Below, one piece after another: positions 1-64,000 of a stretch of DNA of 64,000 bases. Each line of letters starts with the position of its first letter. The first letter of the stretch is position 1. The stretch lies in the NCBI RefSeq assembly GCF_017565705.1, contig NZ_JAGDYL010000015.1, positions 1-64,000 on the forward strand, read 5' to 3'. The translations under genes and the position numbers were made by a program. This DNA comes from Leucobacter ruminantium. GTDB taxonomy: Bacteria; Actinomycetota; Actinomycetes; Actinomycetales; Microbacteriaceae. The notes beneath the pieces were generated by a model that was not told the origin of the DNA, searched no databases, and saw only the letters and a list, made by a program, of their open reading frames with translations.

Positions 1-122
1 TGGAGCGGGCCTTCAATTTGATGAAGCAGTGGCGAGGGCTCGCTACGCGCTATGACAAACTCGCGGTGACCTATCGAGCCGGGGTTGTGATCGCAGCGAT
101 CCTGACCTGGCTACGCATATAG
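1..122 (+). mobile_element. IS5-type transposase, C-terminal end (partial)
   Basis: An open frame enters from the left edge (first full codon at 3) and stops with TAG at 120-122. It encodes ERAFNLMKQWRGLATRYDKL followed by a hydrophobic AGVVIAAILTWLR segment. This is the typical end of IS5-family DDE transposases, including the final Glu (in ERAF) that completes the DDE triad in many IS5 subgroups. Only 39 residues are visible, so I cannot tell whether the element is intact. No terminal inverted repeat could be defined in bases 123-255, which otherwise show no feature. The fragment marks the edge of the glycan locus as recombination-prone. Confidence 0.75.
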
Positions 123-255
123 GAGACGCGCCCTAGCAGGACTGTGCGGACGGTCGGTTGCTCGTTCGTCGCTCACACCGTCACATCTCTGCGCGCGGGA
201 TCATGAGATCCGTCTCCAAACCCGTTCCCGGGCCCGTAGGCGCTCTTACGGCATG

Positions 256-645
256 TCAACCCTTGCGAAAGTGCGAATTCGTTGTGGGTAGCCACAGTAG
301 CACCAGTGCTACTACGCCGATAACGGAGGCCAAGAGCGGCAACAGCCCGAAGTTCAATATTGCAGACGCGAGGCCGAGAACCACGATCGCAGTCATCGCG
401 ATCCGCGCCCAGCCCAGGCCACCCCGGACCTTAGGCAGAACGAAGAGCTGTGCAACACCGATGATCAGCGTCACAGCAGCAAACGCGATCAGCGACGCAG
501 CTACCGGATCGTCAGAATCGGCGGCGCTCGTTGCAGACAGCGCCATGATGCCAGTGCTGAGCCCGATCACCGCCGCAATTAGTTCGAGAATGGCCCCGAT
601 GAGCAGCATCGAGCATGATGCTTTCACAGCAGTAGAAGTGGGCAT
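256..645 (-). CDS. Small four-helix membrane protein, function unknown
   Basis: This encodes 129 aa. The start ATG at 645 is preceded by GGAG four bases upstream. Four hydrophobic segments are visible, at about residues 10-35, 47-68, 80-100 and 104-124, with an Asp/Ser-rich loop (SAADSDDP) between the first two. The C-terminus ends in a short basic tail. I do not recognise a family; it resembles the many small actinobacterial four-helix proteins of unknown role. It lies alone between the IS remnant and the DUF4436 gene, all reading leftwards. The antisense frame over the same DNA is a GC-bias shadow. Confidence 0.6.
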   Translation of the reverse strand: MPTSTAVKASCSMLLIGAILELIAAVIGLSTGIMALSATSAADSDDPVAASLIAFAAVTLIIGVAQLFVLPKVRGGLGWARIAMTAIVVLGLASAILNFGLLPLLASVIGVVALVLLWLPTTNSHFRKG

Positions 646-776
646 GAGGCTCCTCAGGGCGGCTCAGTGATGCAGAGTATCACGTTGATTGTCCCAGGTC
701 GTCGATTACGCGACCTCATCCGTTACGAGCTATCACCTAATAGGCGGGCAGGCCCAGTCCCGAGCCTCCTGGTCGC

Positions 777-1793
777 TCAGTGGGCGACGGGTGCCCCTGC
801 TTCGTACGTTCTCGGATCGGCTGTGCGCTGACGATACCAGGCGACCACGCTGAACAACAGTGCGAGAATGAGGCCCGCGATGACCCAGAGCACCACGAGG
901 TAGTCGACCCAGGAGCCGACCGGCGGCTGCCCGGGCAAGAAGTTGCGCAGCGTCGGAGTCGCGAAGAGCATGCCCGCGTTCCAGGTGAAGAAGGCCGGCT
1001 CGGCGCGGAGCTTGCCGCGCAGGCATCGGATGGCGACGGTCAGCCCGAGCACGGGTAGCATGATCATGAGGCCGAGCAGCACGATGCCGAAGACGATCGT
1101 CGCGGGCTCCCGCTGCGCCTCGATCAGGTAGGTCTGCACCACGGCGCCGCTGTCGGGGTCGGTGAACGCCAGCTCGGGGTCGGAGCGCAGCGAGATGCTC
1201 CACCCGGGCACGTCGTGATCGCCGAGCGTGAGCACGGCCGGTAGCGACTGCTCGTATGCGGCGAGCTCCACGTCGTCTGCCGCCACAGACGACCCGGGTG
1301 GCGGAGCTGGCCGGTAGACGTCGACCATGGTCTGCGCCTCGTGCCGGTCGAACGGCCACAGCTCGATCGACCCGGTCGTGTTGAGCGAGATCTTCGTCGG
1401 GGCGATGGGGCGGTTCGCCTCGAAGCTCAGCTCCTGCCCGCTGTGCTCGGAGGTCATGTACACCTCGAGGTCGGTCATCACCGACAGGCCGTCGATGGCC
1501 GTCATGAGCCCGCCCTCGCGAAAGCTCAGATCGGCGATCAGGCGATCGCCCGCAGCGTCCACTTCGCTCGGCGTGATCATGAGCTCGATCTGCTTCTCCG
1601 ACACCGCATACTTCTCGGCGTCGCCCCGGGTGCCGCCGGTCGCGTGCAGCGTCACCACGAGCGCATACAGCATGAGCACGACGAGCGATGCGGTGATCAC
1701 GAGGGTCTTGAATGGCGGGGGCGAGTAGTCGGCCCCGAGCGCATGCGTTCGCCGCTCCTTGCGCGGCTGCGCGCGAGGTGTCTGAGGGTTCAT
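777..1793 (-). CDS. DUF4436 family membrane protein
   Basis: This encodes 338 aa from the ATG at 1793 (GGAG just upstream). An in-frame start at 1847 would add 18 residues but has no visible ribosome site. There is one N-terminal membrane helix (about residues 30-50). A roughly 170-residue extracytoplasmic region follows, with acidic stretches and the motif SIELWPFDRHEAQTMVDVY. Two further helices lie near the C-terminus (about 235-260 and 290-320). The WPFD-x-H motif and layout fit the actinobacterial DUF4436 family, whose function is unknown. A 100-base gap separates it from the glycosyltransferase gene to its right, so it is probably not part of that operon. Confidence 0.7.
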   Translation of the reverse strand: MNPQTPRAQPRKERRTHALGADYSPPPFKTLVITASLVVLMLYALVVTLHATGGTRGDAEKYAVSEKQIELMITPSEVDAAGDRLIADLSFREGGLMTAIDGLSVMTDLEVYMTSEHSGQELSFEANRPIAPTKISLNTTGSIELWPFDRHEAQTMVDVYRPAPPPGSSVAADDVELAAYEQSLPAVLTLGDHDVPGWSISLRSDPELAFTDPDSGAVVQTYLIEAQREPATIVFGIVLLGLMIMLPVLGLTVAIRCLRGKLRAEPAFFTWNAGMLFATPTLRNFLPGQPPVGSWVDYLVVLWVIAGLILALLFSVVAWYRQRTADPRTYEAGAPVAH

Positions 1794-1896
1794 CTGCTCC
1801 GGGGTTCGAGGCCGAGGGGTCGTGTCGGACCCAGAGTAGAGTCGCACGCGAGCACCCGCGGCACCCTTCAGTGAAAACCCGTAATCGACGGCCGGG

Positions 1897-3096
1897 TCAG
1901 TCGAGCCAGTGCTCGCGCAGCACGCCGGCGGCCATCCGCCCGTCGTGCACCTCGCGCACGAATTCGAGGCCGGTGCGGCTCAGCGCATCGAATTCGGGGT
2001 CGGCCGCGAGCTCGCGCAGCACCGCCTCGAGCGTGTCGGGGTTCGCTTCGACGATCGGCAGCTCGCGGCCGCTCGCCGCGGCGACCGCTTCGCGCACCTG
2101 CGCCGAGACCTGGCCGACGACGGCGCACCCGGCGGCCATCGACTCGCAGGCGGCGACGCCGTACGAGCCGAGGCGGAACTGGTCGAGCAGCACATCGGAC
2201 TCGGCGAACAATGCCGGCATCTCGGCCGAGGGCACGCCCTGAATGATCCGGAACTCGATGACGCCCTCGGCGGCGAGCTTCTCGAGCGTCGGCATGATGA
2301 GCGGGGTGCCCTTGAGCACCGGGTTCGACGGCGCGTGCACGACCCGCAGCGGGGCGGAATGGTCGCGAGGCGGTCTTGCGGGGGCGGCCCAGCGCGCGGT
2401 GTCGACGGAGACGGGGCACCAGGCGGCCTGCGGAACATCGAGCAGCAGGTCGGGGGTCGACACGAAGAGCTTGCGGGCGCTCGATTGCAGCAGCTCGATG
2501 TTGCGCGCGGCGACGTCTTCGAGGCGCGGCAGGTAGACCGACTCGTCGCGGTAGTACGACCATTCGCTCAGCTCGCGATGCCGCGACGGCAGCCGCGCAT
2601 CGGTGCCGTGGGCGAGGTAGGCGACGTCGACCCCGCGATCGAGCAGTGCCTCGGCCTGGCGTTCGACCGATCGGCCCATGAGGCGCCCGAACGGCGGCTC
2701 CTCGGCCTCGATGAGCACGTGGGTGGCGTTCTCGGCGACGGCGTCGAACTGGCGCCGCTGCCAGTCGGCATCGTTGTGGTACGTGCCGGTCGGCACGAGC
2801 AGGTCGGATTCGAAGGCGAAGCCGCCCGGCATCGTGACCGCCATATTGCGCGCAGAGATGCAGCCGCTCGCGCGCTCGAGCGACTCGGCCCAGGCCCGCC
2901 CCTGCGCCGCATAGTTCACGGGGGCGATGAGCAGCCGGGTCGGCACGCGGAGGTCGAACTCGGTGACCCCCACGCTGCCGCGCGGCTCGGGGCGACCGAG
3001 GCGGCGCGCGGCGAGGCGGCCGAGCGGGCTCATCGGCGCATCTGCGATGCTGTCGATGACTTTGTTCGCCCAGCCGGGAAGCCGGTTCCGATCCAT
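1897..3096 (-). CDS. GT-B type glycosyltransferase
   Basis: This encodes 399 aa. The N-terminal half contains RLLIAPVNYAAQGRAWAESL, typical of a GT-B acceptor domain. The C-terminal half has the GT4-like donor region: LRVVHAPSNPVLKGT, then LLDQFRLGSYGVAACESMAAGCAVVG, where the Glu of CESMAAG is the usual nucleotide-contacting residue. It probably moves a sugar onto a lipid-linked glycan at the inner membrane face. The donor cannot be inferred. It begins nine bases after the ABC exporter stops, so both are likely co-transcribed with the aminotransferase further right. Codon use is strongly GC-ending, like its neighbours. Confidence 0.8.
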   Translation of the reverse strand: MDRNRLPGWANKVIDSIADAPMSPLGRLAARRLGRPEPRGSVGVTEFDLRVPTRLLIAPVNYAAQGRAWAESLERASGCISARNMAVTMPGGFAFESDLLVPTGTYHNDADWQRRQFDAVAENATHVLIEAEEPPFGRLMGRSVERQAEALLDRGVDVAYLAHGTDARLPSRHRELSEWSYYRDESVYLPRLEDVAARNIELLQSSARKLFVSTPDLLLDVPQAAWCPVSVDTARWAAPARPPRDHSAPLRVVHAPSNPVLKGTPLIMPTLEKLAAEGVIEFRIIQGVPSAEMPALFAESDVLLDQFRLGSYGVAACESMAAGCAVVGQVSAQVREAVAAASGRELPIVEANPDTLEAVLRELAADPEFDALSRTGLEFVREVHDGRMAAGVLREHWLD

Positions 3097-3105
3097 GGGT
3101 CCGTG

Positions 3106-4941
3106 CTACCTCTCGTTCGGGCCCGGCTCGTCTGCAACATCTGCCGCGCCGAGTTCCCCCGACAGGCCCGCGAGCAGCACCTGCTCGCCGAACGCCGAAT
3201 GGCCGGCGGCGACCTCGGCGAAGGTGCCCTGGGCTGCGATGACGCCGCCGTCGAGATAGCAGATCTTGTCGTAGTCCTTGATGGTCGACAGGCGGTGCGC
3301 GACCGAGATGAGGGTCGTCTGGCCTTGCAGCTCCTTGATCGCCTTCGTCACCTCGTCCTCCGTCTTCGTGTCGAGCGAGCTGGTCGCCTCGTCGAGCACG
3401 AGCACGAGCGGGTCCGTGTAGAGCGCGCGGGCGATGCCGAGGCGCTGCTGCTGCCCGCCCGAGAGCGAGACGCCGCGTTCGCCGATGCGCTCGTCGATGC
3501 CGTGCTCGCGGCCGGCGATGAGCGAGCCGAGCTGCGCGCGCTCGAGAGCGTGCTGCACGCGGTCCCGGTCGATGTCATCCGACCAGGTGAGGGCGACGTT
3601 CTGCGCGATGGTGCCGTCGAAGAGCGCGACGCGCTGCGGCACGTAGCCGACGCGGCCGCGCCACTGCCGCAGTACCGAGCGCAGCGGATCGTCGTCGATG
3701 TCGATCGAGCCGCTGCCGGGCTGGCTGAGGCCGAGGATCAGGTCGATGAGCGTCGACTTGCCGGCGCCCGAGGGGCCGACGATGCCGAGGGAACTGCCGA
3801 GCGGGATGTCGAGGTCGAGACCGCGGATCACGTCGTCCTGCGCGCCGGGGTACCGGAAGTTCACCTCGGTGAAGCGCAGGTGCTGCGGCCGCTCGTCGAG
3901 CCGGGCGGTGTCGTCGGGCACCTTCGAGGTGAGCATGTCGCGCTCGGCCGAGGTGAGGTCGGTGATGACGTCGCGGGTCGTCGCGACGCCCTGGCCGGCC
4001 TGCACGAGCGCCGCCTGCATGCCCGTGAGCGCCGGGATCAGGCGGAAACCGGTCGCGGCGAACAGCGCGACGGAAGCGAGCGCGGCCGTCATGTTGCCGT
4101 TCACGATGAAGGAGCTGACGCCGATGAGCACGACGCCGCCGATGAGGGCCGCCTCGAATGCGAAGCCGGGCACGATGCTCAGGAAGGAGATGTTCGCCCG
4201 CGCCCGCACGGCGTGGGTGCGGTTCTTGCTGACGAGGCCCGCGACCTCGCCGAGCCGGTTACGCAGGCTGAGCTCTTTCAGCGCCTCGATCATCTCGGTC
4301 ATGAGGTTCGCGACGCGGTAGGTGTAGTCGAGGCCGACCTGGCCGGCGACGAGGGCGCGCCGCGTCACGACCGAGTGTACGAGGAACGCGACGAGGCCGA
4401 GGTAGAGCAGCGCGATGAGCGAGGTGACGGGGTCGGCGAAGACGAGCACGCCGAGCACCGCCACGAAGGTGAAGAAGAGGCTCGGCACGCGCGCGACGGG
4501 CAGCACGAAGTTCTGCATCGACATGGCGATGCCCTGGTCGGCGATGCGGGTGACCTCGGCGACGGTGCGCTTCGAGCGCTGCTCCCAGCTCGAGTTGATG
4601 TAGGCGTGGAAGAGGCGGTCGCCGATCTCCTGCTCGTACCGCGCGAAGCGGCGCGTCGCGAACCAGTGCAGCGTCACCGCGAGCGTCGACTTCAGGATGA
4701 CGAGGCCGATCGCGGTGCCGGCGAGCAGCGGCACCGAATCCTGCCCGAGCTCGCCGAGCAGCGGCACCGTGAACGAGCCGCCCGACAGCGCCGGGCCGAT
4801 CACGATGGCCAGGAGGCCCATGGCGACCGCGTCGAGCGCGGTGATCGCGGTCGTGGCGATCACATAGCCGATGAAGTACCGGCGTGCGCCCGCCGGCATG
4901 ATCGGCAGCAGTTCGCGAAGAGTTCTCCAGATCTCCTTCAT
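3106..4941 (-). CDS. ABC exporter, PglK/MsbA-type glycolipid flippase
   Basis: This encodes 611 aa with permease and ATPase on one chain. Six membrane helices fall within residues 20-320. The nucleotide-binding domain has Walker A GPSGAGKST at 389-397, a Q-loop at Q436, signature LSGGQ at 493-497, Walker B LVLVLDE near 512-518 and the switch SVAHRLST. This architecture fits exporters that flip lipid-linked sugars, such as PglK, or lipid A core in MsbA. The setting, between a glycosyltransferase and sugar-nucleotide enzymes, supports an oligosaccharide-lipid substrate, but that is inference. A drug exporter of the same fold is the main alternative. It ends nine bases before the downstream GT and starts 18 bases after the aminotransferase. 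Confidence 0.85.
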   Translation of the reverse strand: MKEIWRTLRELLPIMPAGARRYFIGYVIATTAITALDAVAMGLLAIVIGPALSGGSFTVPLLGELGQDSVPLLAGTAIGLVILKSTLAVTLHWFATRRFARYEQEIGDRLFHAYINSSWEQRSKRTVAEVTRIADQGIAMSMQNFVLPVARVPSLFFTFVAVLGVLVFADPVTSLIALLYLGLVAFLVHSVVTRRALVAGQVGLDYTYRVANLMTEMIEALKELSLRNRLGEVAGLVSKNRTHAVRARANISFLSIVPGFAFEAALIGGVVLIGVSSFIVNGNMTAALASVALFAATGFRLIPALTGMQAALVQAGQGVATTRDVITDLTSAERDMLTSKVPDDTARLDERPQHLRFTEVNFRYPGAQDDVIRGLDLDIPLGSSLGIVGPSGAGKSTLIDLILGLSQPGSGSIDIDDDPLRSVLRQWRGRVGYVPQRVALFDGTIAQNVALTWSDDIDRDRVQHALERAQLGSLIAGREHGIDERIGERGVSLSGGQQQRLGIARALYTDPLVLVLDEATSSLDTKTEDEVTKAIKELQGQTTLISVAHRLSTIKDYDKICYLDGGVIAAQGTFAEVAAGHSAFGEQVLLAGLSGELGAADVADEPGPNER

Positions 4942-4959
4942 GAGGCCCGCAGGTCGGCG

Positions 4960-6069
4960 TTACGCGCCCGCGCCGAGCACGGCGGTCATCGCCGTGACGA
5001 TGCGCTCGATGTCGCCCTCGGCCAGCGACGGGTGCACCGGCAGCGAAAGCACCTCGGCTGCAGCCTTCTCGGTCTCGGGCAGTTCGAGGCCTGGGGCGAA
5101 GCGGGTGAGCGAGGGCAGGCGGTGGTTCGGGATCGGATAGTAGACGCCCGAGCCGATCTGATGCTCGTCGTTCAGTGCCTGGCGGATGCGGTCGCGCTCG
5201 CCGGCGTCGACGCGGATCGTGTACTGGTGGTAGACGTGCACGGCGCCCTCGGCGACCTTCGGCGTCTGCACGCCGGCGAGGCCTGCGAGGCCTGCGGTGA
5301 GCGCGGCGGCGTTGGCCTGGCGCTGCGCGGTCCACGCGTCGACCTTGGTGAGTTGCACGCGGCCGATGGCGGCGTGGATGTCGGTCATGCGCGCGTTGAA
5401 GCCGATGACTTCGTTCTCGTACTGCTTCTCCATGCCCTGGTTGCGCAGCACGCGCACGTTGCGGGCGATCTCGGCGCTGCCGCAGGTGACCATGCCGCCC
5501 TCGCCCGAGGTCATGTTCTTGGTCGGGTAGAGGCTGAACATGGCGAAGTCGCCGTAGGTGCCGACGGGGCGACCGTTCCACGAGGCGCCGTGCGCCTGCG
5601 CGGCATCCTCGTAGATCGCGAGGCCGTGCTCCTGCGCGATGGCGTCGATCTCGTCGACGAGGTACGGGTGGCCGTAGAGGTGCACGCCCATGATGCCCTT
5701 GGTGCGCGGCGTGATCGCGGCGCGCACGGCGTCGGGGGCGATGGTGAAGTAGTCGGGCTCGATGTCGACGAACACCGGCGTCGCGCCGGTGAGGGCGACC
5801 GAGTTCGCTGTGGCCGCAAAGGTGAACGACGGCACGATGACCTCGTCGCCCGCGCCGACGCCCGCGGCGAGCAGGCCGAGGTGCTGGCCGCTCGTACCCG
5901 AGTTCACGGCGGCGGTTTCGCGTCCGTTCACGAAGTGCTCGGCGAACTCGCGCTCGAAAGCGGCGACCTCGGGGCCCTGTGCGATCATCCCGGATCGCAG
6001 CACCCGGTCAACGGCGGCGCGTTCTTCGTCGCCAATAATCGGCTTCGCCGCGGGAATGAACTCGACCAT
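4960..6069 (-). CDS. DegT/DnrJ/EryC1 sugar aminotransferase (WbpE-like)
   Basis: This encodes 369 aa and is a fold-type I PLP enzyme. The PLP lysine is K184 in YPTKNMTSGEGG. The cofactor-binding Asp is D155 in YEDAAQAHG, and the N-terminal NSGTSGQHLGLLAAG loop is complete. Family members transfer an amino group from glutamate to a keto-sugar nucleotide. With the nearby Gfo/Idh/MocA dehydrogenase (7832-8830) and LpxA-type acyltransferase (8826-9548) it would form the WbpB-WbpE-WbpD set that builds a 3-acetamido group on UDP-GlcNAc-uronic acid. That assignment rests on context; a 4-keto substrate is possible. It opens a leftward operon and is divergent from the GT2 gene. Confidence 0.85.
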   Translation of the reverse strand: MVEFIPAAKPIIGDEERAAVDRVLRSGMIAQGPEVAAFEREFAEHFVNGRETAAVNSGTSGQHLGLLAAGVGAGDEVIVPSFTFAATANSVALTGATPVFVDIEPDYFTIAPDAVRAAITPRTKGIMGVHLYGHPYLVDEIDAIAQEHGLAIYEDAAQAHGASWNGRPVGTYGDFAMFSLYPTKNMTSGEGGMVTCGSAEIARNVRVLRNQGMEKQYENEVIGFNARMTDIHAAIGRVQLTKVDAWTAQRQANAAALTAGLAGLAGVQTPKVAEGAVHVYHQYTIRVDAGERDRIRQALNDEHQIGSGVYYPIPNHRLPSLTRFAPGLELPETEKAAAEVLSLPVHPSLAEGDIERIVTAMTAVLGAGA

Positions 6070-6113
6070 GGAGGTGACCTTCTTTCGATTCGTCCGTCTG
6101 CCAGAATAGTCGT

Positions 6114-6818
6114 ATGAGCTTCAATCCGGCCGAGCACCCCGCTGCCAGCGCCGACAATCGCGATGTTTGGGTGGTCATTCCGCTCTACAACGAGGCGACG
6201 GTCATCGCTGAAGTCATCGCGGGTCTGCTGCCGGTCTTCCCGAACGTCGTCTGCATCGACGACGGTTCGCGCGACGGTTCTGGGGCTGTGGCGCGCGCCG
6301 CGGGCGCCCGCGTGGTGTCGCATCCGATCAACCTCGGCCAGGGAGCGGCGCTGCAGACGGGCTTCGAGTACGCCCTCGAGCACGACGCGCGGTTCGTGGT
6401 CACGTTCGACGCCGATGGTCAGCACCGCGTCGTCGACGCCGAGGCGATGGTCGCGCGGGCCCGTGCCGAAGGCCTGTCGATCGTGTTCGGTTCGCGCTTC
6501 CTCGACGACCGCACGAAGCCCGGGCTCTTGAAGCGCATCGTGCTGAAGACCGCGGTGGTCGCGACGAACTGGACGACGAAGACGAAGCTCACCGACGCGC
6601 ACAACGGCCTGCGTGTGATTCGCGAGGATGCACTGCGCCAGGTGAAGCTGCGTCAGGATCGCATGGCGCACGGCACCGAGATCGTGATGCAGCTGGGCCG
6701 CACGGGTCTGCCGTACGCCGAGCAGCCGGTCGAGGTGCTGTACACCGACTACTCGCGCAGCAAGGGCCAGTCGCTCTTGAATTCGATCAACATCCTCATC
6801 GAGCTGGTCATCCGGTAA
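6114..6818 (+). CDS. GT2, dolichol-phosphate-mannose-synthase-like glycosyltransferase
   Basis: This encodes 234 aa, a single GT-A domain with no membrane helices. Visible motifs are VVIPLYNEATVI, the nucleotide site CIDDGSRDGSG and the metal site FDADGQH (DxD). DPM1-like GT2 enzymes load a sugar onto polyprenyl phosphate. Here the soluble enzyme is followed ten bases later by a DUF2304 membrane protein, a recurrent pair in bacterial glycan loci that suggests DUF2304 anchors it. CAGAAT sits six bases before the ATG, so the transcript may be leaderless. It is divergent from the aminotransferase operon. Confidence 0.85.
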   Translation: MSFNPAEHPAASADNRDVWVVIPLYNEATVIAEVIAGLLPVFPNVVCIDDGSRDGSGAVARAAGARVVSHPINLGQGAALQTGFEYALEHDARFVVTFDADGQHRVVDAEAMVARARAEGLSIVFGSRFLDDRTKPGLLKRIVLKTAVVATNWTTKTKLTDAHNGLRVIREDALRQVKLRQDRMAHGTEIVMQLGRTGLPYAEQPVEVLYTDYSRSKGQSLLNSINILIELVIR

Positions 6819-6828
6819 GGGGGACGCC

Positions 6829-7182
6829 ATGACTGTTTTCCAGCTGCTGCTCATCGCCGTCATCGCCATCGGTGCGATCTTCGCGTTGCGCCTGCTGTCG
6901 GGCGATCGTTCGCTCGCGGTGAAGCGCATGCTCGCGATCCTCTTCGCGGTGTGCGCGGTGCTCGCGATCCTCTTCCCGCAGCTGCTCACCTGGGTGGCGA
7001 ATCTGTTCGGCATCGGCCGCGGCGCCGACCTGCTGCTCTACGTGTTCGTACTGGCGTCGCTCGTATTCGCGCTGATCTCGGTGCGCACTCGGGCCCGCCA
7101 GGATGCCCGAGTGACCGAGCTTGCCCGGTCGGTCGCGCTCATGGAGGCGCGGCTCTCGGAGCGGCAGGACGAGGGCCGGTAG
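6829..7182 (+). CDS. DUF2304 membrane protein, partner of the GT2
   Basis: This encodes 117 aa with three hydrophobic segments (about residues 3-20, 32-55 and 66-84) and a charged C-terminal helix of about 30 residues that could form a coiled coil. The sequence pattern (LLSGDRSLAVKRMLAILFA near the first loop) fits DUF2304. Such proteins almost always sit next to a DPM1-like GT2, as here, and are thought to be its membrane partner. A GGGG run just upstream acts as the ribosome site. No catalytic residues are seen. Confidence 0.8.
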   Translation: MTVFQLLLIAVIAIGAIFALRLLSGDRSLAVKRMLAILFAVCAVLAILFPQLLTWVANLFGIGRGADLLLYVFVLASLVFALISVRTRARQDARVTELARSVALMEARLSERQDEGR

Positions 7183-7198
7183 GACGCCGTTCAGCCTT

Positions 7199-7711
7199 CT
7201 ACGCGCCTACGCCGCGCATCGGCTCGCCGAGCACGGCGAGATAGCGGCGGGTCATGCGCGCCTGCACGAAGCGGGCGATCGGCCCGCCGAGGCGCGTGTA
7301 CCAGCGCGCCGGCTGCGAGAACGCGGTGATGCGGAACACGACGTCGCCCGACGCGTCGAGCCGGAGTTCGAAGCGCTCCTCGCCGCGTTCCGGGTGCCCC
7401 TGCAGGGTGCCGTAGGCGAATCCGCAGAGTTCGGCGCTCCGCTCCGCCCATACGACGAGGCACGGCGCCGTGAACTTCAGCGGACCGAAACGCAGGCGCA
7501 TCTCCACGCGGCTCCCGAGGCGCAGCGGCGCCTGCGACAGCTGCACCTCGGCGCCCGCGCGCCGCTGCACTTCCCCTGCGAAGAGGTCTGCGCCGGCACG
7601 CTCGAACGCCTGGCGCCCGTGCCCGATGACGCGTTCGACGCGCACATGGTGGAAGCCTGCGGGCAGATCGCCCGCGGTCGCGCCGACCTCCGAATAGGTG
7701 AGGGTGAACAC
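7199..7711 (-). CDS. DUF1990 family protein
   Basis: This encodes 170 aa with no signal peptide or membrane helix. Motifs are FTLTYSEVGAT at the N-terminus, VERVIGHGRQAFERAGADLF, GFAYGTLQGHPERGEERF and ITAFSQPARWYTRLGGP. The GTLxGHPExGEE and FS-P-W patterns are the hallmarks of DUF1990 (UPF0548), whose biochemical role is unknown. It is convergent with the DUF2304 gene and divergent from the dehydrogenase. It is probably a resident housekeeping gene rather than part of the glycan pathway. Confidence 0.85.
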   Translation of the reverse strand: MFTLTYSEVGATAGDLPAGFHHVRVERVIGHGRQAFERAGADLFAGEVQRRAGAEVQLSQAPLRLGSRVEMRLRFGPLKFTAPCLVVWAERSAELCGFAYGTLQGHPERGEERFELRLDASGDVVFRITAFSQPARWYTRLGGPIARFVQARMTRRYLAVLGEPMRGVGA

Positions 7712-7762
7712 GCGTCAATCGTAGGCCAGCGCTCTCTTGCGGAGCCGGAGCACCGCGGGCGG

Positions 7763-7820
7763 TAGAATTCTTCTCATGCATTGCCCCGCAACCCTGCGGG
7801 AGCAGAGACTACTTCGGAGG
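7763..7820 (+). promoter_or_regulatory. Candidate promoter -10 box and ribosome site of the wbpB-like gene
   Basis: TAGAAT at 7763-7768 is a good actinobacterial -10 box. No convincing -35 hexamer lies at 17±1 bases. GGAGG at 7816-7820 is the ribosome site and selects the ATG at 7832 over the upstream in-frame TTG at 7781. The expected leader is about 55 bases. Nothing suggests a specific operator. Confidence 0.4.
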
Positions 7821-7831
7821 TTCTTCGCACT

Positions 7832-8830
7832 ATGACCATCAGAATGGGCGTCATCGGGCTCGGCATGATGGGGCGCCACCACGCACGTGTGGCGCGCGAA
7901 GTAGAAGGGGTCGAACTGGTCGCCGTCGCCGACGCGATGGGCGACCCGCACGGCGTCGCGGGGTCACTGCCTCGCTTCGAGAGCGTCGCGCAGCTCATCG
8001 AACACGGCATCGATGCGGCCGTGGTCGCCGTGCCCACGCAGTTCCACGAGGCAGTCGGCCTCGAGCTCGCGGAGGCCGGCGTGCACGCGCTCATCGAGAA
8101 GCCCATCGCCGAGTCGATCGAGGCGGGCCGGCGACTGGTCGACGCGTTCGATTCGCGCGGCCTGATCGGCGCAGTCGGGCACATCGAGCGCTTCAACCCG
8201 GCGCTCGTCGAGCTGCGCAAGCGCCTCGAGAACGGCGAGCTCGGCCAGGTGCACCAGATCCACACCCGCCGCCAGGGCCCGTTTCCCGGCCGCATCGCCG
8301 ACGTGGGCGTCATCAAGGATCTGGGCAGCCACGACATCGACCTGACCTCGTGGCTCGCGAAGTCGGCGTACGCCGATGTCGCCGCGCAGACCGCGTTCAA
8401 GAGCGGCCGCGACCACGAAGACATGGTGACGATCTCGGCGAAGCTCGAGAACGGCATCATCACGAACCACCTGGTGAACTGGCTGACCCCGTTCAAGGAG
8501 CGCATGACGCTCGTCACCGGCGAGCGCGGCGCCTTCGTCGCCGATACATTGAATGTCGATCTCACCTTCTTCGAGAACGGCACCTTCGACACCGAGTGGG
8601 AGGCGCTGCATAACTTCCGCGGCGTGAGCGAGGGAACGATGACCCGCTTCGCGATCGAGAAGCGCGAACCGCTGAAGGCCGAGCACGAGGCGTTCCGCGA
8701 CCGCATTCTGGGCGAGCCGACCGAGGCCGTCACGCTGCAGCAGGGCCTCGACGTGCTGCGCGTGTGCGAGGCGTCGATCGAGTCGGCGAAGATCGGCCGC
8801 ACGGTGCACCTGGGCGAGCCCGGTGAGTGA
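7832..8830 (+). CDS. Gfo/Idh/MocA dehydrogenase (WbpB-like)
   Basis: This encodes 332 aa from ATG 7832. An in-frame TTG at 7781 is rejected because the Rossmann strand starts right at MTIRMGVIGLGMMG. The dinucleotide motif GLGMMG is at residues 9-14 and the family EKP motif at 89-91. Substrate-side residues include GHIERFNP and DLGSHDIDL (DxGxHxxD). These enzymes oxidise sugar hydroxyls with NAD. Overlap by 5 bases with the following hexapeptide acyltransferase, together with the DegT aminotransferase nearby, fits oxidation of C3 of UDP-GlcNAc-uronate in the Wbp route. The exact substrate is inferred from context. Confidence 0.82.
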   Translation: MTIRMGVIGLGMMGRHHARVAREVEGVELVAVADAMGDPHGVAGSLPRFESVAQLIEHGIDAAVVAVPTQFHEAVGLELAEAGVHALIEKPIAESIEAGRRLVDAFDSRGLIGAVGHIERFNPALVELRKRLENGELGQVHQIHTRRQGPFPGRIADVGVIKDLGSHDIDLTSWLAKSAYADVAAQTAFKSGRDHEDMVTISAKLENGIITNHLVNWLTPFKERMTLVTGERGAFVADTLNVDLTFFENGTFDTEWEALHNFRGVSEGTMTRFAIEKREPLKAEHEAFRDRILGEPTEAVTLQQGLDVLRVCEASIESAKIGRTVHLGEPGE

Positions 8831-9548
8831 CGGCCTGATCAGCCCGGCGGCATTCGTCGGGCCGGGCGTCGAGCTCGGCGCACGCGTCTCGATCGGCCCG
8901 GGCGCGATCGTGCTGGGCCCGTGCACCATCGGCGACGACGTATTCATCGGCGCGGGCGCCCAGATCGGCGCACCGCCCGAGATGACCGACCAGCCCCAGA
9001 ACGCCGCCTGGTCGGGCGACCTCGCCCATGCGGGCGTGCGCATCGAAGCTGGCGCGGTGATCCGCGAGGGCGCCGTCATCCATCAGGGCAGCTACCGGGA
9101 GACCACCGTCGGCGCGGGCGCCTGGGTGCTGAACCGCGCCTACCTCGCGCACGACGTGCTGCTCGGGGCCGGCAGCACCGTGAGCGCGGGCGTCAGCATC
9201 GGCGGCCACTGCGTCATCGGCGCACGCGTCAACATCGGCATGAACGCTTCGATTCACCAGCGGGTGTTCATCGGTGCGGGCTGCATGGTGGGCATGGGCA
9301 CGCCTCTCGCCAGGGATCTCCCCCCGTACGTGAAGGCGTTCGGCTCCCCGGCGCGCATTCATGGTCTGAACTCGATCGGCATGCAGCGGCACGGCATCGA
9401 CGAGGCGCAGATCGAGGCGCTGCAGCGGGCGTATGCGCAGGGCGACCTGCTGCTCGACGGCGTCATCGAATGGTCGGGCGATTTCGCTGCCGTAGTCGCG
9501 CAGTGGCGCGAACGCGACAACCGCCGGCCCGCGGTGTACGCAGCCTGA
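8826..9548 (+). CDS. LpxA-like left-handed beta-helix acyltransferase (WbpD-like)
   Basis: The reading frame opens at GTG 8823-8825 (241 aa counting that codon), overlapping the preceding dehydrogenase stop, so the genes are translationally coupled. The first coding triplet after the start lies at 8826. Repeated hexapeptides of the form (I/V)GxGxx run from residue about 5 to 165, for example VFIGAGAQIG and CVIGARVNIG. HQGSYRET and NRAYLAHDVLLGAG match the catalytic-His region of LpxA, with the His in AHD. A helical C-terminal domain follows from about 185. It is closer to LpxA/WbpD than to serine or maltose O-acetyltransferases. The likely role is N-acetylation of the 3-amino sugar made by the aminotransferase. 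Confidence 0.8.
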   Translation, partial: SDGLISPAAFVGPGVELGARVSIGPGAIVLGPCTIGDDVFIGAGAQIGAPPEMTDQPQNAAWSGDLAHAGVRIEAGAVIREGAVIHQGSYRETTVGAGAWVLNRAYLAHDVLLGAGSTVSAGVSIGGHCVIGARVNIGMNASIHQRVFIGAGCMVGMGTPLARDLPPYVKAFGSPARIHGLNSIGMQRHGIDEAQIEALQRAYAQGDLLLDGVIEWSGDFAAVVAQWRERDNRRPAVYAA

Positions 9549-9698
9549 ACCCGTACCGCGCGCTGCTCCCAAATAAACTTAGAGACTACTACCGCCATCG
9601 CAAGCTCCCGACCGTGTGCCGAAAACTCGTGTTCAGGATGTTGGTGGAGCTCACCGACTTGCACTCTTCATTCAAATCGATCGCATATCGTTGAGAGC

Positions 9699-9740
9699 GA
9701 AGAGTCTTCGCAGCGTCCACACATGCTGCGAGGGCTCTTC
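9699..9740. terminator. Hairpin between converging genes, likely bidirectional terminator
   Basis: Arms at 9699-9713 (GAAGAGTCTTCGCAG) and 9726-9740 (CTGCGAGGGCTCTTC) pair over 15 positions with only two G-U wobbles and a 12-base loop. It lies between the end of the acyltransferase (9548) and the end of the leftward epimerase (9779), where a two-way terminator is expected. A short pyrimidine run (TCCGTCTTTC) follows on the + side; there is no strong U tract on the other. The rest of 9549-9778 holds no gene I can support. Confidence 0.55.
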
Positions 9741-9778
9741 TCCGTCTTTCGTCTGCAAAGTCAGCACTACCCGAGGCC

Positions 9779-10780
9779 TTAACGACCATGCACGTATCGA
9801 AAGAGGACGTCCTCGTAGACTCGCCGTACTCCCGCGGCGATCGGCACGCGATCCAACCCAGTGATCTCGTACCCGTACTGGCTGCGCACTCGGAGATCAA
9901 GGACGTGGGCACCGGTATGGACAGGCACCACATGAAGCTCACCCGCCCTGCGGTGGCTGACGTGACGCACCAGCGAACTCAGCGCGCCGATCGAAAGCGT
10001 TGACCCGTTTGCCAGATCTCGCACCCTGGTGGCCGTCTCCCCTGAAGCTATGGCCGCATCCAGGAACGCCATCGCCTGCCGCGCGGCGTCCGAGGCGAAG
10101 AGGTAATCCCGAATGGTGTCTAGCGGAGCGAACACGCTAATCGGCTGCTGCTTCACTGCCTGCAAACAGAGCTTCGATACCAGGCCCTGATTCTTTCGAA
10201 GATTCTGACCGGGGCCATAAAGTGTGGTGATTCTGCCTATCACGTGCGGCAACCACCCGGTAAGGCTCGCCGACACCACGGCTTCATTGTCCAACTTCCC
10301 GGCGCTGTACGCCGACGTGGCTGCCACCGGGCTCGACTCATCGTATGGTGCCCCAGGGATCCCGGCGTATACAGAAACAGACGATGCGAGAAAGAAGGCG
10401 CCGCGACTCGCAAGGGGTTCTTCCGCTGCCGTCAATCCCGCCACCGGCTCTGACACAGGCTCCATTAGCGCCTCCGCCAGAGCCTCGACAAAGTTGCGCA
10501 GTACTCGTGTCTCACATGCGAACGTCTCCGCAGGTGTGCCGATAACGCCGCTACCGGCAAGCCAGTAGATCTTCCAACGTATATATGGTGCCGCTTCACC
10601 AAGGAAACGATGCAACTGGCCCACCAACTTACTCGAGCTCAGTTCAGAATCTTCCCACGGCACTTTAGCGCCCTCGAAGAGCACCGTCGGGTACGCGTTG
10701 CCGCGTCGCCTGAGTTCAGTACTGACAGCACGGCCCAGCAAGCCACCGGCCCCGATTACCCAGACGAGCTCACCATGCAT
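9779..10780 (-). CDS. NAD-dependent epimerase/dehydratase (extended SDR)
   Basis: This encodes 333 aa. The Rossmann motif VIGAGGLLGRAV is at residues 8-19. The active site has SSVSVYAG and YSAGK (Tyr-xxx-Lys), and ITTLYGPGQN is typical of sugar-nucleotide epimerases and dehydratases. The substrate is unknown. Base composition is clearly less GC-biased than in the flanking glycan genes, with codons such as AAT, ACA and TTA that the neighbours avoid. It follows the GtrB-like gene two bases after that gene's stop, so they share a transcript. It could make the sugar nucleotide used by that transferase. Confidence 0.8.
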   Translation of the reverse strand: MHGELVWVIGAGGLLGRAVSTELRRRGNAYPTVLFEGAKVPWEDSELSSSKLVGQLHRFLGEAAPYIRWKIYWLAGSGVIGTPAETFACETRVLRNFVEALAEALMEPVSEPVAGLTAAEEPLASRGAFFLASSVSVYAGIPGAPYDESSPVAATSAYSAGKLDNEAVVSASLTGWLPHVIGRITTLYGPGQNLRKNQGLVSKLCLQAVKQQPISVFAPLDTIRDYLFASDAARQAMAFLDAAIASGETATRVRDLANGSTLSIGALSSLVRHVSHRRAGELHVVPVHTGAHVLDLRVRSQYGYEITGLDRVPIAAGVRRVYEDVLFRYVHGR

Positions 10781-10782
10781 TG

Positions 10783-11898
10783 TTAGCTGAGGCCTGAGTT
10801 TTTGGGTGAATCATGATCAGCACCCACGTCTTTCGGCACTCCAAACCGCAAGGCAGGGTCTTCGAGCACTACAAAACTTGGCCGCCCCATTGACATCGTC
10901 GCAGCAAGGCCGAGGTACTCTGCGATGATGCCGAGTGAGCCGAGCGTGACCCCGCCGATAACCAGGGTGCACACTAGAGCTGAAGCCCACCCAGCAACGA
11001 GACCGGGGTCATGCCCCAGCAGGTACGACACCACGATCCACAGGGCGAATAGGAGCCCGGCCACGGCGCACAGACCGCCGAAGATTGACACTACTCGCAA
11101 CGGCTTATTGCCGGAGGAGAGCACCAACCTCCAAAAGTGTGACAGCAGTGCGCGAATACGATAATTGTTCGCTTCGCGGCCCTCCCTGCGCATATCCACG
11201 TCGATGGTCGCCACGGCAGTCGTGATCCACCCCAGAGCAATATCCAGGTACACATCTGGCCCCGCGTATGCGGCCATAGCCCGCGCCGCATCACCAGCAA
11301 TCAGACGGTACGAGTGGAAGGCAGGGGTATCGCGCGAGGTCAGCAACGGCAACACCACTCGCTTCGCGAACCATGATGCCGCGTTGCGCAGCGCCCCGTG
11401 GGGAGGCTTGTTCGCCGGCGCCCCGTACACGAGGCTCGCCCGCTCGGCATACGCCGCATCAATCATTCTCGCGATAGCTGCCGGATCATGTTGTCCATCT
11501 TCATCCATCGTGACCACCCAGTTACCTCCGGATGCACCAATACCAGCAACCGTGGCTGCATGCTGCCCGAAGTTACGAGAGAGCCACACTGGACGCACCC
11601 ATTCTGGATACTGGGTCTCCAGCTGCCTGATGACGCGATCAGAAGCATCTGGCCCGTGGTCCCAGACCAGCCGCACCTCGCTGAGGGTGAATGGGCGCCC
11701 GGCTGGGGTGATCTTGCCGTCCCGGTAGGCTGCGAGCTCCGAGACCAACTGCTCGATAGTCGCTTCACCTCGATATACCGGTATGACCACGCTGACGGTC
11801 ACGCGCTGAGATGTCGTGCCCGGGGCTGCGTTCACGTTCGGTTCTCCTGTACAGTTCAGCGGCATGAATAATGCCCGCTTGCCGCGTCTCGTCGGCAT
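10783..11898 (-). CDS. GtrB-like polyprenyl-phosphate glycosyltransferase (GT2)
   Basis: This encodes 371 aa. The ATG at 11898 has GGAG seven bases upstream; an internal ATG at 11865 does not. The GT-A domain has VSVVIPVYRGEATIE and the metal motif TMDEDGQHD. Two C-terminal helices (about 260-290 and 300-330) are followed by a soluble tail. This layout matches GtrB/ArnC/DPMS enzymes that transfer a sugar from a nucleotide to undecaprenyl phosphate on the cytoplasmic face. A GtrA-type gene is divergent from it 66 bases away and a GT39-type gene follows, so all three parts of a GtrABC-like modification system are present. GC content is lower than average. Confidence 0.8.
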   Translation of the reverse strand: MPTRRGKRALFMPLNCTGEPNVNAAPGTTSQRVTVSVVIPVYRGEATIEQLVSELAAYRDGKITPAGRPFTLSEVRLVWDHGPDASDRVIRQLETQYPEWVRPVWLSRNFGQHAATVAGIGASGGNWVVTMDEDGQHDPAAIARMIDAAYAERASLVYGAPANKPPHGALRNAASWFAKRVVLPLLTSRDTPAFHSYRLIAGDAARAMAAYAGPDVYLDIALGWITTAVATIDVDMRREGREANNYRIRALLSHFWRLVLSSGNKPLRVVSIFGGLCAVAGLLFALWIVVSYLLGHDPGLVAGWASALVCTLVIGGVTLGSLGIIAEYLGLAATMSMGRPSFVVLEDPALRFGVPKDVGADHDSPKNSGLS

Positions 11899-11964
11899 CA
11901 GATACTCCGAACTAACTATACTTGCCAGCTATGGTGACCAGTCGATGACCGGAAAGACCAGGCA

Positions 11965-12474
11965 ATGCCAGAAGCTGCAGAGACCGTGCCCGAGCCGGGT
12001 CTATTCTTGAGGATCATCAAGGATCGCCGTATCGCATTCATGATCGTGGGCGGCATGAACACGGTATTGGGGACGCTTTGGTTCATTGGGTATCAGCTCG
12101 TCTTCGAGGCACTGCACGTCGGCCGATTTGACTACATTTTGAGTCTTGTCTGCGCCCAGATCACATCCGTGTTCACCTCGTTTCTTAGCCAACGGTATCT
12201 CGTGTTTCGTGTACGTGGTCGGTTCTGGGGCGATCTCGCTCGGTTTGCGCTCGTGAGCACATCGGCCTTCGGCGCGAACCTCGTGCTGCTTCCTCTGTGC
12301 GTAGAGCTATTGGGGTTGCCGAAGATTCCGGCGCAACTCGCCGTGACCGCTGTGATCGCCATCTCGAGCTACCTCGCCCACCGCGATTTTTCATTCCGGC
12401 GAAAGAGCCCCAACGACATGAAGCAGCACGATGCAACACCCCCACAACGTTCTGAAGGTGAGGCTGCCCGGTGA
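11965..12474 (+). CDS. GtrA family membrane protein
   Basis: This encodes 169 aa with four membrane helices (about residues 22-45, 52-75, 90-112 and 118-138) and a charged C-terminal tail. FMIVGGMNTVLGTLWFIGYQ and the FxFRRK ending after the last helix are typical of GtrA (Pfam GtrA). GtrA proteins are linked to flipping of polyprenyl-phosphate-linked sugars. It is divergent from the GtrB-like gene and overlaps the next GT2 start by four bases (GTGA). Rare-codon use and lower GC are shared with the surrounding 9.8-12.5 kb. Confidence 0.85.
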   Translation: MPEAAETVPEPGLFLRIIKDRRIAFMIVGGMNTVLGTLWFIGYQLVFEALHVGRFDYILSLVCAQITSVFTSFLSQRYLVFRVRGRFWGDLARFALVSTSAFGANLVLLPLCVELLGLPKIPAQLAVTAVIAISSYLAHRDFSFRRKSPNDMKQHDATPPQRSEGEAAR

Positions 12475-13313
12475 CCCCACGTGTGTCTGTCGTCGTACCG
12501 GCGTACAACAACGCATCAACGATCTCAGAGACCCTCGACTCGATTCTCGCTCAGACCTGGCACGACTTCGAGCTGATCATTGCTGACCACTGTTCCGACG
12601 ACGACACAGCTCAGATCGCGCAGGCCTATGCGTCGCAGGATCCTCGAATTACCGTGGTATCCACCCCCGCTGGCGGCGGGGCCCTCCGCAATTGGAACCG
12701 CGTGACTGATCTGGCACAGGGTGAGTTCGTCAAGCTCGTCTGCGGAGACGATTTGCTCTATCCCGAAGCGCTGCGTCAGCAGGTGGCTGCATTCGGCGTC
12801 CCCACTACGTCTGATCGTGACCTGGTCTTGGTCGCGTCAAAGCGCGATCTGATCGATGTGCGCGGCAATATTTTCGTGCGCTCGCGCGGCCTCGCTGGCT
12901 TTGTCGGGCGAGTCGACGGGCGACAGGCGCTTCGTGCGACAGTACGTTCCGGGGGCAACTTGTTTGGCGAGCCCGCGTGCGTGCTCATACGCCGTGACGC
13001 ACTGCGAGAGGCCGGCGGCTGGCATGACATGCGCTATTACCTTGACCTCAGCGGCTATGCAGGTCCGCTCGCGGCCGGTGACATGGTGGCATTGCCGCAG
13101 ACGCTTGCCGCGTTTCGGGTCGGAGGTGGGCAATGGTCGGTTCGTCTCGCTCGGCAGCAGGCCGAAGATGCTGTGCGATTCAATCGCCACGCACAACAGC
13201 TCGCTCCGGAGCACATCACCGACGGCGATGTACGCCGCGGGAACGTACGGGCCAGGATCTCGTCGCTGCAACGCCGCGCCGCGTACCTCGTGCTGAGCCT
13301 CCAGGGACGTTAG
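12471..13313 (+). CDS. Family 2 glycosyltransferase
   Basis: This encodes 280 aa. GTG at 12471 overlaps the GtrA stop by four bases. The GT-A motifs are VSVVVPAYNNASTI, a diverged nucleotide site IADHCSDDDTA and the metal site VCGDDLLYP. The usual second region, GEPACVLIRRDALREAGGW, is present, and no membrane helix is visible. The length and the GG-W acceptor-side motif match inverting GT2 enzymes that extend polysaccharide chains. Its stop overlaps the stop of the leftward GT39-type gene by four bases. Donor and acceptor are not known. Confidence 0.82.
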   Translation: MTPRVSVVVPAYNNASTISETLDSILAQTWHDFELIIADHCSDDDTAQIAQAYASQDPRITVVSTPAGGGALRNWNRVTDLAQGEFVKLVCGDDLLYPEALRQQVAAFGVPTTSDRDLVLVASKRDLIDVRGNIFVRSRGLAGFVGRVDGRQALRATVRSGGNLFGEPACVLIRRDALREAGGWHDMRYYLDLSGYAGPLAAGDMVALPQTLAAFRVGGGQWSVRLARQQAEDAVRFNRHAQQLAPEHITDGDVRRGNVRARISSLQRRAAYLVLSLQGR

Positions 13314-14965
13314 GGCGTCTCGGCGGTTGCCGCTCCGGGAATCTCATAGATCAAGATGGTTGGTCCGCCCAACTGACTTCCGGTGATACTGCGCACGGCG
13401 TTGACGAGTTGGCCCGGAATGTTGACGAGCTCGACGGGGTTCGAGGCGACGGCCGATGCGGCGCCTTCCCACTCTGCAACGAGCGCAAATTGATTCTGCA
13501 CCGCGGTATAGAAAGCCTGCTCGTTAGCGTAACGCGCCTCAGCTTTGAATCGTTCGGACATAATGCTACTCAAAATGAGATAGTGCGGCGGGGTTTCGCC
13601 ATTGACCGCGGCGACGGGCATGAGCGTACCTTCGTCCGAAAGCTCGAACTCATCGAACACTGTTCTCGAACTACCGGGCAAAAAAGGCGTGTACCCCTCA
13701 TACACCGTAATTTCGGGTGTGATCCCGTGCTCATTCACGTATGCCAGCGCGGCACTGCGGCTATCTTCGCTGACGAATCGAGCAGTAGTGGCCAGCGATG
13801 TGAGCACGAGGCTCAGGCCCGCAACCCCTACCACCCCGGCGATGACGATGGTCGCGATACGACGCGAGAGCTTCACTCGGCGCAAGACTCTGGCCAGCTC
13901 AGGGATGCCGATGGCCGCGAGCAAAATCGGCGTGACATACATGGGAATGCCCCACCTATCCCAGTGCAGGGTGAGCGCGGAAATGGCCAGCCATAAGACG
14001 CCCCCCGCGAGCAGAGGGATGGCGTGCAGAGCACGCAGGCGTATCAGGCGCAGCACGCCGAAGAGGGCGCACACTGTCAGAATCAGGCCGAGACTCGTCA
14101 GCCCGTTCGTGGCGTAGAAGCCGAGTTTGCCGAAGTACCCCAGGCCATCGGCGCCGAGATGCCCCGTTGAGTTCTGGCCAGTGAGCTGCGCCTCGACGGC
14201 GGCGAAGTTCGTCAACAAGACCGGCGAGGCGATGAAGACACACACCACGAAGAGCACCGGGCTCGAGAGCGCATGCCAGAGACTGCGGCGCCAGTTGCGA
14301 TCGCGTACGGCGACGGTGACGACGGATGCGGCCACGACGGCCCCCAGTAGCGCCGCCGGGTACTTCGCGGTAAACCCCCAAGCGGTGCTTGCGCAGGCCA
14401 GCACAAGCCACTTCCATCTAGGGGATTCGATGTAGCGCACACAGGCCCACACGACGAGGAACGTCACGAGCACCAGCGGCACATCGGGCGTCGCGTAATG
14501 CGCATGCTCCACAAAAGGAGGAAAGAACGCGACCATGGCAGCCGCAGTCACCGGCATCCAACGACCGAAGGTGGCGACAGCCAAATAGGCAACGGGAATG
14601 CACAGTGTGCCGAGCCCCGCAATGAGCAACCGAGACAGGGCCGTGAACAGGCCCGGATCCGATGCATACAGCGAGATTGGATCGGTGCCGTGAATCAGAT
14701 GAGCGTAGGCCTCGTACAGGAGGTAACTCAGCTGAATCTCGAGATGATCAGGTCGCGAGAACTGGGTGGGCTCAAACGAGTTTCGCTTGACAAGGTCGAG
14801 TGCGCCGTCGACCACGACCCATTCGTCTGCGTGCAAGTTGAGAGGCAAACCCCATGTGATACCTGCAACGCGCAACGCCCCCCCGAGCGCAATAACGACT
14901 GTAAGCCAGAACAACGGGCGCCGAGTCAGTGACGTCGCCCCGTGACGTACTACCGCCGGTGCCAC
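13310..14965 (-). CDS. GT39/GT-C type membrane glycosyltransferase
   Basis: This encodes 551 aa if GTG 14965 is used. The frame stays open to 15202, but that part lies entirely within the preceding transferase gene and is very Arg-rich, so I place the start just after that gene's TAG. About eleven hydrophobic segments are visible. The first extracytoplasmic loop has NLHADEWVVVDGALDL, the acidic pair expected for polyprenyl-phosphate-sugar-dependent GT-C enzymes (PMT/ArnT). A soluble extracytoplasmic C-terminal domain starts at about residue 420. It would use the lipid-linked sugar made by the GtrB-like protein. No clear ribosome site exists, so translation may be coupled. Confidence 0.75.
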   Translation of the reverse strand: MAPAVVRHGATSLTRRPLFWLTVVIALGGALRVAGITWGLPLNLHADEWVVVDGALDLVKRNSFEPTQFSRPDHLEIQLSYLLYEAYAHLIHGTDPISLYASDPGLFTALSRLLIAGLGTLCIPVAYLAVATFGRWMPVTAAAMVAFFPPFVEHAHYATPDVPLVLVTFLVVWACVRYIESPRWKWLVLACASTAWGFTAKYPAALLGAVVAASVVTVAVRDRNWRRSLWHALSSPVLFVVCVFIASPVLLTNFAAVEAQLTGQNSTGHLGADGLGYFGKLGFYATNGLTSLGLILTVCALFGVLRLIRLRALHAIPLLAGGVLWLAISALTLHWDRWGIPMYVTPILLAAIGIPELARVLRRVKLSRRIATIVIAGVVGVAGLSLVLTSLATTARFVSEDSRSAALAYVNEHGITPEITVYEGYTPFLPGSSRTVFDEFELSDEGTLMPVAAVNGETPPHYLILSSIMSERFKAEARYANEQAFYTAVQNQFALVAEWEGAASAVASNPVELVNIPGQLVNAVRSITGSQLGGPTILIYEIPGAATAETP

Positions 14966-14967
14966 GC

Positions 14968-17451
14968 CTACAATCCGAGACGCTGTTTGACCTTGCGCAC
15001 CACGGCGCCGGGGCCCTGACGTACGAGCAGCAGGCTGGCGCGGCGCACGTCTTCGACGATGCCGTTCTGGCCCGCGGGCCGGCGGCGCTTCTGGCGCTTC
15101 GCGCCGGCGGCGTCGACGCGCACCTCGCCGCGGCGCATGCGATCCGCCGCGTAGTGCGCATTGCCAACGAACTCGACGAGGGGCGCGAGCACATTGCCCC
15201 ACTCGTATTCGCTGCGCACCTTGCCGATGGCCTTCTGCGCGGCGGCCAGCTTGCCCTTGCCGAACAGCAGGTCTTCGATCGCGGCGGCGAGCGCGTCCAC
15301 GTCGCCCGCAGGCACTGCACGGCCGAGACCGCGATCGTCGACGAGCTCGGCGAAGTGGTCACCTTCGGTGACCACCATGGGCAACTCGGCCCAGAGATAG
15401 TCGAGGATACGGGTGCGGAAGCTGAAGGTGGTCTCGATGTGCGAGTGGTGGGTGCTGACTCCCAGGTCCGCCTCGGCGAGGTAGTTGCCTCGGTCCTTGT
15501 ACTCGACCCACGAGCCGTTGAAGAAGACGTTCGTGTCGGCGACGCCGAGTTCCGCGGCGAGTGCACGGGAGTCGGTGACGATCTTCATCTCGGGCACACC
15601 GGGGTGCGGGTGCTTGGTGCCGAGGAAGTAGAGCTTCACCTCGGGGTGGGTCTCGACGACTTTCGCCACGGCGCGGATGAGCGCGAGCGGGTCGAACCAG
15701 TTGTAGAGCCCGCCACTCCACAGCAGCAGCTTGTCATCCTCGCCGATGCCGGGGTGAACACCCTTCAGCACCTTCTTCTCGTGCGCGGGCGGTTCGGCTT
15801 CGAGGCCGAAGGGCACGACACTGATGAGCCCGGTGAGGTCGGGGTCATCAGCGTAGTTCGCGGGGTTGATGCGACCGAGTGCCGCGAGCTGGCCGAGGTA
15901 GAAGTGGCGCTGGCGCTCGGAGGCGCAGAGGAAGTAGTCGCCGCGGGCGAGCTGCTCGTTGAGCACGGTAGTCGCGTCGGCGGTGGCGCGTGTCCACGCT
16001 TCTTCGCCCTGCGGGCGGCCCTGTTCGAGCTGCTCGAGGTGCATCGGGTCGTAGATGTCGACGACGAGCACCTTCTGCGTCTTGCGGATCGACGGGAAGA
16101 GCGCCATCGCGAGACCCTGGAAGATGATGACGTCGGCCCAGTCCTCGTGCTGCGCCATCGCTTTGTTATCGCCGGGCTTCACCGTGTCGAGTACGAAGTC
16201 CGCAGCGAGGTCCTCATGACCCTCGAGGCTCACCAGACGCACGTCGCTCTGCGGAGCGAGCGCCTCGGCCATGTGCCAGGCGCGGATCGCGGGGCCGGCC
16301 ATCTTCGCACCGATGGGGTCCCCGGTGATGATCAGCACGTTGGTGCGGGCGGGTCCGTCGAGCACGTCGAAATTGTCGATGATGTTCTGGTAGCCGTGCA
16401 AGAAGTGGGCACCGGTGAAGGAAGGTGCGTTCGTCTCGAGGAACCGACGGCGCACCACGTGCTCGGCGGTCGTGCGGGATTCCTGGATCTCGCGCCGCGA
16501 CTCGGTGAGCGAGGGAAGGTTCTGCACGAACTGGTCGATGGCGTAGAGCGTGGCGATCGTGTCCTTCGGGATCGCCTCGGTGAGCTCCGCGTCGGAGGAC
16601 GCCTTGCGGATGTCGTAGGAGGTCGAATCGAGCTCTCCGCGGGCCACGCTGCGCCGCACCGAGAGCAGCAGTGTGGCGGCAAGGGTCTCGTCGAACTTCT
16701 CGGAGCCGAGGTTCTTGTAGAGCGTGTAGAGCGCGTTGCGCTCGAGCAGGTAGGTCTCCTTGTAGGCACCGAGCTTACTCATGCTGGCGTGGTGCTTGTG
16801 ATAGGCGAGGGATCCGGGCTCGTAGGCGTAGCGGTAGCCCTTGAGGTTCAACCGCCAGCCGAGGTCGACGTCCTCGAAAAACATGAAGTAGCGCTCGTCG
16901 AAGCCGCCGAGCTCCTCGTAGACGTCGCGGCGCACGAACATCGCGGAGCCGGTACCGAAGAGCACGTCATGAGGTTCATCGGCCTGGTCGGGGATGGCGA
17001 GCCCTGTGTGGGGTTTGTAGCCCATGCCGAACCAGGTGAGCCCCGACCCGATGAAGTCGACCTTCTCGCCCTCCCAGTCGAGCACGCGGCTGGCGACGGC
17101 GCCGATGCGGGGCGACTCCTCGAAGCGGCGCACCGCCTCGCGCACCCAGCCGGCATCGGGCTTCGCGTCGTTGTTCAGGAAGGCGATGATGTCGCCCTTG
17201 CTCTTCTTGACGCCGAGGTTGCAGCCGCCGGCAAAACCGAGGTTTTTCTTCGACTTGACGAGCACGGCGTGAGGCGCAGCGGCGGCGATGCGTTCCGCAC
17301 TGTCGTCGCCGGAGGCGTTCTCGACGACGACGATCTCGAGTCGGTCGTTCGGCCAGTCGAGTTCGCCGAGGTGGCGTATCGCCTCGATGGTGTCGTCGGC
17401 TCCGCGGAAGTTCACGAGGACGACCGATACCAGCGGGTTCTTGGGTTCCAT
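14968..17451 (-). CDS. Bifunctional GT2-GT4 glycosyltransferase
   Basis: This encodes 827 aa from the ATG at 17451; a GTG at 17469 would give 833. The N-terminal GT2 domain (about 1-300) has VSVVLVNFRGADDTI, FLNNDAKPDAGW and ELGGFDERYFMFFEDVDLGW, a rhamnosyltransferase-like pattern. The C-terminal GT4 domain (about 365-760) has KMAGPAIRAWHMAEALA, LVVDIYDPMHLEQLEQG, LLLWSGGLYNWFDPLALI and FSFRTRILDYLWAELP. The tail is short and basic. Two transferases on one chain suggest addition of two successive residues. The divergent gene 17575-18939 is a stand-alone relative of the second domain. It reads two bases before the GT-C gene starts. Confidence 0.88.
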   Translation of the reverse strand: MEPKNPLVSVVLVNFRGADDTIEAIRHLGELDWPNDRLEIVVVENASGDDSAERIAAAAPHAVLVKSKKNLGFAGGCNLGVKKSKGDIIAFLNNDAKPDAGWVREAVRRFEESPRIGAVASRVLDWEGEKVDFIGSGLTWFGMGYKPHTGLAIPDQADEPHDVLFGTGSAMFVRRDVYEELGGFDERYFMFFEDVDLGWRLNLKGYRYAYEPGSLAYHKHHASMSKLGAYKETYLLERNALYTLYKNLGSEKFDETLAATLLLSVRRSVARGELDSTSYDIRKASSDAELTEAIPKDTIATLYAIDQFVQNLPSLTESRREIQESRTTAEHVVRRRFLETNAPSFTGAHFLHGYQNIIDNFDVLDGPARTNVLIITGDPIGAKMAGPAIRAWHMAEALAPQSDVRLVSLEGHEDLAADFVLDTVKPGDNKAMAQHEDWADVIIFQGLAMALFPSIRKTQKVLVVDIYDPMHLEQLEQGRPQGEEAWTRATADATTVLNEQLARGDYFLCASERQRHFYLGQLAALGRINPANYADDPDLTGLISVVPFGLEAEPPAHEKKVLKGVHPGIGEDDKLLLWSGGLYNWFDPLALIRAVAKVVETHPEVKLYFLGTKHPHPGVPEMKIVTDSRALAAELGVADTNVFFNGSWVEYKDRGNYLAEADLGVSTHHSHIETTFSFRTRILDYLWAELPMVVTEGDHFAELVDDRGLGRAVPAGDVDALAAAIEDLLFGKGKLAAAQKAIGKVRSEYEWGNVLAPLVEFVGNAHYAADRMRRGEVRVDAAGAKRQKRRRPAGQNGIVEDVRRASLLLVRQGPGAVVRKVKQRLGL

Positions 17452-17574
17452 ACGTTCCAGAGTCCTCACACGAGTTGTACAGTCGCCGGCTGAGGCCGCC
17501 GCTCATGCCATCGTAGTCGTTCATGGATATACCATCGTCATGGACTGATCGAGGCGAGAACAGGGACGGATTCG

Positions 17575-18939
17575 ATGACTGCAGGCAACCGGCGGCCACA
17601 GGTGCTCGTCCTCACCCCTGACACTCTGGGAGAGAAGATGGCGGGCCCGGCGATCCGCGCGTTCGAGATCGCGAAAGCTCTGCACCGGGTCGCCGAGGTC
17701 CGGCTCGTCTCGACCGTCGGCAACTCTCTGCAAGCGCAGGCCTTCCCCGTGGAGCACGCCGGCGAGCATCTTCTGCGGCAGATCGTCTCGACGAGCGATG
17801 TGATCGTGGTCCAGGGACACCTGCTCTCTCAGTTCCCCTGGATCGCGGAAGGCGACGCCATACTCGTAGCGGATATCTACGATCCAATGCAGCTCGAGAT
17901 CCTGGAACATGGAAAGGAGTTCCCGCCCTTAGAGCGGATCGAGCATTCTCGGAATACCGTGGATGCGCTCTCCGCCCAGATCGAGCGCGCCGACTTCATG
18001 ATCTGCGCCTCCGAAAAGCAGCGGGATCTCTGGCTGGGCCACCTGGGCGCTCTCTGCCGCATCAATCCATACACGTACGACAACGACCAGAGCCTCCGCT
18101 CCCTCATCGATGTCGTTCCGTTCGGGATCCAAGATCAGGACCCGATTCAGCGGCGCCACGCCATCAAAGGCACCGTTCCCGGGATCTCGTCCGAGGACAA
18201 AGTCATCATCTGGGGCGGCGGTGTCTACAACTGGTTCGATCCGCTCACGCTGATCCGCGCCGTCGCGCTCCTGGCTCCGCGCCGTCCCGACCTCCGACTC
18301 TTCTTCCTCGGCGTGCAGCACCCGAATCCCCACGTTCCCGCCATGCGGATGGCGGCAGATGCGATGGCACTTGCGGACGAGCTGGGTATCCGCGATCGAC
18401 ATGTCTTCTTCAACCAGGAATGGGTGAAGTACGAGGAACGAGCGGACTACCTGCTCGACGCCGATCTGGGTGTCAGCACGCATTTCGACCACGTGGAGAC
18501 CGCCTTCAGCTTTCGCACTCGCATTCTCGACTATCTGTGGGCGGAACTCCCGATCATCAGCACTGCGGGAGACACCTTCGCCCAGGTCATCGCGGAATCC
18601 GAGCTCGGCGAGATCGTGGAGCCGGAGGACGAAGCGGCTCTCGCCGACGCGATCGAACGCGCTGTGTACGACGGGGGTCTCAACGGGCGCTACCGAGAGA
18701 ACGTGCGGCGCTACCGCACGAAGATGACGTGGTCGCGGGTCCTCGCCCCGCTCGTGAGTTTCTGCGAGAACCCGCAGCACGCCCCTGACTTCGGGAAGGG
18801 GATCATCCCTCCCCGTGAGACGCACCGTGCCGAGTTGCAGCAGCGTTTGGACGAGATCGAGCACAGCACCGCCTGGAAGGCGACTGCGAACATCCGGTCG
18901 GTGCTCGGAGCGCTGAAGTCCATCGTCCGGAGACGGTAA
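17575..18939 (+). CDS. GT4 glycosyltransferase, relative of the neighbouring fusion
   Basis: This encodes 454 aa; GGGACGGA sits just before the ATG. The sequence tracks the second half of the divergent fusion protein almost motif for motif: EKMAGPAIRAFEIAKALH, VADIYDPMQLEILEHG, WGGGVYNWFDPLTLIRA and FSFRTRILDYLWAELP. This implies a duplication of the GT4 part. The C-terminus carries a short helical segment with HSTAWKATANIRSVLGALKS, a Trp-containing basic tail common in cluster-encoded transferases and probably membrane-peripheral. The donor is unknown; rhamnose is plausible given the rml genes. It is followed by a 122-base gap before the secreted protein. Confidence 0.85.
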   Translation: MTAGNRRPQVLVLTPDTLGEKMAGPAIRAFEIAKALHRVAEVRLVSTVGNSLQAQAFPVEHAGEHLLRQIVSTSDVIVVQGHLLSQFPWIAEGDAILVADIYDPMQLEILEHGKEFPPLERIEHSRNTVDALSAQIERADFMICASEKQRDLWLGHLGALCRINPYTYDNDQSLRSLIDVVPFGIQDQDPIQRRHAIKGTVPGISSEDKVIIWGGGVYNWFDPLTLIRAVALLAPRRPDLRLFFLGVQHPNPHVPAMRMAADAMALADELGIRDRHVFFNQEWVKYEERADYLLDADLGVSTHFDHVETAFSFRTRILDYLWAELPIISTAGDTFAQVIAESELGEIVEPEDEAALADAIERAVYDGGLNGRYRENVRRYRTKMTWSRVLAPLVSFCENPQHAPDFGKGIIPPRETHRAELQQRLDEIEHSTAWKATANIRSVLGALKSIVRRR

Positions 18940-19061
18940 CTGCCGACGCCACGGGAAAGCCCTCCGGCAGCTCTCGGCAGCGGTCTCGCGTACGCTGGTG
19001 TAGTCAGCAGGATTCCAAGTTCAAGCGGAACGCATGAATCGCATCGAAGGGGTAGAGCAGG

Positions 19062-21458
19062 ATGGCGAAGACGCGCACTCGCAGATGGAATTCGCTTCTC
19101 GGCATTCTCTGCGTCTGTCTCGTAGCGCTCGCAGGAGTCCAGTTCCAGTTCGTCAGCCCTGCCAATGCGGCCGGAGCCGACGCCCGGAATTTCAACGCGG
19201 GGAACATCATCTCCGACTCGCTCTTCTACGACGGCAACGCGATGACGGCGGCCGACGTGCAAACCTTCTTGAACCAGCGCGTCCCTCGCTGTACGATCGG
19301 GGATCCTGGCAGAACCGCCGGGACCCCGTGGGGGACCACGAATATTGCACAGAACTGTTTGCGCGACTACTCGATGAACACCGTGTCCAAGGCGGCGAAT
19401 AACTACTGCGGTGCCTATGCTGGCCGTTCCGGGGAGAGCGCCGCCGAGATCATCGCCAAGGTGGGTCGCGCCTGCGGCATCAGCCAGCGAGTACTCCTGA
19501 TCACCCTCGAGAAGGAACAGAGCCTCGTCTCGGACAGCTGGCCCACGGTGCGTCAGCTCGATGTCGCCACGGGCTACGCATGCCCGGACTCGGGGCCGAA
19601 CTGGGCCGCGAATTGCAACCCCCAGTACTACGGCTTCCAGAACCAGGTCTATTATGCAGCCTGGCAACTGAAGGTCTATCGAGCGCACAGCGATCAGTAC
19701 AACTACAAGCCGTTCCGGACCAACACGATCCAATGGCACCCGAATCCGGAGTGCGGGTCCTCGCAGGTCTACATCGAGAACTGGGCGACCGCCGCGCTCT
19801 ACATCTACACACCGTATCGTCCGAACCAGGCCTCGCTCAACGCCCAGTGGGGCACTGGAGACAGTTGCTCGACGTACGGCAACCGTAACTTTTACATGTT
19901 CTACACCTCTTGGTTCGGTTCTACGCAGGGAATCAGCCATGCGAACCTGGATTCCGCCTCCGGTGAGTACGGCGGTATCCGCGTGAACGGGTGGGCCAGG
20001 AAGCTCACCGACCCGTCTACCGCCTACGTTTGGGCCAATGTGTACGACGCGAGCAACACACTGGTGACGAACAAGCTCATCGCCGCAAACCAACCGCTTG
20101 CGTGGTTCAACGGCCAGTTCCCGGGGTGGGGGAACAACCACGGCTTCAACGACCTGGTCTCAGCCCCGCCGGGAACATATCGTGTGGAGTTGTTCAACAC
20201 GAGTGTCAACAGCGAGTTCATCGCGTCCCGGACTGTGACAGTGCCGATCGGCCAGGGACATGTGGACTCGGTCTCTCAAGCCGTGGGCGGCATCCGCGTG
20301 CAGGGATGGTCCGTCGATTTCCGGACCGGAGGCGCCGCAGACACCGTCAAGGTCGTGCTGGACGGCAAGAACCCGCCGCTCACCTACCCGGCGAACAAGC
20401 CGACTTCCTGGATCAACACACTATTCCCGGGCATGGGCAATGACCACGCGTTCGACTTCGTCGTACCCGCGTCCACGGGTAAACACACGATCTGCGTCTA
20501 CGGGGCAGCTGGGTTGCTCCAGCCATGCTCCACCATCACTCTGGGTCATGCGGAACGCGGGAGTCTCGACGTCGCCGAACGAGCCGAGGGAGGGGTGCGA
20601 GTAGCGGGGTGGGCCGTGGACCTTGCTTCGGCTTCACCGTCGTCCGTAGACGTGACCGTGAACGGGGTGAAGGCGACGGTGCTCGCCGACAAGCCCGTCT
20701 CCTGGTTCGAAGCTCTCTATCCCGGCGCTGGGACCGGCCATGGCTTCGACGCGGTCGTTCCCGTCGCAGTTCCAAAGAGCGGCAACTACGAGGTCTGCAT
20801 CTTCGGCAAGGTCACCGGCCAGCGTCTCAGCTGCAGGAATGCGCAGTTGCTCGGCGGTGAGAGCACATCATTCGACTCGGCCACCGCGACTGTCGGCCAG
20901 ATTCGAATCACAGGCTGGTCCGCGGTCCTGGGGAAGCCCGATCCCTCGTACATCTGGGTGAACGTCGACGGCGTCGGACAGATGTACGGCGCGAACGCAA
21001 ACCTTCCCTGGTTCAACAACTATGCCCCTGGCAGCGGTAACAACCACGGGTTCGACATCTCGTTCGCAGCGACGACGGGAAGGCACGAGGTCTGCGTCTA
21101 CACCGCGCGTACGGGTGCGAGCGCGGGTTGTCGAGTCGTCCACGTCCCCGCACCCGCGGAACAGGGACATCTCGACGGCGTCACTCTCGATGCCGCGTCG
21201 CAAACGCTCCGGGTCTGGGGCTGGTCGCACATCGCGGGACAGCCGGCGCCCTCGTACGTCTGGATCGACGTCAACGGCTCGGGGAGACCCTACCAGGCGA
21301 ACGTGGAACTCGGTTGGTTCAATTCGTTCGCACCGGGTCAGGGGAACGCTCACGGGTTCGATGTGACGCTCCCGGCGAATCGAGGAGCCAATCGAGTGTG
21401 CGTTTCGGGCATGGGAGGCCCGACGGCCTACGGCTGCCAGACCGTAACACTCCCCTAG
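19062..21458 (+). CDS. Secreted protein: lysozyme-like N-domain plus five GW/HGF repeats
   Basis: This encodes 798 aa. A Sec signal peptide covers 1-37 (TRTRRW, hydrophobic core, then SPANA). Residues about 42-286 form a Cys-containing domain with MTAADVQTFLNQRVP, ISQRVLLITLEKEQSLVS and TAALYIYTPYRPNQ. Relatives are often labelled hemagglutinin, and the LxxLExEQ helix resembles the catalytic-Glu helix of lytic transglycosylases (E150 or E152). Five repeats of about 100 residues follow (about 292-394, 398-495, 499-597, 601-696 and 700-798). Each has IR(V/I)xGW, a W(F/I)N and a GxxHxF(D/N) core; the last four have a Cys pair. No LPxTG or TM anchor is present. Likely role: wall or glycan binding. 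Confidence 0.8.
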   Translation: MAKTRTRRWNSLLGILCVCLVALAGVQFQFVSPANAAGADARNFNAGNIISDSLFYDGNAMTAADVQTFLNQRVPRCTIGDPGRTAGTPWGTTNIAQNCLRDYSMNTVSKAANNYCGAYAGRSGESAAEIIAKVGRACGISQRVLLITLEKEQSLVSDSWPTVRQLDVATGYACPDSGPNWAANCNPQYYGFQNQVYYAAWQLKVYRAHSDQYNYKPFRTNTIQWHPNPECGSSQVYIENWATAALYIYTPYRPNQASLNAQWGTGDSCSTYGNRNFYMFYTSWFGSTQGISHANLDSASGEYGGIRVNGWARKLTDPSTAYVWANVYDASNTLVTNKLIAANQPLAWFNGQFPGWGNNHGFNDLVSAPPGTYRVELFNTSVNSEFIASRTVTVPIGQGHVDSVSQAVGGIRVQGWSVDFRTGGAADTVKVVLDGKNPPLTYPANKPTSWINTLFPGMGNDHAFDFVVPASTGKHTICVYGAAGLLQPCSTITLGHAERGSLDVAERAEGGVRVAGWAVDLASASPSSVDVTVNGVKATVLADKPVSWFEALYPGAGTGHGFDAVVPVAVPKSGNYEVCIFGKVTGQRLSCRNAQLLGGESTSFDSATATVGQIRITGWSAVLGKPDPSYIWVNVDGVGQMYGANANLPWFNNYAPGSGNNHGFDISFAATTGRHEVCVYTARTGASAGCRVVHVPAPAEQGHLDGVTLDAASQTLRVWGWSHIAGQPAPSYVWIDVNGSGRPYQANVELGWFNSFAPGQGNAHGFDVTLPANRGANRVCVSGMGGPTAYGCQTVTLP

Positions 21459-21503
21459 CCCGCCGAGCATGCCAACGGACTCCGACCGGTACGAGGTCGT
21501 CGG

Positions 21504-23471
21504 TCAGGGGCATACCACTGCTGAGCGGACCGCTTGCAGGTAGGTCCGCCCGAATCGCTGAGTCGGCTCGAGGACGGCGCCCTCAGCCCACTCGTTCCAT
21601 GCGTTGATGAAGACGACACGGTGTCCGGCAGGCCTATCCTGAAGCGCGGTCACTGCCGTTCGCAACCATCGCCGGAACGTATACGGGTTCGAGCCGAGCC
21701 AGAATGTCGGGTTGCCCTGTCGACGCGCCGTATTGTCGAAGTTCACCAGGACACCCGGGTAGCGATACCCCTCGATGCCGCCGAGAAGGGCTTCCTCCGC
21801 CTCTGCGACCATGCCGTCGTAGCGAAAGATCCCACCCGCGAAACCGGGTGCGAGTCGCAACCGAGCGTGATCGGCGCCGACCCATCGGCGGTTATGCGGC
21901 GGGAACTCCAGAGTGCCGTCAAGGCCGGCTTCCCGTACATCTCCGTCGATCCCGGCGAAGCCGGAGCCGACATCTACGGTGATGAGTTCGATGCCGGGGA
22001 GGCCGAACTCCTCAGCCCGACGGCGCCAATGCTCGATCACCCGTTCGAAATCGGGGATGTGCGAGATGCGGTACACGGCGATCAGGGGTCGCCCGTCGAT
22101 GCGCATATAGCGTTCGTCGCAGATGAGGTGCCGGATGTCGTCGATGAACTGTTCCGCTGGTACGCGATCGTAGTCCTGAGCGATCAGCACGTTCGTCTCG
22201 CTGCCGTCCCACGTGCGCGTCCAGTTCTCATTCGCCCACATCAGGCAGAACGGGTGATCATCGTCCGAGGCGACCAGCTCCTCCACGGGGAGGTCCATCA
22301 ACCTCTTGCCCGCGAACCAGTAGTAGTAGTACATGAAGCCCTCGAGGCCGGACTTCTTGGCGAGTTCGTACTGTCGGGGGCGAACGGAGGGGTCGCGCAG
22401 GTCGTAGTAGCCGAGATCACTCGGGAGATTGGGCTGACGGTGCCCGGGGAACACGGGTTTGGCGGCCGCGACGTTGTTCCACTCGGTGAACCCTTCGCCC
22501 CACCACGCGTTGTTCTCCGGGAAGGTGTGGAACTGCGGAAGGTAGAAAGGATACACGCGCGCCTCGGGCTCCATCGGAGACGCGGGGTCGTAGCGCCGCC
22601 AGCTCTCGCGCTCGGCTGCGTCGTTCAGATCCTGCACTTCGCGAAGAGAGAAGCCCGCCTCCTCGCACAGAATGCCGACCGCTCGCTCTATTGCGTGCGC
22701 TGTGGTGCCGTCGACCTGACCCTGCTCGTCATCAAAATCCTCGGACGACAGGTCCAGCGCCCGCAAGCCGTTGAGCAGGAACCCGCGGACCCAGTAGATC
22801 GAGCCCGAGGCGAACAGGAGCTCGCTCGGTGCGAGGTCGAGTTCCAGACGCCTCAGCAACTCTGCGGTGAGCTGCTGGTCACCTCCCCAGTGCTCCGGCC
22901 CGACCAGGCAATTCTCAGCTGTGATCAACCCGATCGACGGATCCTCGGCGAATGCCGAGAGGATATCCCGCATGCGGTCGACGTCTCCGGCGAGCTCATC
23001 GAGAAACGCATTCCTCCATTCCTCGCCTGTCCCGCCGAGCGACTCGTGAGACTCCCTCCACTCGCTCTTCTTGGTGTGCACCTTGAACACCAGGTCGTAG
23101 GGCTCGAGCAACCCCGCGTTCACCACCGAGATCATCGGCAGGATATCGCGGCCGCGGTTCGGAACATCGAGCACGCGCAGACCCCGGAGATGCCCCCCTG
23201 CCTCGGTCGGCTCGAGCGAGAGAGGCAGCCCTGACGCATTGGTCACGATCAGGTCGAAGGGCACCGGAAGCTCCGCGATACGCTCCAAGATCTCACCGAC
23301 GAGTTCCTGGTAGTAGACGTGGACGAGCACCCCCACCCGAGGCACGGTCCCCTCCGCACCGACACGCTGCCACTCCGGTCGCCCGTCGTGCCGCAACTTG
23401 TCCGAGCGACGTTCCACCCAGCGCTCGTAGGAACTCGGGTGTTGCAGTGGCGGACGTTTGGCTGCCCTCAC
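21504..23471 (-). CDS. RgpF-WbsX two-domain glycosyltransferase
   Basis: This encodes 655 aa. GTG 23471 is chosen because GGAG lies five bases upstream; the frame is open further but would run into the next gene. Residues about 40-290 are rhamnan-synthesis-F-like (VGVLVHVYYQELVGEIL, DLVFKVHTKKSEW, the FASGSIYWVRG region). Residues about 310-650 are WbsX/GH99-like (FYLPQFHTFPENNAWWGEGF, FTEWNNV, MWANENWTRTWDG, FINAWNEWAEG). Both domain types occur in rhamnan and O-antigen loci. The protein probably extends a rhamnose-rich chain. It is convergent with the secreted repeat protein and downstream of a second RgpF-type gene. Confidence 0.85.
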   Translation of the reverse strand: MRAAKRPPLQHPSSYERWVERRSDKLRHDGRPEWQRVGAEGTVPRVGVLVHVYYQELVGEILERIAELPVPFDLIVTNASGLPLSLEPTEAGGHLRGLRVLDVPNRGRDILPMISVVNAGLLEPYDLVFKVHTKKSEWRESHESLGGTGEEWRNAFLDELAGDVDRMRDILSAFAEDPSIGLITAENCLVGPEHWGGDQQLTAELLRRLELDLAPSELLFASGSIYWVRGFLLNGLRALDLSSEDFDDEQGQVDGTTAHAIERAVGILCEEAGFSLREVQDLNDAAERESWRRYDPASPMEPEARVYPFYLPQFHTFPENNAWWGEGFTEWNNVAAAKPVFPGHRQPNLPSDLGYYDLRDPSVRPRQYELAKKSGLEGFMYYYYWFAGKRLMDLPVEELVASDDDHPFCLMWANENWTRTWDGSETNVLIAQDYDRVPAEQFIDDIRHLICDERYMRIDGRPLIAVYRISHIPDFERVIEHWRRRAEEFGLPGIELITVDVGSGFAGIDGDVREAGLDGTLEFPPHNRRWVGADHARLRLAPGFAGGIFRYDGMVAEAEEALLGGIEGYRYPGVLVNFDNTARRQGNPTFWLGSNPYTFRRWLRTAVTALQDRPAGHRVVFINAWNEWAEGAVLEPTQRFGRTYLQAVRSAVVCP

Positions 23472-23526
23472 GATTGCTCCGTTTCTCGTACGTCTGAAAG
23501 TGCGCTCACCGATCGAGTGCCTCGCA

Positions 23527-24357
23527 TCAGGCGGGCTCGAACCACTGCATCGGATCCTGCTCCCATCGCTCGCGGACCTCAGCGACGATCCGCTCACGCA
23601 GCGCGGCGGGCTGGTCCTCGCGGAGCAGTTCACGCTTCACGAACGGAAACCCGTTCCGCAGCAGGACGTCCCAGCTATCGTATGCGGGGTTGATCTGACC
23701 GCGACCGACCAGACCTACGGGAATGAAGGACTCGGCGGTCAACATCTCACGGTCGATGAGCCTCGACAGTCCGATCTCATACTCGCGGATGAGCAGATTC
23801 TTATCTCCGATCTCACGGATCGAACCCCAGAACCTGTTCAGCGGATATGCACGAAGCACACCTCGCCGGAAGCCGAGCGTGAAACTCTGGAGGTGAAGCT
23901 CCACCTGTTCGGAACAGGTCGCCGCCCAGACATCGGCGGTCGAATGTTCGAAGTGATCGATCATACGATCGATGTCGCCGAACGGGCCGACGAGGCTGTC
24001 ATTCACCAGCAGCACATGCTCCCTGCCCGCGAGCTTCGGGAACTGATCGATACCGACCGCCCAGGAACCGAAGTCGTATCCCACGTTCGGACGCCACATG
24101 ATGGTCGGCCGAATCGCTTCCTCGTTCGCAGGCCACTGAGCCCGGGCGCCCCCGCTCGCCGCACGGATGAGAACCACGTCGTACCCACGACCGCTCAGCG
24201 CCCGAGTCAGCTCGATGACGCTTCTGGAGAAGCGATCGGATTCGCCGTAGCTAGCGAAGAAGGCGGCCCTCGTCCCCTCGAGACCACGCGGACTCGGACT
24301 GATCGACCTGTCGGTCCGCAGAAGCGGATTCCGCAGGCGGGCAATCGTCGGCTTCAC
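23527..24357 (-). CDS. RgpF-type (rhamnan synthesis F) glycosyltransferase
   Basis: This encodes 276 aa. GTG 24357 has an excellent ribosome site (GGAGG, five bases upstream) and overlaps the preceding stop by four bases. A start at 24426 would give 299 aa but lies inside the preceding gene. Motifs are AAFFASYGESDRFSRSVIEL, GYDFGSWAVGID, VLLVNDSLVGPFGDIDRMI and WAATCSEQVELHLQSF. These fit the DUF/RgpF family of rhamnose chain enzymes in streptococci, where RgpF extends polyrhamnose. It reads into the RgpF-WbsX gene 55 bases later. The substrate is inferred from family and from the dTDP-rhamnose genes 8 kb away. Confidence 0.82.
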   Translation of the reverse strand: MKPTIARLRNPLLRTDRSISPSPRGLEGTRAAFFASYGESDRFSRSVIELTRALSGRGYDVVLIRAASGGARAQWPANEEAIRPTIMWRPNVGYDFGSWAVGIDQFPKLAGREHVLLVNDSLVGPFGDIDRMIDHFEHSTADVWAATCSEQVELHLQSFTLGFRRGVLRAYPLNRFWGSIREIGDKNLLIREYEIGLSRLIDREMLTAESFIPVGLVGRGQINPAYDSWDVLLRNGFPFVKRELLREDQPAALRERIVAEVRERWEQDPMQWFEPA

Positions 24358-24623
24358 CTGATCCTCCGACGCAGCACTGAGGAGAGGAGGCGACGCGTCC
24401 TGCGCAACGGACGCGTGATTCTCCACGAAAGCGAAGAGCGCATCTCGACCAGTCGCTCACGGTTCCCGTCGTTCTCGAGTCGAAGCGCATTCAGCGTTGC
24501 GCTGAGCTGAGCATTCCTGCGTTCGAGCCCGAGGAGTCGACTCCGCATCTCGGTATACGCACGCTGCAGAGCAGCGTCATCGGAAACCGGGTCCGGTACG
24601 TCGGCCGGGGGGACATCATTCAC
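24354..24623 (-). CDS. Orphan coiled-coil protein with basic amphipathic tail
   Basis: This encodes 89 aa from GTG 24623 (AGG nine bases upstream); its stop overlaps the rgpF-type start by four bases (GTGA), so it is very likely translated. Residues 1-16 are acidic and Pro-rich. Residues 17-62 have heptad-like Leu/Met spacing (coiled coil). Residues 64-89 contain SSLSWRITRPLRRTRRLL and end very basic. The SxSWRxTxPLR tail is normally found fused at the end of polysaccharide glycosyltransferases; here it is a free small protein. It may be a scaffold or membrane tether for neighbouring transferases. Family not recognised; role is inference. Confidence 0.65.
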   Translation of the reverse strand: MNDVPPADVPDPVSDDAALQRAYTEMRSRLLGLERRNAQLSATLNALRLENDGNRERLVEMRSSLSWRITRPLRRTRRLLSSVLRRRIR

Positions 24624-24693
24624 GATCGACAGCCTTTCATCAGTGGGACGGTTCCTCCCAATGCGCGAATACCCATGGTACTCGACCGAGAAA

Positions 24694-25986
24694 TCAGCCC
24701 CTTCTGCCGGGTAGCATCCGTCCCACCGCATGGGCGAACCGAAAAACGGTGCTCCCCCGCAACGCTTCGTTCTCGGCGCGCAGCTCCTGCATGCCCTGGA
24801 GCATCTGCGCATCGCCGTGGTCGATGCGGTCTTTTAGGCGCTGCATCTCCGCGGCGAGTGCTCGGTTCTGCGACGCAAGAGTCTGGTTGCGCGCTTGGAG
24901 CTCATCGACCAGCCGCTCCTGCTCCGCGCCGCGCTGCATCAGCTCTGCGCACCTCCACCGCAACGGGCGAGAGGGGAACTCGGAACGGGCACGGGAAACG
25001 AAGTCGACGAAGACTTCCGCTCTCCGAGCGAAGGAGTGCCGCTCCAGTACGACCGCCTGCAGTCGTGCCACGAGACTGCTGCGCTTCTCCTCGTCCTCCA
25101 AGTACAGGTCGAGAAGACGCTGCAGTTCGCTCGCGTTCTCCGCAACCGGAGTCTCCCCCAGGCCGAGTTCCTCGAGACCCTCCCTGCAATTGGTGATCAC
25201 CAGCGCTCCGGTTGCCAGCGCTTCGAATAGACGGCTGTTCTGGTTTCCGAACTCGTGCGTCGAAGGCGTCATATCGTCCAGCACGACACGGCTCCGAGCA
25301 TACACATCGGCGACTTCCGCGTATTCGAGCATCGGTTCTACGACGACGTCCGGACTCAACTCGAGCGGAGCACCCTCTCGGTGACCGTACCAGTGGATGC
25401 CGTCGGCAGCGCGGAGGTCGCGCAGCATCCCCAGCATCCCCCGGTCATAGCCCCAGTAGTTCATGGTCGTCGAAACCGCCAGATCACGTTCCTCTCCGGT
25501 GGAACGGAACATCTCCGTATCCGCACCGATCGGCAGCACGCCAGTGAGTCCCTCGAACGCCTCGGCGAGGTGGGTCGCCGCCGCAGAAGAAGAGGCGAGA
25601 ACGCCATCGTGCTGAAGCAGTATTGGCGACGTCGCCCATTCCCGCACCCAATTGCGCGCCCAGGCGATCCTGACGATTTCCTCCCCCAAGCCAGTCAGCG
25701 GGATCCCCTGAATCATCGATACGCATACTGTGGTGCCCGCTGGCACCGCTTCCAGCCATTCATCCCGCCCTTGGAAGGCGACGCCCCAACCGAGCGCGTC
25801 CAGAGCGCGTGCAAGCCCGAGGGCGACGAACAGGTCGCCCCTGCCTTCCTCGAGGTCGACGCTGTATACCTTGAACAGAACGTTCTCGGCACGGTCATCG
25901 GCGAACGTTCCTTCGAGGAGCCGTGTGTGCGCCGAGGCGATGGTACCGCCTCGAGGAGGAGCGCTTTCGTGAGACATACCCCTCAT
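24694..25986 (-). CDS. GT4-like glycosyltransferase with C-terminal coiled coil
   Basis: This encodes 430 aa from 25986; an ATG at 25977 is equally possible and neither has a well-spaced ribosome site. The GT-B domain has DLFVALGLARALDALG and STHEFGNQNSRLFEALATG, with the Glu of FEALATG, followed by VITNCREGLEELGL. From about residue 350 the chain becomes a long heptad-rich helix (LVDELQARNQTLASQNRALA and onwards) ending in a short hydrophobic/basic tail FAHAVGRMLPGRRG. The coil could assemble with the 89-aa coiled-coil protein encoded 70 bases downstream. It resembles CgeB-like GT4 enzymes. Donor unknown. Confidence 0.78.
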   Translation of the reverse strand: MRGMSHESAPPRGGTIASAHTRLLEGTFADDRAENVLFKVYSVDLEEGRGDLFVALGLARALDALGWGVAFQGRDEWLEAVPAGTTVCVSMIQGIPLTGLGEEIVRIAWARNWVREWATSPILLQHDGVLASSSAAATHLAEAFEGLTGVLPIGADTEMFRSTGEERDLAVSTTMNYWGYDRGMLGMLRDLRAADGIHWYGHREGAPLELSPDVVVEPMLEYAEVADVYARSRVVLDDMTPSTHEFGNQNSRLFEALATGALVITNCREGLEELGLGETPVAENASELQRLLDLYLEDEEKRSSLVARLQAVVLERHSFARRAEVFVDFVSRARSEFPSRPLRWRCAELMQRGAEQERLVDELQARNQTLASQNRALAAEMQRLKDRIDHGDAQMLQGMQELRAENEALRGSTVFRFAHAVGRMLPGRRG

Positions 25987-26070
25987 GATGGCCGATGAGC
26001 GGCGAGCGCGCCAACACCGGGAATCTCACCAGCACGTCATCCCGGTTGGAATCTTCTCTTGACCGGCGTC

Positions 26071-28158
26071 TCAACGATTGAGATCCTCGAGCACATCATT
26101 GCCGCGAGCCCGGTCTGTGAAGGCTCCCTCCTCGTAGACCCGTCGCGGCCACCAGTCCACCGCCGGCACGATCGCATTCGAGAATTTCTGCGCGAGCGTC
26201 CTCACATAGGTCCCCGTGAGGTGGCTCTCATCGAGATAGGTGACGACCCCGCCCTGTGACGGTCGACACTCCCGGTCGGGGCAGATGAAGCCGTTGAGGT
26301 CGACCCAGATCACCCCGACCTCCTCGAGGGCGGCGATGTACGCGGGGTCTGTGCTGGTCTCGTAACGGAACGCACAGTCATCGCTGTCGTATCCGAAACG
26401 TGTTGCGCACTCGAACAGCGACGTCGGAATGCGAGGGTTGTCCCGCATCGCAACGAAACGGGTGCCCGGATAGGAATGCCGCGCATCGTCGATCCAGTCG
26501 ACGAGATCGGGTTGGGTCATCTCGAACTCATGGTATGTCTGCGTGCCGAAAAGGACGACGAGATCGGGCTGCTGAGTAGCGATGTAGGCGGCGGCCCGAT
26601 CCCAGAGATCGACGCATTCCGGCCCCACTCCTTCTCGCGACATGTAGTAGCAACCCGGCGAGACCTGGGTGCGGAATCCCCACCCAGGGTGGCGGTTCAC
26701 CGCTTCCAGCAGCGCGGCATTGAACTGAGTGGAATGGGAGCTCCCGATCGCGTAGACGACACGTTCGGCTTCACCCTCGACTGCTGGAATCTCGTAGCAC
26801 AGTTCGGTGAGGAACGGGTCGTCGGCCGCGCAGTCCTGGCCCGCCGAGACCCAGTCGCTCGTCACCAGGCTCACCGCAGGCAGGGGCCCCGTATCGCGCG
26901 AAGTCATGCCCGGGGCATTCGCCCCGGCTTCGGAAACGCGGAGCGCCTCGATCGCGGCCCTGTCCTGCCGGAGCTGTTGCGTCAGGCGCATCGTCCCAGC
27001 TCCCACCACGCCGACCACGAGGACGATGCTGAGGAGGATCGCGACCGGACTGCGCCATCCCGTTCTCGGAAGCCAGCGCTTCCGCGCGGGTCGGTCTCGT
27101 TTGAGCCAGGCGGCGACGGGCCGCTCGAAGCACCGGGCGATCACAAAGCTCAGCGCGCCGGACACTCCCAGAATGAGCAGCCCCTGCCACCAGTTCACCC
27201 GCTCCAGCCCGACCGCCCAGAGGAAGAGCACGAGCACCGGCCAGTGCGTGAGGTAGAGCGCATAGGTGTAGCCGCCGAGCTTGTTGAGTGCACCGTGCGC
27301 AAGGATGCGGTCCGCCCCGAAACGAGTGGGAGCCCCTGCCGATATGATCACCAGCGCCGCAGCGGAAACCGGCCATAGCGCCGCCCAGCCGGGGAAGCTG
27401 GATTCCACGGGTAGCACGAAACCGCAAGCGAGCATCGCGACGATACCGAGCCAAGACGCACAGCTTCGAACGATCCACGGTACTCGCAGCCAGGGCTGTA
27501 CGAGGGCGAGAACCGAGCCGACCGCGAACTCCCACACCCGGGCGGCTGTGTCGAAATACGCATAGGCCTGATTCTGATCCGTGAGCCACACCGAGTAGGC
27601 GAACGAACCGACCGCGAGAACGGAGAACATCCCCAGCAGCATCTTCCGAACGGGGAATCCCAGGTAGCGGGCTCCCGCATCTCCGATGAGGTGGAGCAAC
27701 GCGAAGAGGATGAACACCTGCCCCTGGACGGACAGCGACCAGAAGTGCTGGAACGGACTCGCAGAGGAACGGTCGGCAGCGAAGTAGTCGACCGTGGCGT
27801 CCTGCAGACGCATGTTCTCGAAGTAGAAGAGCGAGCCGAGGGCGTCCGATAGGGACCCCTGCCAGTGATTGGCAGGCAGGAAGGCGAAGACTCCGACCGT
27901 GATCAGAGCGATCGTTACGGCAGCGGCCGGAAGCAGTCGGGAGAATTTCTTGATGAGGTACGAGACGGGCCTTGTGATCGAGCCGCCCTCGCTGCGGAGG
28001 GCGAGCGACCGGGTCATGAGATAGGCGGAGACGAGGAGGAATACATCGACCCCTCCGGACACCTTTCCGAACCAGATATGAAAGGTCGCCACCATGAGCA
28101 GAGCGAGCGTCCTCAGCCCTTGAATCTCGGGGATGTACCCCGCTTTGCGATCGGCCAT
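26071..28158 (-). CDS. OafA/YrhL-type O-acyltransferase with SGNH domain
   Basis: This encodes 695 aa. Residues about 10-375 are an acyltransferase-3 membrane domain of ten or eleven helices with the conserved His in VATFHIWFGKVSGGVDVFLL. Residues about 440-690 are an extracytoplasmic SGNH domain: IGSSHSTQF with the catalytic Ser, and DESHLT carrying the Asp/His pair. The usual GDSH is changed to GSSH; the nucleophile Ser is kept. Such proteins O-acetylate surface glycans, passing acetyl groups across the membrane. It is probably a decorator of the polysaccharide exported by the adjacent Wzm/Wzt. A 268-base gap to its right holds the ABC operon promoter region and no supported gene. Confidence 0.88.
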   Translation of the reverse strand: MADRKAGYIPEIQGLRTLALLMVATFHIWFGKVSGGVDVFLLVSAYLMTRSLALRSEGGSITRPVSYLIKKFSRLLPAAAVTIALITVGVFAFLPANHWQGSLSDALGSLFYFENMRLQDATVDYFAADRSSASPFQHFWSLSVQGQVFILFALLHLIGDAGARYLGFPVRKMLLGMFSVLAVGSFAYSVWLTDQNQAYAYFDTAARVWEFAVGSVLALVQPWLRVPWIVRSCASWLGIVAMLACGFVLPVESSFPGWAALWPVSAAALVIISAGAPTRFGADRILAHGALNKLGGYTYALYLTHWPVLVLFLWAVGLERVNWWQGLLILGVSGALSFVIARCFERPVAAWLKRDRPARKRWLPRTGWRSPVAILLSIVLVVGVVGAGTMRLTQQLRQDRAAIEALRVSEAGANAPGMTSRDTGPLPAVSLVTSDWVSAGQDCAADDPFLTELCYEIPAVEGEAERVVYAIGSSHSTQFNAALLEAVNRHPGWGFRTQVSPGCYYMSREGVGPECVDLWDRAAAYIATQQPDLVVLFGTQTYHEFEMTQPDLVDWIDDARHSYPGTRFVAMRDNPRIPTSLFECATRFGYDSDDCAFRYETSTDPAYIAALEEVGVIWVDLNGFICPDRECRPSQGGVVTYLDESHLTGTYVRTLAQKFSNAIVPAVDWWPRRVYEEGAFTDRARGNDVLEDLNR

Positions 28159-28426
28159 GCACCTGCCTCAAGCATCGTCTCGAGCGAATCAGCTTGCCAG
28201 TCTAGAACGCGGAGCACCAGGTAGCCGAACCTTGGACGATGGCCGAACTTGCTCTCGCCGAGGTCTACCTTGCCCTCGATCGCACGGATGAGAGCCGATC
28301 GGCCGGGCACTGCACTGCTCTTCATCGGCGACCGAAGGTCTCAGGACCGGTGGGGTAAAGTGTGAGGGATGCCCGGACGCTATCGCCCGGCGCGAGGCAG
28401 TGTCGGGCTGCCGTCACTGGAGGATC

Positions 28427-29356
28427 ATGAATCAGGCTGAACGTTTCGAATCGCTGGCTCAGCAGCCGTTCTCGACGATCGGTGTCCCCGCCGACTCTGG
28501 CAAATCGCATGCCAGTTACAAGGGCTTCCTCAGCACCTCTCGGGAGATCATCCAGAATCGCAGCATGCTTGCCCTGCTCGTCAGGCGAGACATCAAGTCG
28601 CGGTATAAGGACAGCTCCCTCGGACTCATATGGACGCTGATCCGCCCGCTCACCCAGCTTGCCATCTACTTCGTCGTCGTCGGCAAGTTCCTGGGTGCAG
28701 AGCGAGGCATCCCCGACTTCGCCATCTACATCTTCACCGGACTCACTGCCTACGGCCTCTTCTCAGAGATCGTCTCGGGCGGCACCGCCTCGATCCTCGG
28801 CAATGCGGGCCTGGTCAAGAAGGTCTACGTTCCACGAGAGCTGTTCCCGTTGGCGGCCACCGGTACCGCGCTCTTCAACTTCGCCATCCAACTGGCCATC
28901 CTGATCGTCATCGTCCTAGTGACGGGCAAGTTCCACATCAGCTGGAATCTGCTCTATCTCATCCCGTCCCTGATCGTGCTCATCAGCTTCGGGCTCGCCC
29001 TCGCGCTTCTGTTCTCCGCATGGTTCGTCTACCTGCGCGACATCGGATACTTCGTCGAGATCGCAGTCATGGTGCTGATGTGGGCCTCTCCCATTCTGTA
29101 CTCTTGGCAGATGGTCCACGACGTGGTCATGGGAATCGGCCTGCCGTGGCTTCTTCAGATCTACACGGCGAACCCGGTCACTCTCGCGGTGCTCGGCTTC
29201 CAGGAGTCCATCTGGGGAACCGCGGAACGAGGATTGGCACTCCCAGAGAATCTCATGACCCAGTTGTGCGTCGCTGCAGTCCTCGGCCTCCTCTGCGTGG
29301 TCGGTGCGCAACGCATCTTCGCCCGTATGCAGGGCAACTTTGCCCAGGAGCTCTAG
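28427..29356 (+). CDS. wzm: Polysaccharide ABC exporter permease (Wzm/TagG-like)
   Basis: This encodes 309 aa. ATG 28427 follows GGAGG by four bases, so I reject the in-frame start at 28400. An N-terminal amphipathic segment (LLVRRDIKSRYKDSSLGLIWTLI) precedes six membrane helices. This order and the WxxIRPL(T)Q sequence are typical of ABC-2 permeases of the Wzm/TagG group. It forms the channel that moves a completed undecaprenyl-linked polysaccharide across the membrane. The ATPase gene follows seven bases downstream. TAAAGT about 70 bases upstream may be its -10 box. Confidence 0.9.
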   Translation: MNQAERFESLAQQPFSTIGVPADSGKSHASYKGFLSTSREIIQNRSMLALLVRRDIKSRYKDSSLGLIWTLIRPLTQLAIYFVVVGKFLGAERGIPDFAIYIFTGLTAYGLFSEIVSGGTASILGNAGLVKKVYVPRELFPLAATGTALFNFAIQLAILIVIVLVTGKFHISWNLLYLIPSLIVLISFGLALALLFSAWFVYLRDIGYFVEIAVMVLMWASPILYSWQMVHDVVMGIGLPWLLQIYTANPVTLAVLGFQESIWGTAERGLALPENLMTQLCVAAVLGLLCVVGAQRIFARMQGNFAQEL

Positions 29357-29363
29357 CCGCAAC

Positions 29364-30614
29364 ATGTCACCACTTCATCAGGCCTCCGACCACGCACCGG
29401 TTGTTATCACCGCGGATCACATCAGCAAGCAGTTCGTGCTGCGTCGCGACAATTCGCTCAAGGACCGACTGCTGTCCTTCCGAACAGGCCGACAGAATCG
29501 CGAGGAATTCGTCGCCCTGGACGACGTCAGCATCGAGGTCAAGGCCGGTCACACCGTAGCCTTGATCGGCCACAACGGGTCGGGGAAGAGCACCCTGCTG
29601 AAGATCATCGGCGGCATCCTCGACCCGACATCCGGCACTATTTCACGACGCGGACGCATCGCGGCCCTTCTCGAGCTCGGCGCGGGCTTCCACCCCGATC
29701 TCAGCGGGCGCGACAACGTGTACCTCAATGCTTCGCTCCTGGGCATGAGCCGCGCGGAGACCGAGGCGGTGTTCGACGATATCGTCTCCTTCGCCGAGCT
29801 CGAGGACTTCATCGACACGCAGGTGAAGTTCTACTCGTCCGGCATGTACGTCCGCCTCGCTTTCGCCGTCGCCGTGCACACCGATCCCGATATCCTGCTC
29901 GTCGACGAAGTGCTCGCCGTCGGCGACGAGGCCTTCCAGCGCAAGTGCATGGATACGATCCGCCGTTTCCAGGCCGAGGGCCGCACGATCCTGCTCGTTA
30001 CCCACAACCTCGGCCAGGTGGTCGAACTCGCAGACAGCGCCGTGCTTCTGCACCACGGCCAGCTCGTCTACGAGGGGGAGCCCCGCGAGGCGGTCGCCCA
30101 GTTCCGCGACCTTCTAGAGGAACGCAGGCTCGAGCACGAAGCAGCTCATGCTCCTACAGAAGACGCAGGGGATGGCGCGCCGGACACAGCACGCCCCCAG
30201 TTGAAGGCAGAAGTACGCGCATATGGTGATCAGCCGGACCTCGCACTGGAGCCGGGCGGGACGCTGACCGTAGAAGTCAATCTCACGGGTGAATTGGAAC
30301 TCGACGACTGGGCTTGCGGCGTACAGATCGACAGCACGATGGGAAGTGCTGTTCTCGGCACCTCAACGCCCAGGCTCAACCATTCGGCTAGGCCGATCTC
30401 GGGCGCTTGTTCCCTACGTTTTGTATTCGAGGACGTGCAGCTCGGCACCGGTAAGTTCTTCGTGAACGTGTCGATCCTCTCCGCGGATCGCGTTCATCTC
30501 TTCGACTGGCTGCAGGCCTGCTCGTTCAACACACGAGCACCTGAGGTGTCAAGCGGGCTCACCTTCGCCCGCCCTTCGGTGACCTCGGTATACACAGATT
30601 CAGCATCAGAATGA
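29364..30614 (+). CDS. wzt: Polysaccharide ABC exporter ATPase (Wzt/TagH-like)
   Basis: This encodes 416 aa from ATG 29364. Walker A GHNGSGKST is at 69-77, the signature YSSGM at 157-161, Walker B ILLVDE at 177-182 and the switch His at 214. After the ATPase domain (to about 250) comes an acidic linker and a beta-rich C-terminal domain (about 275-416), as in Wzt proteins that recognise a modified chain end. That would make export depend on a terminal cap. The partner permease is seven bases upstream. The next gene is convergent, so the operon ends here. Confidence 0.9.
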   Translation: MSPLHQASDHAPVVITADHISKQFVLRRDNSLKDRLLSFRTGRQNREEFVALDDVSIEVKAGHTVALIGHNGSGKSTLLKIIGGILDPTSGTISRRGRIAALLELGAGFHPDLSGRDNVYLNASLLGMSRAETEAVFDDIVSFAELEDFIDTQVKFYSSGMYVRLAFAVAVHTDPDILLVDEVLAVGDEAFQRKCMDTIRRFQAEGRTILLVTHNLGQVVELADSAVLLHHGQLVYEGEPREAVAQFRDLLEERRLEHEAAHAPTEDAGDGAPDTARPQLKAEVRAYGDQPDLALEPGGTLTVEVNLTGELELDDWACGVQIDSTMGSAVLGTSTPRLNHSARPISGACSLRFVFEDVQLGTGKFFVNVSILSADRVHLFDWLQACSFNTRAPEVSSGLTFARPSVTSVYTDSASE

Positions 30615-30641
30615 GGTCGGTTCTGCCTCACCCGTCTGGCG

Positions 30642-31610
30642 TTACTGAAGGTCAAATGAAGCCAACGCGTCTCTGAGCAGAACCCTAGCCCGGGCATCGA
30701 AGGAATGGTCTCTGAGCACTTCTTCGGCTTTATCTCGCCTCTCCGCAGTGTTCGGCCATAGATCATCCCTGTCCAGGAGTTGAATGAGCTCCTGGAGACT
30801 ACCGTAGGTACGCACCATAGGACCGAATAATTCGTCCATGCCCTGAACACGATCCGAGACTACGCACGCGCCGGAAGCCACTGCCTCGAAGAGCCTGTTG
30901 GAGATGAATCCTTCCTGCTTCATGTCCTCCCAGTGATCATTGAGAACTCTACGAGCACCACGATAGGCGGCAGGAACAGCCTCAAAGCTCAGATGGTCCG
31001 CTCGAATGTAGCGCGCCTCGACGTATTCCTCCCACCCGTGACCGTAGATTTGCAGTTGCGCTCCAACGCGCACCGCATCAAGCACCACGGGGCGTTCCAC
31101 TCCTCGCGTCGTTCCGACAAAAAGAATGTCATGGGGATCGGCGGGCCCGGTAGCAGCAAACCTGTCCTGAGAAGCCGCTTGCAGCAGTGGCACCACGAAC
31201 GTCCCCGTCCTCCGGCTGCGTTCACCAGCCCATTTCTCGCTTGCCGCGTATACGTGGTCCCAGCCTCGATCGATCTCCCGATCGTCCACCATCTCAGGAT
31301 GGCTAATGATCCACAGCATGTTGACGGCATTCGACACCGGAGTCGGCTCGGCAAGCCCACGCAGCCACAGCACGACGTCGTCCCAGCCGCCTCCCGGCGC
31401 TTCTAGCGGAGCACCCAGTCGATCGATACGCACAGTCTGTCCAAGGCGCCGCAACGCCAATGCTAAGTCATCGGCGAACGCTACGTCTCCCCAGGCATCG
31501 CCTGCAGCCCCTTGAGGAGCACTGATCTTGACTACCCAGCGAAGTCGTCTGCGAGCGAGCCTGACTCTACGGGCAAAACGCTCACGCAGCCCCGAGCGCG
31601 CGGAGCTCAT
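30642..31610 (-). CDS. GT4-like glycosyltransferase
   Basis: This encodes 322 aa. ATG 31610 overlaps the rmlA stop by four bases (ATGA). The N-terminus is strongly basic and Arg-rich (about residues 5-27), followed by [18 protein letters not shown]. The C-terminal half has [19 protein letters not shown] and the GT-B donor motif [19 protein letters not shown]. The DAW-GD near the N-terminus and HPEM-like signals match DUF3880/GT4 transferases of surface polysaccharide loci. Co-transcription with rmlA and ugd suggests it uses dTDP-rhamnose or UDP-glucuronate; that is inference. GC content is somewhat lower than in rmlA. Confidence 0.78.
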
Positions 31611-32467
31611 CTATGAAGCATCTCCAGGTACTTCCCGTACCCGCTCTTCACCAGCGGCACTGCGAGCTCGGCGAGTTGCACGTCATCGATCCAGCCGTTA
31701 CGCCACGCGATCTCCTCGATGCAGCCCACCTTGAAACCCTGCCGATCCTCGATCACGCGCACATACTCAGATGCCTGCATCATCGACTCGAAGGTGCCCG
31801 TGTCGAGCCACGCGGTTCCGCGATCGAGAGTCTGCACCGTCAGCTTGCCCGCGTTGAGGTACTCCTCGTTGACGCTGGAGATCTCGAGCTCCCCTCGAGC
31901 GCTCGGCTCGATCGTCTTCGAGATGCGCACCACGTCGTTGTCGTAGAAGTAGAGCCCCGGCACAGCGTAGTTGCTCTTCGGCTGGGTCGGCTTCTCCTCG
32001 ATCGAGATCGCGCGCATGTCCCCGTCGAACTCGACGACTCCATACGCTGTCGGATTCGCGACATGATATGCAAACACGACCGCGCCTTCGATCTCAGTGT
32101 GCTTACGCAGGCTCGTTCCAAGGCCGACACCATGAAAGATGTTGTCGCCGAGCACCAGCGCGACGCTGTCATCACCAATGAACTCCTCACCGATGATGAA
32201 GGCCTGCGCCAGCCCATCGGGCGAGGGCTGCACAGCGTACTCGAGCCTCATCCCGAGGTGCGAACCGTCGCCGAGCAGCGCTCGGAACTGGTCGTTGTAC
32301 TCAGGCGTGGTGATGATCAGTACCTCGTTGATGCCTGCCATCATCAGTGTCGACAGGGGGTAGTAGACCATCGGCTTGTCGTAGATCGGCATGAGCTGCT
32401 TGGAAATGCCCTTGGTGATGGGCCACAGCCGTGTGCCGGATCCTCCGGCGAGAATGATGCCCTTCAT
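31607..32467 (-). CDS. rmlA: Glucose-1-phosphate thymidylyltransferase
   Basis: This encodes 286 aa, the usual length for RmlA. The nucleotidyltransferase motif [13 protein letters not shown] starts at residue 8, followed by [17 protein letters not shown]. Further signatures are [11 protein letters not shown] and [19 protein letters not shown]. It makes dTDP-glucose from dTTP and glucose-1-phosphate, step 1 of dTDP-L-rhamnose synthesis. An AGGAAG ribosome site lies eight bases before ATG. rmlB and rmlCD lie 2.5 kb to the right on the other strand, so the complete pathway is in the window. It follows ugd with a 71-base gap. Confidence 0.96.
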
Positions 32468-32538
32468 GGGAGCACTTCCTTTCTACGATTCATGAAAATC
32501 CTAGCGACGGATTCCTCGGACACCCAGCCCATCCGGCC

Positions 32539-33858
32539 TCATGAGCGGCCGAGCCCTCGATACTGCCAGCCCGCAGCGCGCCATGCCTCGGGGTCGAGAC
32601 AGTTCCGGGCGTCGATGATGAGCGGGCGATCAACACCGGTGCGGCGCAGCGTCTGCGCGGGTTCGAGACGCCGGTACTCTTTCCACTCAGTGAGGAGCAC
32701 CACGATCTCGGCGCCGACGAGCGCCGTGTCGGTATCCGCCTCGTAGTGCAGTTCGGGATGACGCCTCCTGGCGTTCTCGATGCCCTGCGGGTCGGTCACC
32801 GTCAGCTCGGCGCCGCCTGCGCGCAGCGCCGCTGCCACGTCGAGCGCGGGTGAGTCGCGCACATCGTCGCTATCCGGCTTGAAGGTCGCGCCGAGCACGG
32901 CGATCCGGCGACCCGCGAGGGATCCCTCGCAGTGCTCCTCCACGAGCTGCACGACGCGCGCTCGTCGGCGCAGGTTGATCGCCTCGACCTCGCGCAGGAA
33001 GGCCACAGACTCTCCCACGCCGAGCTCCTCCGCTCGCGCCGCGAAGGCTCGGATGTCCTTCGGCAGGCATCCCCCACCGAATCCGACGCCCGCGTTCAGG
33101 AATCGTCGGCCGATCCTGGCGTCGTAGCCGATCGCATCGGCGAGCCTCGTCACATCCGCGCCGACCGCCTCGCTGACCTCGGCCATCGCGTTGATGAAGC
33201 TGATCTTCGTCGCGAGGAAGGCGTTTGCGGCCGCCTTCACGAGTTCCGCCGTGGCGAAGTCCGTCGCGACCTTCGGCGTCGCTGCAGCGAGCGCCTCGGC
33301 GTAGACCGCGTCGAGCAGCCTTTCGGCCGTGTCGGAGTTGCCGCCTGCGGGCAGGCCGTAGACGATGCGATCGGGGCTGAGCGTGTCTTGCACGGCGAAG
33401 CCCTCTCGCAGGAATTCGGGATTCCAGGCGAGCATCACTCCGGGCACCCGCTCCGACACCCACGACGACAGCCGCTCGGCCGTGCCGACGGGCACCGTCG
33501 ACTTGCCCACGAGCAGATTCCCCGGCGAGAGGTGAGGGATCAGGGCTTCGACCGCCGAATCGACATAGCTCATGTCCGCGGAGTTGTCGTTCGCGGACTG
33601 CGGGGTGCCGACGGCGATGAAGTGCACCTCGGCGCCCGCGGCCTCGCCGATATCGGTGGAGAAGCGCAGCCTCCCCGAGGCGAGTCCCGATCGCAGGAGC
33701 TCGTCGAGCCCGGGCTCGTAGAAAGGCGTGCGCCCCTCCGAGAGCAGTGCGACCTTGCCCGCATCGACGTCGATGCCCACGACGTCGTGGCCCAGATCCG
33801 CCATCGCCGCGGCGTGCACCGCACCCAGGTAACCGCAGCCGATCACCGAAATCCTCAT
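32539..33858 (-). CDS. ugd: UDP-glucose 6-dehydrogenase
   Basis: This encodes 439 aa from ATG 33858, which overlaps the upstream GT2 stop by four bases; AGGG lies just upstream. The Rossmann motif is VIGCGYLGAVHAA. The catalytic Cys is in GVGFGGGCLPKDIRAF, and FKPDSDDVRDSPALDV is the usual C-terminal NAD-side motif. It oxidises UDP-glucose to UDP-glucuronate, giving the polysaccharide an acidic sugar. A UDP-GlcNAc dehydrogenase (WbpA) is a related alternative that would feed the 3-acetamido pathway at 4-9.5 kb. The 16-base iterated palindrome (32915-32930) is inside the gene and encodes CEGSLAG. Confidence 0.92.
   Translation of the reverse strand: MRISVIGCGYLGAVHAAAMADLGHDVVGIDVDAGKVALLSEGRTPFYEPGLDELLRSGLASGRLRFSTDIGEAAGAEVHFIAVGTPQSANDNSADMSYVDSAVEALIPHLSPGNLLVGKSTVPVGTAERLSSWVSERVPGVMLAWNPEFLREGFAVQDTLSPDRIVYGLPAGGNSDTAERLLDAVYAEALAAATPKVATDFATAELVKAAANAFLATKISFINAMAEVSEAVGADVTRLADAIGYDARIGRRFLNAGVGFGGGCLPKDIRAFAARAEELGVGESVAFLREVEAINLRRRARVVQLVEEHCEGSLAGRRIAVLGATFKPDSDDVRDSPALDVAAALRAGGAELTVTDPQGIENARRRHPELHYEADTDTALVGAEIVVLLTEWKEYRRLEPAQTLRRTGVDRPLIIDARNCLDPEAWRAAGWQYRGLGRS
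32915..32930. repeat. Full-length iterated palindrome inside ugd
   Basis: GCGAGGGATCCCTCGC is a perfect 16-base palindrome. It is the full form of the GAGGGATC word that recurs about 25 times from here to the right end. Here it is read as E-G-S-L-A near the ugd C-terminal domain. It is the leftmost copy of the dense series. Confidence 0.8.
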
Positions 33859-34778
33859 GACGCCCTTTCCATGCGTTCCCCGCGCCGCGCCGCGGCGACC
33901 TTCAGGCCGCCTCGCAGACGCAAGCCGAGAGTGATGGCCCAGCGCAGCGGCGCGTTCCGGAATCCCGCGTACCGCTTGCCCATGAATCGTACGGCACTCT
34001 CGGTCATCGCCCGCTCCACGACCACCGCGTGATTCTTGGTCGAGTGCGCCCCGACGTGCTCGACGGAGACGACCGGATCGTAGACGTTGGTGAAGCCCGC
34101 GAGCCCGATGCGGTAGCCGAGGTCGATGTCCTCGAAGTGCATGAAGTAGGCCTCGTCCCACCCGCCGATCCGCTCGTACACGCTCTGCTTCACCATCACA
34201 GCAGCACCGGAGAGCGACCCGGCCGACCTGCGCCGCTCGTAGTCGGAGGCCTTCTGGTAGCGCCTGGTCCAGGGATTGCCTTTCCAAACTCTACCGAAGA
34301 GGGCGTGCCCGATACCGGTGCCGAGCGATGGGATGTCGCGCGCGGAGGGATAGGTGGTGCCGTCCTCGTTCAGGAGCCTGGGTCCGATCGAACCCGCATC
34401 CACATCACCGCTCAGCGAGTCGAGAAGCGGTTCCACCGCGGGCTCGACGAACCTCAGGTCGGGGTTGCAGAAGAAGTACGCGTCGAACGGGCGGTCTGCG
34501 CTCGAGCGCATGGCCTCTATCGCGCTCACCCCGCGGTTCATGCCGGCCCCGTACCCGGGATTGTCCGGGAGGGGGAGATACAAGGCCCCGAAACGGGAGG
34601 CGAGCGCCTCGACGCTCTCGTGATCCGGCTTGTTGTCGACGACCACGACCGGAATCTCATCGCCGTGGTGCTCTCGGAGGCTGGAGAGGAACACCTCGAG
34701 CGCCTCGCCGGAGCCATAGCTCACCGTGATGACGGCCGCGCGTGCGCGAACGTCGGAGGGCACGTGCGATCGAGTCAT
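33855..34778 (-). CDS. Family 2 glycosyltransferase (rhamnosyltransferase-like)
   Basis: This encodes 307 aa from ATG 34778 (GGATGGAG upstream). The frame is open to 34844, but an internal ATG with a ribosome site is preferred. GT-A motifs are AAVITVSYGSGEALEVFL, VVVDNKPDHESVE, FFCNPDLRF (the metal site, replaced DxD as in many WbbL-like enzymes) and ERIGGWDEAYFMHFEDIDLGYR. This pattern is typical of rhamnosyltransferases such as WbbL. It is the first gene of the leftward ugd-rmlA operon and is divergent from rmlB. A likely early step is the first rhamnose addition, by family resemblance only. Confidence 0.85.
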   Translation of the reverse strand: MTRSHVPSDVRARAAVITVSYGSGEALEVFLSSLREHHGDEIPVVVVDNKPDHESVEALASRFGALYLPLPDNPGYGAGMNRGVSAIEAMRSSADRPFDAYFFCNPDLRFVEPAVEPLLDSLSGDVDAGSIGPRLLNEDGTTYPSARDIPSLGTGIGHALFGRVWKGNPWTRRYQKASDYERRRSAGSLSGAAVMVKQSVYERIGGWDEAYFMHFEDIDLGYRIGLAGFTNVYDPVVSVEHVGAHSTKNHAVVVERAMTESAVRFMGKRYAGFRNAPLRWAITLGLRLRGGLKVAAARRGERMERAS

Positions 34779-34842
34779 GCACTCCATCCTAGGTCGCGCC
34801 TGCCGACCCCTCGCCCGTGAGCGAGCACCGCCGCTCCCCACC

Positions 34843-35943
<1,101 letters not shown>

Positions 35944-35945
35944 GC

Positions 35946-37340
35946 ATGGCGGCGAAGCAGCTCTCGCTCCGCGAGACCACGATCCCCGGCCTCGTCCTCC
36001 TCGACCTGCCCGTCCACGGCGACAACCGCGGCTGGTTCAAGGAGAACTGGCAGCGCGAGAAGATGGTCGCGCTCGGTCTGCCCGACTTCGGGCCGGTGCA
36101 GAACAACATCTCGTTCAACGACAAGACCGGAGCCACCCGAGGGATCCACGCAGAGCCCTGGGACAAGTACGTCTCCGTCGCGACGGGCAAGATCTTCGGC
36201 GCCTGGGTCGATCTGCGCGAGGGGCCGAGCTTCGGCAACGTGTTCACCGCGGAACTCGATCCGTCGACCGCGATCTTCGTGCCCCGCGGCGTCGGCAACT
36301 CCTACCAGACGCTCGAAGACGACACCGCATACGTGTACCTCGTCAACGATCACTGGAGCGCCGAGGCGCAGGGCGAGTACACCTTCCTGAATCTCGAGGA
36401 CGAGACTGCGGCTATCGAGTGGCCCATCCCGCTCGATCAGGCCGAGCGCTCGGAGAAGGATCTCGCTCACCCGCGCCTCGCCGACGTCGTGCCGATGAAG
36501 CCGAAGCGCACGCTCGTGCTCGGCGCGAACGGTCAGCTCGGCCGCGCGCTGCGGCAGATCATGCCCGGCGCCGAATTCGCCGGGCGCGACCGCATCGATC
36601 TCGCCTCGGACGACCCCTTCGCGGGCGTTCGCTGGGCCGACTACGACACGGTCGTCAACGCGGCGGCCTACACGCAGGTCGATGAGGCGGAGACTGAGAC
36701 CGGTCGCATCGACGCGTGGGCCGCCAACGTGACGGGTGTCGCCGCGCTCGCGCGAACTGCGACAGAGCACGGACTCACCGTCGTACACGTCTCGAGCGAC
36801 TACGTCTTCGACGGCACCAAGCGGCTCTACGCCGAGGATGCGGCATTCGCCCCCCTCGGCGTCTACGGCCAGACCAAGGCGGCCGGTGATGCGATCATCG
36901 CCACCGTGCCTCGGCACTACATCGTGCGCACCAGCTGGGTGATCGGCGACGGCAACAACTTCGTGCGTACCATGGCGTCCCTCGCCGAGCGCGGCATCGA
37001 TCCCGCGGTCGTCAACGACCAGATCGGCCGCCTCAGCTTCACCGAGGACATCGCGGCCGGCATCGCGCACCTGCTCCGGGCGCGCCCGGCCTACGGCGTC
37101 TACAACCTCACGAACGAGGGCGCCGCGATGTCGTGGGCGGATATCGCGAAGCTCGTCTACGCGGGCACCGGTCACGACGCCGAGCGCGTCAGCGGCGTCA
37201 GCACCGAGGAGTACTTCGCGGGGAAATCGGTCGCCCCGCGCCCGCTCAACAGCACTCTCGCCCTCGACAAGATCGAGGCGACCGGCTTCACCCCGCGTGA
37301 AGCGCGGGAGGCGCTGGAAGCCTATCTCGGGGGCCTCTAG
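35946..37340 (+). CDS. rmlCD: Fused dTDP-4-dehydrorhamnose 3,5-epimerase / reductase
   Basis: This encodes 464 aa from ATG 35946. The N-terminal half (about 1-175) is a RmlC cupin: LPVHGDNRGWFKENW, TRGIHAEPWDKYVSVATGKI with the catalytic His, and FVPRGVGNSYQTLED. The C-terminal half (from about 185) is RmlD: LVLGANGQLGRALRQI, NAAAYTQVDEAE, SSDYVFDGTKRLY and YGQTKAAGD (Tyr-xxx-Lys). One chain therefore performs the last two steps to dTDP-L-rhamnose, an arrangement known in several Actinobacteria. The final 53 bases overlap the end of the convergent phosphoglycerol-transferase gene. Confidence 0.95.
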   Translation: MAAKQLSLRETTIPGLVLLDLPVHGDNRGWFKENWQREKMVALGLPDFGPVQNNISFNDKTGATRGIHAEPWDKYVSVATGKIFGAWVDLREGPSFGNVFTAELDPSTAIFVPRGVGNSYQTLEDDTAYVYLVNDHWSAEAQGEYTFLNLEDETAAIEWPIPLDQAERSEKDLAHPRLADVVPMKPKRTLVLGANGQLGRALRQIMPGAEFAGRDRIDLASDDPFAGVRWADYDTVVNAAAYTQVDEAETETGRIDAWAANVTGVAALARTATEHGLTVVHVSSDYVFDGTKRLYAEDAAFAPLGVYGQTKAAGDAIIATVPRHYIVRTSWVIGDGNNFVRTMASLAERGIDPAVVNDQIGRLSFTEDIAAGIAHLLRARPAYGVYNLTNEGAAMSWADIAKLVYAGTGHDAERVSGVSTEEYFAGKSVAPRPLNSTLALDKIEATGFTPREAREALEAYLGGL

Positions 37341-39009
37341 GCTCCCACCACCTGGCGCCGTCGGAATCATCGGCGGCGCCAGAGACGCGGTCCGGATGCT
37401 TCGGGTCGAAGTAGTCGGCTTCGACGGTCTCGCCCTCGCCCAGACCCCACATCGTCGTGTAGAGGTCGCTCGACCTCGACTCCACGACCTCCCGGTATTC
37501 GTCCGGGCTCAGCGCAAGGATGCTATCCGCTCGGACTTCGGTGGCGAGCGCTGAGACGCCGACTCCTGCGCGGTGATCCTGCACTTCGAATCCGAGCAAG
37601 TCCAACATCGTCGCGAACATGCTGAGCTGGTCGATGTCCTCTCGCGCGAACTCAGCGCCATCGGGGCTCCAGATACGGTTGAAGATCGGCCGGTCCTCGA
37701 GCTGCTTCAGTTCCTGATAGCTCGACTGGTCCGAGATGAACCGCTCGTGATCACCCATGACGACGACAACGGTATCGTCCAGGTAACCGCGCTGCTCGAG
37801 GTGATCCACAAAACCCGCGACCTGTTCCATCGAGCACCTCATGATCGACGTCATCCCCACGTCAGTGGTGATCGGACAGTACTCGAAGGCGTGCTCCGGG
37901 TCATGAGTATCGAGAGTTAGCATCGTGAGGTTGAAGGGCCTGCCGGATGCGTGGAGTCGATCGACCTCGTCCCTCGCATGATCCATCAGGGCGCGGTCGG
38001 AGATTCCCCAGTCCGAACGCTCCTCCTCGCCCTCCTCGAGCCAGTGATCCAGGTCGAGCACCTCATCGAAGCCGTGCGTGGTGAGGAACGTCCCTTTGGC
38101 GGCGAACGCGGCATCCGCACCTCCGAGGAAGACGTTCTCGTACCCGGCGTCCGCGAGCACGTCACCGAGACACGTGGCCCCCGGCAGATAGGTGTCGGAG
38201 TCCTCACCGATCCTGTCGAGTTCGTTCTCTCTCGCGGTCTGGATGCCGCGGAGAGGGATCCCGCACTGCGTACCGACGATTCCGGCCATCGTCCATCCGC
38301 CGCCGTCGTACTGACGGAGATTCTCGATCTGCGACCAGTCCCCGGTCGCCCGCTGGATAGGCGCCAGCGCATTCTTCTCGACGAAGCGCTCGTCACCGAA
38401 CGCCTCCTCCATCGATTCCAGATAGATCAGGACCAGGTTCTTCGGGTGTTCCTGCGCCGTCGCAGCCGGAGCAACGTAGTAGGAGCTGAGCGTGAGGTCC
38501 GTGGTCAGGGAACGAACGTGTTGCACCAGACCGATCGTCTGAGCGAACAACGCGGCGCCAAGGGCCAGCACCGCGACGGAGGCGAGGCCTGCACCCCAAG
38601 AGGAGACACGTCCGGCGAGGACCGCCCGGCGCCGGGCGGCAGCCGGATCCCTGCGCAGCGCGATGAAGCTGCGCGAGCTGCTCCGCATACGACGCTGTAC
38701 CACCGCCGCGATGACGGGGACCAGCGCGACGATCAGCGCTGGAATCACCAGCACCTCCCAGACGAAACCGGAGATGTAGCCCGTCTCCGCGCCAGTCGCG
38801 CCGTCTCCACCGCCCGCGGGTAGATTCGTCAGCATCTGATCGACGGAGATCATGCCGAAGGTCCGCCGAACCCAGAGTGAGGCGGCAGCCAGAATCGCTC
38901 CGACGAGCAGGAGCGCGTAGGTGGCGACGCGACCGACCTTCCTCACCCACGTCACCCACGTGCGGCGCTTGACGCGCCGGGAAGTCTCAGCCATGCTCTG
39001 ATATGCCAC
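37288..39009 (-). CDS. MdoB/OpgB-like phosphoglycerol transferase (copy 1)
   Basis: This encodes 573 aa from GTG 39009; ATG 38994 is an alternative and neither has a good ribosome site. Three or four N-terminal helices precede an extracytoplasmic alkaline-phosphatase-superfamily domain. Motifs are VLIYLESMEEAF (metal Glu), YDGGGWTMAGIVGTQCGIPL with the likely Thr nucleophile, YLPGATCLGDVLADAGYENV and VVVMGDHERF. WT-AG...CGIPL and LGDVL-GY match E. coli OpgB/MdoB, which transfers phosphoglycerol from phosphatidylglycerol to glycans. The last roughly 17 residues are read antisense to rmlCD and look like a read-through extension absent from copy 2. Confidence 0.85.
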   Translation of the reverse strand: MAYQSMAETSRRVKRRTWVTWVRKVGRVATYALLLVGAILAAASLWVRRTFGMISVDQMLTNLPAGGGDGATGAETGYISGFVWEVLVIPALIVALVPVIAAVVQRRMRSSSRSFIALRRDPAAARRRAVLAGRVSSWGAGLASVAVLALGAALFAQTIGLVQHVRSLTTDLTLSSYYVAPAATAQEHPKNLVLIYLESMEEAFGDERFVEKNALAPIQRATGDWSQIENLRQYDGGGWTMAGIVGTQCGIPLRGIQTARENELDRIGEDSDTYLPGATCLGDVLADAGYENVFLGGADAAFAAKGTFLTTHGFDEVLDLDHWLEEGEEERSDWGISDRALMDHARDEVDRLHASGRPFNLTMLTLDTHDPEHAFEYCPITTDVGMTSIMRCSMEQVAGFVDHLEQRGYLDDTVVVVMGDHERFISDQSSYQELKQLEDRPIFNRIWSPDGAEFAREDIDQLSMFATMLDLLGFEVQDHRAGVGVSALATEVRADSILALSPDEYREVVESRSSDLYTTMWGLGEGETVEADYFDPKHPDRVSGAADDSDGARWWEPRGPRDRLPAPPALHAG

Positions 39010-40642
39010 GTGCGGCTTCGGTACTCACCGCGCCCGAACCCGCCCAGAGCCGCCGATAGAGGTCCGGTGAGCGCGACTCGACGAGCTCGGTGTACTCGGC
39101 AGGGTCCAGGTCGAGGATGCTCCCGGGCTGGGAGTCGACGAGTGCGGACACCCCGATCCCCGCACGATGGTCGGGGCGGCCGAGCCCGACGAGATCGAGG
39201 ATCGTCGGATACATGCTGAGCTGATCAGCGCCCGAACGCTCGATCCTCTGCCCGTCCGGGCTCCAGATCCGATTGAATACCGGCCGGTCTTCCACATCGC
39301 GCAATGCTTGGAGCGAGATGAATCCCTCGCTCAGGAGCTTCTGGTGGTCACCCGTCACCACCACTACGGTGTCATCGAGGTAGCCCTGTTCCTCCATATG
39401 CCGGATGAAGCCGCCGACATAGTCCATCGAGCAGTGGATCACCGACTCCAGGGGATCCTCTGTCGTGACAGGACAATACTCATAGATGTGCGTGGGTTCG
39501 TGCGCGTCGACGGTCAGCATCGTGAGGTTGAAAGGCTGCCCGCTCGCGTGCAGCGCGTCCACCTCTTCCGCAGCGAGCTCCATCAGTCTGTGGTCGGACA
39601 GACCCCACCCCGAGATATCGGTTTCGCCCTGATCCTCCCAAGTGTTGAGGTCTTTCACCTCGTCGTATCCGTGAGTGTGGAAGAAATTCGCCTTCGCCGC
39701 GAACTGGGCGTCGGCCCCTCCCAGGAAGACGTTCCGGTATCCATTGGATGCGAGCACATCGCCCAAGCAGACCGCGCCCGGGAGGTATGACTCGGCCTCG
39801 GTGCCGATCCCGTTCCCCACATCGGCATCACTGATGCCGGCTCCTCGCAGGGGCACCCCGCAGCTCGTGCCGATCAGACCTGCCATGGTCCAGCCGCCAC
39901 CGTCGTACTGCTGGTAATCCTCGATCGTCTGCCACCCCCGGGTCGCCTCCTGGACGGGCTCGAGCATGTTCAGCTCGAAGAGCTCCTCGTTCCCCATCTG
40001 GTCCTCGGTGGATTCCAGGAAGATGAGCACGAGGTTCTTGGGGTTCTCGGTGTTGCCCGCTACTGCAGTCCGCTGAGCCTGCAGATCAGGCGTCACGTAG
40101 TAGTCGGCCATCGTCGAGGAGGTAGAGAATGAACGCACATACCGATCGAGTCCGACCGTCTGCACGAACATGGAAGTGCCGAAAGCGCAGATCGCGATTG
40201 CGGCGAGGGGTGCCGCCCAGGCGTGCAGACGCCGCATGCGCTTGAAACCGGCCGGGCCGGTAGACGAGCTCGAACCATCGCGCTTACGCCCGCGAACGAC
40301 CGCGCGGCGTCGGAACATGAGAACGAGCAGAGCTAGGCAGGCGACCGCGCCGAGCGGCGCGACGAGCCCCGTCCACACGAAACTCCCGATGTAGTCGACC
40401 GAGCCCGTGTTTTCGGCACCGGCGATATTCGTCAGCATCTGATCGACGGAGATGGCCCCGAAAGTGCGTCTGATCCAGAGCGCGGCTCCCGCGAGCACCG
40501 CGCCGACCGCCACGAGGGTCCAGCCCAGGATCGCCCATACCGTGCGGAGCACACGGCGGAGACGGCTGCGCCGAGCGCCGACAGGTTCGACAGGTTCTGC
40601 CTCCTGCGGCCGATCGTCCGTGTCCGGATCCGTCAACGCCAT
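38987..40642 (-). CDS. MdoB/OpgB-like phosphoglycerol transferase (copy 2)
   Basis: This encodes 551 aa. The protein is colinear with its downstream neighbour, including RRTFGxISVDQMLTN after helix 1, LIFLESTEDQMG, YDGGGWTMAGLIGTSCGVPL (likely Thr nucleophile), YLPGAVCLGDVLASNGYRNV and VVVTGDHQKL. Four N-terminal hydrophobic segments are followed by an extracytoplasmic catalytic domain. The two genes overlap by about 20 bases and form a tandem duplication. The family adds glycerol phosphate to periplasmic or wall glycans (OpgB; GacH in streptococcal rhamnan). Next to rml and LCP genes this suggests glycerol-phosphate decoration of the wall polysaccharide. Confidence 0.87.
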   Translation of the reverse strand: MALTDPDTDDRPQEAEPVEPVGARRSRLRRVLRTVWAILGWTLVAVGAVLAGAALWIRRTFGAISVDQMLTNIAGAENTGSVDYIGSFVWTGLVAPLGAVACLALLVLMFRRRAVVRGRKRDGSSSSTGPAGFKRMRRLHAWAAPLAAIAICAFGTSMFVQTVGLDRYVRSFSTSSTMADYYVTPDLQAQRTAVAGNTENPKNLVLIFLESTEDQMGNEELFELNMLEPVQEATRGWQTIEDYQQYDGGGWTMAGLIGTSCGVPLRGAGISDADVGNGIGTEAESYLPGAVCLGDVLASNGYRNVFLGGADAQFAAKANFFHTHGYDEVKDLNTWEDQGETDISGWGLSDHRLMELAAEEVDALHASGQPFNLTMLTVDAHEPTHIYEYCPVTTEDPLESVIHCSMDYVGGFIRHMEEQGYLDDTVVVVTGDHQKLLSEGFISLQALRDVEDRPVFNRIWSPDGQRIERSGADQLSMYPTILDLVGLGRPDHRAGIGVSALVDSQPGSILDLDPAEYTELVESRSPDLYRRLWAGSGAVSTEAARGISEHG

Positions 40643-40832
40643 ATGGGCGGCTCACCTCCAGTCTCGCTCGCAGCGCGCCTCTCGACCGGCGCGGAGCAAC
40701 AACTTCACGAGCCTACGCGGGTGAACTGAACGTGAACCGGAAGCCGACACCGGGTGCAATCTCGCACGGCGCCCGCAGGCGCGCAGGCGCACTCGGCGTA
40801 GCCGCACCGCACGGAGCGCGAACCGCGGGAGC

Positions 40833-42254
40833 CTACTCCTCGGGCTGCGGCGAGGCCTGCGCCACCGCGTCCGCGACCATCTGCTGGATCTGCGCGTAAT
40901 CGGGCAGCGAGGGATCGACGGTCGGCGGCACGAGCTCGACGGTGACGGGCTGGTGCTCCTTCGCCTTCGTCGCGAGGCTCGCGAAGCGCCCGAGCATCGA
41001 CTCGGGGATGTCGGTCTGCACGACGCTCGCGCCGCTCTTCGCGATGTCCTGGAAGCGCAGCAGCACGTTCGCCGGCTTCATCTGCGCGAGGATCGCCCGC
41101 TGCAGCTCGCGCTGGTGCGCCATGCGGTCGTAATCGCCGTTCGCGAGCCCGTGCCGCACCCGGGCGAAGAGCAGCGCGGTCTGGCCGTCGAGGTGCTGCT
41201 CCCCCGGCTCGAGGAAGGCGTCGCCGTCGACCCACGCGCCCGTCGCCGGATCCTCGTATCCGTTGAGCGGGATCGGCTGCTCCACGTTGACGGTCACCCC
41301 GCCGAGGGCGTCGATCAGCGAGCTGAAGCCCTCCATATCGATGAGCACGTAGAACTGCACCTGCAAGCCGGTCGCACCGGTCACCGCATCCTTCGTGGCC
41401 TCGATGCCCGGCGTGGAACCCTTCGAGACCGCGTCGGCGTACATGCCCTCGTACGACGGCGACCCCGAAGCCTCGAGCTCCGTGATCATCGAGTTGAGGT
41501 TGCCCGTCGTGTAGCAGTAGTACCCGCCGCCGTCGACGACCTCGTAGTTGTTCACCTCGTCGCAGTACCCCTCGGGGTAGACGGGGGCCATGGGCGAGGT
41601 CTCGGGGAACGGCATATCGGTGAGCTCGCGCGGCAGTCCTACGATCACCGACTGGCCGGTCTTGGCATCGACGCTCACGAGCGAGATGCTGTCGGGCCGC
41701 AGCCCCTCGCGGTCGGCGCCGGGGTCGACGCCGAGCAGCAGGATGTTGTAACGGCCGTCGACCGGCTCGACCGCCGGCGCGCCCGCGAAGATGTCGAGCA
41801 CGCCGCGGCTCGCCCCGATGAGCGACGACGCCCACGCCGCTCCGCCGCTCGCCACCAGCGTCAGGAGCACCGCGATCATCGCGACCGGCGCCCGCCAACC
41901 GCGCGACACCTTCACGATGCGGGTCAGCCGCAGCGTGTCGATGCCGAGCACGAGCCACAGCACCGCATAGGCGATGAGCAGCCCCTGCACTACCAGCAGC
42001 ACGTACGAGTTCGCGATCACCGTGAGCGTGGCCGTCTGGAAGAGCAGCAGGCCGACGAGCGTAGCGATGAGCAGCAGCAGCGCGACCCCCGTCGCCGCGA
42101 GGCCGAAGCGGCCCAGGCGCCGGTTGCCCGCGAGCACCTGCGCACTGCCCGGGAGCAGGAATCCGAGAACCACGAGCCACCGCGCCCGCTTGTCCATCAG
42201 CGGGGCGGAGTCGGTGTCGGGGTAGCGGATGGGCCGCTCGAGATCCTGGCTCAC
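40833..42254 (-). CDS. LytR-CpsA-Psr (LCP) family wall-polymer ligase
   Basis: This encodes 473 aa from GTG 42254. Four membrane helices lie in residues about 25-165, one more group than classical single-pass LCP proteins. The extracytoplasmic LCP domain has YNILLLGVDPGADREGLRPDS, VIVGLPRELTDMPF (the Arg of the SIPRD-type motif), the DALGGVTVNV stretch and LLFARVRHGLANGDYDRMAHQRELQ. The diagnostic Asp and Arg residues that bind the pyrophosphate are therefore present. LCP enzymes move polyprenyl-linked glycopolymers onto peptidoglycan. TAAAGT lies seven bases before the GTG, so the mRNA may be leaderless. Confidence 0.92.
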   Translation of the reverse strand: MSQDLERPIRYPDTDSAPLMDKRARWLVVLGFLLPGSAQVLAGNRRLGRFGLAATGVALLLLIATLVGLLLFQTATLTVIANSYVLLVVQGLLIAYAVLWLVLGIDTLRLTRIVKVSRGWRAPVAMIAVLLTLVASGGAAWASSLIGASRGVLDIFAGAPAVEPVDGRYNILLLGVDPGADREGLRPDSISLVSVDAKTGQSVIVGLPRELTDMPFPETSPMAPVYPEGYCDEVNNYEVVDGGGYYCYTTGNLNSMITELEASGSPSYEGMYADAVSKGSTPGIEATKDAVTGATGLQVQFYVLIDMEGFSSLIDALGGVTVNVEQPIPLNGYEDPATGAWVDGDAFLEPGEQHLDGQTALLFARVRHGLANGDYDRMAHQRELQRAILAQMKPANVLLRFQDIAKSGASVVQTDIPESMLGRFASLATKAKEHQPVTVELVPPTVDPSLPDYAQIQQMVADAVAQASPQPEE

Positions 42255-42281
42255 TGACCGTACTTTATCAAAAGGCCGTCG

Positions 42282-43640
42282 TTAGAAGACGGTGCGCCCC
42301 TGCGAACAGGTCTGCTGATCGGCGCGCTGGCCGGTGATGTTCGACGGCAGCTCCACCGGGGCGTTCGGGTCGGCGGCCGGGGTCTCCGTCGGGGGGATCG
42401 TCGCGGGGTCGACCGGCTGACCCGTCGCGGGGTCGATAGGCCAACCCGTAGCCGGGTCGATCGGCCACCCGGTGGCCGGGTCGATCGGCAGACCGGTCTC
42501 GGGGTCGACCTGCGGCTCGGCCGAGGGATCGGCGGTCTCCGCCGTGCCATCTGCGGCGACGCCCTCGCCCACCGCGGTCACGTTGAACGGCTGGCCCGAG
42601 ACGACCGCGTCGATGAGCGCCTGCGCCGAAGCGCTGTCGGGGGTGAGCCTGCCGGCCTCGTATGGATGGGTGGTCGTCGGATACTGCACGAAGTTGATGC
42701 GGCTGAGATCGATGTCCTTGACCGTGCCGGCTGCGGCCTGCATGAACGGCACGTTCGCCATGTTGTCGGAGAGCGTCATGTTCTCGACGATCGCCTTCGC
42801 GAGGCCGTAGACCTTCATAGGGTCGCCGAGGGTGTTCGAGCTCTTGAGCTGGCGCATCATCGCCGACATGAAGACCTGCTGGTTGCTGATGCGGCTCGTG
42901 TCGCCGCCGTCGCCGACGCCGTGACGGGTGCGCAGGAACTGCAGCGCCTGCCCGCCCGAGAGCGTGTTCATGCCCGCGGGCAGTTCAAGGCCGGTGTAGG
43001 GATCGTCGATGGGCTGGGTGAGGCACACCTCGACGCCGCCGATCGCGTTCGACATCTGGATGACGCCGTCGAAGGTGACCATGCCGGCGTAGGGGATCTC
43101 CATCCCCGTGAGCTCCGAGATCGTGGCCGCGACGCACGGCAGGCCGCCCACGCCGAGCGTGGTGTTGATCTGCTGCTCGCTCATCGCGGGCGTGTAGTCC
43201 GGCTCCCCGTTCGGGCCCGGGCAGCTCGGGATCGGCACCATCAGGTCGCGCGGGAAGCTGATGACGGTCGCGTTCTCGTGGTCTGCCGAGACGTGCAGCA
43301 GCAGGTTCACGTCGTTGAGCTCGCCGGTCTCCCCGTCGTCGAGGCTCTGCCCCGCGCGGGTGTCGGAGCCGACGAGCAGCACCGTGAGCGGGCCGTCGAG
43401 CGACTGCGAGCTGAGATCGACCGCGTCGACACCGGGGGCGCTGCCCCCGAGCGACACGGTGTTGACGTTCTGCGCCAGACCCCACACGGCGTACGCGACC
43501 GTGGCGACACCGCTCAGACCGACCACCAGAGCACCCGTGATGAGCACCCGCAGCGCGTTGCCCCACGAGCTCGAGCGACGCAACCTGCCGTGCCTGAATC
43601 GGCTCGACACCCCGTGCTCGCGGTTCTTGCTCATCGTCAT
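42282..43640 (-). CDS. LCP family ligase with octapeptide-repeat tail
   Basis: This encodes 452 aa from ATG 43640, preceded by GAGGGA; the frame is open further right but overlaps the divergent GT. There is one N-terminal helix (about 28-50). The LCP domain has LTVLLVGSDTRAGQ, VISFPRDLMVPIP, NAIGGVEVCL and LQFLRTRHGVGDGGDTSRISNQQ. After the domain comes an acidic Pro-rich tail with five octapeptides of the form xDPxTGxP, then a Cys-containing end. The tail is probably a flexible wall-spanning spacer. It lies 27 bases before the second LCP gene, so two ligases may serve different polymers. Confidence 0.92.
   Translation of the reverse strand: MTMSKNREHGVSSRFRHGRLRRSSSWGNALRVLITGALVVGLSGVATVAYAVWGLAQNVNTVSLGGSAPGVDAVDLSSQSLDGPLTVLLVGSDTRAGQSLDDGETGELNDVNLLLHVSADHENATVISFPRDLMVPIPSCPGPNGEPDYTPAMSEQQINTTLGVGGLPCVAATISELTGMEIPYAGMVTFDGVIQMSNAIGGVEVCLTQPIDDPYTGLELPAGMNTLSGGQALQFLRTRHGVGDGGDTSRISNQQVFMSAMMRQLKSSNTLGDPMKVYGLAKAIVENMTLSDNMANVPFMQAAAGTVKDIDLSRINFVQYPTTTHPYEAGRLTPDSASAQALIDAVVSGQPFNVTAVGEGVAADGTAETADPSAEPQVDPETGLPIDPATGWPIDPATGWPIDPATGQPVDPATIPPTETPAADPNAPVELPSNITGQRADQQTCSQGRTVF
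42390..42509 (-). repeat. Five 24-bp tandem repeats (octapeptide xDPxTGxP) in LCP tail
   Basis: Five in-frame 24-base units encode VDPETGLP, IDPATGWP, IDPATGWP, IDPATGQP and VDPATIPP. The two middle units are identical at the protein level. Such arrays change copy number by slippage, so the length of this tail may vary between strains. Confidence 0.85.
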
Positions 43641-43878
43641 CCGGTCCCTCGTGCCGAGCGGGCACGTCGCCCGCTCTCCCCTGCTCTCATCGGCTCGGGA
43701 TCCCTTCCCGAACGCGCAAAATACGTAGACGAATCTACCCGAGCGGTCCAGGGAATGACCTGAGCACTTCGTCGGATCCCTTTCGACCTGGAAGTTCATC
43801 TCTCGCGACGCTTTCCCAGCATGACGCTCCGTAGAATGATGATGGACCGAGTATGGAATCGAGAATGGCGGGAGGATC

Positions 43879-45003
43879 GTGACCGCAATCACGCTCATCG
43901 CCGAGCCCTTTCCCGACTGGGAGGCGGAGCAGCACTCCGCCGCCTCGAGGGATCTGGCCGCCGCAGTCGCCGCTACCGCGCCCCGCACCTGCAGCGCCCG
44001 CTACTTGATCTCCAAGGGGGCGGAGCTCCCCACATTCACGTCTCCGCTGCTGCGCACCGAGCACCTGCCCATGCCGGCGAAATCGCTGCCGCTCGTATGG
44101 CGCGCCGGTTCGGCCGCCCGCCCGCTCGACGGCGAGTTCGTGCACGCGATCACCCCGCTCGCCCCCCTTCGCGCCCGCGAGGAGGACGACGGATCTCAGA
44201 CCTCGGTGCTCGTGCCACACAGCATCGCCTGGGATGCGCCGGAGCTGCTGGGCAAGAACCTGGCCAAGCTGTACCGAACCTACGTGCGCCGCGCCGCGAA
44301 ATACGCGGACGTGATCCTCACTCCCACGCAAGCGACCGCGGAGGCCCTGCAGGCGCACTACGGCGCCGACCTCCCCGTGCAGGTCTTCCCGCTCGCACCG
44401 CCCACCGAGTTCCTGGCCCCCGCTGATGCGGCGGAGCAGTCCCTCGCGCTCGGACTGCCCGAGCGCTACGCCGCGACCACTGCCGTCGCGGGCGAGCACG
44501 GGCGCCTCGAGTGGATCTTCGACGCGCTGCGCGCCGATCCCTCGCTGCCGCCGGTCGTGATCATCGAGGGCCTCGACCCGGTTCCGCCCGCGCAGCCCAA
44601 GCGGGGCGGTCCCGAGCAGTCGACCGCCGCGGGGGTTCCCGAAGACCTGCAGGGCCGCGTACTCAGCGTGAAGCCCCGCACCCTGAGCGACGTCGGCACG
44701 ATCCTCTCGGGCGCCGACCTGCTGCTGCAGCCGCAGGCCTACGCAACCACCGGATACACGCTGCTCGGCGCACTCGCCGCGAACGCCCCCGTGCTGCACG
44801 CTGGGCACGCCGCGACCGCGGAACTCGTCTTCGACGCGGGAACCGCCGCCGAGGACGCCGCGGGCTTCGCAGCGGAGTTCAGCCGCATCGCACGCGAGCC
44901 CGATGAACTCGAACGGCTCCGCGTCATCGCTCGCGATCGCAGCCGCAGCTTCGGCTGGCGCAACACGGCCTGGCAGCTCTGGGAGACGCACGCCGACATC
45001 TGA
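43879..45003 (+). CDS. GT4 glycosyltransferase (mannosyltransferase-like)
   Basis: This encodes 374 aa; GGAGG at 43871-43875 precedes GTG 43879 by three bases. It has a GT-B layout with HAITPLAPL and VPHSIAWDAPELL in the acceptor half, YADVILTPTQATAEALQAHYG as the inter-domain signature, and QPQAYATTGYTLLGALAANAPVLH in the donor half. The donor half is short and lacks the usual E-x7-E motif, having TGYTLLGA in its place. Similar genes sit between LCP/FHA and purE/purK in related genomes. It may act in cell-envelope mannan or lipoglycan synthesis; the donor is not certain. Confidence 0.75.
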   Translation: MTAITLIAEPFPDWEAEQHSAASRDLAAAVAATAPRTCSARYLISKGAELPTFTSPLLRTEHLPMPAKSLPLVWRAGSAARPLDGEFVHAITPLAPLRAREEDDGSQTSVLVPHSIAWDAPELLGKNLAKLYRTYVRRAAKYADVILTPTQATAEALQAHYGADLPVQVFPLAPPTEFLAPADAAEQSLALGLPERYAATTAVAGEHGRLEWIFDALRADPSLPPVVIIEGLDPVPPAQPKRGGPEQSTAAGVPEDLQGRVLSVKPRTLSDVGTILSGADLLLQPQAYATTGYTLLGALAANAPVLHAGHAATAELVFDAGTAAEDAAGFAAEFSRIAREPDELERLRVIARDRSRSFGWRNTAWQLWETHADI

Positions 45004-45039
45004 GGCAGGCCCCGCTGGTCGAGCAAGCGGTGCTTCCGC

Positions 45040-45552
45040 CTACTCCGCGGCGATGCGCTCCTGCAGCGCGGCGTTCTTCTGCTCCACCATCTCCTCGAGC
45101 CCCTGCGCGTAGGAGTCCAGCTGCTTCGCGAGCTCGGGGTCGGAGGAGCCGAGGATGCGCGCGGCCAGCAGCCCGGCGTTCTTCGCACCGCCGATGCTGA
45201 CGGTCGCGACAGGGATCCCTCCAGGCATCTGCACGATCGAGAGCAGCGAATCGAGCCCGTCGAGCTTCGCGAGCGGCACCGGTACACCGATCACCGGCAG
45301 CGTGGTCATCGACGCGACCATGCCGGGCAGATGGGCAGCGCCGCCTGCGCCCGCGATGATCACCCGCAGGCCGCGGCCGGCCGCCTCATTCGCATAGGAC
45401 ACCATCTTGGCGGGCGTGCGGTGCGCGCTCACCACCTCGACCTCGTGCGCGATGCCGAAATCGCGGAGCACCTGCACCGCATCGCTCATCACATCGAAGT
45501 CGCTGTCGGAGCCCATGATCACGCCGACGAGGGGGGATGCGGTTTCAGCCAT
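45040..45552 (-). CDS. purE: N5-carboxyaminoimidazole ribonucleotide mutase
   Basis: This encodes 170 aa, a typical class I PurE. Motifs are [32 protein letters not shown] and [19 protein letters not shown]. It converts N5-CAIR made by PurK into CAIR in purine synthesis. TACGAT lies six bases before the ATG, so the transcript is probably leaderless. purK lies 1.7 kb away beyond the FHA gene and in the same orientation. A copy of the iterated word is read as GGIPV in the middle of the gene. Confidence 0.96.
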
Positions 45553-45800
45553 GTCCCAATCGTAGCGGTCGGGGGAGGGTGCTTCGGCTCGTCATCCAGA
45601 CATCCCATTCACACCGGCATCACCCGTGATTCACGCGATTCGCGAGTGATGTCGGTGCTGTTCGGTTTGGTGGCCGCGCATCGTCGCCCGCCCGTGCATC
45701 CCGTCCGAAGATGCACCCCATACGCCGACCCCGTAAACTGTCCACGTCAGATCATCGCCGATCGCGGCTGTGCCGCGTCGGGAGCGAGTGGAGAATGCCC

Positions 45801-47150
45801 ATGGCACAGTTCGCCCAGCAGCCGCCGCCGTGGGAACAGCCCGAGAACCAGGGCCGACCGCCTGCTCAGCAGCAGTTCCCTCCGCCCCCGCCGATGCCGC
45901 AGCAGCCCGGCGCGTCTCAGATGCCTCAGCAGCCCGTCGCGCCGCCGATGCCGCCCCCTCCCCCGCAAATGCCCTCGCCGCCGATGCCCGCAGGGCAGCA
46001 ACAGCAGCCGTACCAGCAACAGCAACAGCAGCACCACCAGCAGCAGCAGCCGAACTATCAGCAGCAGCCGTACCAGCAGAGCATGCCGCAGACACCGCCG
46101 ATGCCGCCGATGCCCTCCGCGCCGATGCCGCCTGCGCCACCCGCACGGCAGAGCGCACCCCCGAACCCTCCGGCACCGCCGCGGGGCTTCCAGCAGCCGC
46201 TTCCACCGCAGGGCTTCCAGCAGCACCCGCAGTTCACGCAGGCGTCCCCTCCCCCGCCCCCGCAGCCTGCCCCGCAGCAACCGACGCCGCCGCAACCGCA
46301 GGGCTTCCCCGCATACCAGGTCGCTCAGCCTCTCGCACCCCCGCCCCGCCCCTCGGCCTTCTCCGGCCCCGCAGGGCAGCGTCGTGTGCAGCCCGCCCGC
46401 CCGCTGGGCGAGACGCAGCCGCCGCCCTCCGACATCCCGCTGGTGCTCCCGGGGCCTGAACTCGGCGCAGTGAGGCCCGAGCCGCTCCCCGAGGCGGCCG
46501 AACCCGGCCCCGTGCCCTCCGTCGAGCCCGCCGAGCAACCGGTGGCCGCAGCCGTACCGGAGGCGCCGTCCGCGCAGGAGATACCGCCCGCGCAGGAGGC
46601 ACCTCCCGCGCAGGAGACACCTCCCGCGCAGGAAACACCGCCCGCGCCGACCGAGGCCGTGCACGCCCCGCCGCCTGCTGCTGAGAACGTCGAGCCGGCC
46701 CACCGCGAACCTGCATCCGCACCTGCCCCCGTACCGGCGCCCGCATCGGTCTCCGATCCCTACGACGACGAGGAGTTCGAAGCCACCATCGTCGTGCCCC
46801 GCGCCAAGACGGCGACGCGGTGGAAACTCATCGATCTCGACGGCACCGCCTACCCGTTGCACGCCTCGAACGTGCTCGGTCGCAGACCCGCACCCAAGGA
46901 CGCACCGGAGCAGGCGCAACTCGTCTCGCTCTCCGACGCCGAGCGGGTGCTCTCGCGCACCCACGCCCTGCTCGAGGTCGACGCCGACGGACTTTGGGTC
47001 ACCGACCTCGACTCCACGAACGGCACCGACCTGGTCGACGCCGACGGCGGCATGGTCGAGTGCGAACCGCGGGAACGCACCGCCGTCGCCGCGGGTTTCA
47101 GCCTCAGCCTCGGCGGCAGGCTGGTCTCGTTCGAGGGCCCGACAGACTGA
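45801..47150 (+). CDS. FHA-domain protein with long Pro/Gln-rich N-terminus
   Basis: This encodes 449 aa. ATG 45801 has GGAG seven bases upstream; an ATG two codons earlier is possible. Residues about 1-330 are low-complexity: Pro-rich, with polyglutamine tracts around residues 70-95 and four hexapeptide repeats of PPAQE type. Residues about 355-449 form a forkhead-associated domain: ASNVLGRRPAP (the Gly-Arg), VLSRTHALLEVD (Ser-Arg-x-His) and DLDSTNGTDLVD (Asn-Gly-Thr). The FHA core residues for phosphothreonine binding are all present. It is probably a substrate or adaptor of a Ser/Thr kinase such as PknB, acting in cell-wall control. It is convergent with purK. Confidence 0.85.
   Translation: MAQFAQQPPPWEQPENQGRPPAQQQFPPPPPMPQQPGASQMPQQPVAPPMPPPPPQMPSPPMPAGQQQQPYQQQQQQHHQQQQPNYQQQPYQQSMPQTPPMPPMPSAPMPPAPPARQSAPPNPPAPPRGFQQPLPPQGFQQHPQFTQASPPPPPQPAPQQPTPPQPQGFPAYQVAQPLAPPPRPSAFSGPAGQRRVQPARPLGETQPPPSDIPLVLPGPELGAVRPEPLPEAAEPGPVPSVEPAEQPVAAAVPEAPSAQEIPPAQEAPPAQETPPAQETPPAPTEAVHAPPPAAENVEPAHREPASAPAPVPAPASVSDPYDDEEFEATIVVPRAKTATRWKLIDLDGTAYPLHASNVLGRRPAPKDAPEQAQLVSLSDAERVLSRTHALLEVDADGLWVTDLDSTNGTDLVDADGGMVECEPRERTAVAAGFSLSLGGRLVSFEGPTD
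46570..46641 (+). repeat. Four 18-bp tandem repeats in the FHA gene
   Basis: Four units beginning CCGCGCAGGA follow one another and encode repeats of PPAQE plus one variable residue (I, A, T, T). A truncated fifth unit follows. Together with CAG-rich tracts near 45990-46080 this makes the N-terminal region length-variable by slippage. Confidence 0.8.
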
Positions 47151-47182
47151 GCCGCGCGGAAGCGCGGAGGATCCCTCGCGAG

Positions 47183-47216
47183 ACGGGTTCCGCGAGGGAT
47201 CCCTCGCGGAACCCGT
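47183..47216. terminator. Perfect 34-base palindrome between FHA gene and purK
   Basis: The arm ACGGGTTCCGCGAGGGA is followed directly by its exact reverse complement, giving a 34-base palindrome. It lies between two converging stops (47150 and 47229), so it can fold as a terminator for both transcripts. There is no T tract on either side. Its centre is GCGAGGGATCCCTCGC, the full iterated palindrome; another copy of the word lies at 47170-47177. Confidence 0.65.
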
Positions 47217-47228
47217 GCCGCACCAGGC

Positions 47229-48377
47229 TCAGGCGAAAGCCTCCGCAGCAGCCCGCGCCTCGGCGAGCACAGCCTCGAGATCGTCGCCCGTCACCGTGAC
47301 ATGCCCCACCTTGCGGCCCGGCCGAGGCTGCTTGTCGTAGCTGTGCACCTTCGCGCGGGAATGCTCCGCGAGCACGGTCGTGTAACGCACCGGCATGGGG
47401 CCCTCCTCGGGCCCGCCGAGCACATTCACCATCACCGCGGCGGGCGCGGTCATCGAGGTGTCGCCGAGCGGCAGGTCGGCGACCGCGCGCAGATGCTGCT
47501 CGAACTGGCTGGTCACCGAACCCTCGATCGAGAAGTGGCCCGAGTTGTGCGGACGCATCGCCAGCTCGTTCACGAGCACGCGCCCGTCTCGTGTCTCGAA
47601 CATCTCGACCGCGAGCACCCCGGTCACTCGCACGCCCTCGGCGACGGCGGCGCCGATGCGGGCTGCCTCGTCGAGGGTCTCCGGGTTCGCCACGGGAGCC
47701 GGCGCGATGACCTCCGCGCAGACGCCGTCGCGCTGGATGGTCTCGACGACCGGCCAGGTGCGGCTCTCGCCACTCGGGCGGCGCGCCACGAGCTGCGAGA
47801 GCTCGCGCACGAAATCGACGAGCTCCTCGACCAGCAGGCGGCCTCCTCGGCCGTCTTCGGCGAGCGCGGTGAACCAGTCGCGCACCTCATCGGCCTGCGA
47901 CACGACGCGCACTCCCTTGCCGTCGTAGCCGCCGCGAGCGGTCTTCACGACCGCGCGACCGCCGTGCTCGTCGATGAAGCGCTGCAGCTCGGCCTCGTCG
48001 GCAACGGCGGCCCAGGCGGGCACGGGCACGCCGAGCTCTCCGAGCTTCTCGCGCATGAGGATCTTGTCCTGCGCGTACTGCAGTGCGTCGGGGCGGGGGT
48101 GCACGGCCTTGCCCCGGCGCTCGAGTTCGCGCAGGATCTCGCCCGGAACGTGCTCGTGGTCGAAGGTGACCACGTCTACCGTGTCGGCGAAGGCGTAGAC
48201 CGTCTCGGGGTCGCGGTAGTCGCCGACGGCGTCAGCGGCACGGGCCGCGCTCGATCCCTCGACCTCGGCCAGCACGCTGATGCGCAGGCCCAGGTGAATC
48301 GCAGGGGGCACCATCATGCGGGCCAGCTGCCCGCCCCCGATGACGCCGATGCTGATGCTGCCGCTCTCCAGACCCAT
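47229..48377 (-). CDS. purK: N5-carboxyaminoimidazole ribonucleotide synthase
   Basis: This encodes 382 aa of the ATP-grasp family. Motifs are IGVIGGGQLARMM at the N-terminus, VVKTARGGYDGKGVRVV, EMFETRDGRVLVNELAMRPHNS and TVLAEHSRAKVHSYDKQPRPGRKVGHV. It carboxylates AIR with ATP and bicarbonate. CAGAAT lies seven bases before ATG and there is no ribosome site, which fits a leaderless mRNA. It is divergent from the MFS/MarR region. A copy of the iterated word near the N-terminus is read as VEGSSAARAAD. Confidence 0.96.
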   Translation of the reverse strand: MGLESGSISIGVIGGGQLARMMVPPAIHLGLRISVLAEVEGSSAARAADAVGDYRDPETVYAFADTVDVVTFDHEHVPGEILRELERRGKAVHPRPDALQYAQDKILMREKLGELGVPVPAWAAVADEAELQRFIDEHGGRAVVKTARGGYDGKGVRVVSQADEVRDWFTALAEDGRGGRLLVEELVDFVRELSQLVARRPSGESRTWPVVETIQRDGVCAEVIAPAPVANPETLDEAARIGAAVAEGVRVTGVLAVEMFETRDGRVLVNELAMRPHNSGHFSIEGSVTSQFEQHLRAVADLPLGDTSMTAPAAVMVNVLGGPEEGPMPVRYTTVLAEHSRAKVHSYDKQPRPGRKVGHVTVTGDDLEAVLAEARAAAEAFA

Positions 48378-48438
48378 GGCTTCTATTCTGCCCTACCGGG
48401 CTCCGCCGGCTGATGAGCCTGTCGCGCCACCCGAATCA

Positions 48439-48482
48439 GTTGACGCTAGTCAACCATCGCGATATAGTTGACAACTGTCAAC
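48439..48482 (+). promoter_or_regulatory. Promoter with two MarR-type operators upstream of the exporter
   Basis: TTGACG (48440-48445) and TATAGT (48463-48468) form a sigma-70-like promoter with exactly 17 bases between them. Two inverted repeats of the same type overlap it: GTTGACGCTAGTCAAC (48439-48454, covering -35) and GTTGACAACTGTCAAC (48467-48482, from the end of -10 across the start site). Their centres are 28 bases apart. Occupancy would block RNA polymerase. The MarR protein encoded after the exporter is the obvious ligand-responsive repressor. Confidence 0.8.
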
Positions 48483-48606
48483 GAATCGGGCGCTCCGACA
48501 TCGACATCCGGCGCCAACCCCCGGCACCCGATGCCCGCGCCCGGCAGCCGCGCGAGAGGGATCCCTCGCCCCCGCGCATCGCACACCCCGACCCGAAAGA
48601 GCCTCT

Positions 48607-50445
48607 ATGACCTCGACCACAGCGCAGACCGCAGACGCGGGCGTGCTCACCGGCCGCGCGAAGAACCTCGCGCTCACCGGCCTCTTCCTCAGCATGGCCG
48701 TCTCCATGCTCTCGATGTCGGTCGTCGGCACCTCGATGCCGATCATCATCGCCGACATCGGCGGCAACCAGGCCGCCTTCACCTGGGTGATGACCGCGAC
48801 CATGCTCGCGAGCGCCATCACGACGCCCATCTGGGGCAAGCTCGCCGACCTCACCAGCAAGAAGGTGCTGCTGCAGCTCTCGCTGATCGTGTTCGTGCTG
48901 GGCTCCGCCGCGGCGGGCCTCGCGCACGATCCCACGTGGCTCATCACCTCGCGCGTCTTCCAGGGCGTCGGCGCGGGCGGCCTCGGCGCGCTCGGCCAGA
49001 TCGTGCTCGCCGAGATCATCAGCCCCCGCGAGCGCGGCAAGTACATGGGCATCATGGGCGCCATCATGGCGGTCTCGACCGTCGGCGGCCCGCTGCTCGG
49101 CGGCTGGATCACGGACGCCGCCGGCTGGCGCTGGAACTTCTACGTCTCCGTGCCGATCGCGATCGTCGCGATCGTCGTGCTGCAGCGCACGCTCCACCTG
49201 CAGACGCTCAGGCGCAAGGTGACGATCGACTACTGGGGCGCCGTGCTCATCTCGGCCGGCTTCTCGAGCCTGCTCATCTGGGTGACGCTCGGCGGCCAGG
49301 AGTTCGACTGGTGGTCGCTCCCGACGCTCGTGATGGTGGGCGGCGGGCTGCTGCTGCTCGTCATCGCCGTGATCGTCGAGCTGCGCGTCGAGGAGCCGCT
49401 GATCCCGATGCACCTGTTCAAGAACCGCACCTTCACGATGGCCGTGATCGCCTCGATCGCCGTCGGCCTCGCGATGTTCGGCACCTCGGTGTTCCTCGGC
49501 CAGTACATGCAGCTGGCCCGGGGCAAGACCCCGACCGAGTCGGGCCTGCTCACGATTCCGATGATGGCGGGCGTGCTGCTCGCCTCGACCGTCGTGGGCC
49601 AGATCATCTCGCGCACCGGCAAATGGAAGCGCTACATGGTCGCGGGCTCGTTCGTCCTGCTCGCGGGCCTCGTGATGATGGGGCAGCTGCGCTACGACAC
49701 GTCGTTCTGGTATGTGGGCGTCTCGATGTTCATCCTCGGCGCCGGCGTCGGCATGTGCATGCAGAACCTCGTGCTCGTCGTGCAGAACACCGTGTCGCCG
49801 AACGAACTCGGTGTCTCGAGCTCGGCCGTCACCTTCTTCCGCACCATCGGCGGCACGGCCGGCATGTCGGCCATGGGCGCGATGCTCTCGCAGCAGGTGA
49901 TCGAGTTCATCAAGGAGGGGCTGGCGGCGCTCGCCAAGACGAATCCGGCCGCGATGGCCGGAGCCGACAAGCTGTCGGGAGGCACGATCCCCAAGATCGC
50001 CGAGCTCCCTGCCCCGATCCGCACCGTCGTCGAGGACGCCTACGGCCATGGCATCGGCGATGTGTTCCTCGCTGCGTCACCGGTCGCGATCGTCGCCATC
50101 ATCGCCATCATGTTCATCCCGAACATCCCGCTCAGCTCGAAGAGCGCGGCCCAGCAGCGAGCCGAGCTGCAGCGCGAGGCGGCCGCCGGCTCGGAGGCCA
50201 CGGGAACCGTCACTCCGCAGTTCTTCGATGCCGCGGTCGAGGCGGCTACGGGTCAGATCCCGGTCGTCGCGGGCCGGCTGCCCGGCGAGGGATCGGCCTC
50301 GGCCGGCGAGGGGGCGGACGCGGGCGAGGGATCCGCGCGCGCGACTTCGGGGTCGAGTGCCGGCGCGGGCGAGGGATCCGCAGCCGCCGGCCGCCCGGAT
50401 CCGCGCGACCCGGGTGCAGCCGGCTCCGCCGGGTCGGACCGCTAG
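48607..50445 (+). CDS. DHA2-type MFS multidrug exporter (EmrB/QacA-like)
   Basis: This encodes 612 aa with 14 membrane helices. Motif A is GKLADLTSKK, and the DHA2 region IIMGAIMAVSTVGGPLLGGWITD covers motif C. These proteins export drugs or organic ions using the proton gradient. A cytoplasmic tail from about residue 510 is unusually Gly/Ser/Ala-rich and contains three GEGSA-type stretches. Each or nearly each of these is encoded by a copy of the iterated word (50287, 50326 and 50371). The gene sits behind a MarR-type operator pair and is followed nine bases later by marR, forming one regulated operon. Confidence 0.92.
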   Translation: MTSTTAQTADAGVLTGRAKNLALTGLFLSMAVSMLSMSVVGTSMPIIIADIGGNQAAFTWVMTATMLASAITTPIWGKLADLTSKKVLLQLSLIVFVLGSAAAGLAHDPTWLITSRVFQGVGAGGLGALGQIVLAEIISPRERGKYMGIMGAIMAVSTVGGPLLGGWITDAAGWRWNFYVSVPIAIVAIVVLQRTLHLQTLRRKVTIDYWGAVLISAGFSSLLIWVTLGGQEFDWWSLPTLVMVGGGLLLLVIAVIVELRVEEPLIPMHLFKNRTFTMAVIASIAVGLAMFGTSVFLGQYMQLARGKTPTESGLLTIPMMAGVLLASTVVGQIISRTGKWKRYMVAGSFVLLAGLVMMGQLRYDTSFWYVGVSMFILGAGVGMCMQNLVLVVQNTVSPNELGVSSSAVTFFRTIGGTAGMSAMGAMLSQQVIEFIKEGLAALAKTNPAAMAGADKLSGGTIPKIAELPAPIRTVVEDAYGHGIGDVFLAASPVAIVAIIAIMFIPNIPLSSKSAAQQRAELQREAAAGSEATGTVTPQFFDAAVEAATGQIPVVAGRLPGEGSASAGEGADAGEGSARATSGSSAGAGEGSAAAGRPDPRDPGAAGSAGSDR

Positions 50446-50454
50446 GATCTGAGC

Positions 50455-51027
50455 GTGCACACGCAGAGCGACTCGTCCCCGCACCGGCCGGATGCGGGGG
50501 CGAGCGCCGCATCCGCCTCGAAGGAGGAGCAGATCTCGGCGATCATCTCCGAGTTCTCGGAGGTCTTCGCCTTCGCTCGCAGCCGCTGGACGAGTTTCGC
50601 GAATGAGATCCACCCCGATCTCAAGGGCGTCGGGATGATGGTGATGCAGCTGGTGCTGAAGAAGGGTCCCGTCACCGCGACCGGCCTCAGCCAGATGCTC
50701 GACATGGACAAGGCTCTCGTGAGCCGCCAGGTCGCGAAGTTACGCGAGCTCGGCTTCGTGGAGACGGAGCCGGCCCCCGAGGATCGACGGGTGGTACTGC
50801 TCACCGCCACACCCATGGCGGACGAGCTGATCGAGCAGCTGCGCGAGCGCTGGGCGCACCTCTACCACGAACGCTTCGGAGACTGGAGCGTCGAGGATCT
50901 CGCGCAGCTGCGCGCGGGCCTGCACCGCTTCAACTCGTCGGCGCACGACGTGCGCGTCGAGGGCCCGGCGGGGCGCTGCGCCCGCGATCACGGCGGCGGG
51001 CACGGCGGCGGAGAGGCGCGCGGCTAG
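50455..51027 (+). CDS. MarR family repressor
   Basis: This encodes 190 aa from GTG 50455 (AGGA eight bases upstream). After a 25-residue polar N-terminus the winged-helix domain shows VLKKGPVTATGLSQMLDMDKALVSRQVAKLRELGFVETE with the recognition helix DKALVSRQVAKL. EDRRVVLLTAT is the wing. The C-terminal tail is His/Gly-rich (DHGGGHGGGE), which could bind metal, though that is speculative. Co-transcription with the exporter and the paired GTTGAC-N4-GTCAAC operators point to drug-inducible autoregulation. Confidence 0.9.
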   Translation: MHTQSDSSPHRPDAGASAASASKEEQISAIISEFSEVFAFARSRWTSFANEIHPDLKGVGMMVMQLVLKKGPVTATGLSQMLDMDKALVSRQVAKLRELGFVETEPAPEDRRVVLLTATPMADELIEQLRERWAHLYHERFGDWSVEDLAQLRAGLHRFNSSAHDVRVEGPAGRCARDHGGGHGGGEARG

Positions 51028-51064
51028 GCGGGCTCGGTGCCGCGACAACGCGCCGCGCACGTAC

Positions 51065-53608
51065 CTAATCCGACTCGAGCGGCACGAGACGCATGGCCGT
51101 GGCGCGTTCGACCGCAGCGGTGCGGCTCGTGACCCTGAGCTTGCGATAGATCCCGCGCAGGTGGAACTTCACCGTGTTCTCCGTGATGAAGCACTGCTCG
51201 GCGATGCCCGACACCGTGAGCCCGGTGGCGAGCGCGCCGAGCGTGCGCAGCTCGGCCTTCGTGAGCGGTTCGAAGGTCTCGGTGCGCAGGGTCTCGGGGA
51301 GACGGGCGACCTCGTCGACGAGGTCGATCGCCCCCGCTCCGCGCGCGGCTGCGGCGAGCTGCACGAGACGGTCGTAGGGGACCGTGCCGAGCAGCAGCCG
51401 CAGGCCGAGTCGGCGCATGACGTCTCCGGCCTCGGCGAAGCAGTCGATCGCGGTCTCCGTCTCCCCGCGCGCCCAGTGAGCCGCCGCCTCGATGAGCAGC
51501 GCCTCGACCCGCTGCCGCTGCGTGACCGCGGAGAGGGATCCGACGCGGCGCAGAGCGCCCTCGGCTTCGCCGCGGTAGAGCAGCAGCGTCGCGGAAGCCA
51601 GGGAGACATCGGGGTGCGGCAGCGGCAGCGTCTCGAGCACCCGCTCCGCCTCCGCGTAGTCGCCGAGTCGCACGCTCAGCCGCGCCGCGAACGCCGCGAG
51701 CGAGCAGCGCAGGGTGAAGGTCGACGGCATGCCGCCCTGCGCCGAGGCGCGCCGGTGCTCGATCGCCTCGAGCGCGGCGCGCGGCCCCTCGAGCACTTCG
51801 AGCGCCTGCGCCTCGGCGACGATCATCAGCGGCCAGTGCTCGAGCCTGTTCAGCACGGCGAGCCCCGGGTCGAGCGCGCCCAGGGCCTCCTCTGCGTCGC
51901 CCCGCTCGGTCGCGATCAGGGCCGCGCTCATCACCGCGTTGAACCCGCTGAACTGAGGGGCGTCGACCCCGAGAGCCGCACGCTGTTCCTCGGCCCGCCT
52001 CATGTGGTCCTCCGCAGCACGCAGATCCCCCGAGAGCGCGGTCACCAGGGTGAGCCCGTTCCACGCCCGCACCTCCTCGATGCGGTTCTCGAAGCGCGCG
52101 GCGACATCGACGGCCTGCTGATAGTTGCGCCGCCCGAGCTCCAGGTCGCCGCCGACCAGACCGGCTGCGCCGAGCGCGGAGAAGAGCAGCGGGAAGGTGA
52201 AGCGGTAGCCCGCCATGCGGGTCTCGGGCACCTGGGCGATGCGCTCCTCCGCATCGCGGCTAATGCGCAGTGCCTCAGCCCCGTCGCCGCGCATCCTCTC
52301 GGCTGCGATCAGCAGGCCGATGGCGGCGATGTTCTGCTCGTAGTTGCCCTCGCGCAGCTCGCTCCGGATCCCTGCCCGCAACCAGCGGAAGAGCTGCGCC
52401 ATGCGCTGCTCAGGCACCTCGACACCCGGGCCCATGAGGAAGACGACCGCACCGGTCAGCACCGGCTGCTCGCGGAGCACATCGTCGGGAATGCGGAGCA
52501 GGCGCGGCACCACCCCGCCGTCGGGTCTCACGACCTCGAGGAAGTAGCGGGCCATCAGCCGCGAGACACCGTCGTACTCCTCAGCGTCGAGCAGCTGGAT
52601 CGCGGCGGCGGCCGGATCGTCGCGGCCGAGGTCGGCCGCGTGCCGCAGGCGGATGTCGCGCATCTCGTCGCCGAGCTCCTGCAGCGCGAGCGTGCGGAGC
52701 GGCCCCGCCAGCCCGCCGTGGCAGCGATAGCGCGACGTGTACTCCCATAGGCTCTCCTGCAGCAGTCCCTGCTCGCACAGCTCGCGCACGATGCGCTCGG
52801 CGCGGTCCACCTCGCAGTCGAGCACCTCCGTCAGCACCTCGATGCTGATGTCGGGGCACAGCACCGCGGTCAGCAGCGCGCGCTTGGCCCCGGGCATCTC
52901 GATGCCCTCGAGATGCTGTCGGCCGAACACGGCGAGGGTGCGCGCGCTGTCGCGCGGCGCGATGCCCTCGGACATCTGCTGCAGCGTCGAGCGCATGATC
53001 ACGGGCCACCCGTGCGAACGGCGGTGCAGCCTCGCGACATGATCCTGCTGCGAGACGCCGTAGAGGGCAGCGAGCTCCAGGCTCTCCTCCTCGGAGAACG
53101 CCAACTCGTCTCCCGAGAGCAGGGTGACGCCGATGCGGCTGCTCACGAGCGGGCCGTCGAGCGAGGTGAAGCGCCGCCCCAGCACCACGAGGTGGAGCCG
53201 GCCGCTGCGCTCGAGCAGGCGAGAGAGTGCGAGGTCGAGATCGCCCGACGTGACGTGCTGGTAGTCGTCGAGCAGCAGCACGGTGCTGCGGTCGAGCGAC
53301 GAGAGGATGCGGTCGACGTCATCGCGCAGCTGAGCCTGGTCGCGGCGCCTGGCGTCGCCGCCGAGGGCTTCGTGGATGCGCTGCCAGATGAGACGCGGAT
53401 CGGCGTCGCGCTCGAGCGGCCGCACCCATCGGACGCCGACCCCCGAGCCCCGCAGTCCGTCCGTCCAGTGGATGGCCGCGGTGGTCTTCCCGAACCCGGC
53501 CGGGGCCCTGAGCAGGGTCAGCGGCGACAGGTCGTCGGGCGAAGCGGCGAGGCGATCACTGATCCTGCCGCGGGGAAGCGCGAGGAAGCGCAGGACTGGT
53601 GTGCTCAT
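51065..53608 (-). CDS. MalT-type LuxR transcription regulator (large ATP-binding)
   Basis: This encodes 847 aa from ATG 53608, which follows a GGAGGAG run; GTG 53689 would add 27 residues. The N-terminal STAND-type ATPase has Walker A RAPAGFGKTTAAIHW and Walker B TVLLLDDYQHV. A long middle region of helical TPR-like repeats spans about residues 330-760. The C-terminal LuxR HTH reads LTKAELRTLGALATGLTVSGIAE, then ENTVKFHLRGIYRKL. These regulators act as ligand-gated activators, but the inducer here is unknown. It lies between the MarR gene (convergent) and the phosphonate transporter (same strand, 170 bases away). Confidence 0.85.
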   Translation of the reverse strand: MSTPVLRFLALPRGRISDRLAASPDDLSPLTLLRAPAGFGKTTAAIHWTDGLRGSGVGVRWVRPLERDADPRLIWQRIHEALGGDARRRDQAQLRDDVDRILSSLDRSTVLLLDDYQHVTSGDLDLALSRLLERSGRLHLVVLGRRFTSLDGPLVSSRIGVTLLSGDELAFSEEESLELAALYGVSQQDHVARLHRRSHGWPVIMRSTLQQMSEGIAPRDSARTLAVFGRQHLEGIEMPGAKRALLTAVLCPDISIEVLTEVLDCEVDRAERIVRELCEQGLLQESLWEYTSRYRCHGGLAGPLRTLALQELGDEMRDIRLRHAADLGRDDPAAAAIQLLDAEEYDGVSRLMARYFLEVVRPDGGVVPRLLRIPDDVLREQPVLTGAVVFLMGPGVEVPEQRMAQLFRWLRAGIRSELREGNYEQNIAAIGLLIAAERMRGDGAEALRISRDAEERIAQVPETRMAGYRFTFPLLFSALGAAGLVGGDLELGRRNYQQAVDVAARFENRIEEVRAWNGLTLVTALSGDLRAAEDHMRRAEEQRAALGVDAPQFSGFNAVMSAALIATERGDAEEALGALDPGLAVLNRLEHWPLMIVAEAQALEVLEGPRAALEAIEHRRASAQGGMPSTFTLRCSLAAFAARLSVRLGDYAEAERVLETLPLPHPDVSLASATLLLYRGEAEGALRRVGSLSAVTQRQRVEALLIEAAAHWARGETETAIDCFAEAGDVMRRLGLRLLLGTVPYDRLVQLAAAARGAGAIDLVDEVARLPETLRTETFEPLTKAELRTLGALATGLTVSGIAEQCFITENTVKFHLRGIYRKLRVTSRTAAVERATAMRLVPLESD

Positions 53609-53777
53609 CTCCTCCTCGCCCCGCCCGGTTCCCGTCGGCGTCTCCCCGTTACCGCCGACCACCGAGTCTTCTTCGTGGTGCTTCCCCACCGAGCAGTCTA
53701 CCGCGGGCGCGCGGGCGAAGGCGTGCTCGCACGCGCACGGATCGGTGCGCGCCGATACGCGCGGAGCAGTGAGGCGT

Positions 53778-54602
53778 CTACTGCAGCCGCTTGCGGATCC
53801 AGGCCGATGCCAGGTCCACCGCGACGATCACCACGAGGATGATGATCAGGTAGGTCAGCATCTCGTCGAACTGGAAGGTCTTGATGGCCTTGTTGATGAG
53901 CAGCCCGATGCCGCCGGCGCCCACGAGCCCGAGTACGAGCGACGAGCGCACGTTCACATCGAAGCGGTAGAGCAGCAGACCGGTGAGCTGCGGCAGAACG
54001 GTAGGGATCGTCGCGTTCGCGACCACCTGCCACCGCGAGGCCCCGGCCGTGCGCAGCGCCTGCTCCGGGCCGGGGTCGACGTCCTCCATCGCCTCCGACC
54101 ACAGCTTGCCCATGACGCCCGTGTTGTGGGCGATGAGCGCGAGCACGCCCGCGAAGGGGCCGAGGCCCACCGCGGTCACGAAGATGAGGGCGAACACGAT
54201 GTCGGGCACGGCGCGGAAGAACGACAGGATCCCTCGCGCCACCTGGTAGACGACGGCGTTGGGACTCGTGGTGCGCGCGCCGAGCACCGCGAGCAGCAGC
54301 GCGAACGGCACGGAGATCGTGGTGCCGAGCAGGCCGATCCAGAGCGTGGTCATCGCACCGTCGATGCCCGCGCGCACCACATCGGGGCTGAGATCGGGAG
54401 GGATCGCCTCCGCCAGGAAGTTCGTCATGCCCTGAGCGCCCGTGACGAGCTTGCCCGGGGAGAACTCCGTGGCCGAGAACGCCATGAGGTGCAGCAGCAC
54501 GAGCACGGCGACGATGACGGCCCACGAGCCGGCGCGATACGGGGCCCGGGGGTCGCGGGGAACGGGAAGCGCCTCGGGGGCGCGGGTGAGGGTCGTGGTC
54601 AT
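53778..54602 (-). CDS. phnE: Phosphonate-type ABC transporter permease
   Basis: This encodes 274 aa from ATG 54602. Six hydrophobic segments are visible, with the permease EAA loop around ALRTAGASRWQVVANATIPTVLP. DVDPGPEQALRTAGASRWQ and NVRSSLVLGLVGAGGIG are typical of PhnE. It pairs with the ATPase gene eight bases upstream and with the lipoprotein beyond it. The set imports phosphonates or related organophosphorus compounds. Confidence 0.9.
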   Translation of the reverse strand: MTTTLTRAPEALPVPRDPRAPYRAGSWAVIVAVLVLLHLMAFSATEFSPGKLVTGAQGMTNFLAEAIPPDLSPDVVRAGIDGAMTTLWIGLLGTTISVPFALLLAVLGARTTSPNAVVYQVARGILSFFRAVPDIVFALIFVTAVGLGPFAGVLALIAHNTGVMGKLWSEAMEDVDPGPEQALRTAGASRWQVVANATIPTVLPQLTGLLLYRFDVNVRSSLVLGLVGAGGIGLLINKAIKTFQFDEMLTYLIIILVVIVAVDLASAWIRKRLQ

Positions 54603-54610
54603 CGGATTCC

Positions 54611-55402
54611 TCAGAGGTAGAGCGAGCCGAGCTCGACGTCGTCGATATCGAGCACGGAGGAGTCGAACACGAGACGGCCGCCGCGCAGGCCGATCACGCG
54701 GTCGGCGTATGCCCGGGCCAGCTGCGGCTGATGCAGCACCGCCGCGACGCCGAGGTTCTCCTCGACGGCGAGCCTGCGCAGCAGCCGCATGACGTCGTCG
54801 GCGGCTTTCGGGTCGAGCGCGGAGACCGGTTCGTCGGCCAGGATCATGCGCGGCCGCTGGCAGAGCGCGCGGGCGATCGCGACGCGCTGCTGCTGGCCGC
54901 CGGACAGGCTGCCCGCGCGATCGTGGGCGCGGTCGGCGAGGCCCACGCGGTCGAGGCACACCATCGCCTCCTCCTGCAGACTCCGGGGGAAGAGCGGAGG
55001 GATCGAACGCCAGCCGGGCAGGCGCGCGAACCCTCCGGCGCACACGTTCTGCAGCACCGTGCGGCGCTGCACCAGGTGGATCTTCTGGAACACGGTCGCC
55101 GCGGTGCGGCGCGCCTCGGCACGACGCTGCGCACTCGCCTCGCTGAGCCTGACGCCCGCGATCGTGATGTCGCCGGAGTCCGCCTCGATGAGGCCGTTCA
55201 CCGCACGCAGCGTGGTCGATTTGCCCGAGCCGTTGGCCCCGAGGAACGCGACCACCTCGCCAGCGTGCACGCGCATGCTCATGTCGGAGAGCACGACGCG
55301 GTCGCCGAAGCTCTTGGAGATGGCGCGCACGTCCAGCAGCACCTCGCGGGCGGCTGCGGCATCCGCGGGAGCCTGAGCCCCGAGCAGTGTGGCGGCGCTC
55401 AT
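54611..55402 (-). CDS. phnC: Phosphonate-type ABC transporter ATPase
   Basis: This encodes 263 aa from ATG 55402, whose A overlaps the last base of the phnD-type stop (TGATG). Walker A is GANGSGKSTTLRAVNG, the signature SLSGGQQQRVAIARAL, Walker B MILADEPVSALDP and the switch LHQPQLA. PhnC proteins energise import with PhnE. Ser replaces Thr, and a Gln appears instead of the usual His in the region after the Walker B (VLHQPQ), which is common for PhnC. The frame stays open upstream, but that part lies inside phnD. Confidence 0.92.
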   Translation of the reverse strand: MSAATLLGAQAPADAAAAREVLLDVRAISKSFGDRVVLSDMSMRVHAGEVVAFLGANGSGKSTTLRAVNGLIEADSGDITIAGVRLSEASAQRRAEARRTAATVFQKIHLVQRRTVLQNVCAGGFARLPGWRSIPPLFPRSLQEEAMVCLDRVGLADRAHDRAGSLSGGQQQRVAIARALCQRPRMILADEPVSALDPKAADDVMRLLRRLAVEENLGVAAVLHQPQLARAYADRVIGLRGGRLVFDSSVLDIDDVELGSLYL

Positions 55403-56313
55403 CACACGTCTTCCTCGGTGAGGCCCATGGTCTCGGCCAGGTCGAAGAGCGGTCGGTAGGTCGCGTCGTCGACCTCGATGAGCGGCCCCGCGGGGTCGAC
55501 GCCGAGGAAACCGCTGACCTGCTCGACGGACTCGGCGTCGAGGCTCAGCAGCGCCTCCTTCACCGCGGTCTTGAATTCCTCGGGCAGGTTCTCGCGAACG
55601 GTGATGGGATCGTTGGGGATCGGCTCCGACTCCCAGATCTGCCGGTACTCCGACTCGTCGAAGGTGCCCTCCGCCTTCGCGGTCGCGAGGGTCTGCGAGT
55701 TGATCTGCGCGGCGTCGACCGTGCCGTTGACGAGAGCCAGCAGCGCCTCGGGGTGTCCGCCCGCGTAGTCCCACTGCACGTCCCCGTCGATGCCCGCCTC
55801 GACGAGCGCCGACATCGGCAGCGCGTCGCCCGAGGTCGAACCCGGGCTGCCGAGCGCGAGCGTCTTGCCCTCGAGGTCCTCGATGGTCTGCACGGGCGAG
55901 TCCTTCGGCACCCAGATGCCGCCGGTGTAGGTGGTGGGCTTGCCCTCCGCATCGCCGAACGAGGCGAGGGCGGTGGCGCCGGCGCGCTCGTTCGCGAACA
56001 CGAAGCCGAGCGGGCCGAACTGCGCGATCTCGAGCTGGTCGTTCTCCATTGCGAGCACCTCGGCCGCGTAGTCCTCGGTGATGCTCACCTCGACCGGGCA
56101 GTCGAGCTTCTCGGACAGCGCGTCGGCGAGCACCTGGTAGGCGGGCTCCAGGCGCTCCGGATCCTCGTAGGGCAGGATGCCGAAGCGGATCCTGCCGTCG
56201 GGGCACGTGGCCGAGGCCTCGCCCGAAGCGGCGTCCGCCGGCGACGAGCACGCGATGAGGCCGAGGCCGAGCAGTGCGACCGCCGAGGCGGCGATGATGG
56301 TGTTCTTCTTCAC
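55402..56313 (-). CDS. phnD: Phosphonate-type substrate-binding lipoprotein
   Basis: This encodes 303 aa from GTG 56313 (AGGAG five bases upstream); longer in-frame starts would run into the repeat region. The signal peptide KKNTIIAASAVALLGLGLI ends in a lipobox LIAC, so Cys22 is probably lipidated. The mature protein shows RIRFGILPYEDPERLEPAYQ, QFGPLGFVFANE and GSPGSTSGDALPMSALVEAG, typical of PhnD-family periplasmic binding proteins (SBP class II). It captures the phosphonate for PhnCE. It is the first transporter gene after the FAD oxidoreductase. Confidence 0.9.
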   Translation of the reverse strand: MKKNTIIAASAVALLGLGLIACSSPADAASGEASATCPDGRIRFGILPYEDPERLEPAYQVLADALSEKLDCPVEVSITEDYAAEVLAMENDQLEIAQFGPLGFVFANERAGATALASFGDAEGKPTTYTGGIWVPKDSPVQTIEDLEGKTLALGSPGSTSGDALPMSALVEAGIDGDVQWDYAGGHPEALLALVNGTVDAAQINSQTLATAKAEGTFDESEYRQIWESEPIPNDPITVRENLPEEFKTAVKEALLSLDAESVEQVSGFLGVDPAGPLIEVDDATYRPLFDLAETMGLTEEDV

Positions 56314-56346
56314 GATTCTCCTTGTGGATTCGGGGTTCGGGGACTT

Positions 56347-56421
56347 GGTTTCGACTCGCATGGTTTCGACTCGCTGCGCTCGCTCAACCAGCGGGAGGTA
56401 CTGCGCTCGCTCGACCGGCGG
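56347..56421. repeat. REP-like palindromic repeat cluster
   Basis: A partial copy GGTTTCGACTCGC (56347-56359), a full copy beginning GGTTTCGACTCGCTGCGCTC at 56362 and ending about 56394, and a third partial unit CTGCGCTCGCTCGACC (from 56401) lie head to tail. The TCGACTCGCT...GCTC core can fold into a stem. Sequences of this kind recur between genes in Microbacteriaceae. It sits between phnD and the FAD oxidoreductase and overlaps the end of the latter. A degenerate relative (GCTGGTCGAGCAAGCGG) lies at about 45013-45030. Confidence 0.7.
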
Positions 56422-57556
56422 CGGGGAGGGCGGCGATGGTGCGGGCGCCGAGCGCGAGACCGACGGTCATGCCGGTGCCCGTCGTCACGGAGACGGCGGT
56501 GACGCCGGGAACCGGCGACTCCCGCAGGATGCGCCGACGATCGCTCGCGGCGTAGACGCCCTGCCAGCGCTCGAGCACTTCGAGACGCCGGGCGCCGAGC
56601 AGCGCGGCCGCCTCATCGAGCAGCAGCTGCGACCAGCGCTCGTCGAGGAACGGAGGCGCGGTGTCGTGCGTCGCGTGCGAGTCGCCCACGAGCAGCGTGC
56701 CGTCGTCCTGCTGCGTGAGCATGACATTGGCGTCGATCTCGAGCAGCTCGGGTCGATCCCTCGCGAGCTCCGCCCGCAGCGCCTCGGCAGCGGGGCCCTC
56801 GAACGCGCCGTAGCGCAGCATCGAGGTGCCGGTGAGCACTGCCGGGCCGAGCCCCATAGCGTGGGGCGCGCGCACGCGCACCATCTGCAGCGCGCACTCC
56901 CGCACCCCGCCGCGCTCGGCGACCTCGGGGAAGAGACGCCCGAGCAGGTGGCCGGCGGCGACGACCACGTGGTCGGCCTCCAGCGCGCCTCGGCTCGTCA
57001 CGACCTCGACGCCGCCGCGCGCGCCCGTCTCGACGGCGTGCACGGTCGTGCCGAAGCGCACCTCGCCGCGCTCGTGCGCGTCGACCCATGCCGCGATGCG
57101 GGCGACCGTCGTGCGCGGGTTCGCCGTGATGTCGTCGGGCAGGAGGGCCGCCGCTCGGGGCCGCACCGAGGGGTCGAGGCGCAGCGCGTCGCCCGTCTCG
57201 GCGCCCGACAGCAGCCGGGCGCGCTCCGGTGCGCGCCCCATTAGCTCGTGGAGTACCGCCTCCTCCGCAGCCGAGCGGGCGACGACGAGAGTGCCCGAGC
57301 GCCGGGCCTCGACCCCTGCGCGCTCGACGAGTGAGTGCCAGATGGGCAGCGACTCCTCCGCGAGTTCGCGCAACTCGCCGGCCTGCACGGAAGCGCCGAC
57401 GTGACCGAAGTTGCGCACACTCGCGAGCACGGCGGCCGAGTCCTGCTCGACCACGGTGACCCGGTAGCCGGCGTCGAGCGCGGCCACGGCGTGGGCGAGG
57501 CCGACGATGCCGGCCCCGACGACCGCGATGCGCGGTGCTGATGCGATGGGTGTCAT
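56384..57556 (-). CDS. FAD oxidoreductase of phosphonate clusters (PbfC/PbfD-like)
   Basis: This encodes 390 aa of the DAAO-type FAD family. The N-terminal dinucleotide motif is IAVVGAGIVGLAHAVAAL, followed by YRVTVVEQD. The FAD-side region includes RNFGHVGASVQAGELRELAE, and a C-terminal TGTGMTVGLALGA closes the fold. Members of this group co-occur with phosphonatase and Phn transporters, and some are reported to convert aminoethylphosphonate or its N-methyl form to phosphonoacetaldehyde. Here it is beside phnDCE, divergent from a GntR regulator and a phosphonatase-like HAD. The last ten residues (GRASAVPPAG) and the stop come from the REP repeat. Confidence 0.82.
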   Translation of the reverse strand: MTPIASAPRIAVVGAGIVGLAHAVAALDAGYRVTVVEQDSAAVLASVRNFGHVGASVQAGELRELAEESLPIWHSLVERAGVEARRSGTLVVARSAAEEAVLHELMGRAPERARLLSGAETGDALRLDPSVRPRAAALLPDDITANPRTTVARIAAWVDAHERGEVRFGTTVHAVETGARGGVEVVTSRGALEADHVVVAAGHLLGRLFPEVAERGGVRECALQMVRVRAPHAMGLGPAVLTGTSMLRYGAFEGPAAEALRAELARDRPELLEIDANVMLTQQDDGTLLVGDSHATHDTAPPFLDERWSQLLLDEAAALLGARRLEVLERWQGVYAASDRRRILRESPVPGVTAVSVTTGTGMTVGLALGARTIAALPAAGRASAVPPAG

Positions 57557-57580
57557 GGGACCATCGTGACGAGCGAGAAG

Positions 57581-57595
57581 TAGTCATAACAACTT
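57581..57595. promoter_or_regulatory. Candidate GntR operator, FAD-oxidoreductase side
   Basis: TAGTCATAACAACTT lies 25 bases upstream of the FAD oxidoreductase start. It matches the site at 57693 in 13 of 15 positions and has the same imperfect dyad (TAGTC-N2-AACAA). Its placement suggests repression of the leftward oxidoreductase-phnDCE operon by the divergently encoded GntR protein. Confidence 0.6.
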
Positions 57596-57692
57596 CTCGC
57601 GACCTCGTTCGGACAGAGTTCACCGCCGTTCGCCGATGAGCCAGAAAGGCAAACGAGCGTTCACCCGATCGTCACCCGGGATCCCTCCCGAC

Positions 57693-57707
57693 TAGTCAAG
57701 ACAACTT
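57693..57707. promoter_or_regulatory. Candidate GntR operator and leaderless -10, regulator side
   Basis: TAGTCAAGACAACTT (dyad TAGTC-N2-GACAA) ends just before TATAGG (57707-57712), a likely -10 box eight bases from the regulator's ATG. The regulator mRNA would be leaderless and the operator would cover the promoter, consistent with autoregulation. Confidence 0.6.
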
Positions 57708-57720
57708 ATAGGCTGTCGGC

Positions 57721-58470
57721 ATGACCGAGCACTCGCCCCTCCACGCGCAGCTGTACGACGAGATGGTGCGCCGCATTCGCACCGGCGAATGGCAGCAGGG
57801 GGAACGCGTGCCCAGCGAGAAGTCGCTGGTCGCCGAGTTCGGCACCTCCCGCGGCCCCGTGCGCCAGGCTCTCGCGGCGCTCCGCTCGGAGGGCATGATC
57901 GTCGGCGGCCGCGGCGCCCCTCCGCGCGTGCACCGCACCGTGCCCGCGCAGTCGTTCGACACCTTCATGTCGTTCACCGAGTGGGCGCGCGGACTCGGCT
58001 TCACCCCGGGTCAGCGCGTGATCGAGGCGGGCAGGCGCCCGGCCACCGAGGAGGTCGCCCGCGAACTGCGAGTCTCCCCCGACGCGCCCATCATCGAGAT
58101 CATCCGGGTGCGCCTGCTCGACGAGAAGCCCGCCATGCTCGAACGCTCGATCTTCCCCTACGAGATCGGGCGCCGCCTGCTCACCGCCGACCTCGACGGC
58201 GGCAGCATCTACCAGGCGCTGCGCGAGACGGGCTCGCTCCCGGTGCGCGCCCGGCACGTCATCGACGCGATCGCCGCGCACCCCCTCGAGGTCGAGCAAC
58301 TGCACATTCCGCAGGGCACGCCGCTGCTGCGCGTGCGCCGACTCGCCTTCGACGCATACGGGCATGTCATCGAGACCGCGGACGACCGCTACCTGCCCGA
58401 CATGACGAGCTTCGTCGTCGAGAACACCGCGGCCCACCGCGTGCCGCTCACCCGTCAAGCCACCGCCTGA
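57721..58470 (+). CDS. GntR/HutC-type (UTRA) regulator of phosphonate genes
   Basis: This encodes 249 aa. The N-terminal winged helix has LYDEMVRRIRTGEWQQGERVPSEKSLVAEFGTSRGPVRQALAALRSEGMI. The UTRA effector domain follows from about residue 90: VIEAGRRPATEEVARELRVS, SIFPYEIGRRLLTADLDGGS and LRVRRLAFDAYGHVIETADD. HutC-type regulators of this kind include PhnF. The effector is probably a phosphonate or a related intermediate. Two matching operator candidates lie in the 164-base divergent gap. The HAD gene follows 22 bases later. Confidence 0.88.
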   Translation: MTEHSPLHAQLYDEMVRRIRTGEWQQGERVPSEKSLVAEFGTSRGPVRQALAALRSEGMIVGGRGAPPRVHRTVPAQSFDTFMSFTEWARGLGFTPGQRVIEAGRRPATEEVARELRVSPDAPIIEIIRVRLLDEKPAMLERSIFPYEIGRRLLTADLDGGSIYQALRETGSLPVRARHVIDAIAAHPLEVEQLHIPQGTPLLRVRRLAFDAYGHVIETADDRYLPDMTSFVVENTAAHRVPLTRQATA

Positions 58471-58492
58471 ACCTCCGAGGAGAACCCACCCC

Positions 58493-59200
58493 ATGATCAC
58501 TCTCGCCGTATTCGACATGGCAGGTACCACCGTCGACGACGGGGGCGGCGTCTACGAGGCTCTGCGCCTCGCGGTCGAGGAGACCGGCGCGACCGTCTCC
58601 CCCGCGGACCTCCAGGCCTGGATGGGCACCGAGAAGCGCGCCGCCATCACGGCGCTCATCGAACTCGGCGGAGGCGATCCCACGCTGGCCGCGGACACGG
58701 TCGACCGCGCCTTCGATCGCTTCCTCGCGCTCCTCGACGAGATCTACACGGCCCATCCGCCCACGCCGATCGCGGGTGCGCCCGAGACGATCGCCGAGCT
58801 GCGCGCCTCCGGCGTCAAGGTCGCGCTCACGACCGGCTTCTCGGTCGATGTGGCCACCGGCATCCTCGATCGGCTCGGCTGGGTCGTCGGGGGCGGGGAG
58901 GGCGAGGGATCCCTGCAGCTCGACGCGCTCGTCTGCGGAGACGAGGTCGCGCAGGGGCGGCCGGCGCCCTACATGATCCACCGGGCGATGGAGCGCACGG
59001 GCGTTCTCGACGTCGCGGAGGTGCTGGTGGCCGGCGACACGGCTGTCGACGTACGGGCGGGAGCGCACGCAGGCGCCGCGATCACGATCGGGGTGCTCTC
59101 GGGCAAGCTCGACCGCGCGGCCTTCGCCGGGGAGCCCTTCACCGCGCTGCTCGGATCGGTCGCCGAGATCCCGGCGTTCCTCGCCGCGCACGGAGCGTAA
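58493..59200 (+). CDS. Phosphonatase-like HAD hydrolase (PhnX-like)
   Basis: This encodes 235 aa. The nucleophile motif is FDMAGTTVDD: D8 is the nucleophile and Ala replaces the usual second Asp, as in phosphonoacetaldehyde hydrolase (DWAGTTVD). K48 in MGTEKRA lies where PhnX has its Schiff-base Lys (MGLLK), so the chemistry for C-P cleavage may be complete. Further motifs are TTGFSVDVATGIL and VLVAGDTAVDVRAG. Residues 133-140 (GGGEGEGS) are a Gly/Glu insertion encoded by a copy of the iterated word. It is co-transcribed with the GntR gene and expected to release Pi from phosphonoacetaldehyde made by the FAD enzyme. Confidence 0.85.
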   Translation: MITLAVFDMAGTTVDDGGGVYEALRLAVEETGATVSPADLQAWMGTEKRAAITALIELGGGDPTLAADTVDRAFDRFLALLDEIYTAHPPTPIAGAPETIAELRASGVKVALTTGFSVDVATGILDRLGWVVGGGEGEGSLQLDALVCGDEVAQGRPAPYMIHRAMERTGVLDVAEVLVAGDTAVDVRAGAHAGAAITIGVLSGKLDRAAFAGEPFTALLGSVAEIPAFLAAHGA

Positions 59201-59234
59201 TACCCCTGCCCCCGCTGCGAGCACGCCCGTTCCG

Positions 59235-59271
59235 TGCGACTGCACCCGTTCGGTTCGGGTGCAGTCGCACG
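59235..59271. terminator. Perfect 15-bp hairpin between converging genes
   Basis: GTGCGACTGCACCCG (59235-59249) pairs exactly with CGGGTGCAGTCGCAC (59257-59271) around a 7-base loop TTCGGTT. It lies between the stops of the HAD hydrolase and the leftward endo/exonuclease gene, so it is a likely bidirectional terminator. No T run follows. Confidence 0.6.
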
Positions 59272-59320
59272 AATGGGGCGTAGTCGCCGCTGCGAGCGGG
59301 CGAGCGGGCAGTCGCGGCGC

Positions 59321-60016
59321 TCAGGCGGGGACCGGCTGCAGCGTGTCCTTGCGCATCGTCGCCGACACCATGATCGGCAGGTGGTCCGAGAGCCCGCGGT
59401 CGAGCGTGCGCACGCTCTCGATGTCGAGGCCCGACGAGGTCGCGAAGTCGAAGTGCCCGCGGAACATCTTGTAGCGGGTGTAGGTGCGCTTGTCGCTCAG
59501 GCTCAGCTCGTAGCCGTGATCCCTCATCTCGAGGTCGAGGCGCCCCTTGAACACAGGGTAGTTGTAATCGCCGACCATGAGCGCGGGCAGGCCGGGCCCG
59601 AGCTGCCGCAGCTCGCCGAGCGCGGCGTGGATCTGGTGGCGGCGCAGCGAGTTGAGCGCCGTCAGCGGGGCCGCATGGAATGACGCGATCACCAGGTCGC
59701 GCCCGGTCTCGAAGTCGTGCAGCCGGGCCCCGAGCAGGCGCTCGTGCGCCGGAGCGGCGATGCGGTCGTGCAGGGATCGCTTCAGCTGGAAGGTGTGCGC
59801 GGAGCGGGTTCCGAAGCGTTCGTCGCGCACGTACATCGCGAGGCCCAGCCGGTTGCGCTCAGTCGCGTGCACCAGGTTCAGGTGACCGAGGTGCGCGGGC
59901 AGGGCGACGGCCTCCGCCTCCTGCAGGCACAGCACATCGGCCTGGTGGGTCTCCGCGAGCGCCTCCAGCTCGCACACGGCCCGGTTCTTCCTCAGGTTGT
60001 AGCTGATGATCCGCAT
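59321..60016 (-). CDS. Endonuclease/exonuclease/phosphatase-fold protein
   Basis: This encodes 231 aa from ATG 60016 (AAGGGG upstream); the frame is open further into the LysR gene and is not used. The fold's motifs are present: IISYNLRKN (Asn), VLCLQEAEAV (metal Glu), LVIASFHAAPLTAL (His), PALMVGDYNYP (Asp-x-Asn) and DRGLSDHLPIMV (Asp-His). The catalytic set for a Mg-dependent phosphodiesterase is therefore complete. No signal peptide is seen, so it acts in the cytoplasm. Substrate unknown. Confidence 0.85.
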   Translation of the reverse strand: MRIISYNLRKNRAVCELEALAETHQADVLCLQEAEAVALPAHLGHLNLVHATERNRLGLAMYVRDERFGTRSAHTFQLKRSLHDRIAAPAHERLLGARLHDFETGRDLVIASFHAAPLTALNSLRRHQIHAALGELRQLGPGLPALMVGDYNYPVFKGRLDLEMRDHGYELSLSDKRTYTRYKMFRGHFDFATSSGLDIESVRTLDRGLSDHLPIMVSATMRKDTLQPVPA

Positions 60017-60102
60017 TCCGCGCCCCTTCCTCGGGAGGATGCCGGCGACCGCCGACAGCACCACAATACGCCGGGAACCCTGAGGGCGGGACTCGGATTC
60101 TC

Positions 60103-61011
60103 TCAGTCGAGGCGCAGTTCCGCGGCCGATGCGGCGAGCGCATCGCGCACCGCGGCGAGCGCCGGATGCGCGCCGCGGGAGGCCCGCGCGGCGGTGAAGA
60201 TGCTGCGGTGCGGGCGGCCGGGCAGGTCGACGATGCGCAGCCGCTCCCCGGTACGCACGAGGCCGGGCAGCAGCGCCGCCGCGTTGCCGGTCTCGATGAG
60301 TCGTACGTGCGCCTGCAGGTCGGCGGTCTCGAAGCGCACGTCGGGTTCGAAGCCGGCGCTGCGGCAGGCCTGCTCCGACCAGTGCCTCGTCGCCGCACCG
60401 GGCGGTTCCATGACCCACGGCAGCTCCGCGAGATCGGCGAGCCCCGCGACGCGGTCGAAGCGCGCGTCGCCCGCGCCGAGCGGCGGGAGCGCGAGGCGGA
60501 TGGGATCCCTAGCGAGCGGCACGCGATCGAGCCCCGGGAAGTGCTCGGTCGAGTGCCCCGGGTACTGCTCGGCGACGACGAGGTCGAAGCCGCGCGCCCA
60601 CGTCTCGCGCAGCGCGGCGCCGGGCTCGCCCTGCACCACCTCGACGCGCAGGCCGGGGTAGCGCTCGCGCAGGCGGCTCAGCGCTCCGGGCACGAGGGAG
60701 AGCATCGCGGTCTGGAAGACGGCGAGGCGGATGGTTCCGCCCACCTCCGAACGCGCCCGGTGCAGTGCCGACTCGGCCCGCTCGAGCCCGGCGAGCAGTT
60801 TCTCGGCCTCGGCGACGAGCGCTTCGCCCGCCGCGGTGAGTTCGAGCGTGCGCCCCGTCTTGCGCAGCAGCGGCACGCCGGCCTCGCGTTCGAGGATGCC
60901 GAGCTGCTGCGACACCGCGGACGGGCTGTAGTTGAGGGCCTCGGCGACCGCTGCGACGGTGCCGCGGGCATGCAGTTCCCAGAGCAGGCGGAGGCGCTTC
61001 ATCTCGAGCAT
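60103..61011 (-). CDS. LysR family regulator, likely of putA
   Basis: This encodes 302 aa from ATG 61011, with GGAGGG six bases upstream. The N-terminal winged helix reads MKRLRLLWELHARGTVAAVAEALNYSPSAVSQQLGILEREAGVPLL, with recognition helix SPSAVSQQLGILE. The effector domain begins near residue 90 (GGTIRLAVFQTAMLSLVPGAL). It is divergent from putA across a 156-base gap with an AT-rich patch, the classic arrangement for a LysR activator. The inducer could be proline; that is inference. A related word GGATCCCTAGCG is at about 60505. Confidence 0.85.
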   Translation of the reverse strand: MLEMKRLRLLWELHARGTVAAVAEALNYSPSAVSQQLGILEREAGVPLLRKTGRTLELTAAGEALVAEAEKLLAGLERAESALHRARSEVGGTIRLAVFQTAMLSLVPGALSRLRERYPGLRVEVVQGEPGAALRETWARGFDLVVAEQYPGHSTEHFPGLDRVPLARDPIRLALPPLGAGDARFDRVAGLADLAELPWVMEPPGAATRHWSEQACRSAGFEPDVRFETADLQAHVRLIETGNAAALLPGLVRTGERLRIVDLPGRPHRSIFTAARASRGAHPALAAVRDALAASAAELRLD

Positions 61012-61045
61012 GCCGCGCCCTCCTCTCGACAGGGATCCAAAACTT

Positions 61046-61112
61046 CAGTTCTTCTTCATCTTATTCTGCAAAAAGCGTTGCTTTACTTCATTCTTTCCCC
61101 GGCGCACACTGG
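61046..61112. promoter_or_regulatory. AT-rich divergent control region between lysR and putA
   Basis: An AT-rich patch runs from about 61040 to 61105. It contains GCAA and TTGC half-sites (GCAA-N6-TTGC in TGCAAAAAGCGTTGC) and repeated TTCAT-type elements (CTTCATC, CTTCATTC). LysR sites usually carry an interrupted dyad of this kind. I cannot place -35/-10 boxes confidently. Confidence 0.4.
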
Positions 61113-61167
61113 GCTCATCATCTTCGCGGCACCTCGCCGACACCGACGTCACCCAGAAAGGCCTCCC

Positions 61168-64000
61168 GTGAGCACCAACGCCGTTCGCCCGCAAGACCTC
61201 GCAGACCAGGCCGTCGAACTCGTGCGCCGCTGGCTCCGGGAAGCCGCGGAGTTCCCGGTCGACGCCGCAGCCGCCCGCCTCGCAGGCGTGCTGCGCGACC
61301 CGCACGGCCTCGACTTCACCGTCGGCTTCGTCGACGGCGTCGTGCGCCCCGAAGACCTCGGGGCCGCGGCGAAGAAGCTGCGCGAGCTCACCCCCCTCAC
61401 CCCGAAGTTCCTGCCCGCACCCATGCGGGGCGCGATCGGCATCGGCGGCGCCGTCTCGAAGCCGCTTCCCGGCGTCGTCGTGCCGATCGCCCGCCGGGTG
61501 CTGCGCGAGATGGTCAGCCACCTCATCATCGACGCGAGCGACGCGAAGCTCGGCCCCGCGATCGCGAAGATCAAGCGCGACGGGGTGCGCCTCAACATCA
61601 ACCTGCTCGGCGAGGCCATCCTCGGCGAGTTCGAGGCGGAGCGACGACTGGCCGGGACGCACAAGCTGCTCGCCCGCGACGACGTCGACTACGTCTCGAT
61701 CAAGGTCTCCTCGACCGTCGCCCCGCACAACCACTGGGCCTTCGACGAAGCCGTCGCCCACATCGAGCAGCAGCTCGTGCCGCTCTTCGAGCGCGCCGCT
61801 GCCGCGAGCCCGCAGAAGTTCATCAACCTCGACATGGAGGAGTACAAGGATCTCGATCTCACGATCGCGGTGTTCAAGCGCATCCTCGACCGACCCGAGT
61901 TCACCGGCCTCGAGGCCGGCATCGTGCTGCAGGCCTACCTCCCCGACGCGCTCGCCGCGATGATGGATCTGCAGGAGTGGTCGGCCGCCCGTGTCGGGCG
62001 GGGCGGCGCCCCCGTCAAGGTGCGCATCGTCAAGGGCGCGAACCTGCCCATGGAGCACGTGGACGCCGCGATCCACGGTTGGCCCGTCGCCACCTGGGGG
62101 TCGAAGCAGGCGTCGGACACGAGCTACAAGGCCGTCATCGACTACGCACTCACACCGGAGCGCGTGAAGAACGTGCGCATCGGGGTGGCGGGTCACAACC
62201 TCTTCGATGTCGCCCTCGCCTGGCTGCTCGCGAAGGCCCGCGGTGCGCAGCAGGGAGTCGAGTTCGAGATGCTGCTCGGCATGGCGACGGGGCAGGCCGA
62301 GGCCGTGAAGCGCGAGGTCGGATCCCTGCTCCTCTACACGCCCGTCGTGCACCCCGAGGAGTTCGACGTCGCGATCGCCTACCTGATCCGCCGCCTCGAG
62401 GAGGGCGCGAGCCAGGAGAACTTCATGTCGGCCGTGTTCGAGCTGAACGACGATCGGACGCTGTTCGAGCGCGAGCAGCAGCGCTTCCTCGCGTCGCTCG
62501 AAGATCTCTCTGCCATCACGGGCGACGGTTCGGTCGAGACCTACGAGGTGCCCGCCCCGAACCGGCGCCAGGACCGTCGGCGCTACGACGAGGTCGGATC
62601 CGCGGCGCGTATCGAGTCAAAGGTCGAGGCCGGCCGTCGCGGGGAGTTCGAGAACACCCCTGACACCGATCCCGATCTGCCGGGCAACCGGGAATGGGGG
62701 CGAGGGATCGCGGAGCGCATGGTCGACTCGCGGCTCGGCGTCGAGCTCGTGGCCTCGTCGCGCCTCGACTCCGAGGAGCAGGTCGACGAGGCGATCGAGC
62801 GCGGCATCGTCGCCGCCGACGTGTGGCAGGCGCTCGGCGCCGACGAGCGCGCGCGCATCCTGTATCGCGCCGGCGAGGTGCTCGAATCGCGCAGGGCCGA
62901 ACTGCTCGAGGTCATGGGGTCCGAGTGCGGCAAGACGCTCGACCAGGGCGACCCCGAGGTCTCAGAGGCCGTCGACTTCGCGAACTACTACGCGATGCTC
63001 GGCCAGCAGCTCGAGCGGGTCGACGGCGCCGAATACCGCCCCGTGAAGCTCACCGCCGTGATCCCGCCGTGGAACTTCCCCGTGGCGATCCCCGCGGGCG
63101 GCGCTCTTTCGGCGCTCGCGGCCGGATCCTCCGTCATCATCAAGCCCGCCTCGAACTCCGCCCGCTCGGGCGCCGTGATGGTCGAGGCGCTGTGGGAGGC
63201 CGGGGTGCCGCGAGAGGTGCTGCAGCTCGTGCAGTTCTCCGACCGCGGGCTCGGCTCGAAGCTCGTCGCCGACCCGCGCATCGACCGGCTCATCCTCACC
63301 GGCGCCTACGAGACCGCCGTGTCGTTCCGCGAGCTGCGCCGCGACCTCCCGATCCTCGCCGAGACGAGCGGCAAGAACGCCATCATCGTCACCCCCAACG
63401 CCGACCTCGACCTCGCGGCGCGCGACGTCGCGCAGTCGGCATTCGGGCACGCCGGTCAGAAGTGCTCCGCCGCCTCGCTCGTCATCCTCGTCGGTTCCGT
63501 CGCGACCTCGCGGCGCTTCCGCGGCCAGCTGCTCGACGCCGTACGATCCCTCAAGGTCGGCACGCCCGAGCACCTCGATACCCAGATGGGCACCATCATC
63601 ACCGCTCCGAGCGGCAAGCTGCTGCGCGGCCTCACCACGCTCGGACCGAGCGAGGAATGGCTCATCGAGCCGCGGCCCCTCGAGAGCGACAGCCCGCTGG
63701 CCGTCGACCGCGAGGGCGCGACGAAGCTCTGGAGCCCCGGCGTGCGCGACGGCGTGCAGCGCGGCTCCGAGTATCACCTCACTGAGTACTTCGGGCCGAT
63801 CCTCGGCATCATGACCGCGGAGACCCTCGACGAGGCGATCGACATGGTGAACGAGATCGACTACGGCCTCACGAGCGGCCTGCACTCGCTCGACCGCGAC
63901 GACCTCGCGCTCTGGCTGGACCGCATCCAGGCGGGCAACCTCTACGTCAACCGCGGCATCACGGGCGCCATCGTGCGCCGCCAGTCGTTCGGCGGTTGGA
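61168..64000 (+). CDS. putA: Bifunctional proline dehydrogenase / glutamate-semialdehyde dehydrogenase (partial)
   Basis: The frame opens at GTG 61168 (AAAGG seven bases upstream) and is still open at the right edge, giving 944 codons. The proline dehydrogenase part (about residues 30-450) has LNINLLGEAILGEFEAERRL, DYVSIKVSS, FINLDMEEYKDLDLT and KVRIVKGANL. The aldehyde dehydrogenase part (from about 510) has VIPPWNFPVAIPAGG, ETSGKNAIIV with the general-base Glu, and GQKCSAASLVIL with the catalytic Cys. The last visible residues are RRQSFGGW. It degrades proline to glutamate. There is no N-terminal DNA-binding domain, so regulation is expected from the LysR protein. Confidence 0.93.
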   Translation, partial: MSTNAVRPQDLADQAVELVRRWLREAAEFPVDAAAARLAGVLRDPHGLDFTVGFVDGVVRPEDLGAAAKKLRELTPLTPKFLPAPMRGAIGIGGAVSKPLPGVVVPIARRVLREMVSHLIIDASDAKLGPAIAKIKRDGVRLNINLLGEAILGEFEAERRLAGTHKLLARDDVDYVSIKVSSTVAPHNHWAFDEAVAHIEQQLVPLFERAAAASPQKFINLDMEEYKDLDLTIAVFKRILDRPEFTGLEAGIVLQAYLPDALAAMMDLQEWSAARVGRGGAPVKVRIVKGANLPMEHVDAAIHGWPVATWGSKQASDTSYKAVIDYALTPERVKNVRIGVAGHNLFDVALAWLLAKARGAQQGVEFEMLLGMATGQAEAVKREVGSLLLYTPVVHPEEFDVAIAYLIRRLEEGASQENFMSAVFELNDDRTLFEREQQRFLASLEDLSAITGDGSVETYEVPAPNRRQDRRRYDEVGSAARIESKVEAGRRGEFENTPDTDPDLPGNREWGRGIAERMVDSRLGVELVASSRLDSEEQVDEAIERGIVAADVWQALGADERARILYRAGEVLESRRAELLEVMGSECGKTLDQGDPEVSEAVDFANYYAMLGQQLERVDGAEYRPVKLTAVIPPWNFPVAIPAGGALSALAAGSSVIIKPASNSARSGAVMVEALWEAGVPREVLQLVQFSDRGLGSKLVADPRIDRLILTGAYETAVSFRELRRDLPILAETSGKNAIIVTPNADLDLAARDVAQSAFGHAGQKCSAASLVILVGSVATSRRFRGQLLDAVRSLKVGTPEHLDTQMGTIITAPSGKLLRGLTTLGPSEEWLIEPRPLESDSPLAVDREGATKLWSPGVRDGVQRGSEYHLTEYFGPILGIMTAETLDEAIDMVNEIDYGLTSGLHSLDRDDLALWLDRIQAGNLYVNRGITGAIVRRQSFGGW

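Follow-up and report, generated by a model that had tools for sequence, protein, structure and literature searches.

A short asymmetric word iterated across the Leucobacter ruminantium genome and scarce in a probably acquired surface-polysaccharide segment

The 64-kb stretch of the Leucobacter ruminantium genome analysed here (the window) raises the question of why one octamer, GAGGGATC, should recur throughout its right part and be almost missing from its left. The original prediction put about 25 copies beyond 32.9 kb and two before it; counted on both strands, 29 copies were found to the right of 32,900 and 2 to its left (at 16807 and 20940), and all coordinates given earlier were verified, with the refinement that the 16-mer GCGAGGGATCCCTCGC begins at 32915 and the octamer itself at 32917. 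None of 100 dinucleotide shuffles of the window reached the total of 31 matches (mean 4.36, largest 9), and a second-order Markov model predicts approximately 2.5 copies for the right part and 1.8 for the left. Under such a second-order model, AGGGATCC and AGGGATCCCT, both extensions of GAGGGATC, were the top 8-mers and 10-mers. The window also holds three copies of the palindrome GAGGGATCCCTC (32917, 47194, and 48556), two of which extend to GCGAGGGATCCCTCGC. The iterated-word observation is confirmed as real, and its components, located by counting unless another method is given, are as follows.

1..32900, no strand: word-poor segment, GC content 0.643, surface-polysaccharide genes, 2 octamers (count, Pfam)
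16807..16814, plus strand: GAGGGATC, within the word-poor segment, at background level
20940..20947, minus strand: GAGGGATC, within the word-poor segment, at background level
32901..64000, no strand: resident word-rich segment, GC content 0.695, 29 octamers
32917..32928, no strand: palindrome GAGGGATCCCTC, equal to two overlapping copies, inside the 16-mer that starts at 32915
33534..33541, plus strand: GAGGGATC
36139..36146, plus strand: GAGGGATC
38253..38260, plus strand: GAGGGATC
40909..40916, plus strand: GAGGGATC
42523..42530, plus strand: GAGGGATC
43947..43954, plus strand: GAGGGATC
44536..44543, minus strand: GAGGGATC
45214..45221, minus strand: GAGGGATC
47170..47177, minus strand: GAGGGATC
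47194..47205, no strand: palindrome GAGGGATCCCTC, inside the 16-mer that starts at 47192, where a plus-strand frame (to 47150) and purK (47229-48377, minus strand) converge
48253..48260, minus strand: GAGGGATC, within purK
48556..48567, no strand: palindrome GAGGGATCCCTC, separating the divergent purK and MFS transporter frame (48607-50445, plus strand)
50287..50294, plus strand: GAGGGATC
50326..50333, plus strand: GAGGGATC
50371..50378, plus strand: GAGGGATC
51533..51540, plus strand: GAGGGATC
54228..54235, minus strand: GAGGGATC, congener version GCGGGATC or GCGGCATC, with Arg-Gly-Ile-Leu unchanged (count, alignment)
54398..54405, plus strand: GAGGGATC, with GCGGGATC in several congeners (count, alignment)
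54997..55004, plus strand: GAGGGATC
56755..56762, minus strand: GAGGGATC
57680..57687, minus strand: GAGGGATC
58904..58911, plus strand: GAGGGATC
59518..59525, minus strand: GAGGGATC
62702..62709, plus strand: GAGGGATC
63545..63552, minus strand: GAGGGATC

At the density of the remaining sampled genome, the left part would be expected to carry 31 octamers (P of 2 or fewer, 1.7e-11); since its two copies compare with the approximately 1.8 predicted from its own composition, it stands at background density. Ten of its proteins were compared with Pfam and nine gave matches, which comprise glycosyltransferases, WbsX/RgpF, acyltransferase/SGNH, an epimerase, a nucleotidyl transferase, and a mannosyltransferase-like protein. 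The suggestion that the missing word marks foreign DNA in the first 32 kb is upheld by the lower GC content, the surface-polysaccharide genes, and the background count, and the left 32.9 kb is probably foreign. A mobile segment elsewhere in the genome (L256, G000:C11:1-20000), in which a TrwC relaxase/helicase is encoded together with a C5 methylase, contains one octamer in 20 kb. The word is at background level in both acquired segments and represents a ready marker for recently acquired DNA in the L. ruminantium genome.

Outside the window, 596 copies of GAGGGATC were counted over the 631,543 bases sampled, a density of 0.94 per kb, which extrapolates to approximately 3,000 octamers in the whole genome. 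About 0.7 of the 3.3 Mb of this genome (G000) was read, including 20 stretches partly selected around listed palindromes; because the 200-kb C13 stretch, chosen for rpoB regardless of the word, holds 173 octamers (the sum of ten counts), palindrome-centred sampling changes the density little. The 12-mer GAGGGATCCCTC is present 130 times in the 3.3-Mb genome and its reversed control not once. Any copy of this 12-mer is found in 19 of 36 congeners, with a maximum of 6, and across 393 genomes of the class, L. ruminantium included, the runner-up holds 5. The 16-mer GCGAGGGATCCCTCGC was encountered in at least 92 stretches of the genome contig collection, with a single copy in each of the 80 that were listed, where four genomes appeared twice; of the viral contigs, three stretches carried it and none was word-dense. 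A scan for genome-private 7-mers in 20 sampled congeners, 8 of whose samples span just 16 to 40 kb, returned nothing comparable, the best z being 13 (CGGGATC in congener G032) versus 76 here, and in the literature surveyed, mostly titles and abstract openings, no iterated word of such a kind was found for an actinobacterium. The word is private to one species among those sampled, and the lineage-specific character originally proposed for it is borne out by counts far above Markov and codon-shuffle expectation. As the word occurs approximately once per 1,000 bases in the sampled parts of this chromosome and not at such a density in the sister species examined, some lineage-specific factor seems to drive one particular sequence into the genome.

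The palindrome had been taken as the iterated unit, and in this respect the original prediction requires revision, as the favoured unit is the asymmetric AGGGATC. AGGGATC is enriched 9.1-fold over the level in 1.86 Mb from 18 congeners, each single substitution within it yields a ratio of 0.4 to 1.7, and the four bases 5′ of it are graded, with a preference for G at the first, second, and fourth and for T, followed by A or C, at the third. It follows from the enrichment, its loss on substitution, and the graded flank that the unit is a strict asymmetric 7-mer with a graded 5′ flank, GGYG-AGGGATC. Although AGGGATCCCT lies 110-fold above congeners, it contains 158 of the 776 AGGGATC copies, and GAGGGATCCCTC holds 74 of 428 octamers; the palindrome is a minority form composed of two overlapping AGGGATC copies and accounts for about a fifth of copies. 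The A is carried by 219 of 308 half-sites in GGGATCCC versus 776 of all 1399 GGGATC, and the inverted overlap is therefore preferred, not obligatory. Near-matches are depleted where the mismatch falls in the AGGGATC core (79 versus 137) and enriched where it falls in the GCG flank (250 versus 30). The 10-mer GCGAGGGATC is 1.5- to 2-fold enriched with one mismatch, via the flank alone, and shows no enrichment with two (0.94 and 0.72); there is little flank information beyond approximately 12 bases.

Within 527 genes called by a purpose-written simple caller, AGGGATC occurs 511 times versus 48 under synonymous-codon shuffling, and between genes it occurs 230 times versus 19.5 under the second-order model. 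Overall, the word stands at 9 to 14 times expectation. The density of octamers is approximately 2.5-fold higher between genes than within them: spacers where genes converge hold 41 over 10.4 kb, tandem spacers 82 over 33.2 kb, and spacers where genes diverge 33 over 13.8 kb. The high GC content of the genome, the intergenic position of some palindromes, and the density peak between convergent genes might invite an explanation in ordinary terms (base composition, codon usage, a dispersed repeat, or transcription terminators), but this is scarcely credible: composition and codon usage are ruled out by the codon-shuffle null, congeners of similar GC content lack the word, divergent spacers are also dense, which speaks against terminators as the main cause, and long dispersed repeats are at odds with flank information that fades so quickly. 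The earlier claim that copies are read in all frames and both orientations holds, since genic octamers are found in every one of the six frames, with 43 to 98 per frame, and are divided into 208 sense and 208 antisense, 42 of the 416 being in palindromes and counted once each way. Orientation is near-balanced across 20-kb stretches, and no link to GC skew was seen. Chi and KOPS are skewed to the leading strand; the word is like them short, asymmetric, genome-wide, and species-dependent, and unlike them balanced in orientation, on which ground strand-skewed motifs were rejected. Its spacing is near-random, not even (570 gaps, mean 994 bases, coefficient of variation 1.11, 45 overlapping pairs). 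As a separate observation, runs of at least 10 G (or C) are strongly in excess in the sampled stretches (GGGGGGGGGG, 36 versus 0.7).

A related 7-mer is favoured elsewhere in the genus. By codon shuffling, CGGGATC exceeds expectation 2.1- to 3.1-fold in eight of nine congeners, compared with 1.3 in congener G016 and 1.2 here, and between genes its ratio to expectation is approximately 1.6 to 3.5 in all but one of seven congener groups, 0.9 in G016, and 1.4 here, with no intergenic excess in the outgroup samples. Per 100 kb, CGGGATC occurs 53.7 times here, 59.5 times in G016, and 108 to 219 times in six other congeners, while AGGGATC occurs 116.9 times here versus 8 to 21 times in these seven congeners. 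The milder CGGGATC excess of the congeners has nearly vanished in L. ruminantium, in which 356 copies stand against 819 expected from congeners, and the GGGATC total is nearly constant (1399 versus 1263 expected from congeners). The strongest congener excess of CGGGATC belongs to G032 (L067, L071-L075), with 263 copies versus 119 expected from the others; the palindrome CGGGATCCCG is found 28 times in that genome versus 3 by the Markov model.

The origin of individual sites was followed in alignments with congeners comprising 125,403 positions, whose divergence of approximately 17% makes the ancestral states approximate; gapped sites were excluded, as were those with a flank identity under 70% (comparison of one-off neighbours) or 80% (55-site set). 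For 86 octamers that could be aligned, mismatches to the nearest congener number 22, 48, 15, 27, 19, 33, 34, and 10 at positions 0 to 7, respectively, against a background divergence of approximately 17%; this congener already carries the A at 38 of the 86 sites, mostly differing at other positions. Several of the 55 better-aligned sites need two protein-preserving changes, as exemplified by Gly-Gly-Ile (GGCGGCATC to GGAGGGATC) and by Arg-Ser-Leu, read on the opposite strand. The protein was kept in 19 and changed in 30 of 49 coding comparisons over four codons, a tally that includes ordinary divergence. Changes at all core positions, coupled with the two-change sites, show that the whole word, not a single base, is favoured. 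The conversion of GCGGGATC to GAGGGATC is seen at 11 of 51 aligned loci, against 3 of 74 when the remaining one-off neighbours are pooled (p = 0.003), which, with the steady GGGATC total, makes a C-to-A component possible alongside whole-word gain; such a component may contribute. A site-specific C-to-A mutational trap, by which GCGGGATC would repeatedly become GAGGGATC and then stay, could draw on this preference and on the CGGGATC shortfall at a nearly unchanged total, but we regard it as very improbable: the nearest congener already has the A at many sites, the two-change sites exist, the CGGGATC level here is like that of G016, and TCGGGATC is reduced as strongly as CGGGATC (114 versus 287) with no gain of TAGGGATC to match (38 versus 5). 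As sole cause, a single-base trap is largely contradicted by the orthologous sites, the two-change sites, and TCGGGATC; pure C-to-A conversion, suggested by the nearly constant total, is not upheld by G016, TCGGGATC, or the orthologous sites.

Two further explanations invoke recognition of the word as such. An uptake-signal-like drive, in which competent cells would preferentially import and recombine DNA containing GGYGAGGGATC, the word would spread by biased allele replacement, and CGGGATC would be another dialect, accords with a word that is asymmetric, present approximately once per kb in all frames without strand bias, and created whole at many positions, as well as with the dialect-like shift from CGGGATC to AGGGATC, the enrichment of one-mismatch forms of GCGAGGGATC, the ComEC family match in each of 24 genomes searched, and the natural transformability described for the actinobacterium Micrococcus luteus. 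It is nevertheless doubtful. Forms with one mismatch are enriched through the flank only, core near-matches are depleted, and two-mismatch forms show no enrichment, a pattern unlike the graded near-match enrichment of H. influenzae and N. gonorrhoeae (PMC1939737); DUS dialects track phylogeny, according to PMC3630211, whereas the word here is found in a single sampled species. No match to N_methyl, the type IV pilin motif, was obtained in the L. ruminantium genome, and its comEC appears interrupted by a serine-recombinase element: the comEC frame, whose match to the Competence family spans profile positions 28-267 of 270, starts immediately next to a large serine recombinase gene (L280:1114-2769, minus strand; L280 being G000:C48:14501-20500), an arrangement that would fit the insertion of an element into comEC. 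The junction DNA was read for L. ruminantium alone; Competence matches also start at 27-28 in congeners G005, G006, and G015, and at 1-3 in 19 of the 24 genomes, which suggests a shared attachment site in comEC across these three genomes and L. ruminantium.

Selection for binding sites, by which a lineage-private DNA-binding protein with a role in the nucleoid, segregation, or self-marking would require many evenly available sites, is unlikely. A strict core with graded flanks does resemble protein affinity, neither strand nor frame is preferred, density is higher between genes, and the inverted overlap is somewhat favoured, as the distribution of the A among GGGATCCC half-sites indicates. To our knowledge, however, known segregation motifs have far fewer sites than the approximately 3,000 of 7 to 11 bp considered here, spacing is near-random, and no candidate protein presented itself.

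The explanation that we prefer to an uptake signal and to binding-site selection, albeit tentatively, is a HIP-like, modification-linked drive. The word would act as an “alternate HIP” in L. ruminantium, with a private sequence-specific DNA-modifying or repair system having a 7-bp asymmetric target biasing allele survival, such that near-matches would be turned into exact words and exact words would persist; the putative enzyme candidates are the adenine-methylase-like frames on G000:C26 (909 aa, near 103956) and C8 (931 aa, near 2027). A HIP-like drive is consistent with a word that is real and species-private, with an excess that codon usage does not account for and that extends to intergenic DNA, with the creation of whole words at orthologous sites, and with a strict core whose near-matches are depleted next to a graded flank whose near-matches are enriched. 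According to PMC4390886, HIP1 is common across cyanobacteria, its deviations cluster at outer positions, the replacement of one word by another within a single genome is known among HIPs, and GGGATCCC is an alternate HIP of Synechococcus JA-3-3Ab and JA-2-3B. HIP1 (GCGATCGC) and the alternate HIPs share with the present word a short iterated sequence with a GATC centre at approximately one copy per kb, a strict inner part with looser edges, and the apparent replacement of the word of relatives in one genome. AGGGATC differs from them in being asymmetric, where HIPs are palindromic, in being actinobacterial and limited to one sampled species, in its core-wide changes, and in that none of the methylase genes found was matched to it. 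Elhai's ratchet, moreover, alters flanking bases, while here all core positions change. The resemblance to HIP1 originally noted thus stands for an iterated lineage word and fails for the palindrome and for the breadth of distribution.

The enzymatic side of the HIP-like drive also meets objections. N6_Mtase has three matches in the genome, the 909- and 931-aa frames among them, one of which also matches Eco57I; frames of like length occur in congeners G005 and G014, both with 0 palindromes GAGGGATCCCTC, and the C5 methylase on mobile element C11 has similar matches in several congeners; none of these establishes a private methylase. An orphan N6/N4 adenine methylase of 286 aa (L255:11016-11876, G000:C13), which adjoins a PdxR-like regulator, has orthologues in six congeners at 74 to 85% identity and is ordinary for the genus, being shared with congeners that lack the word. 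Vsr endonuclease gave 0 matches in the L. ruminantium genome and was present in 10 of 30 genomes searched. The methylase or repair link put forward earlier was therefore not substantiated, given no Vsr and an orphan methylase with orthologues in wordless congeners.

The DUS of Neisseriaceae and the USS of Haemophilus, as presented in PMC3630211 and PMC1939737, are likewise asymmetric, occur approximately once per kb on both strands in genic and intergenic copies, and show related species preferring related words; the word of L. ruminantium departs from them in its depleted core near-matches, its occurrence in one species instead of a clade, the type IV pilin that was not found, and the interrupted comEC. 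It is possible, though we would put it at less than an even chance, that the word is a species-private self-marking word, the specificity of a DNA-recognition system having switched from CGGGATC to GGYG-AGGGATC and the chromosome having been rewritten at approximately 3,000 places (an extrapolated figure). If so, no earlier asymmetric system of a HIP-like or uptake-like kind would be known beyond the clades that carry them, and unconverted relatives are at hand for comparison. Clade-wide HIP1 and DUS conceal how highly iterated words begin. Because the word is found in one sampled species and 36 congeners have few palindromes, the direction of each gain can be assigned at individual sites; a causal gene would be traceable by presence and absence, and the rival mechanisms predict different testable outcomes.
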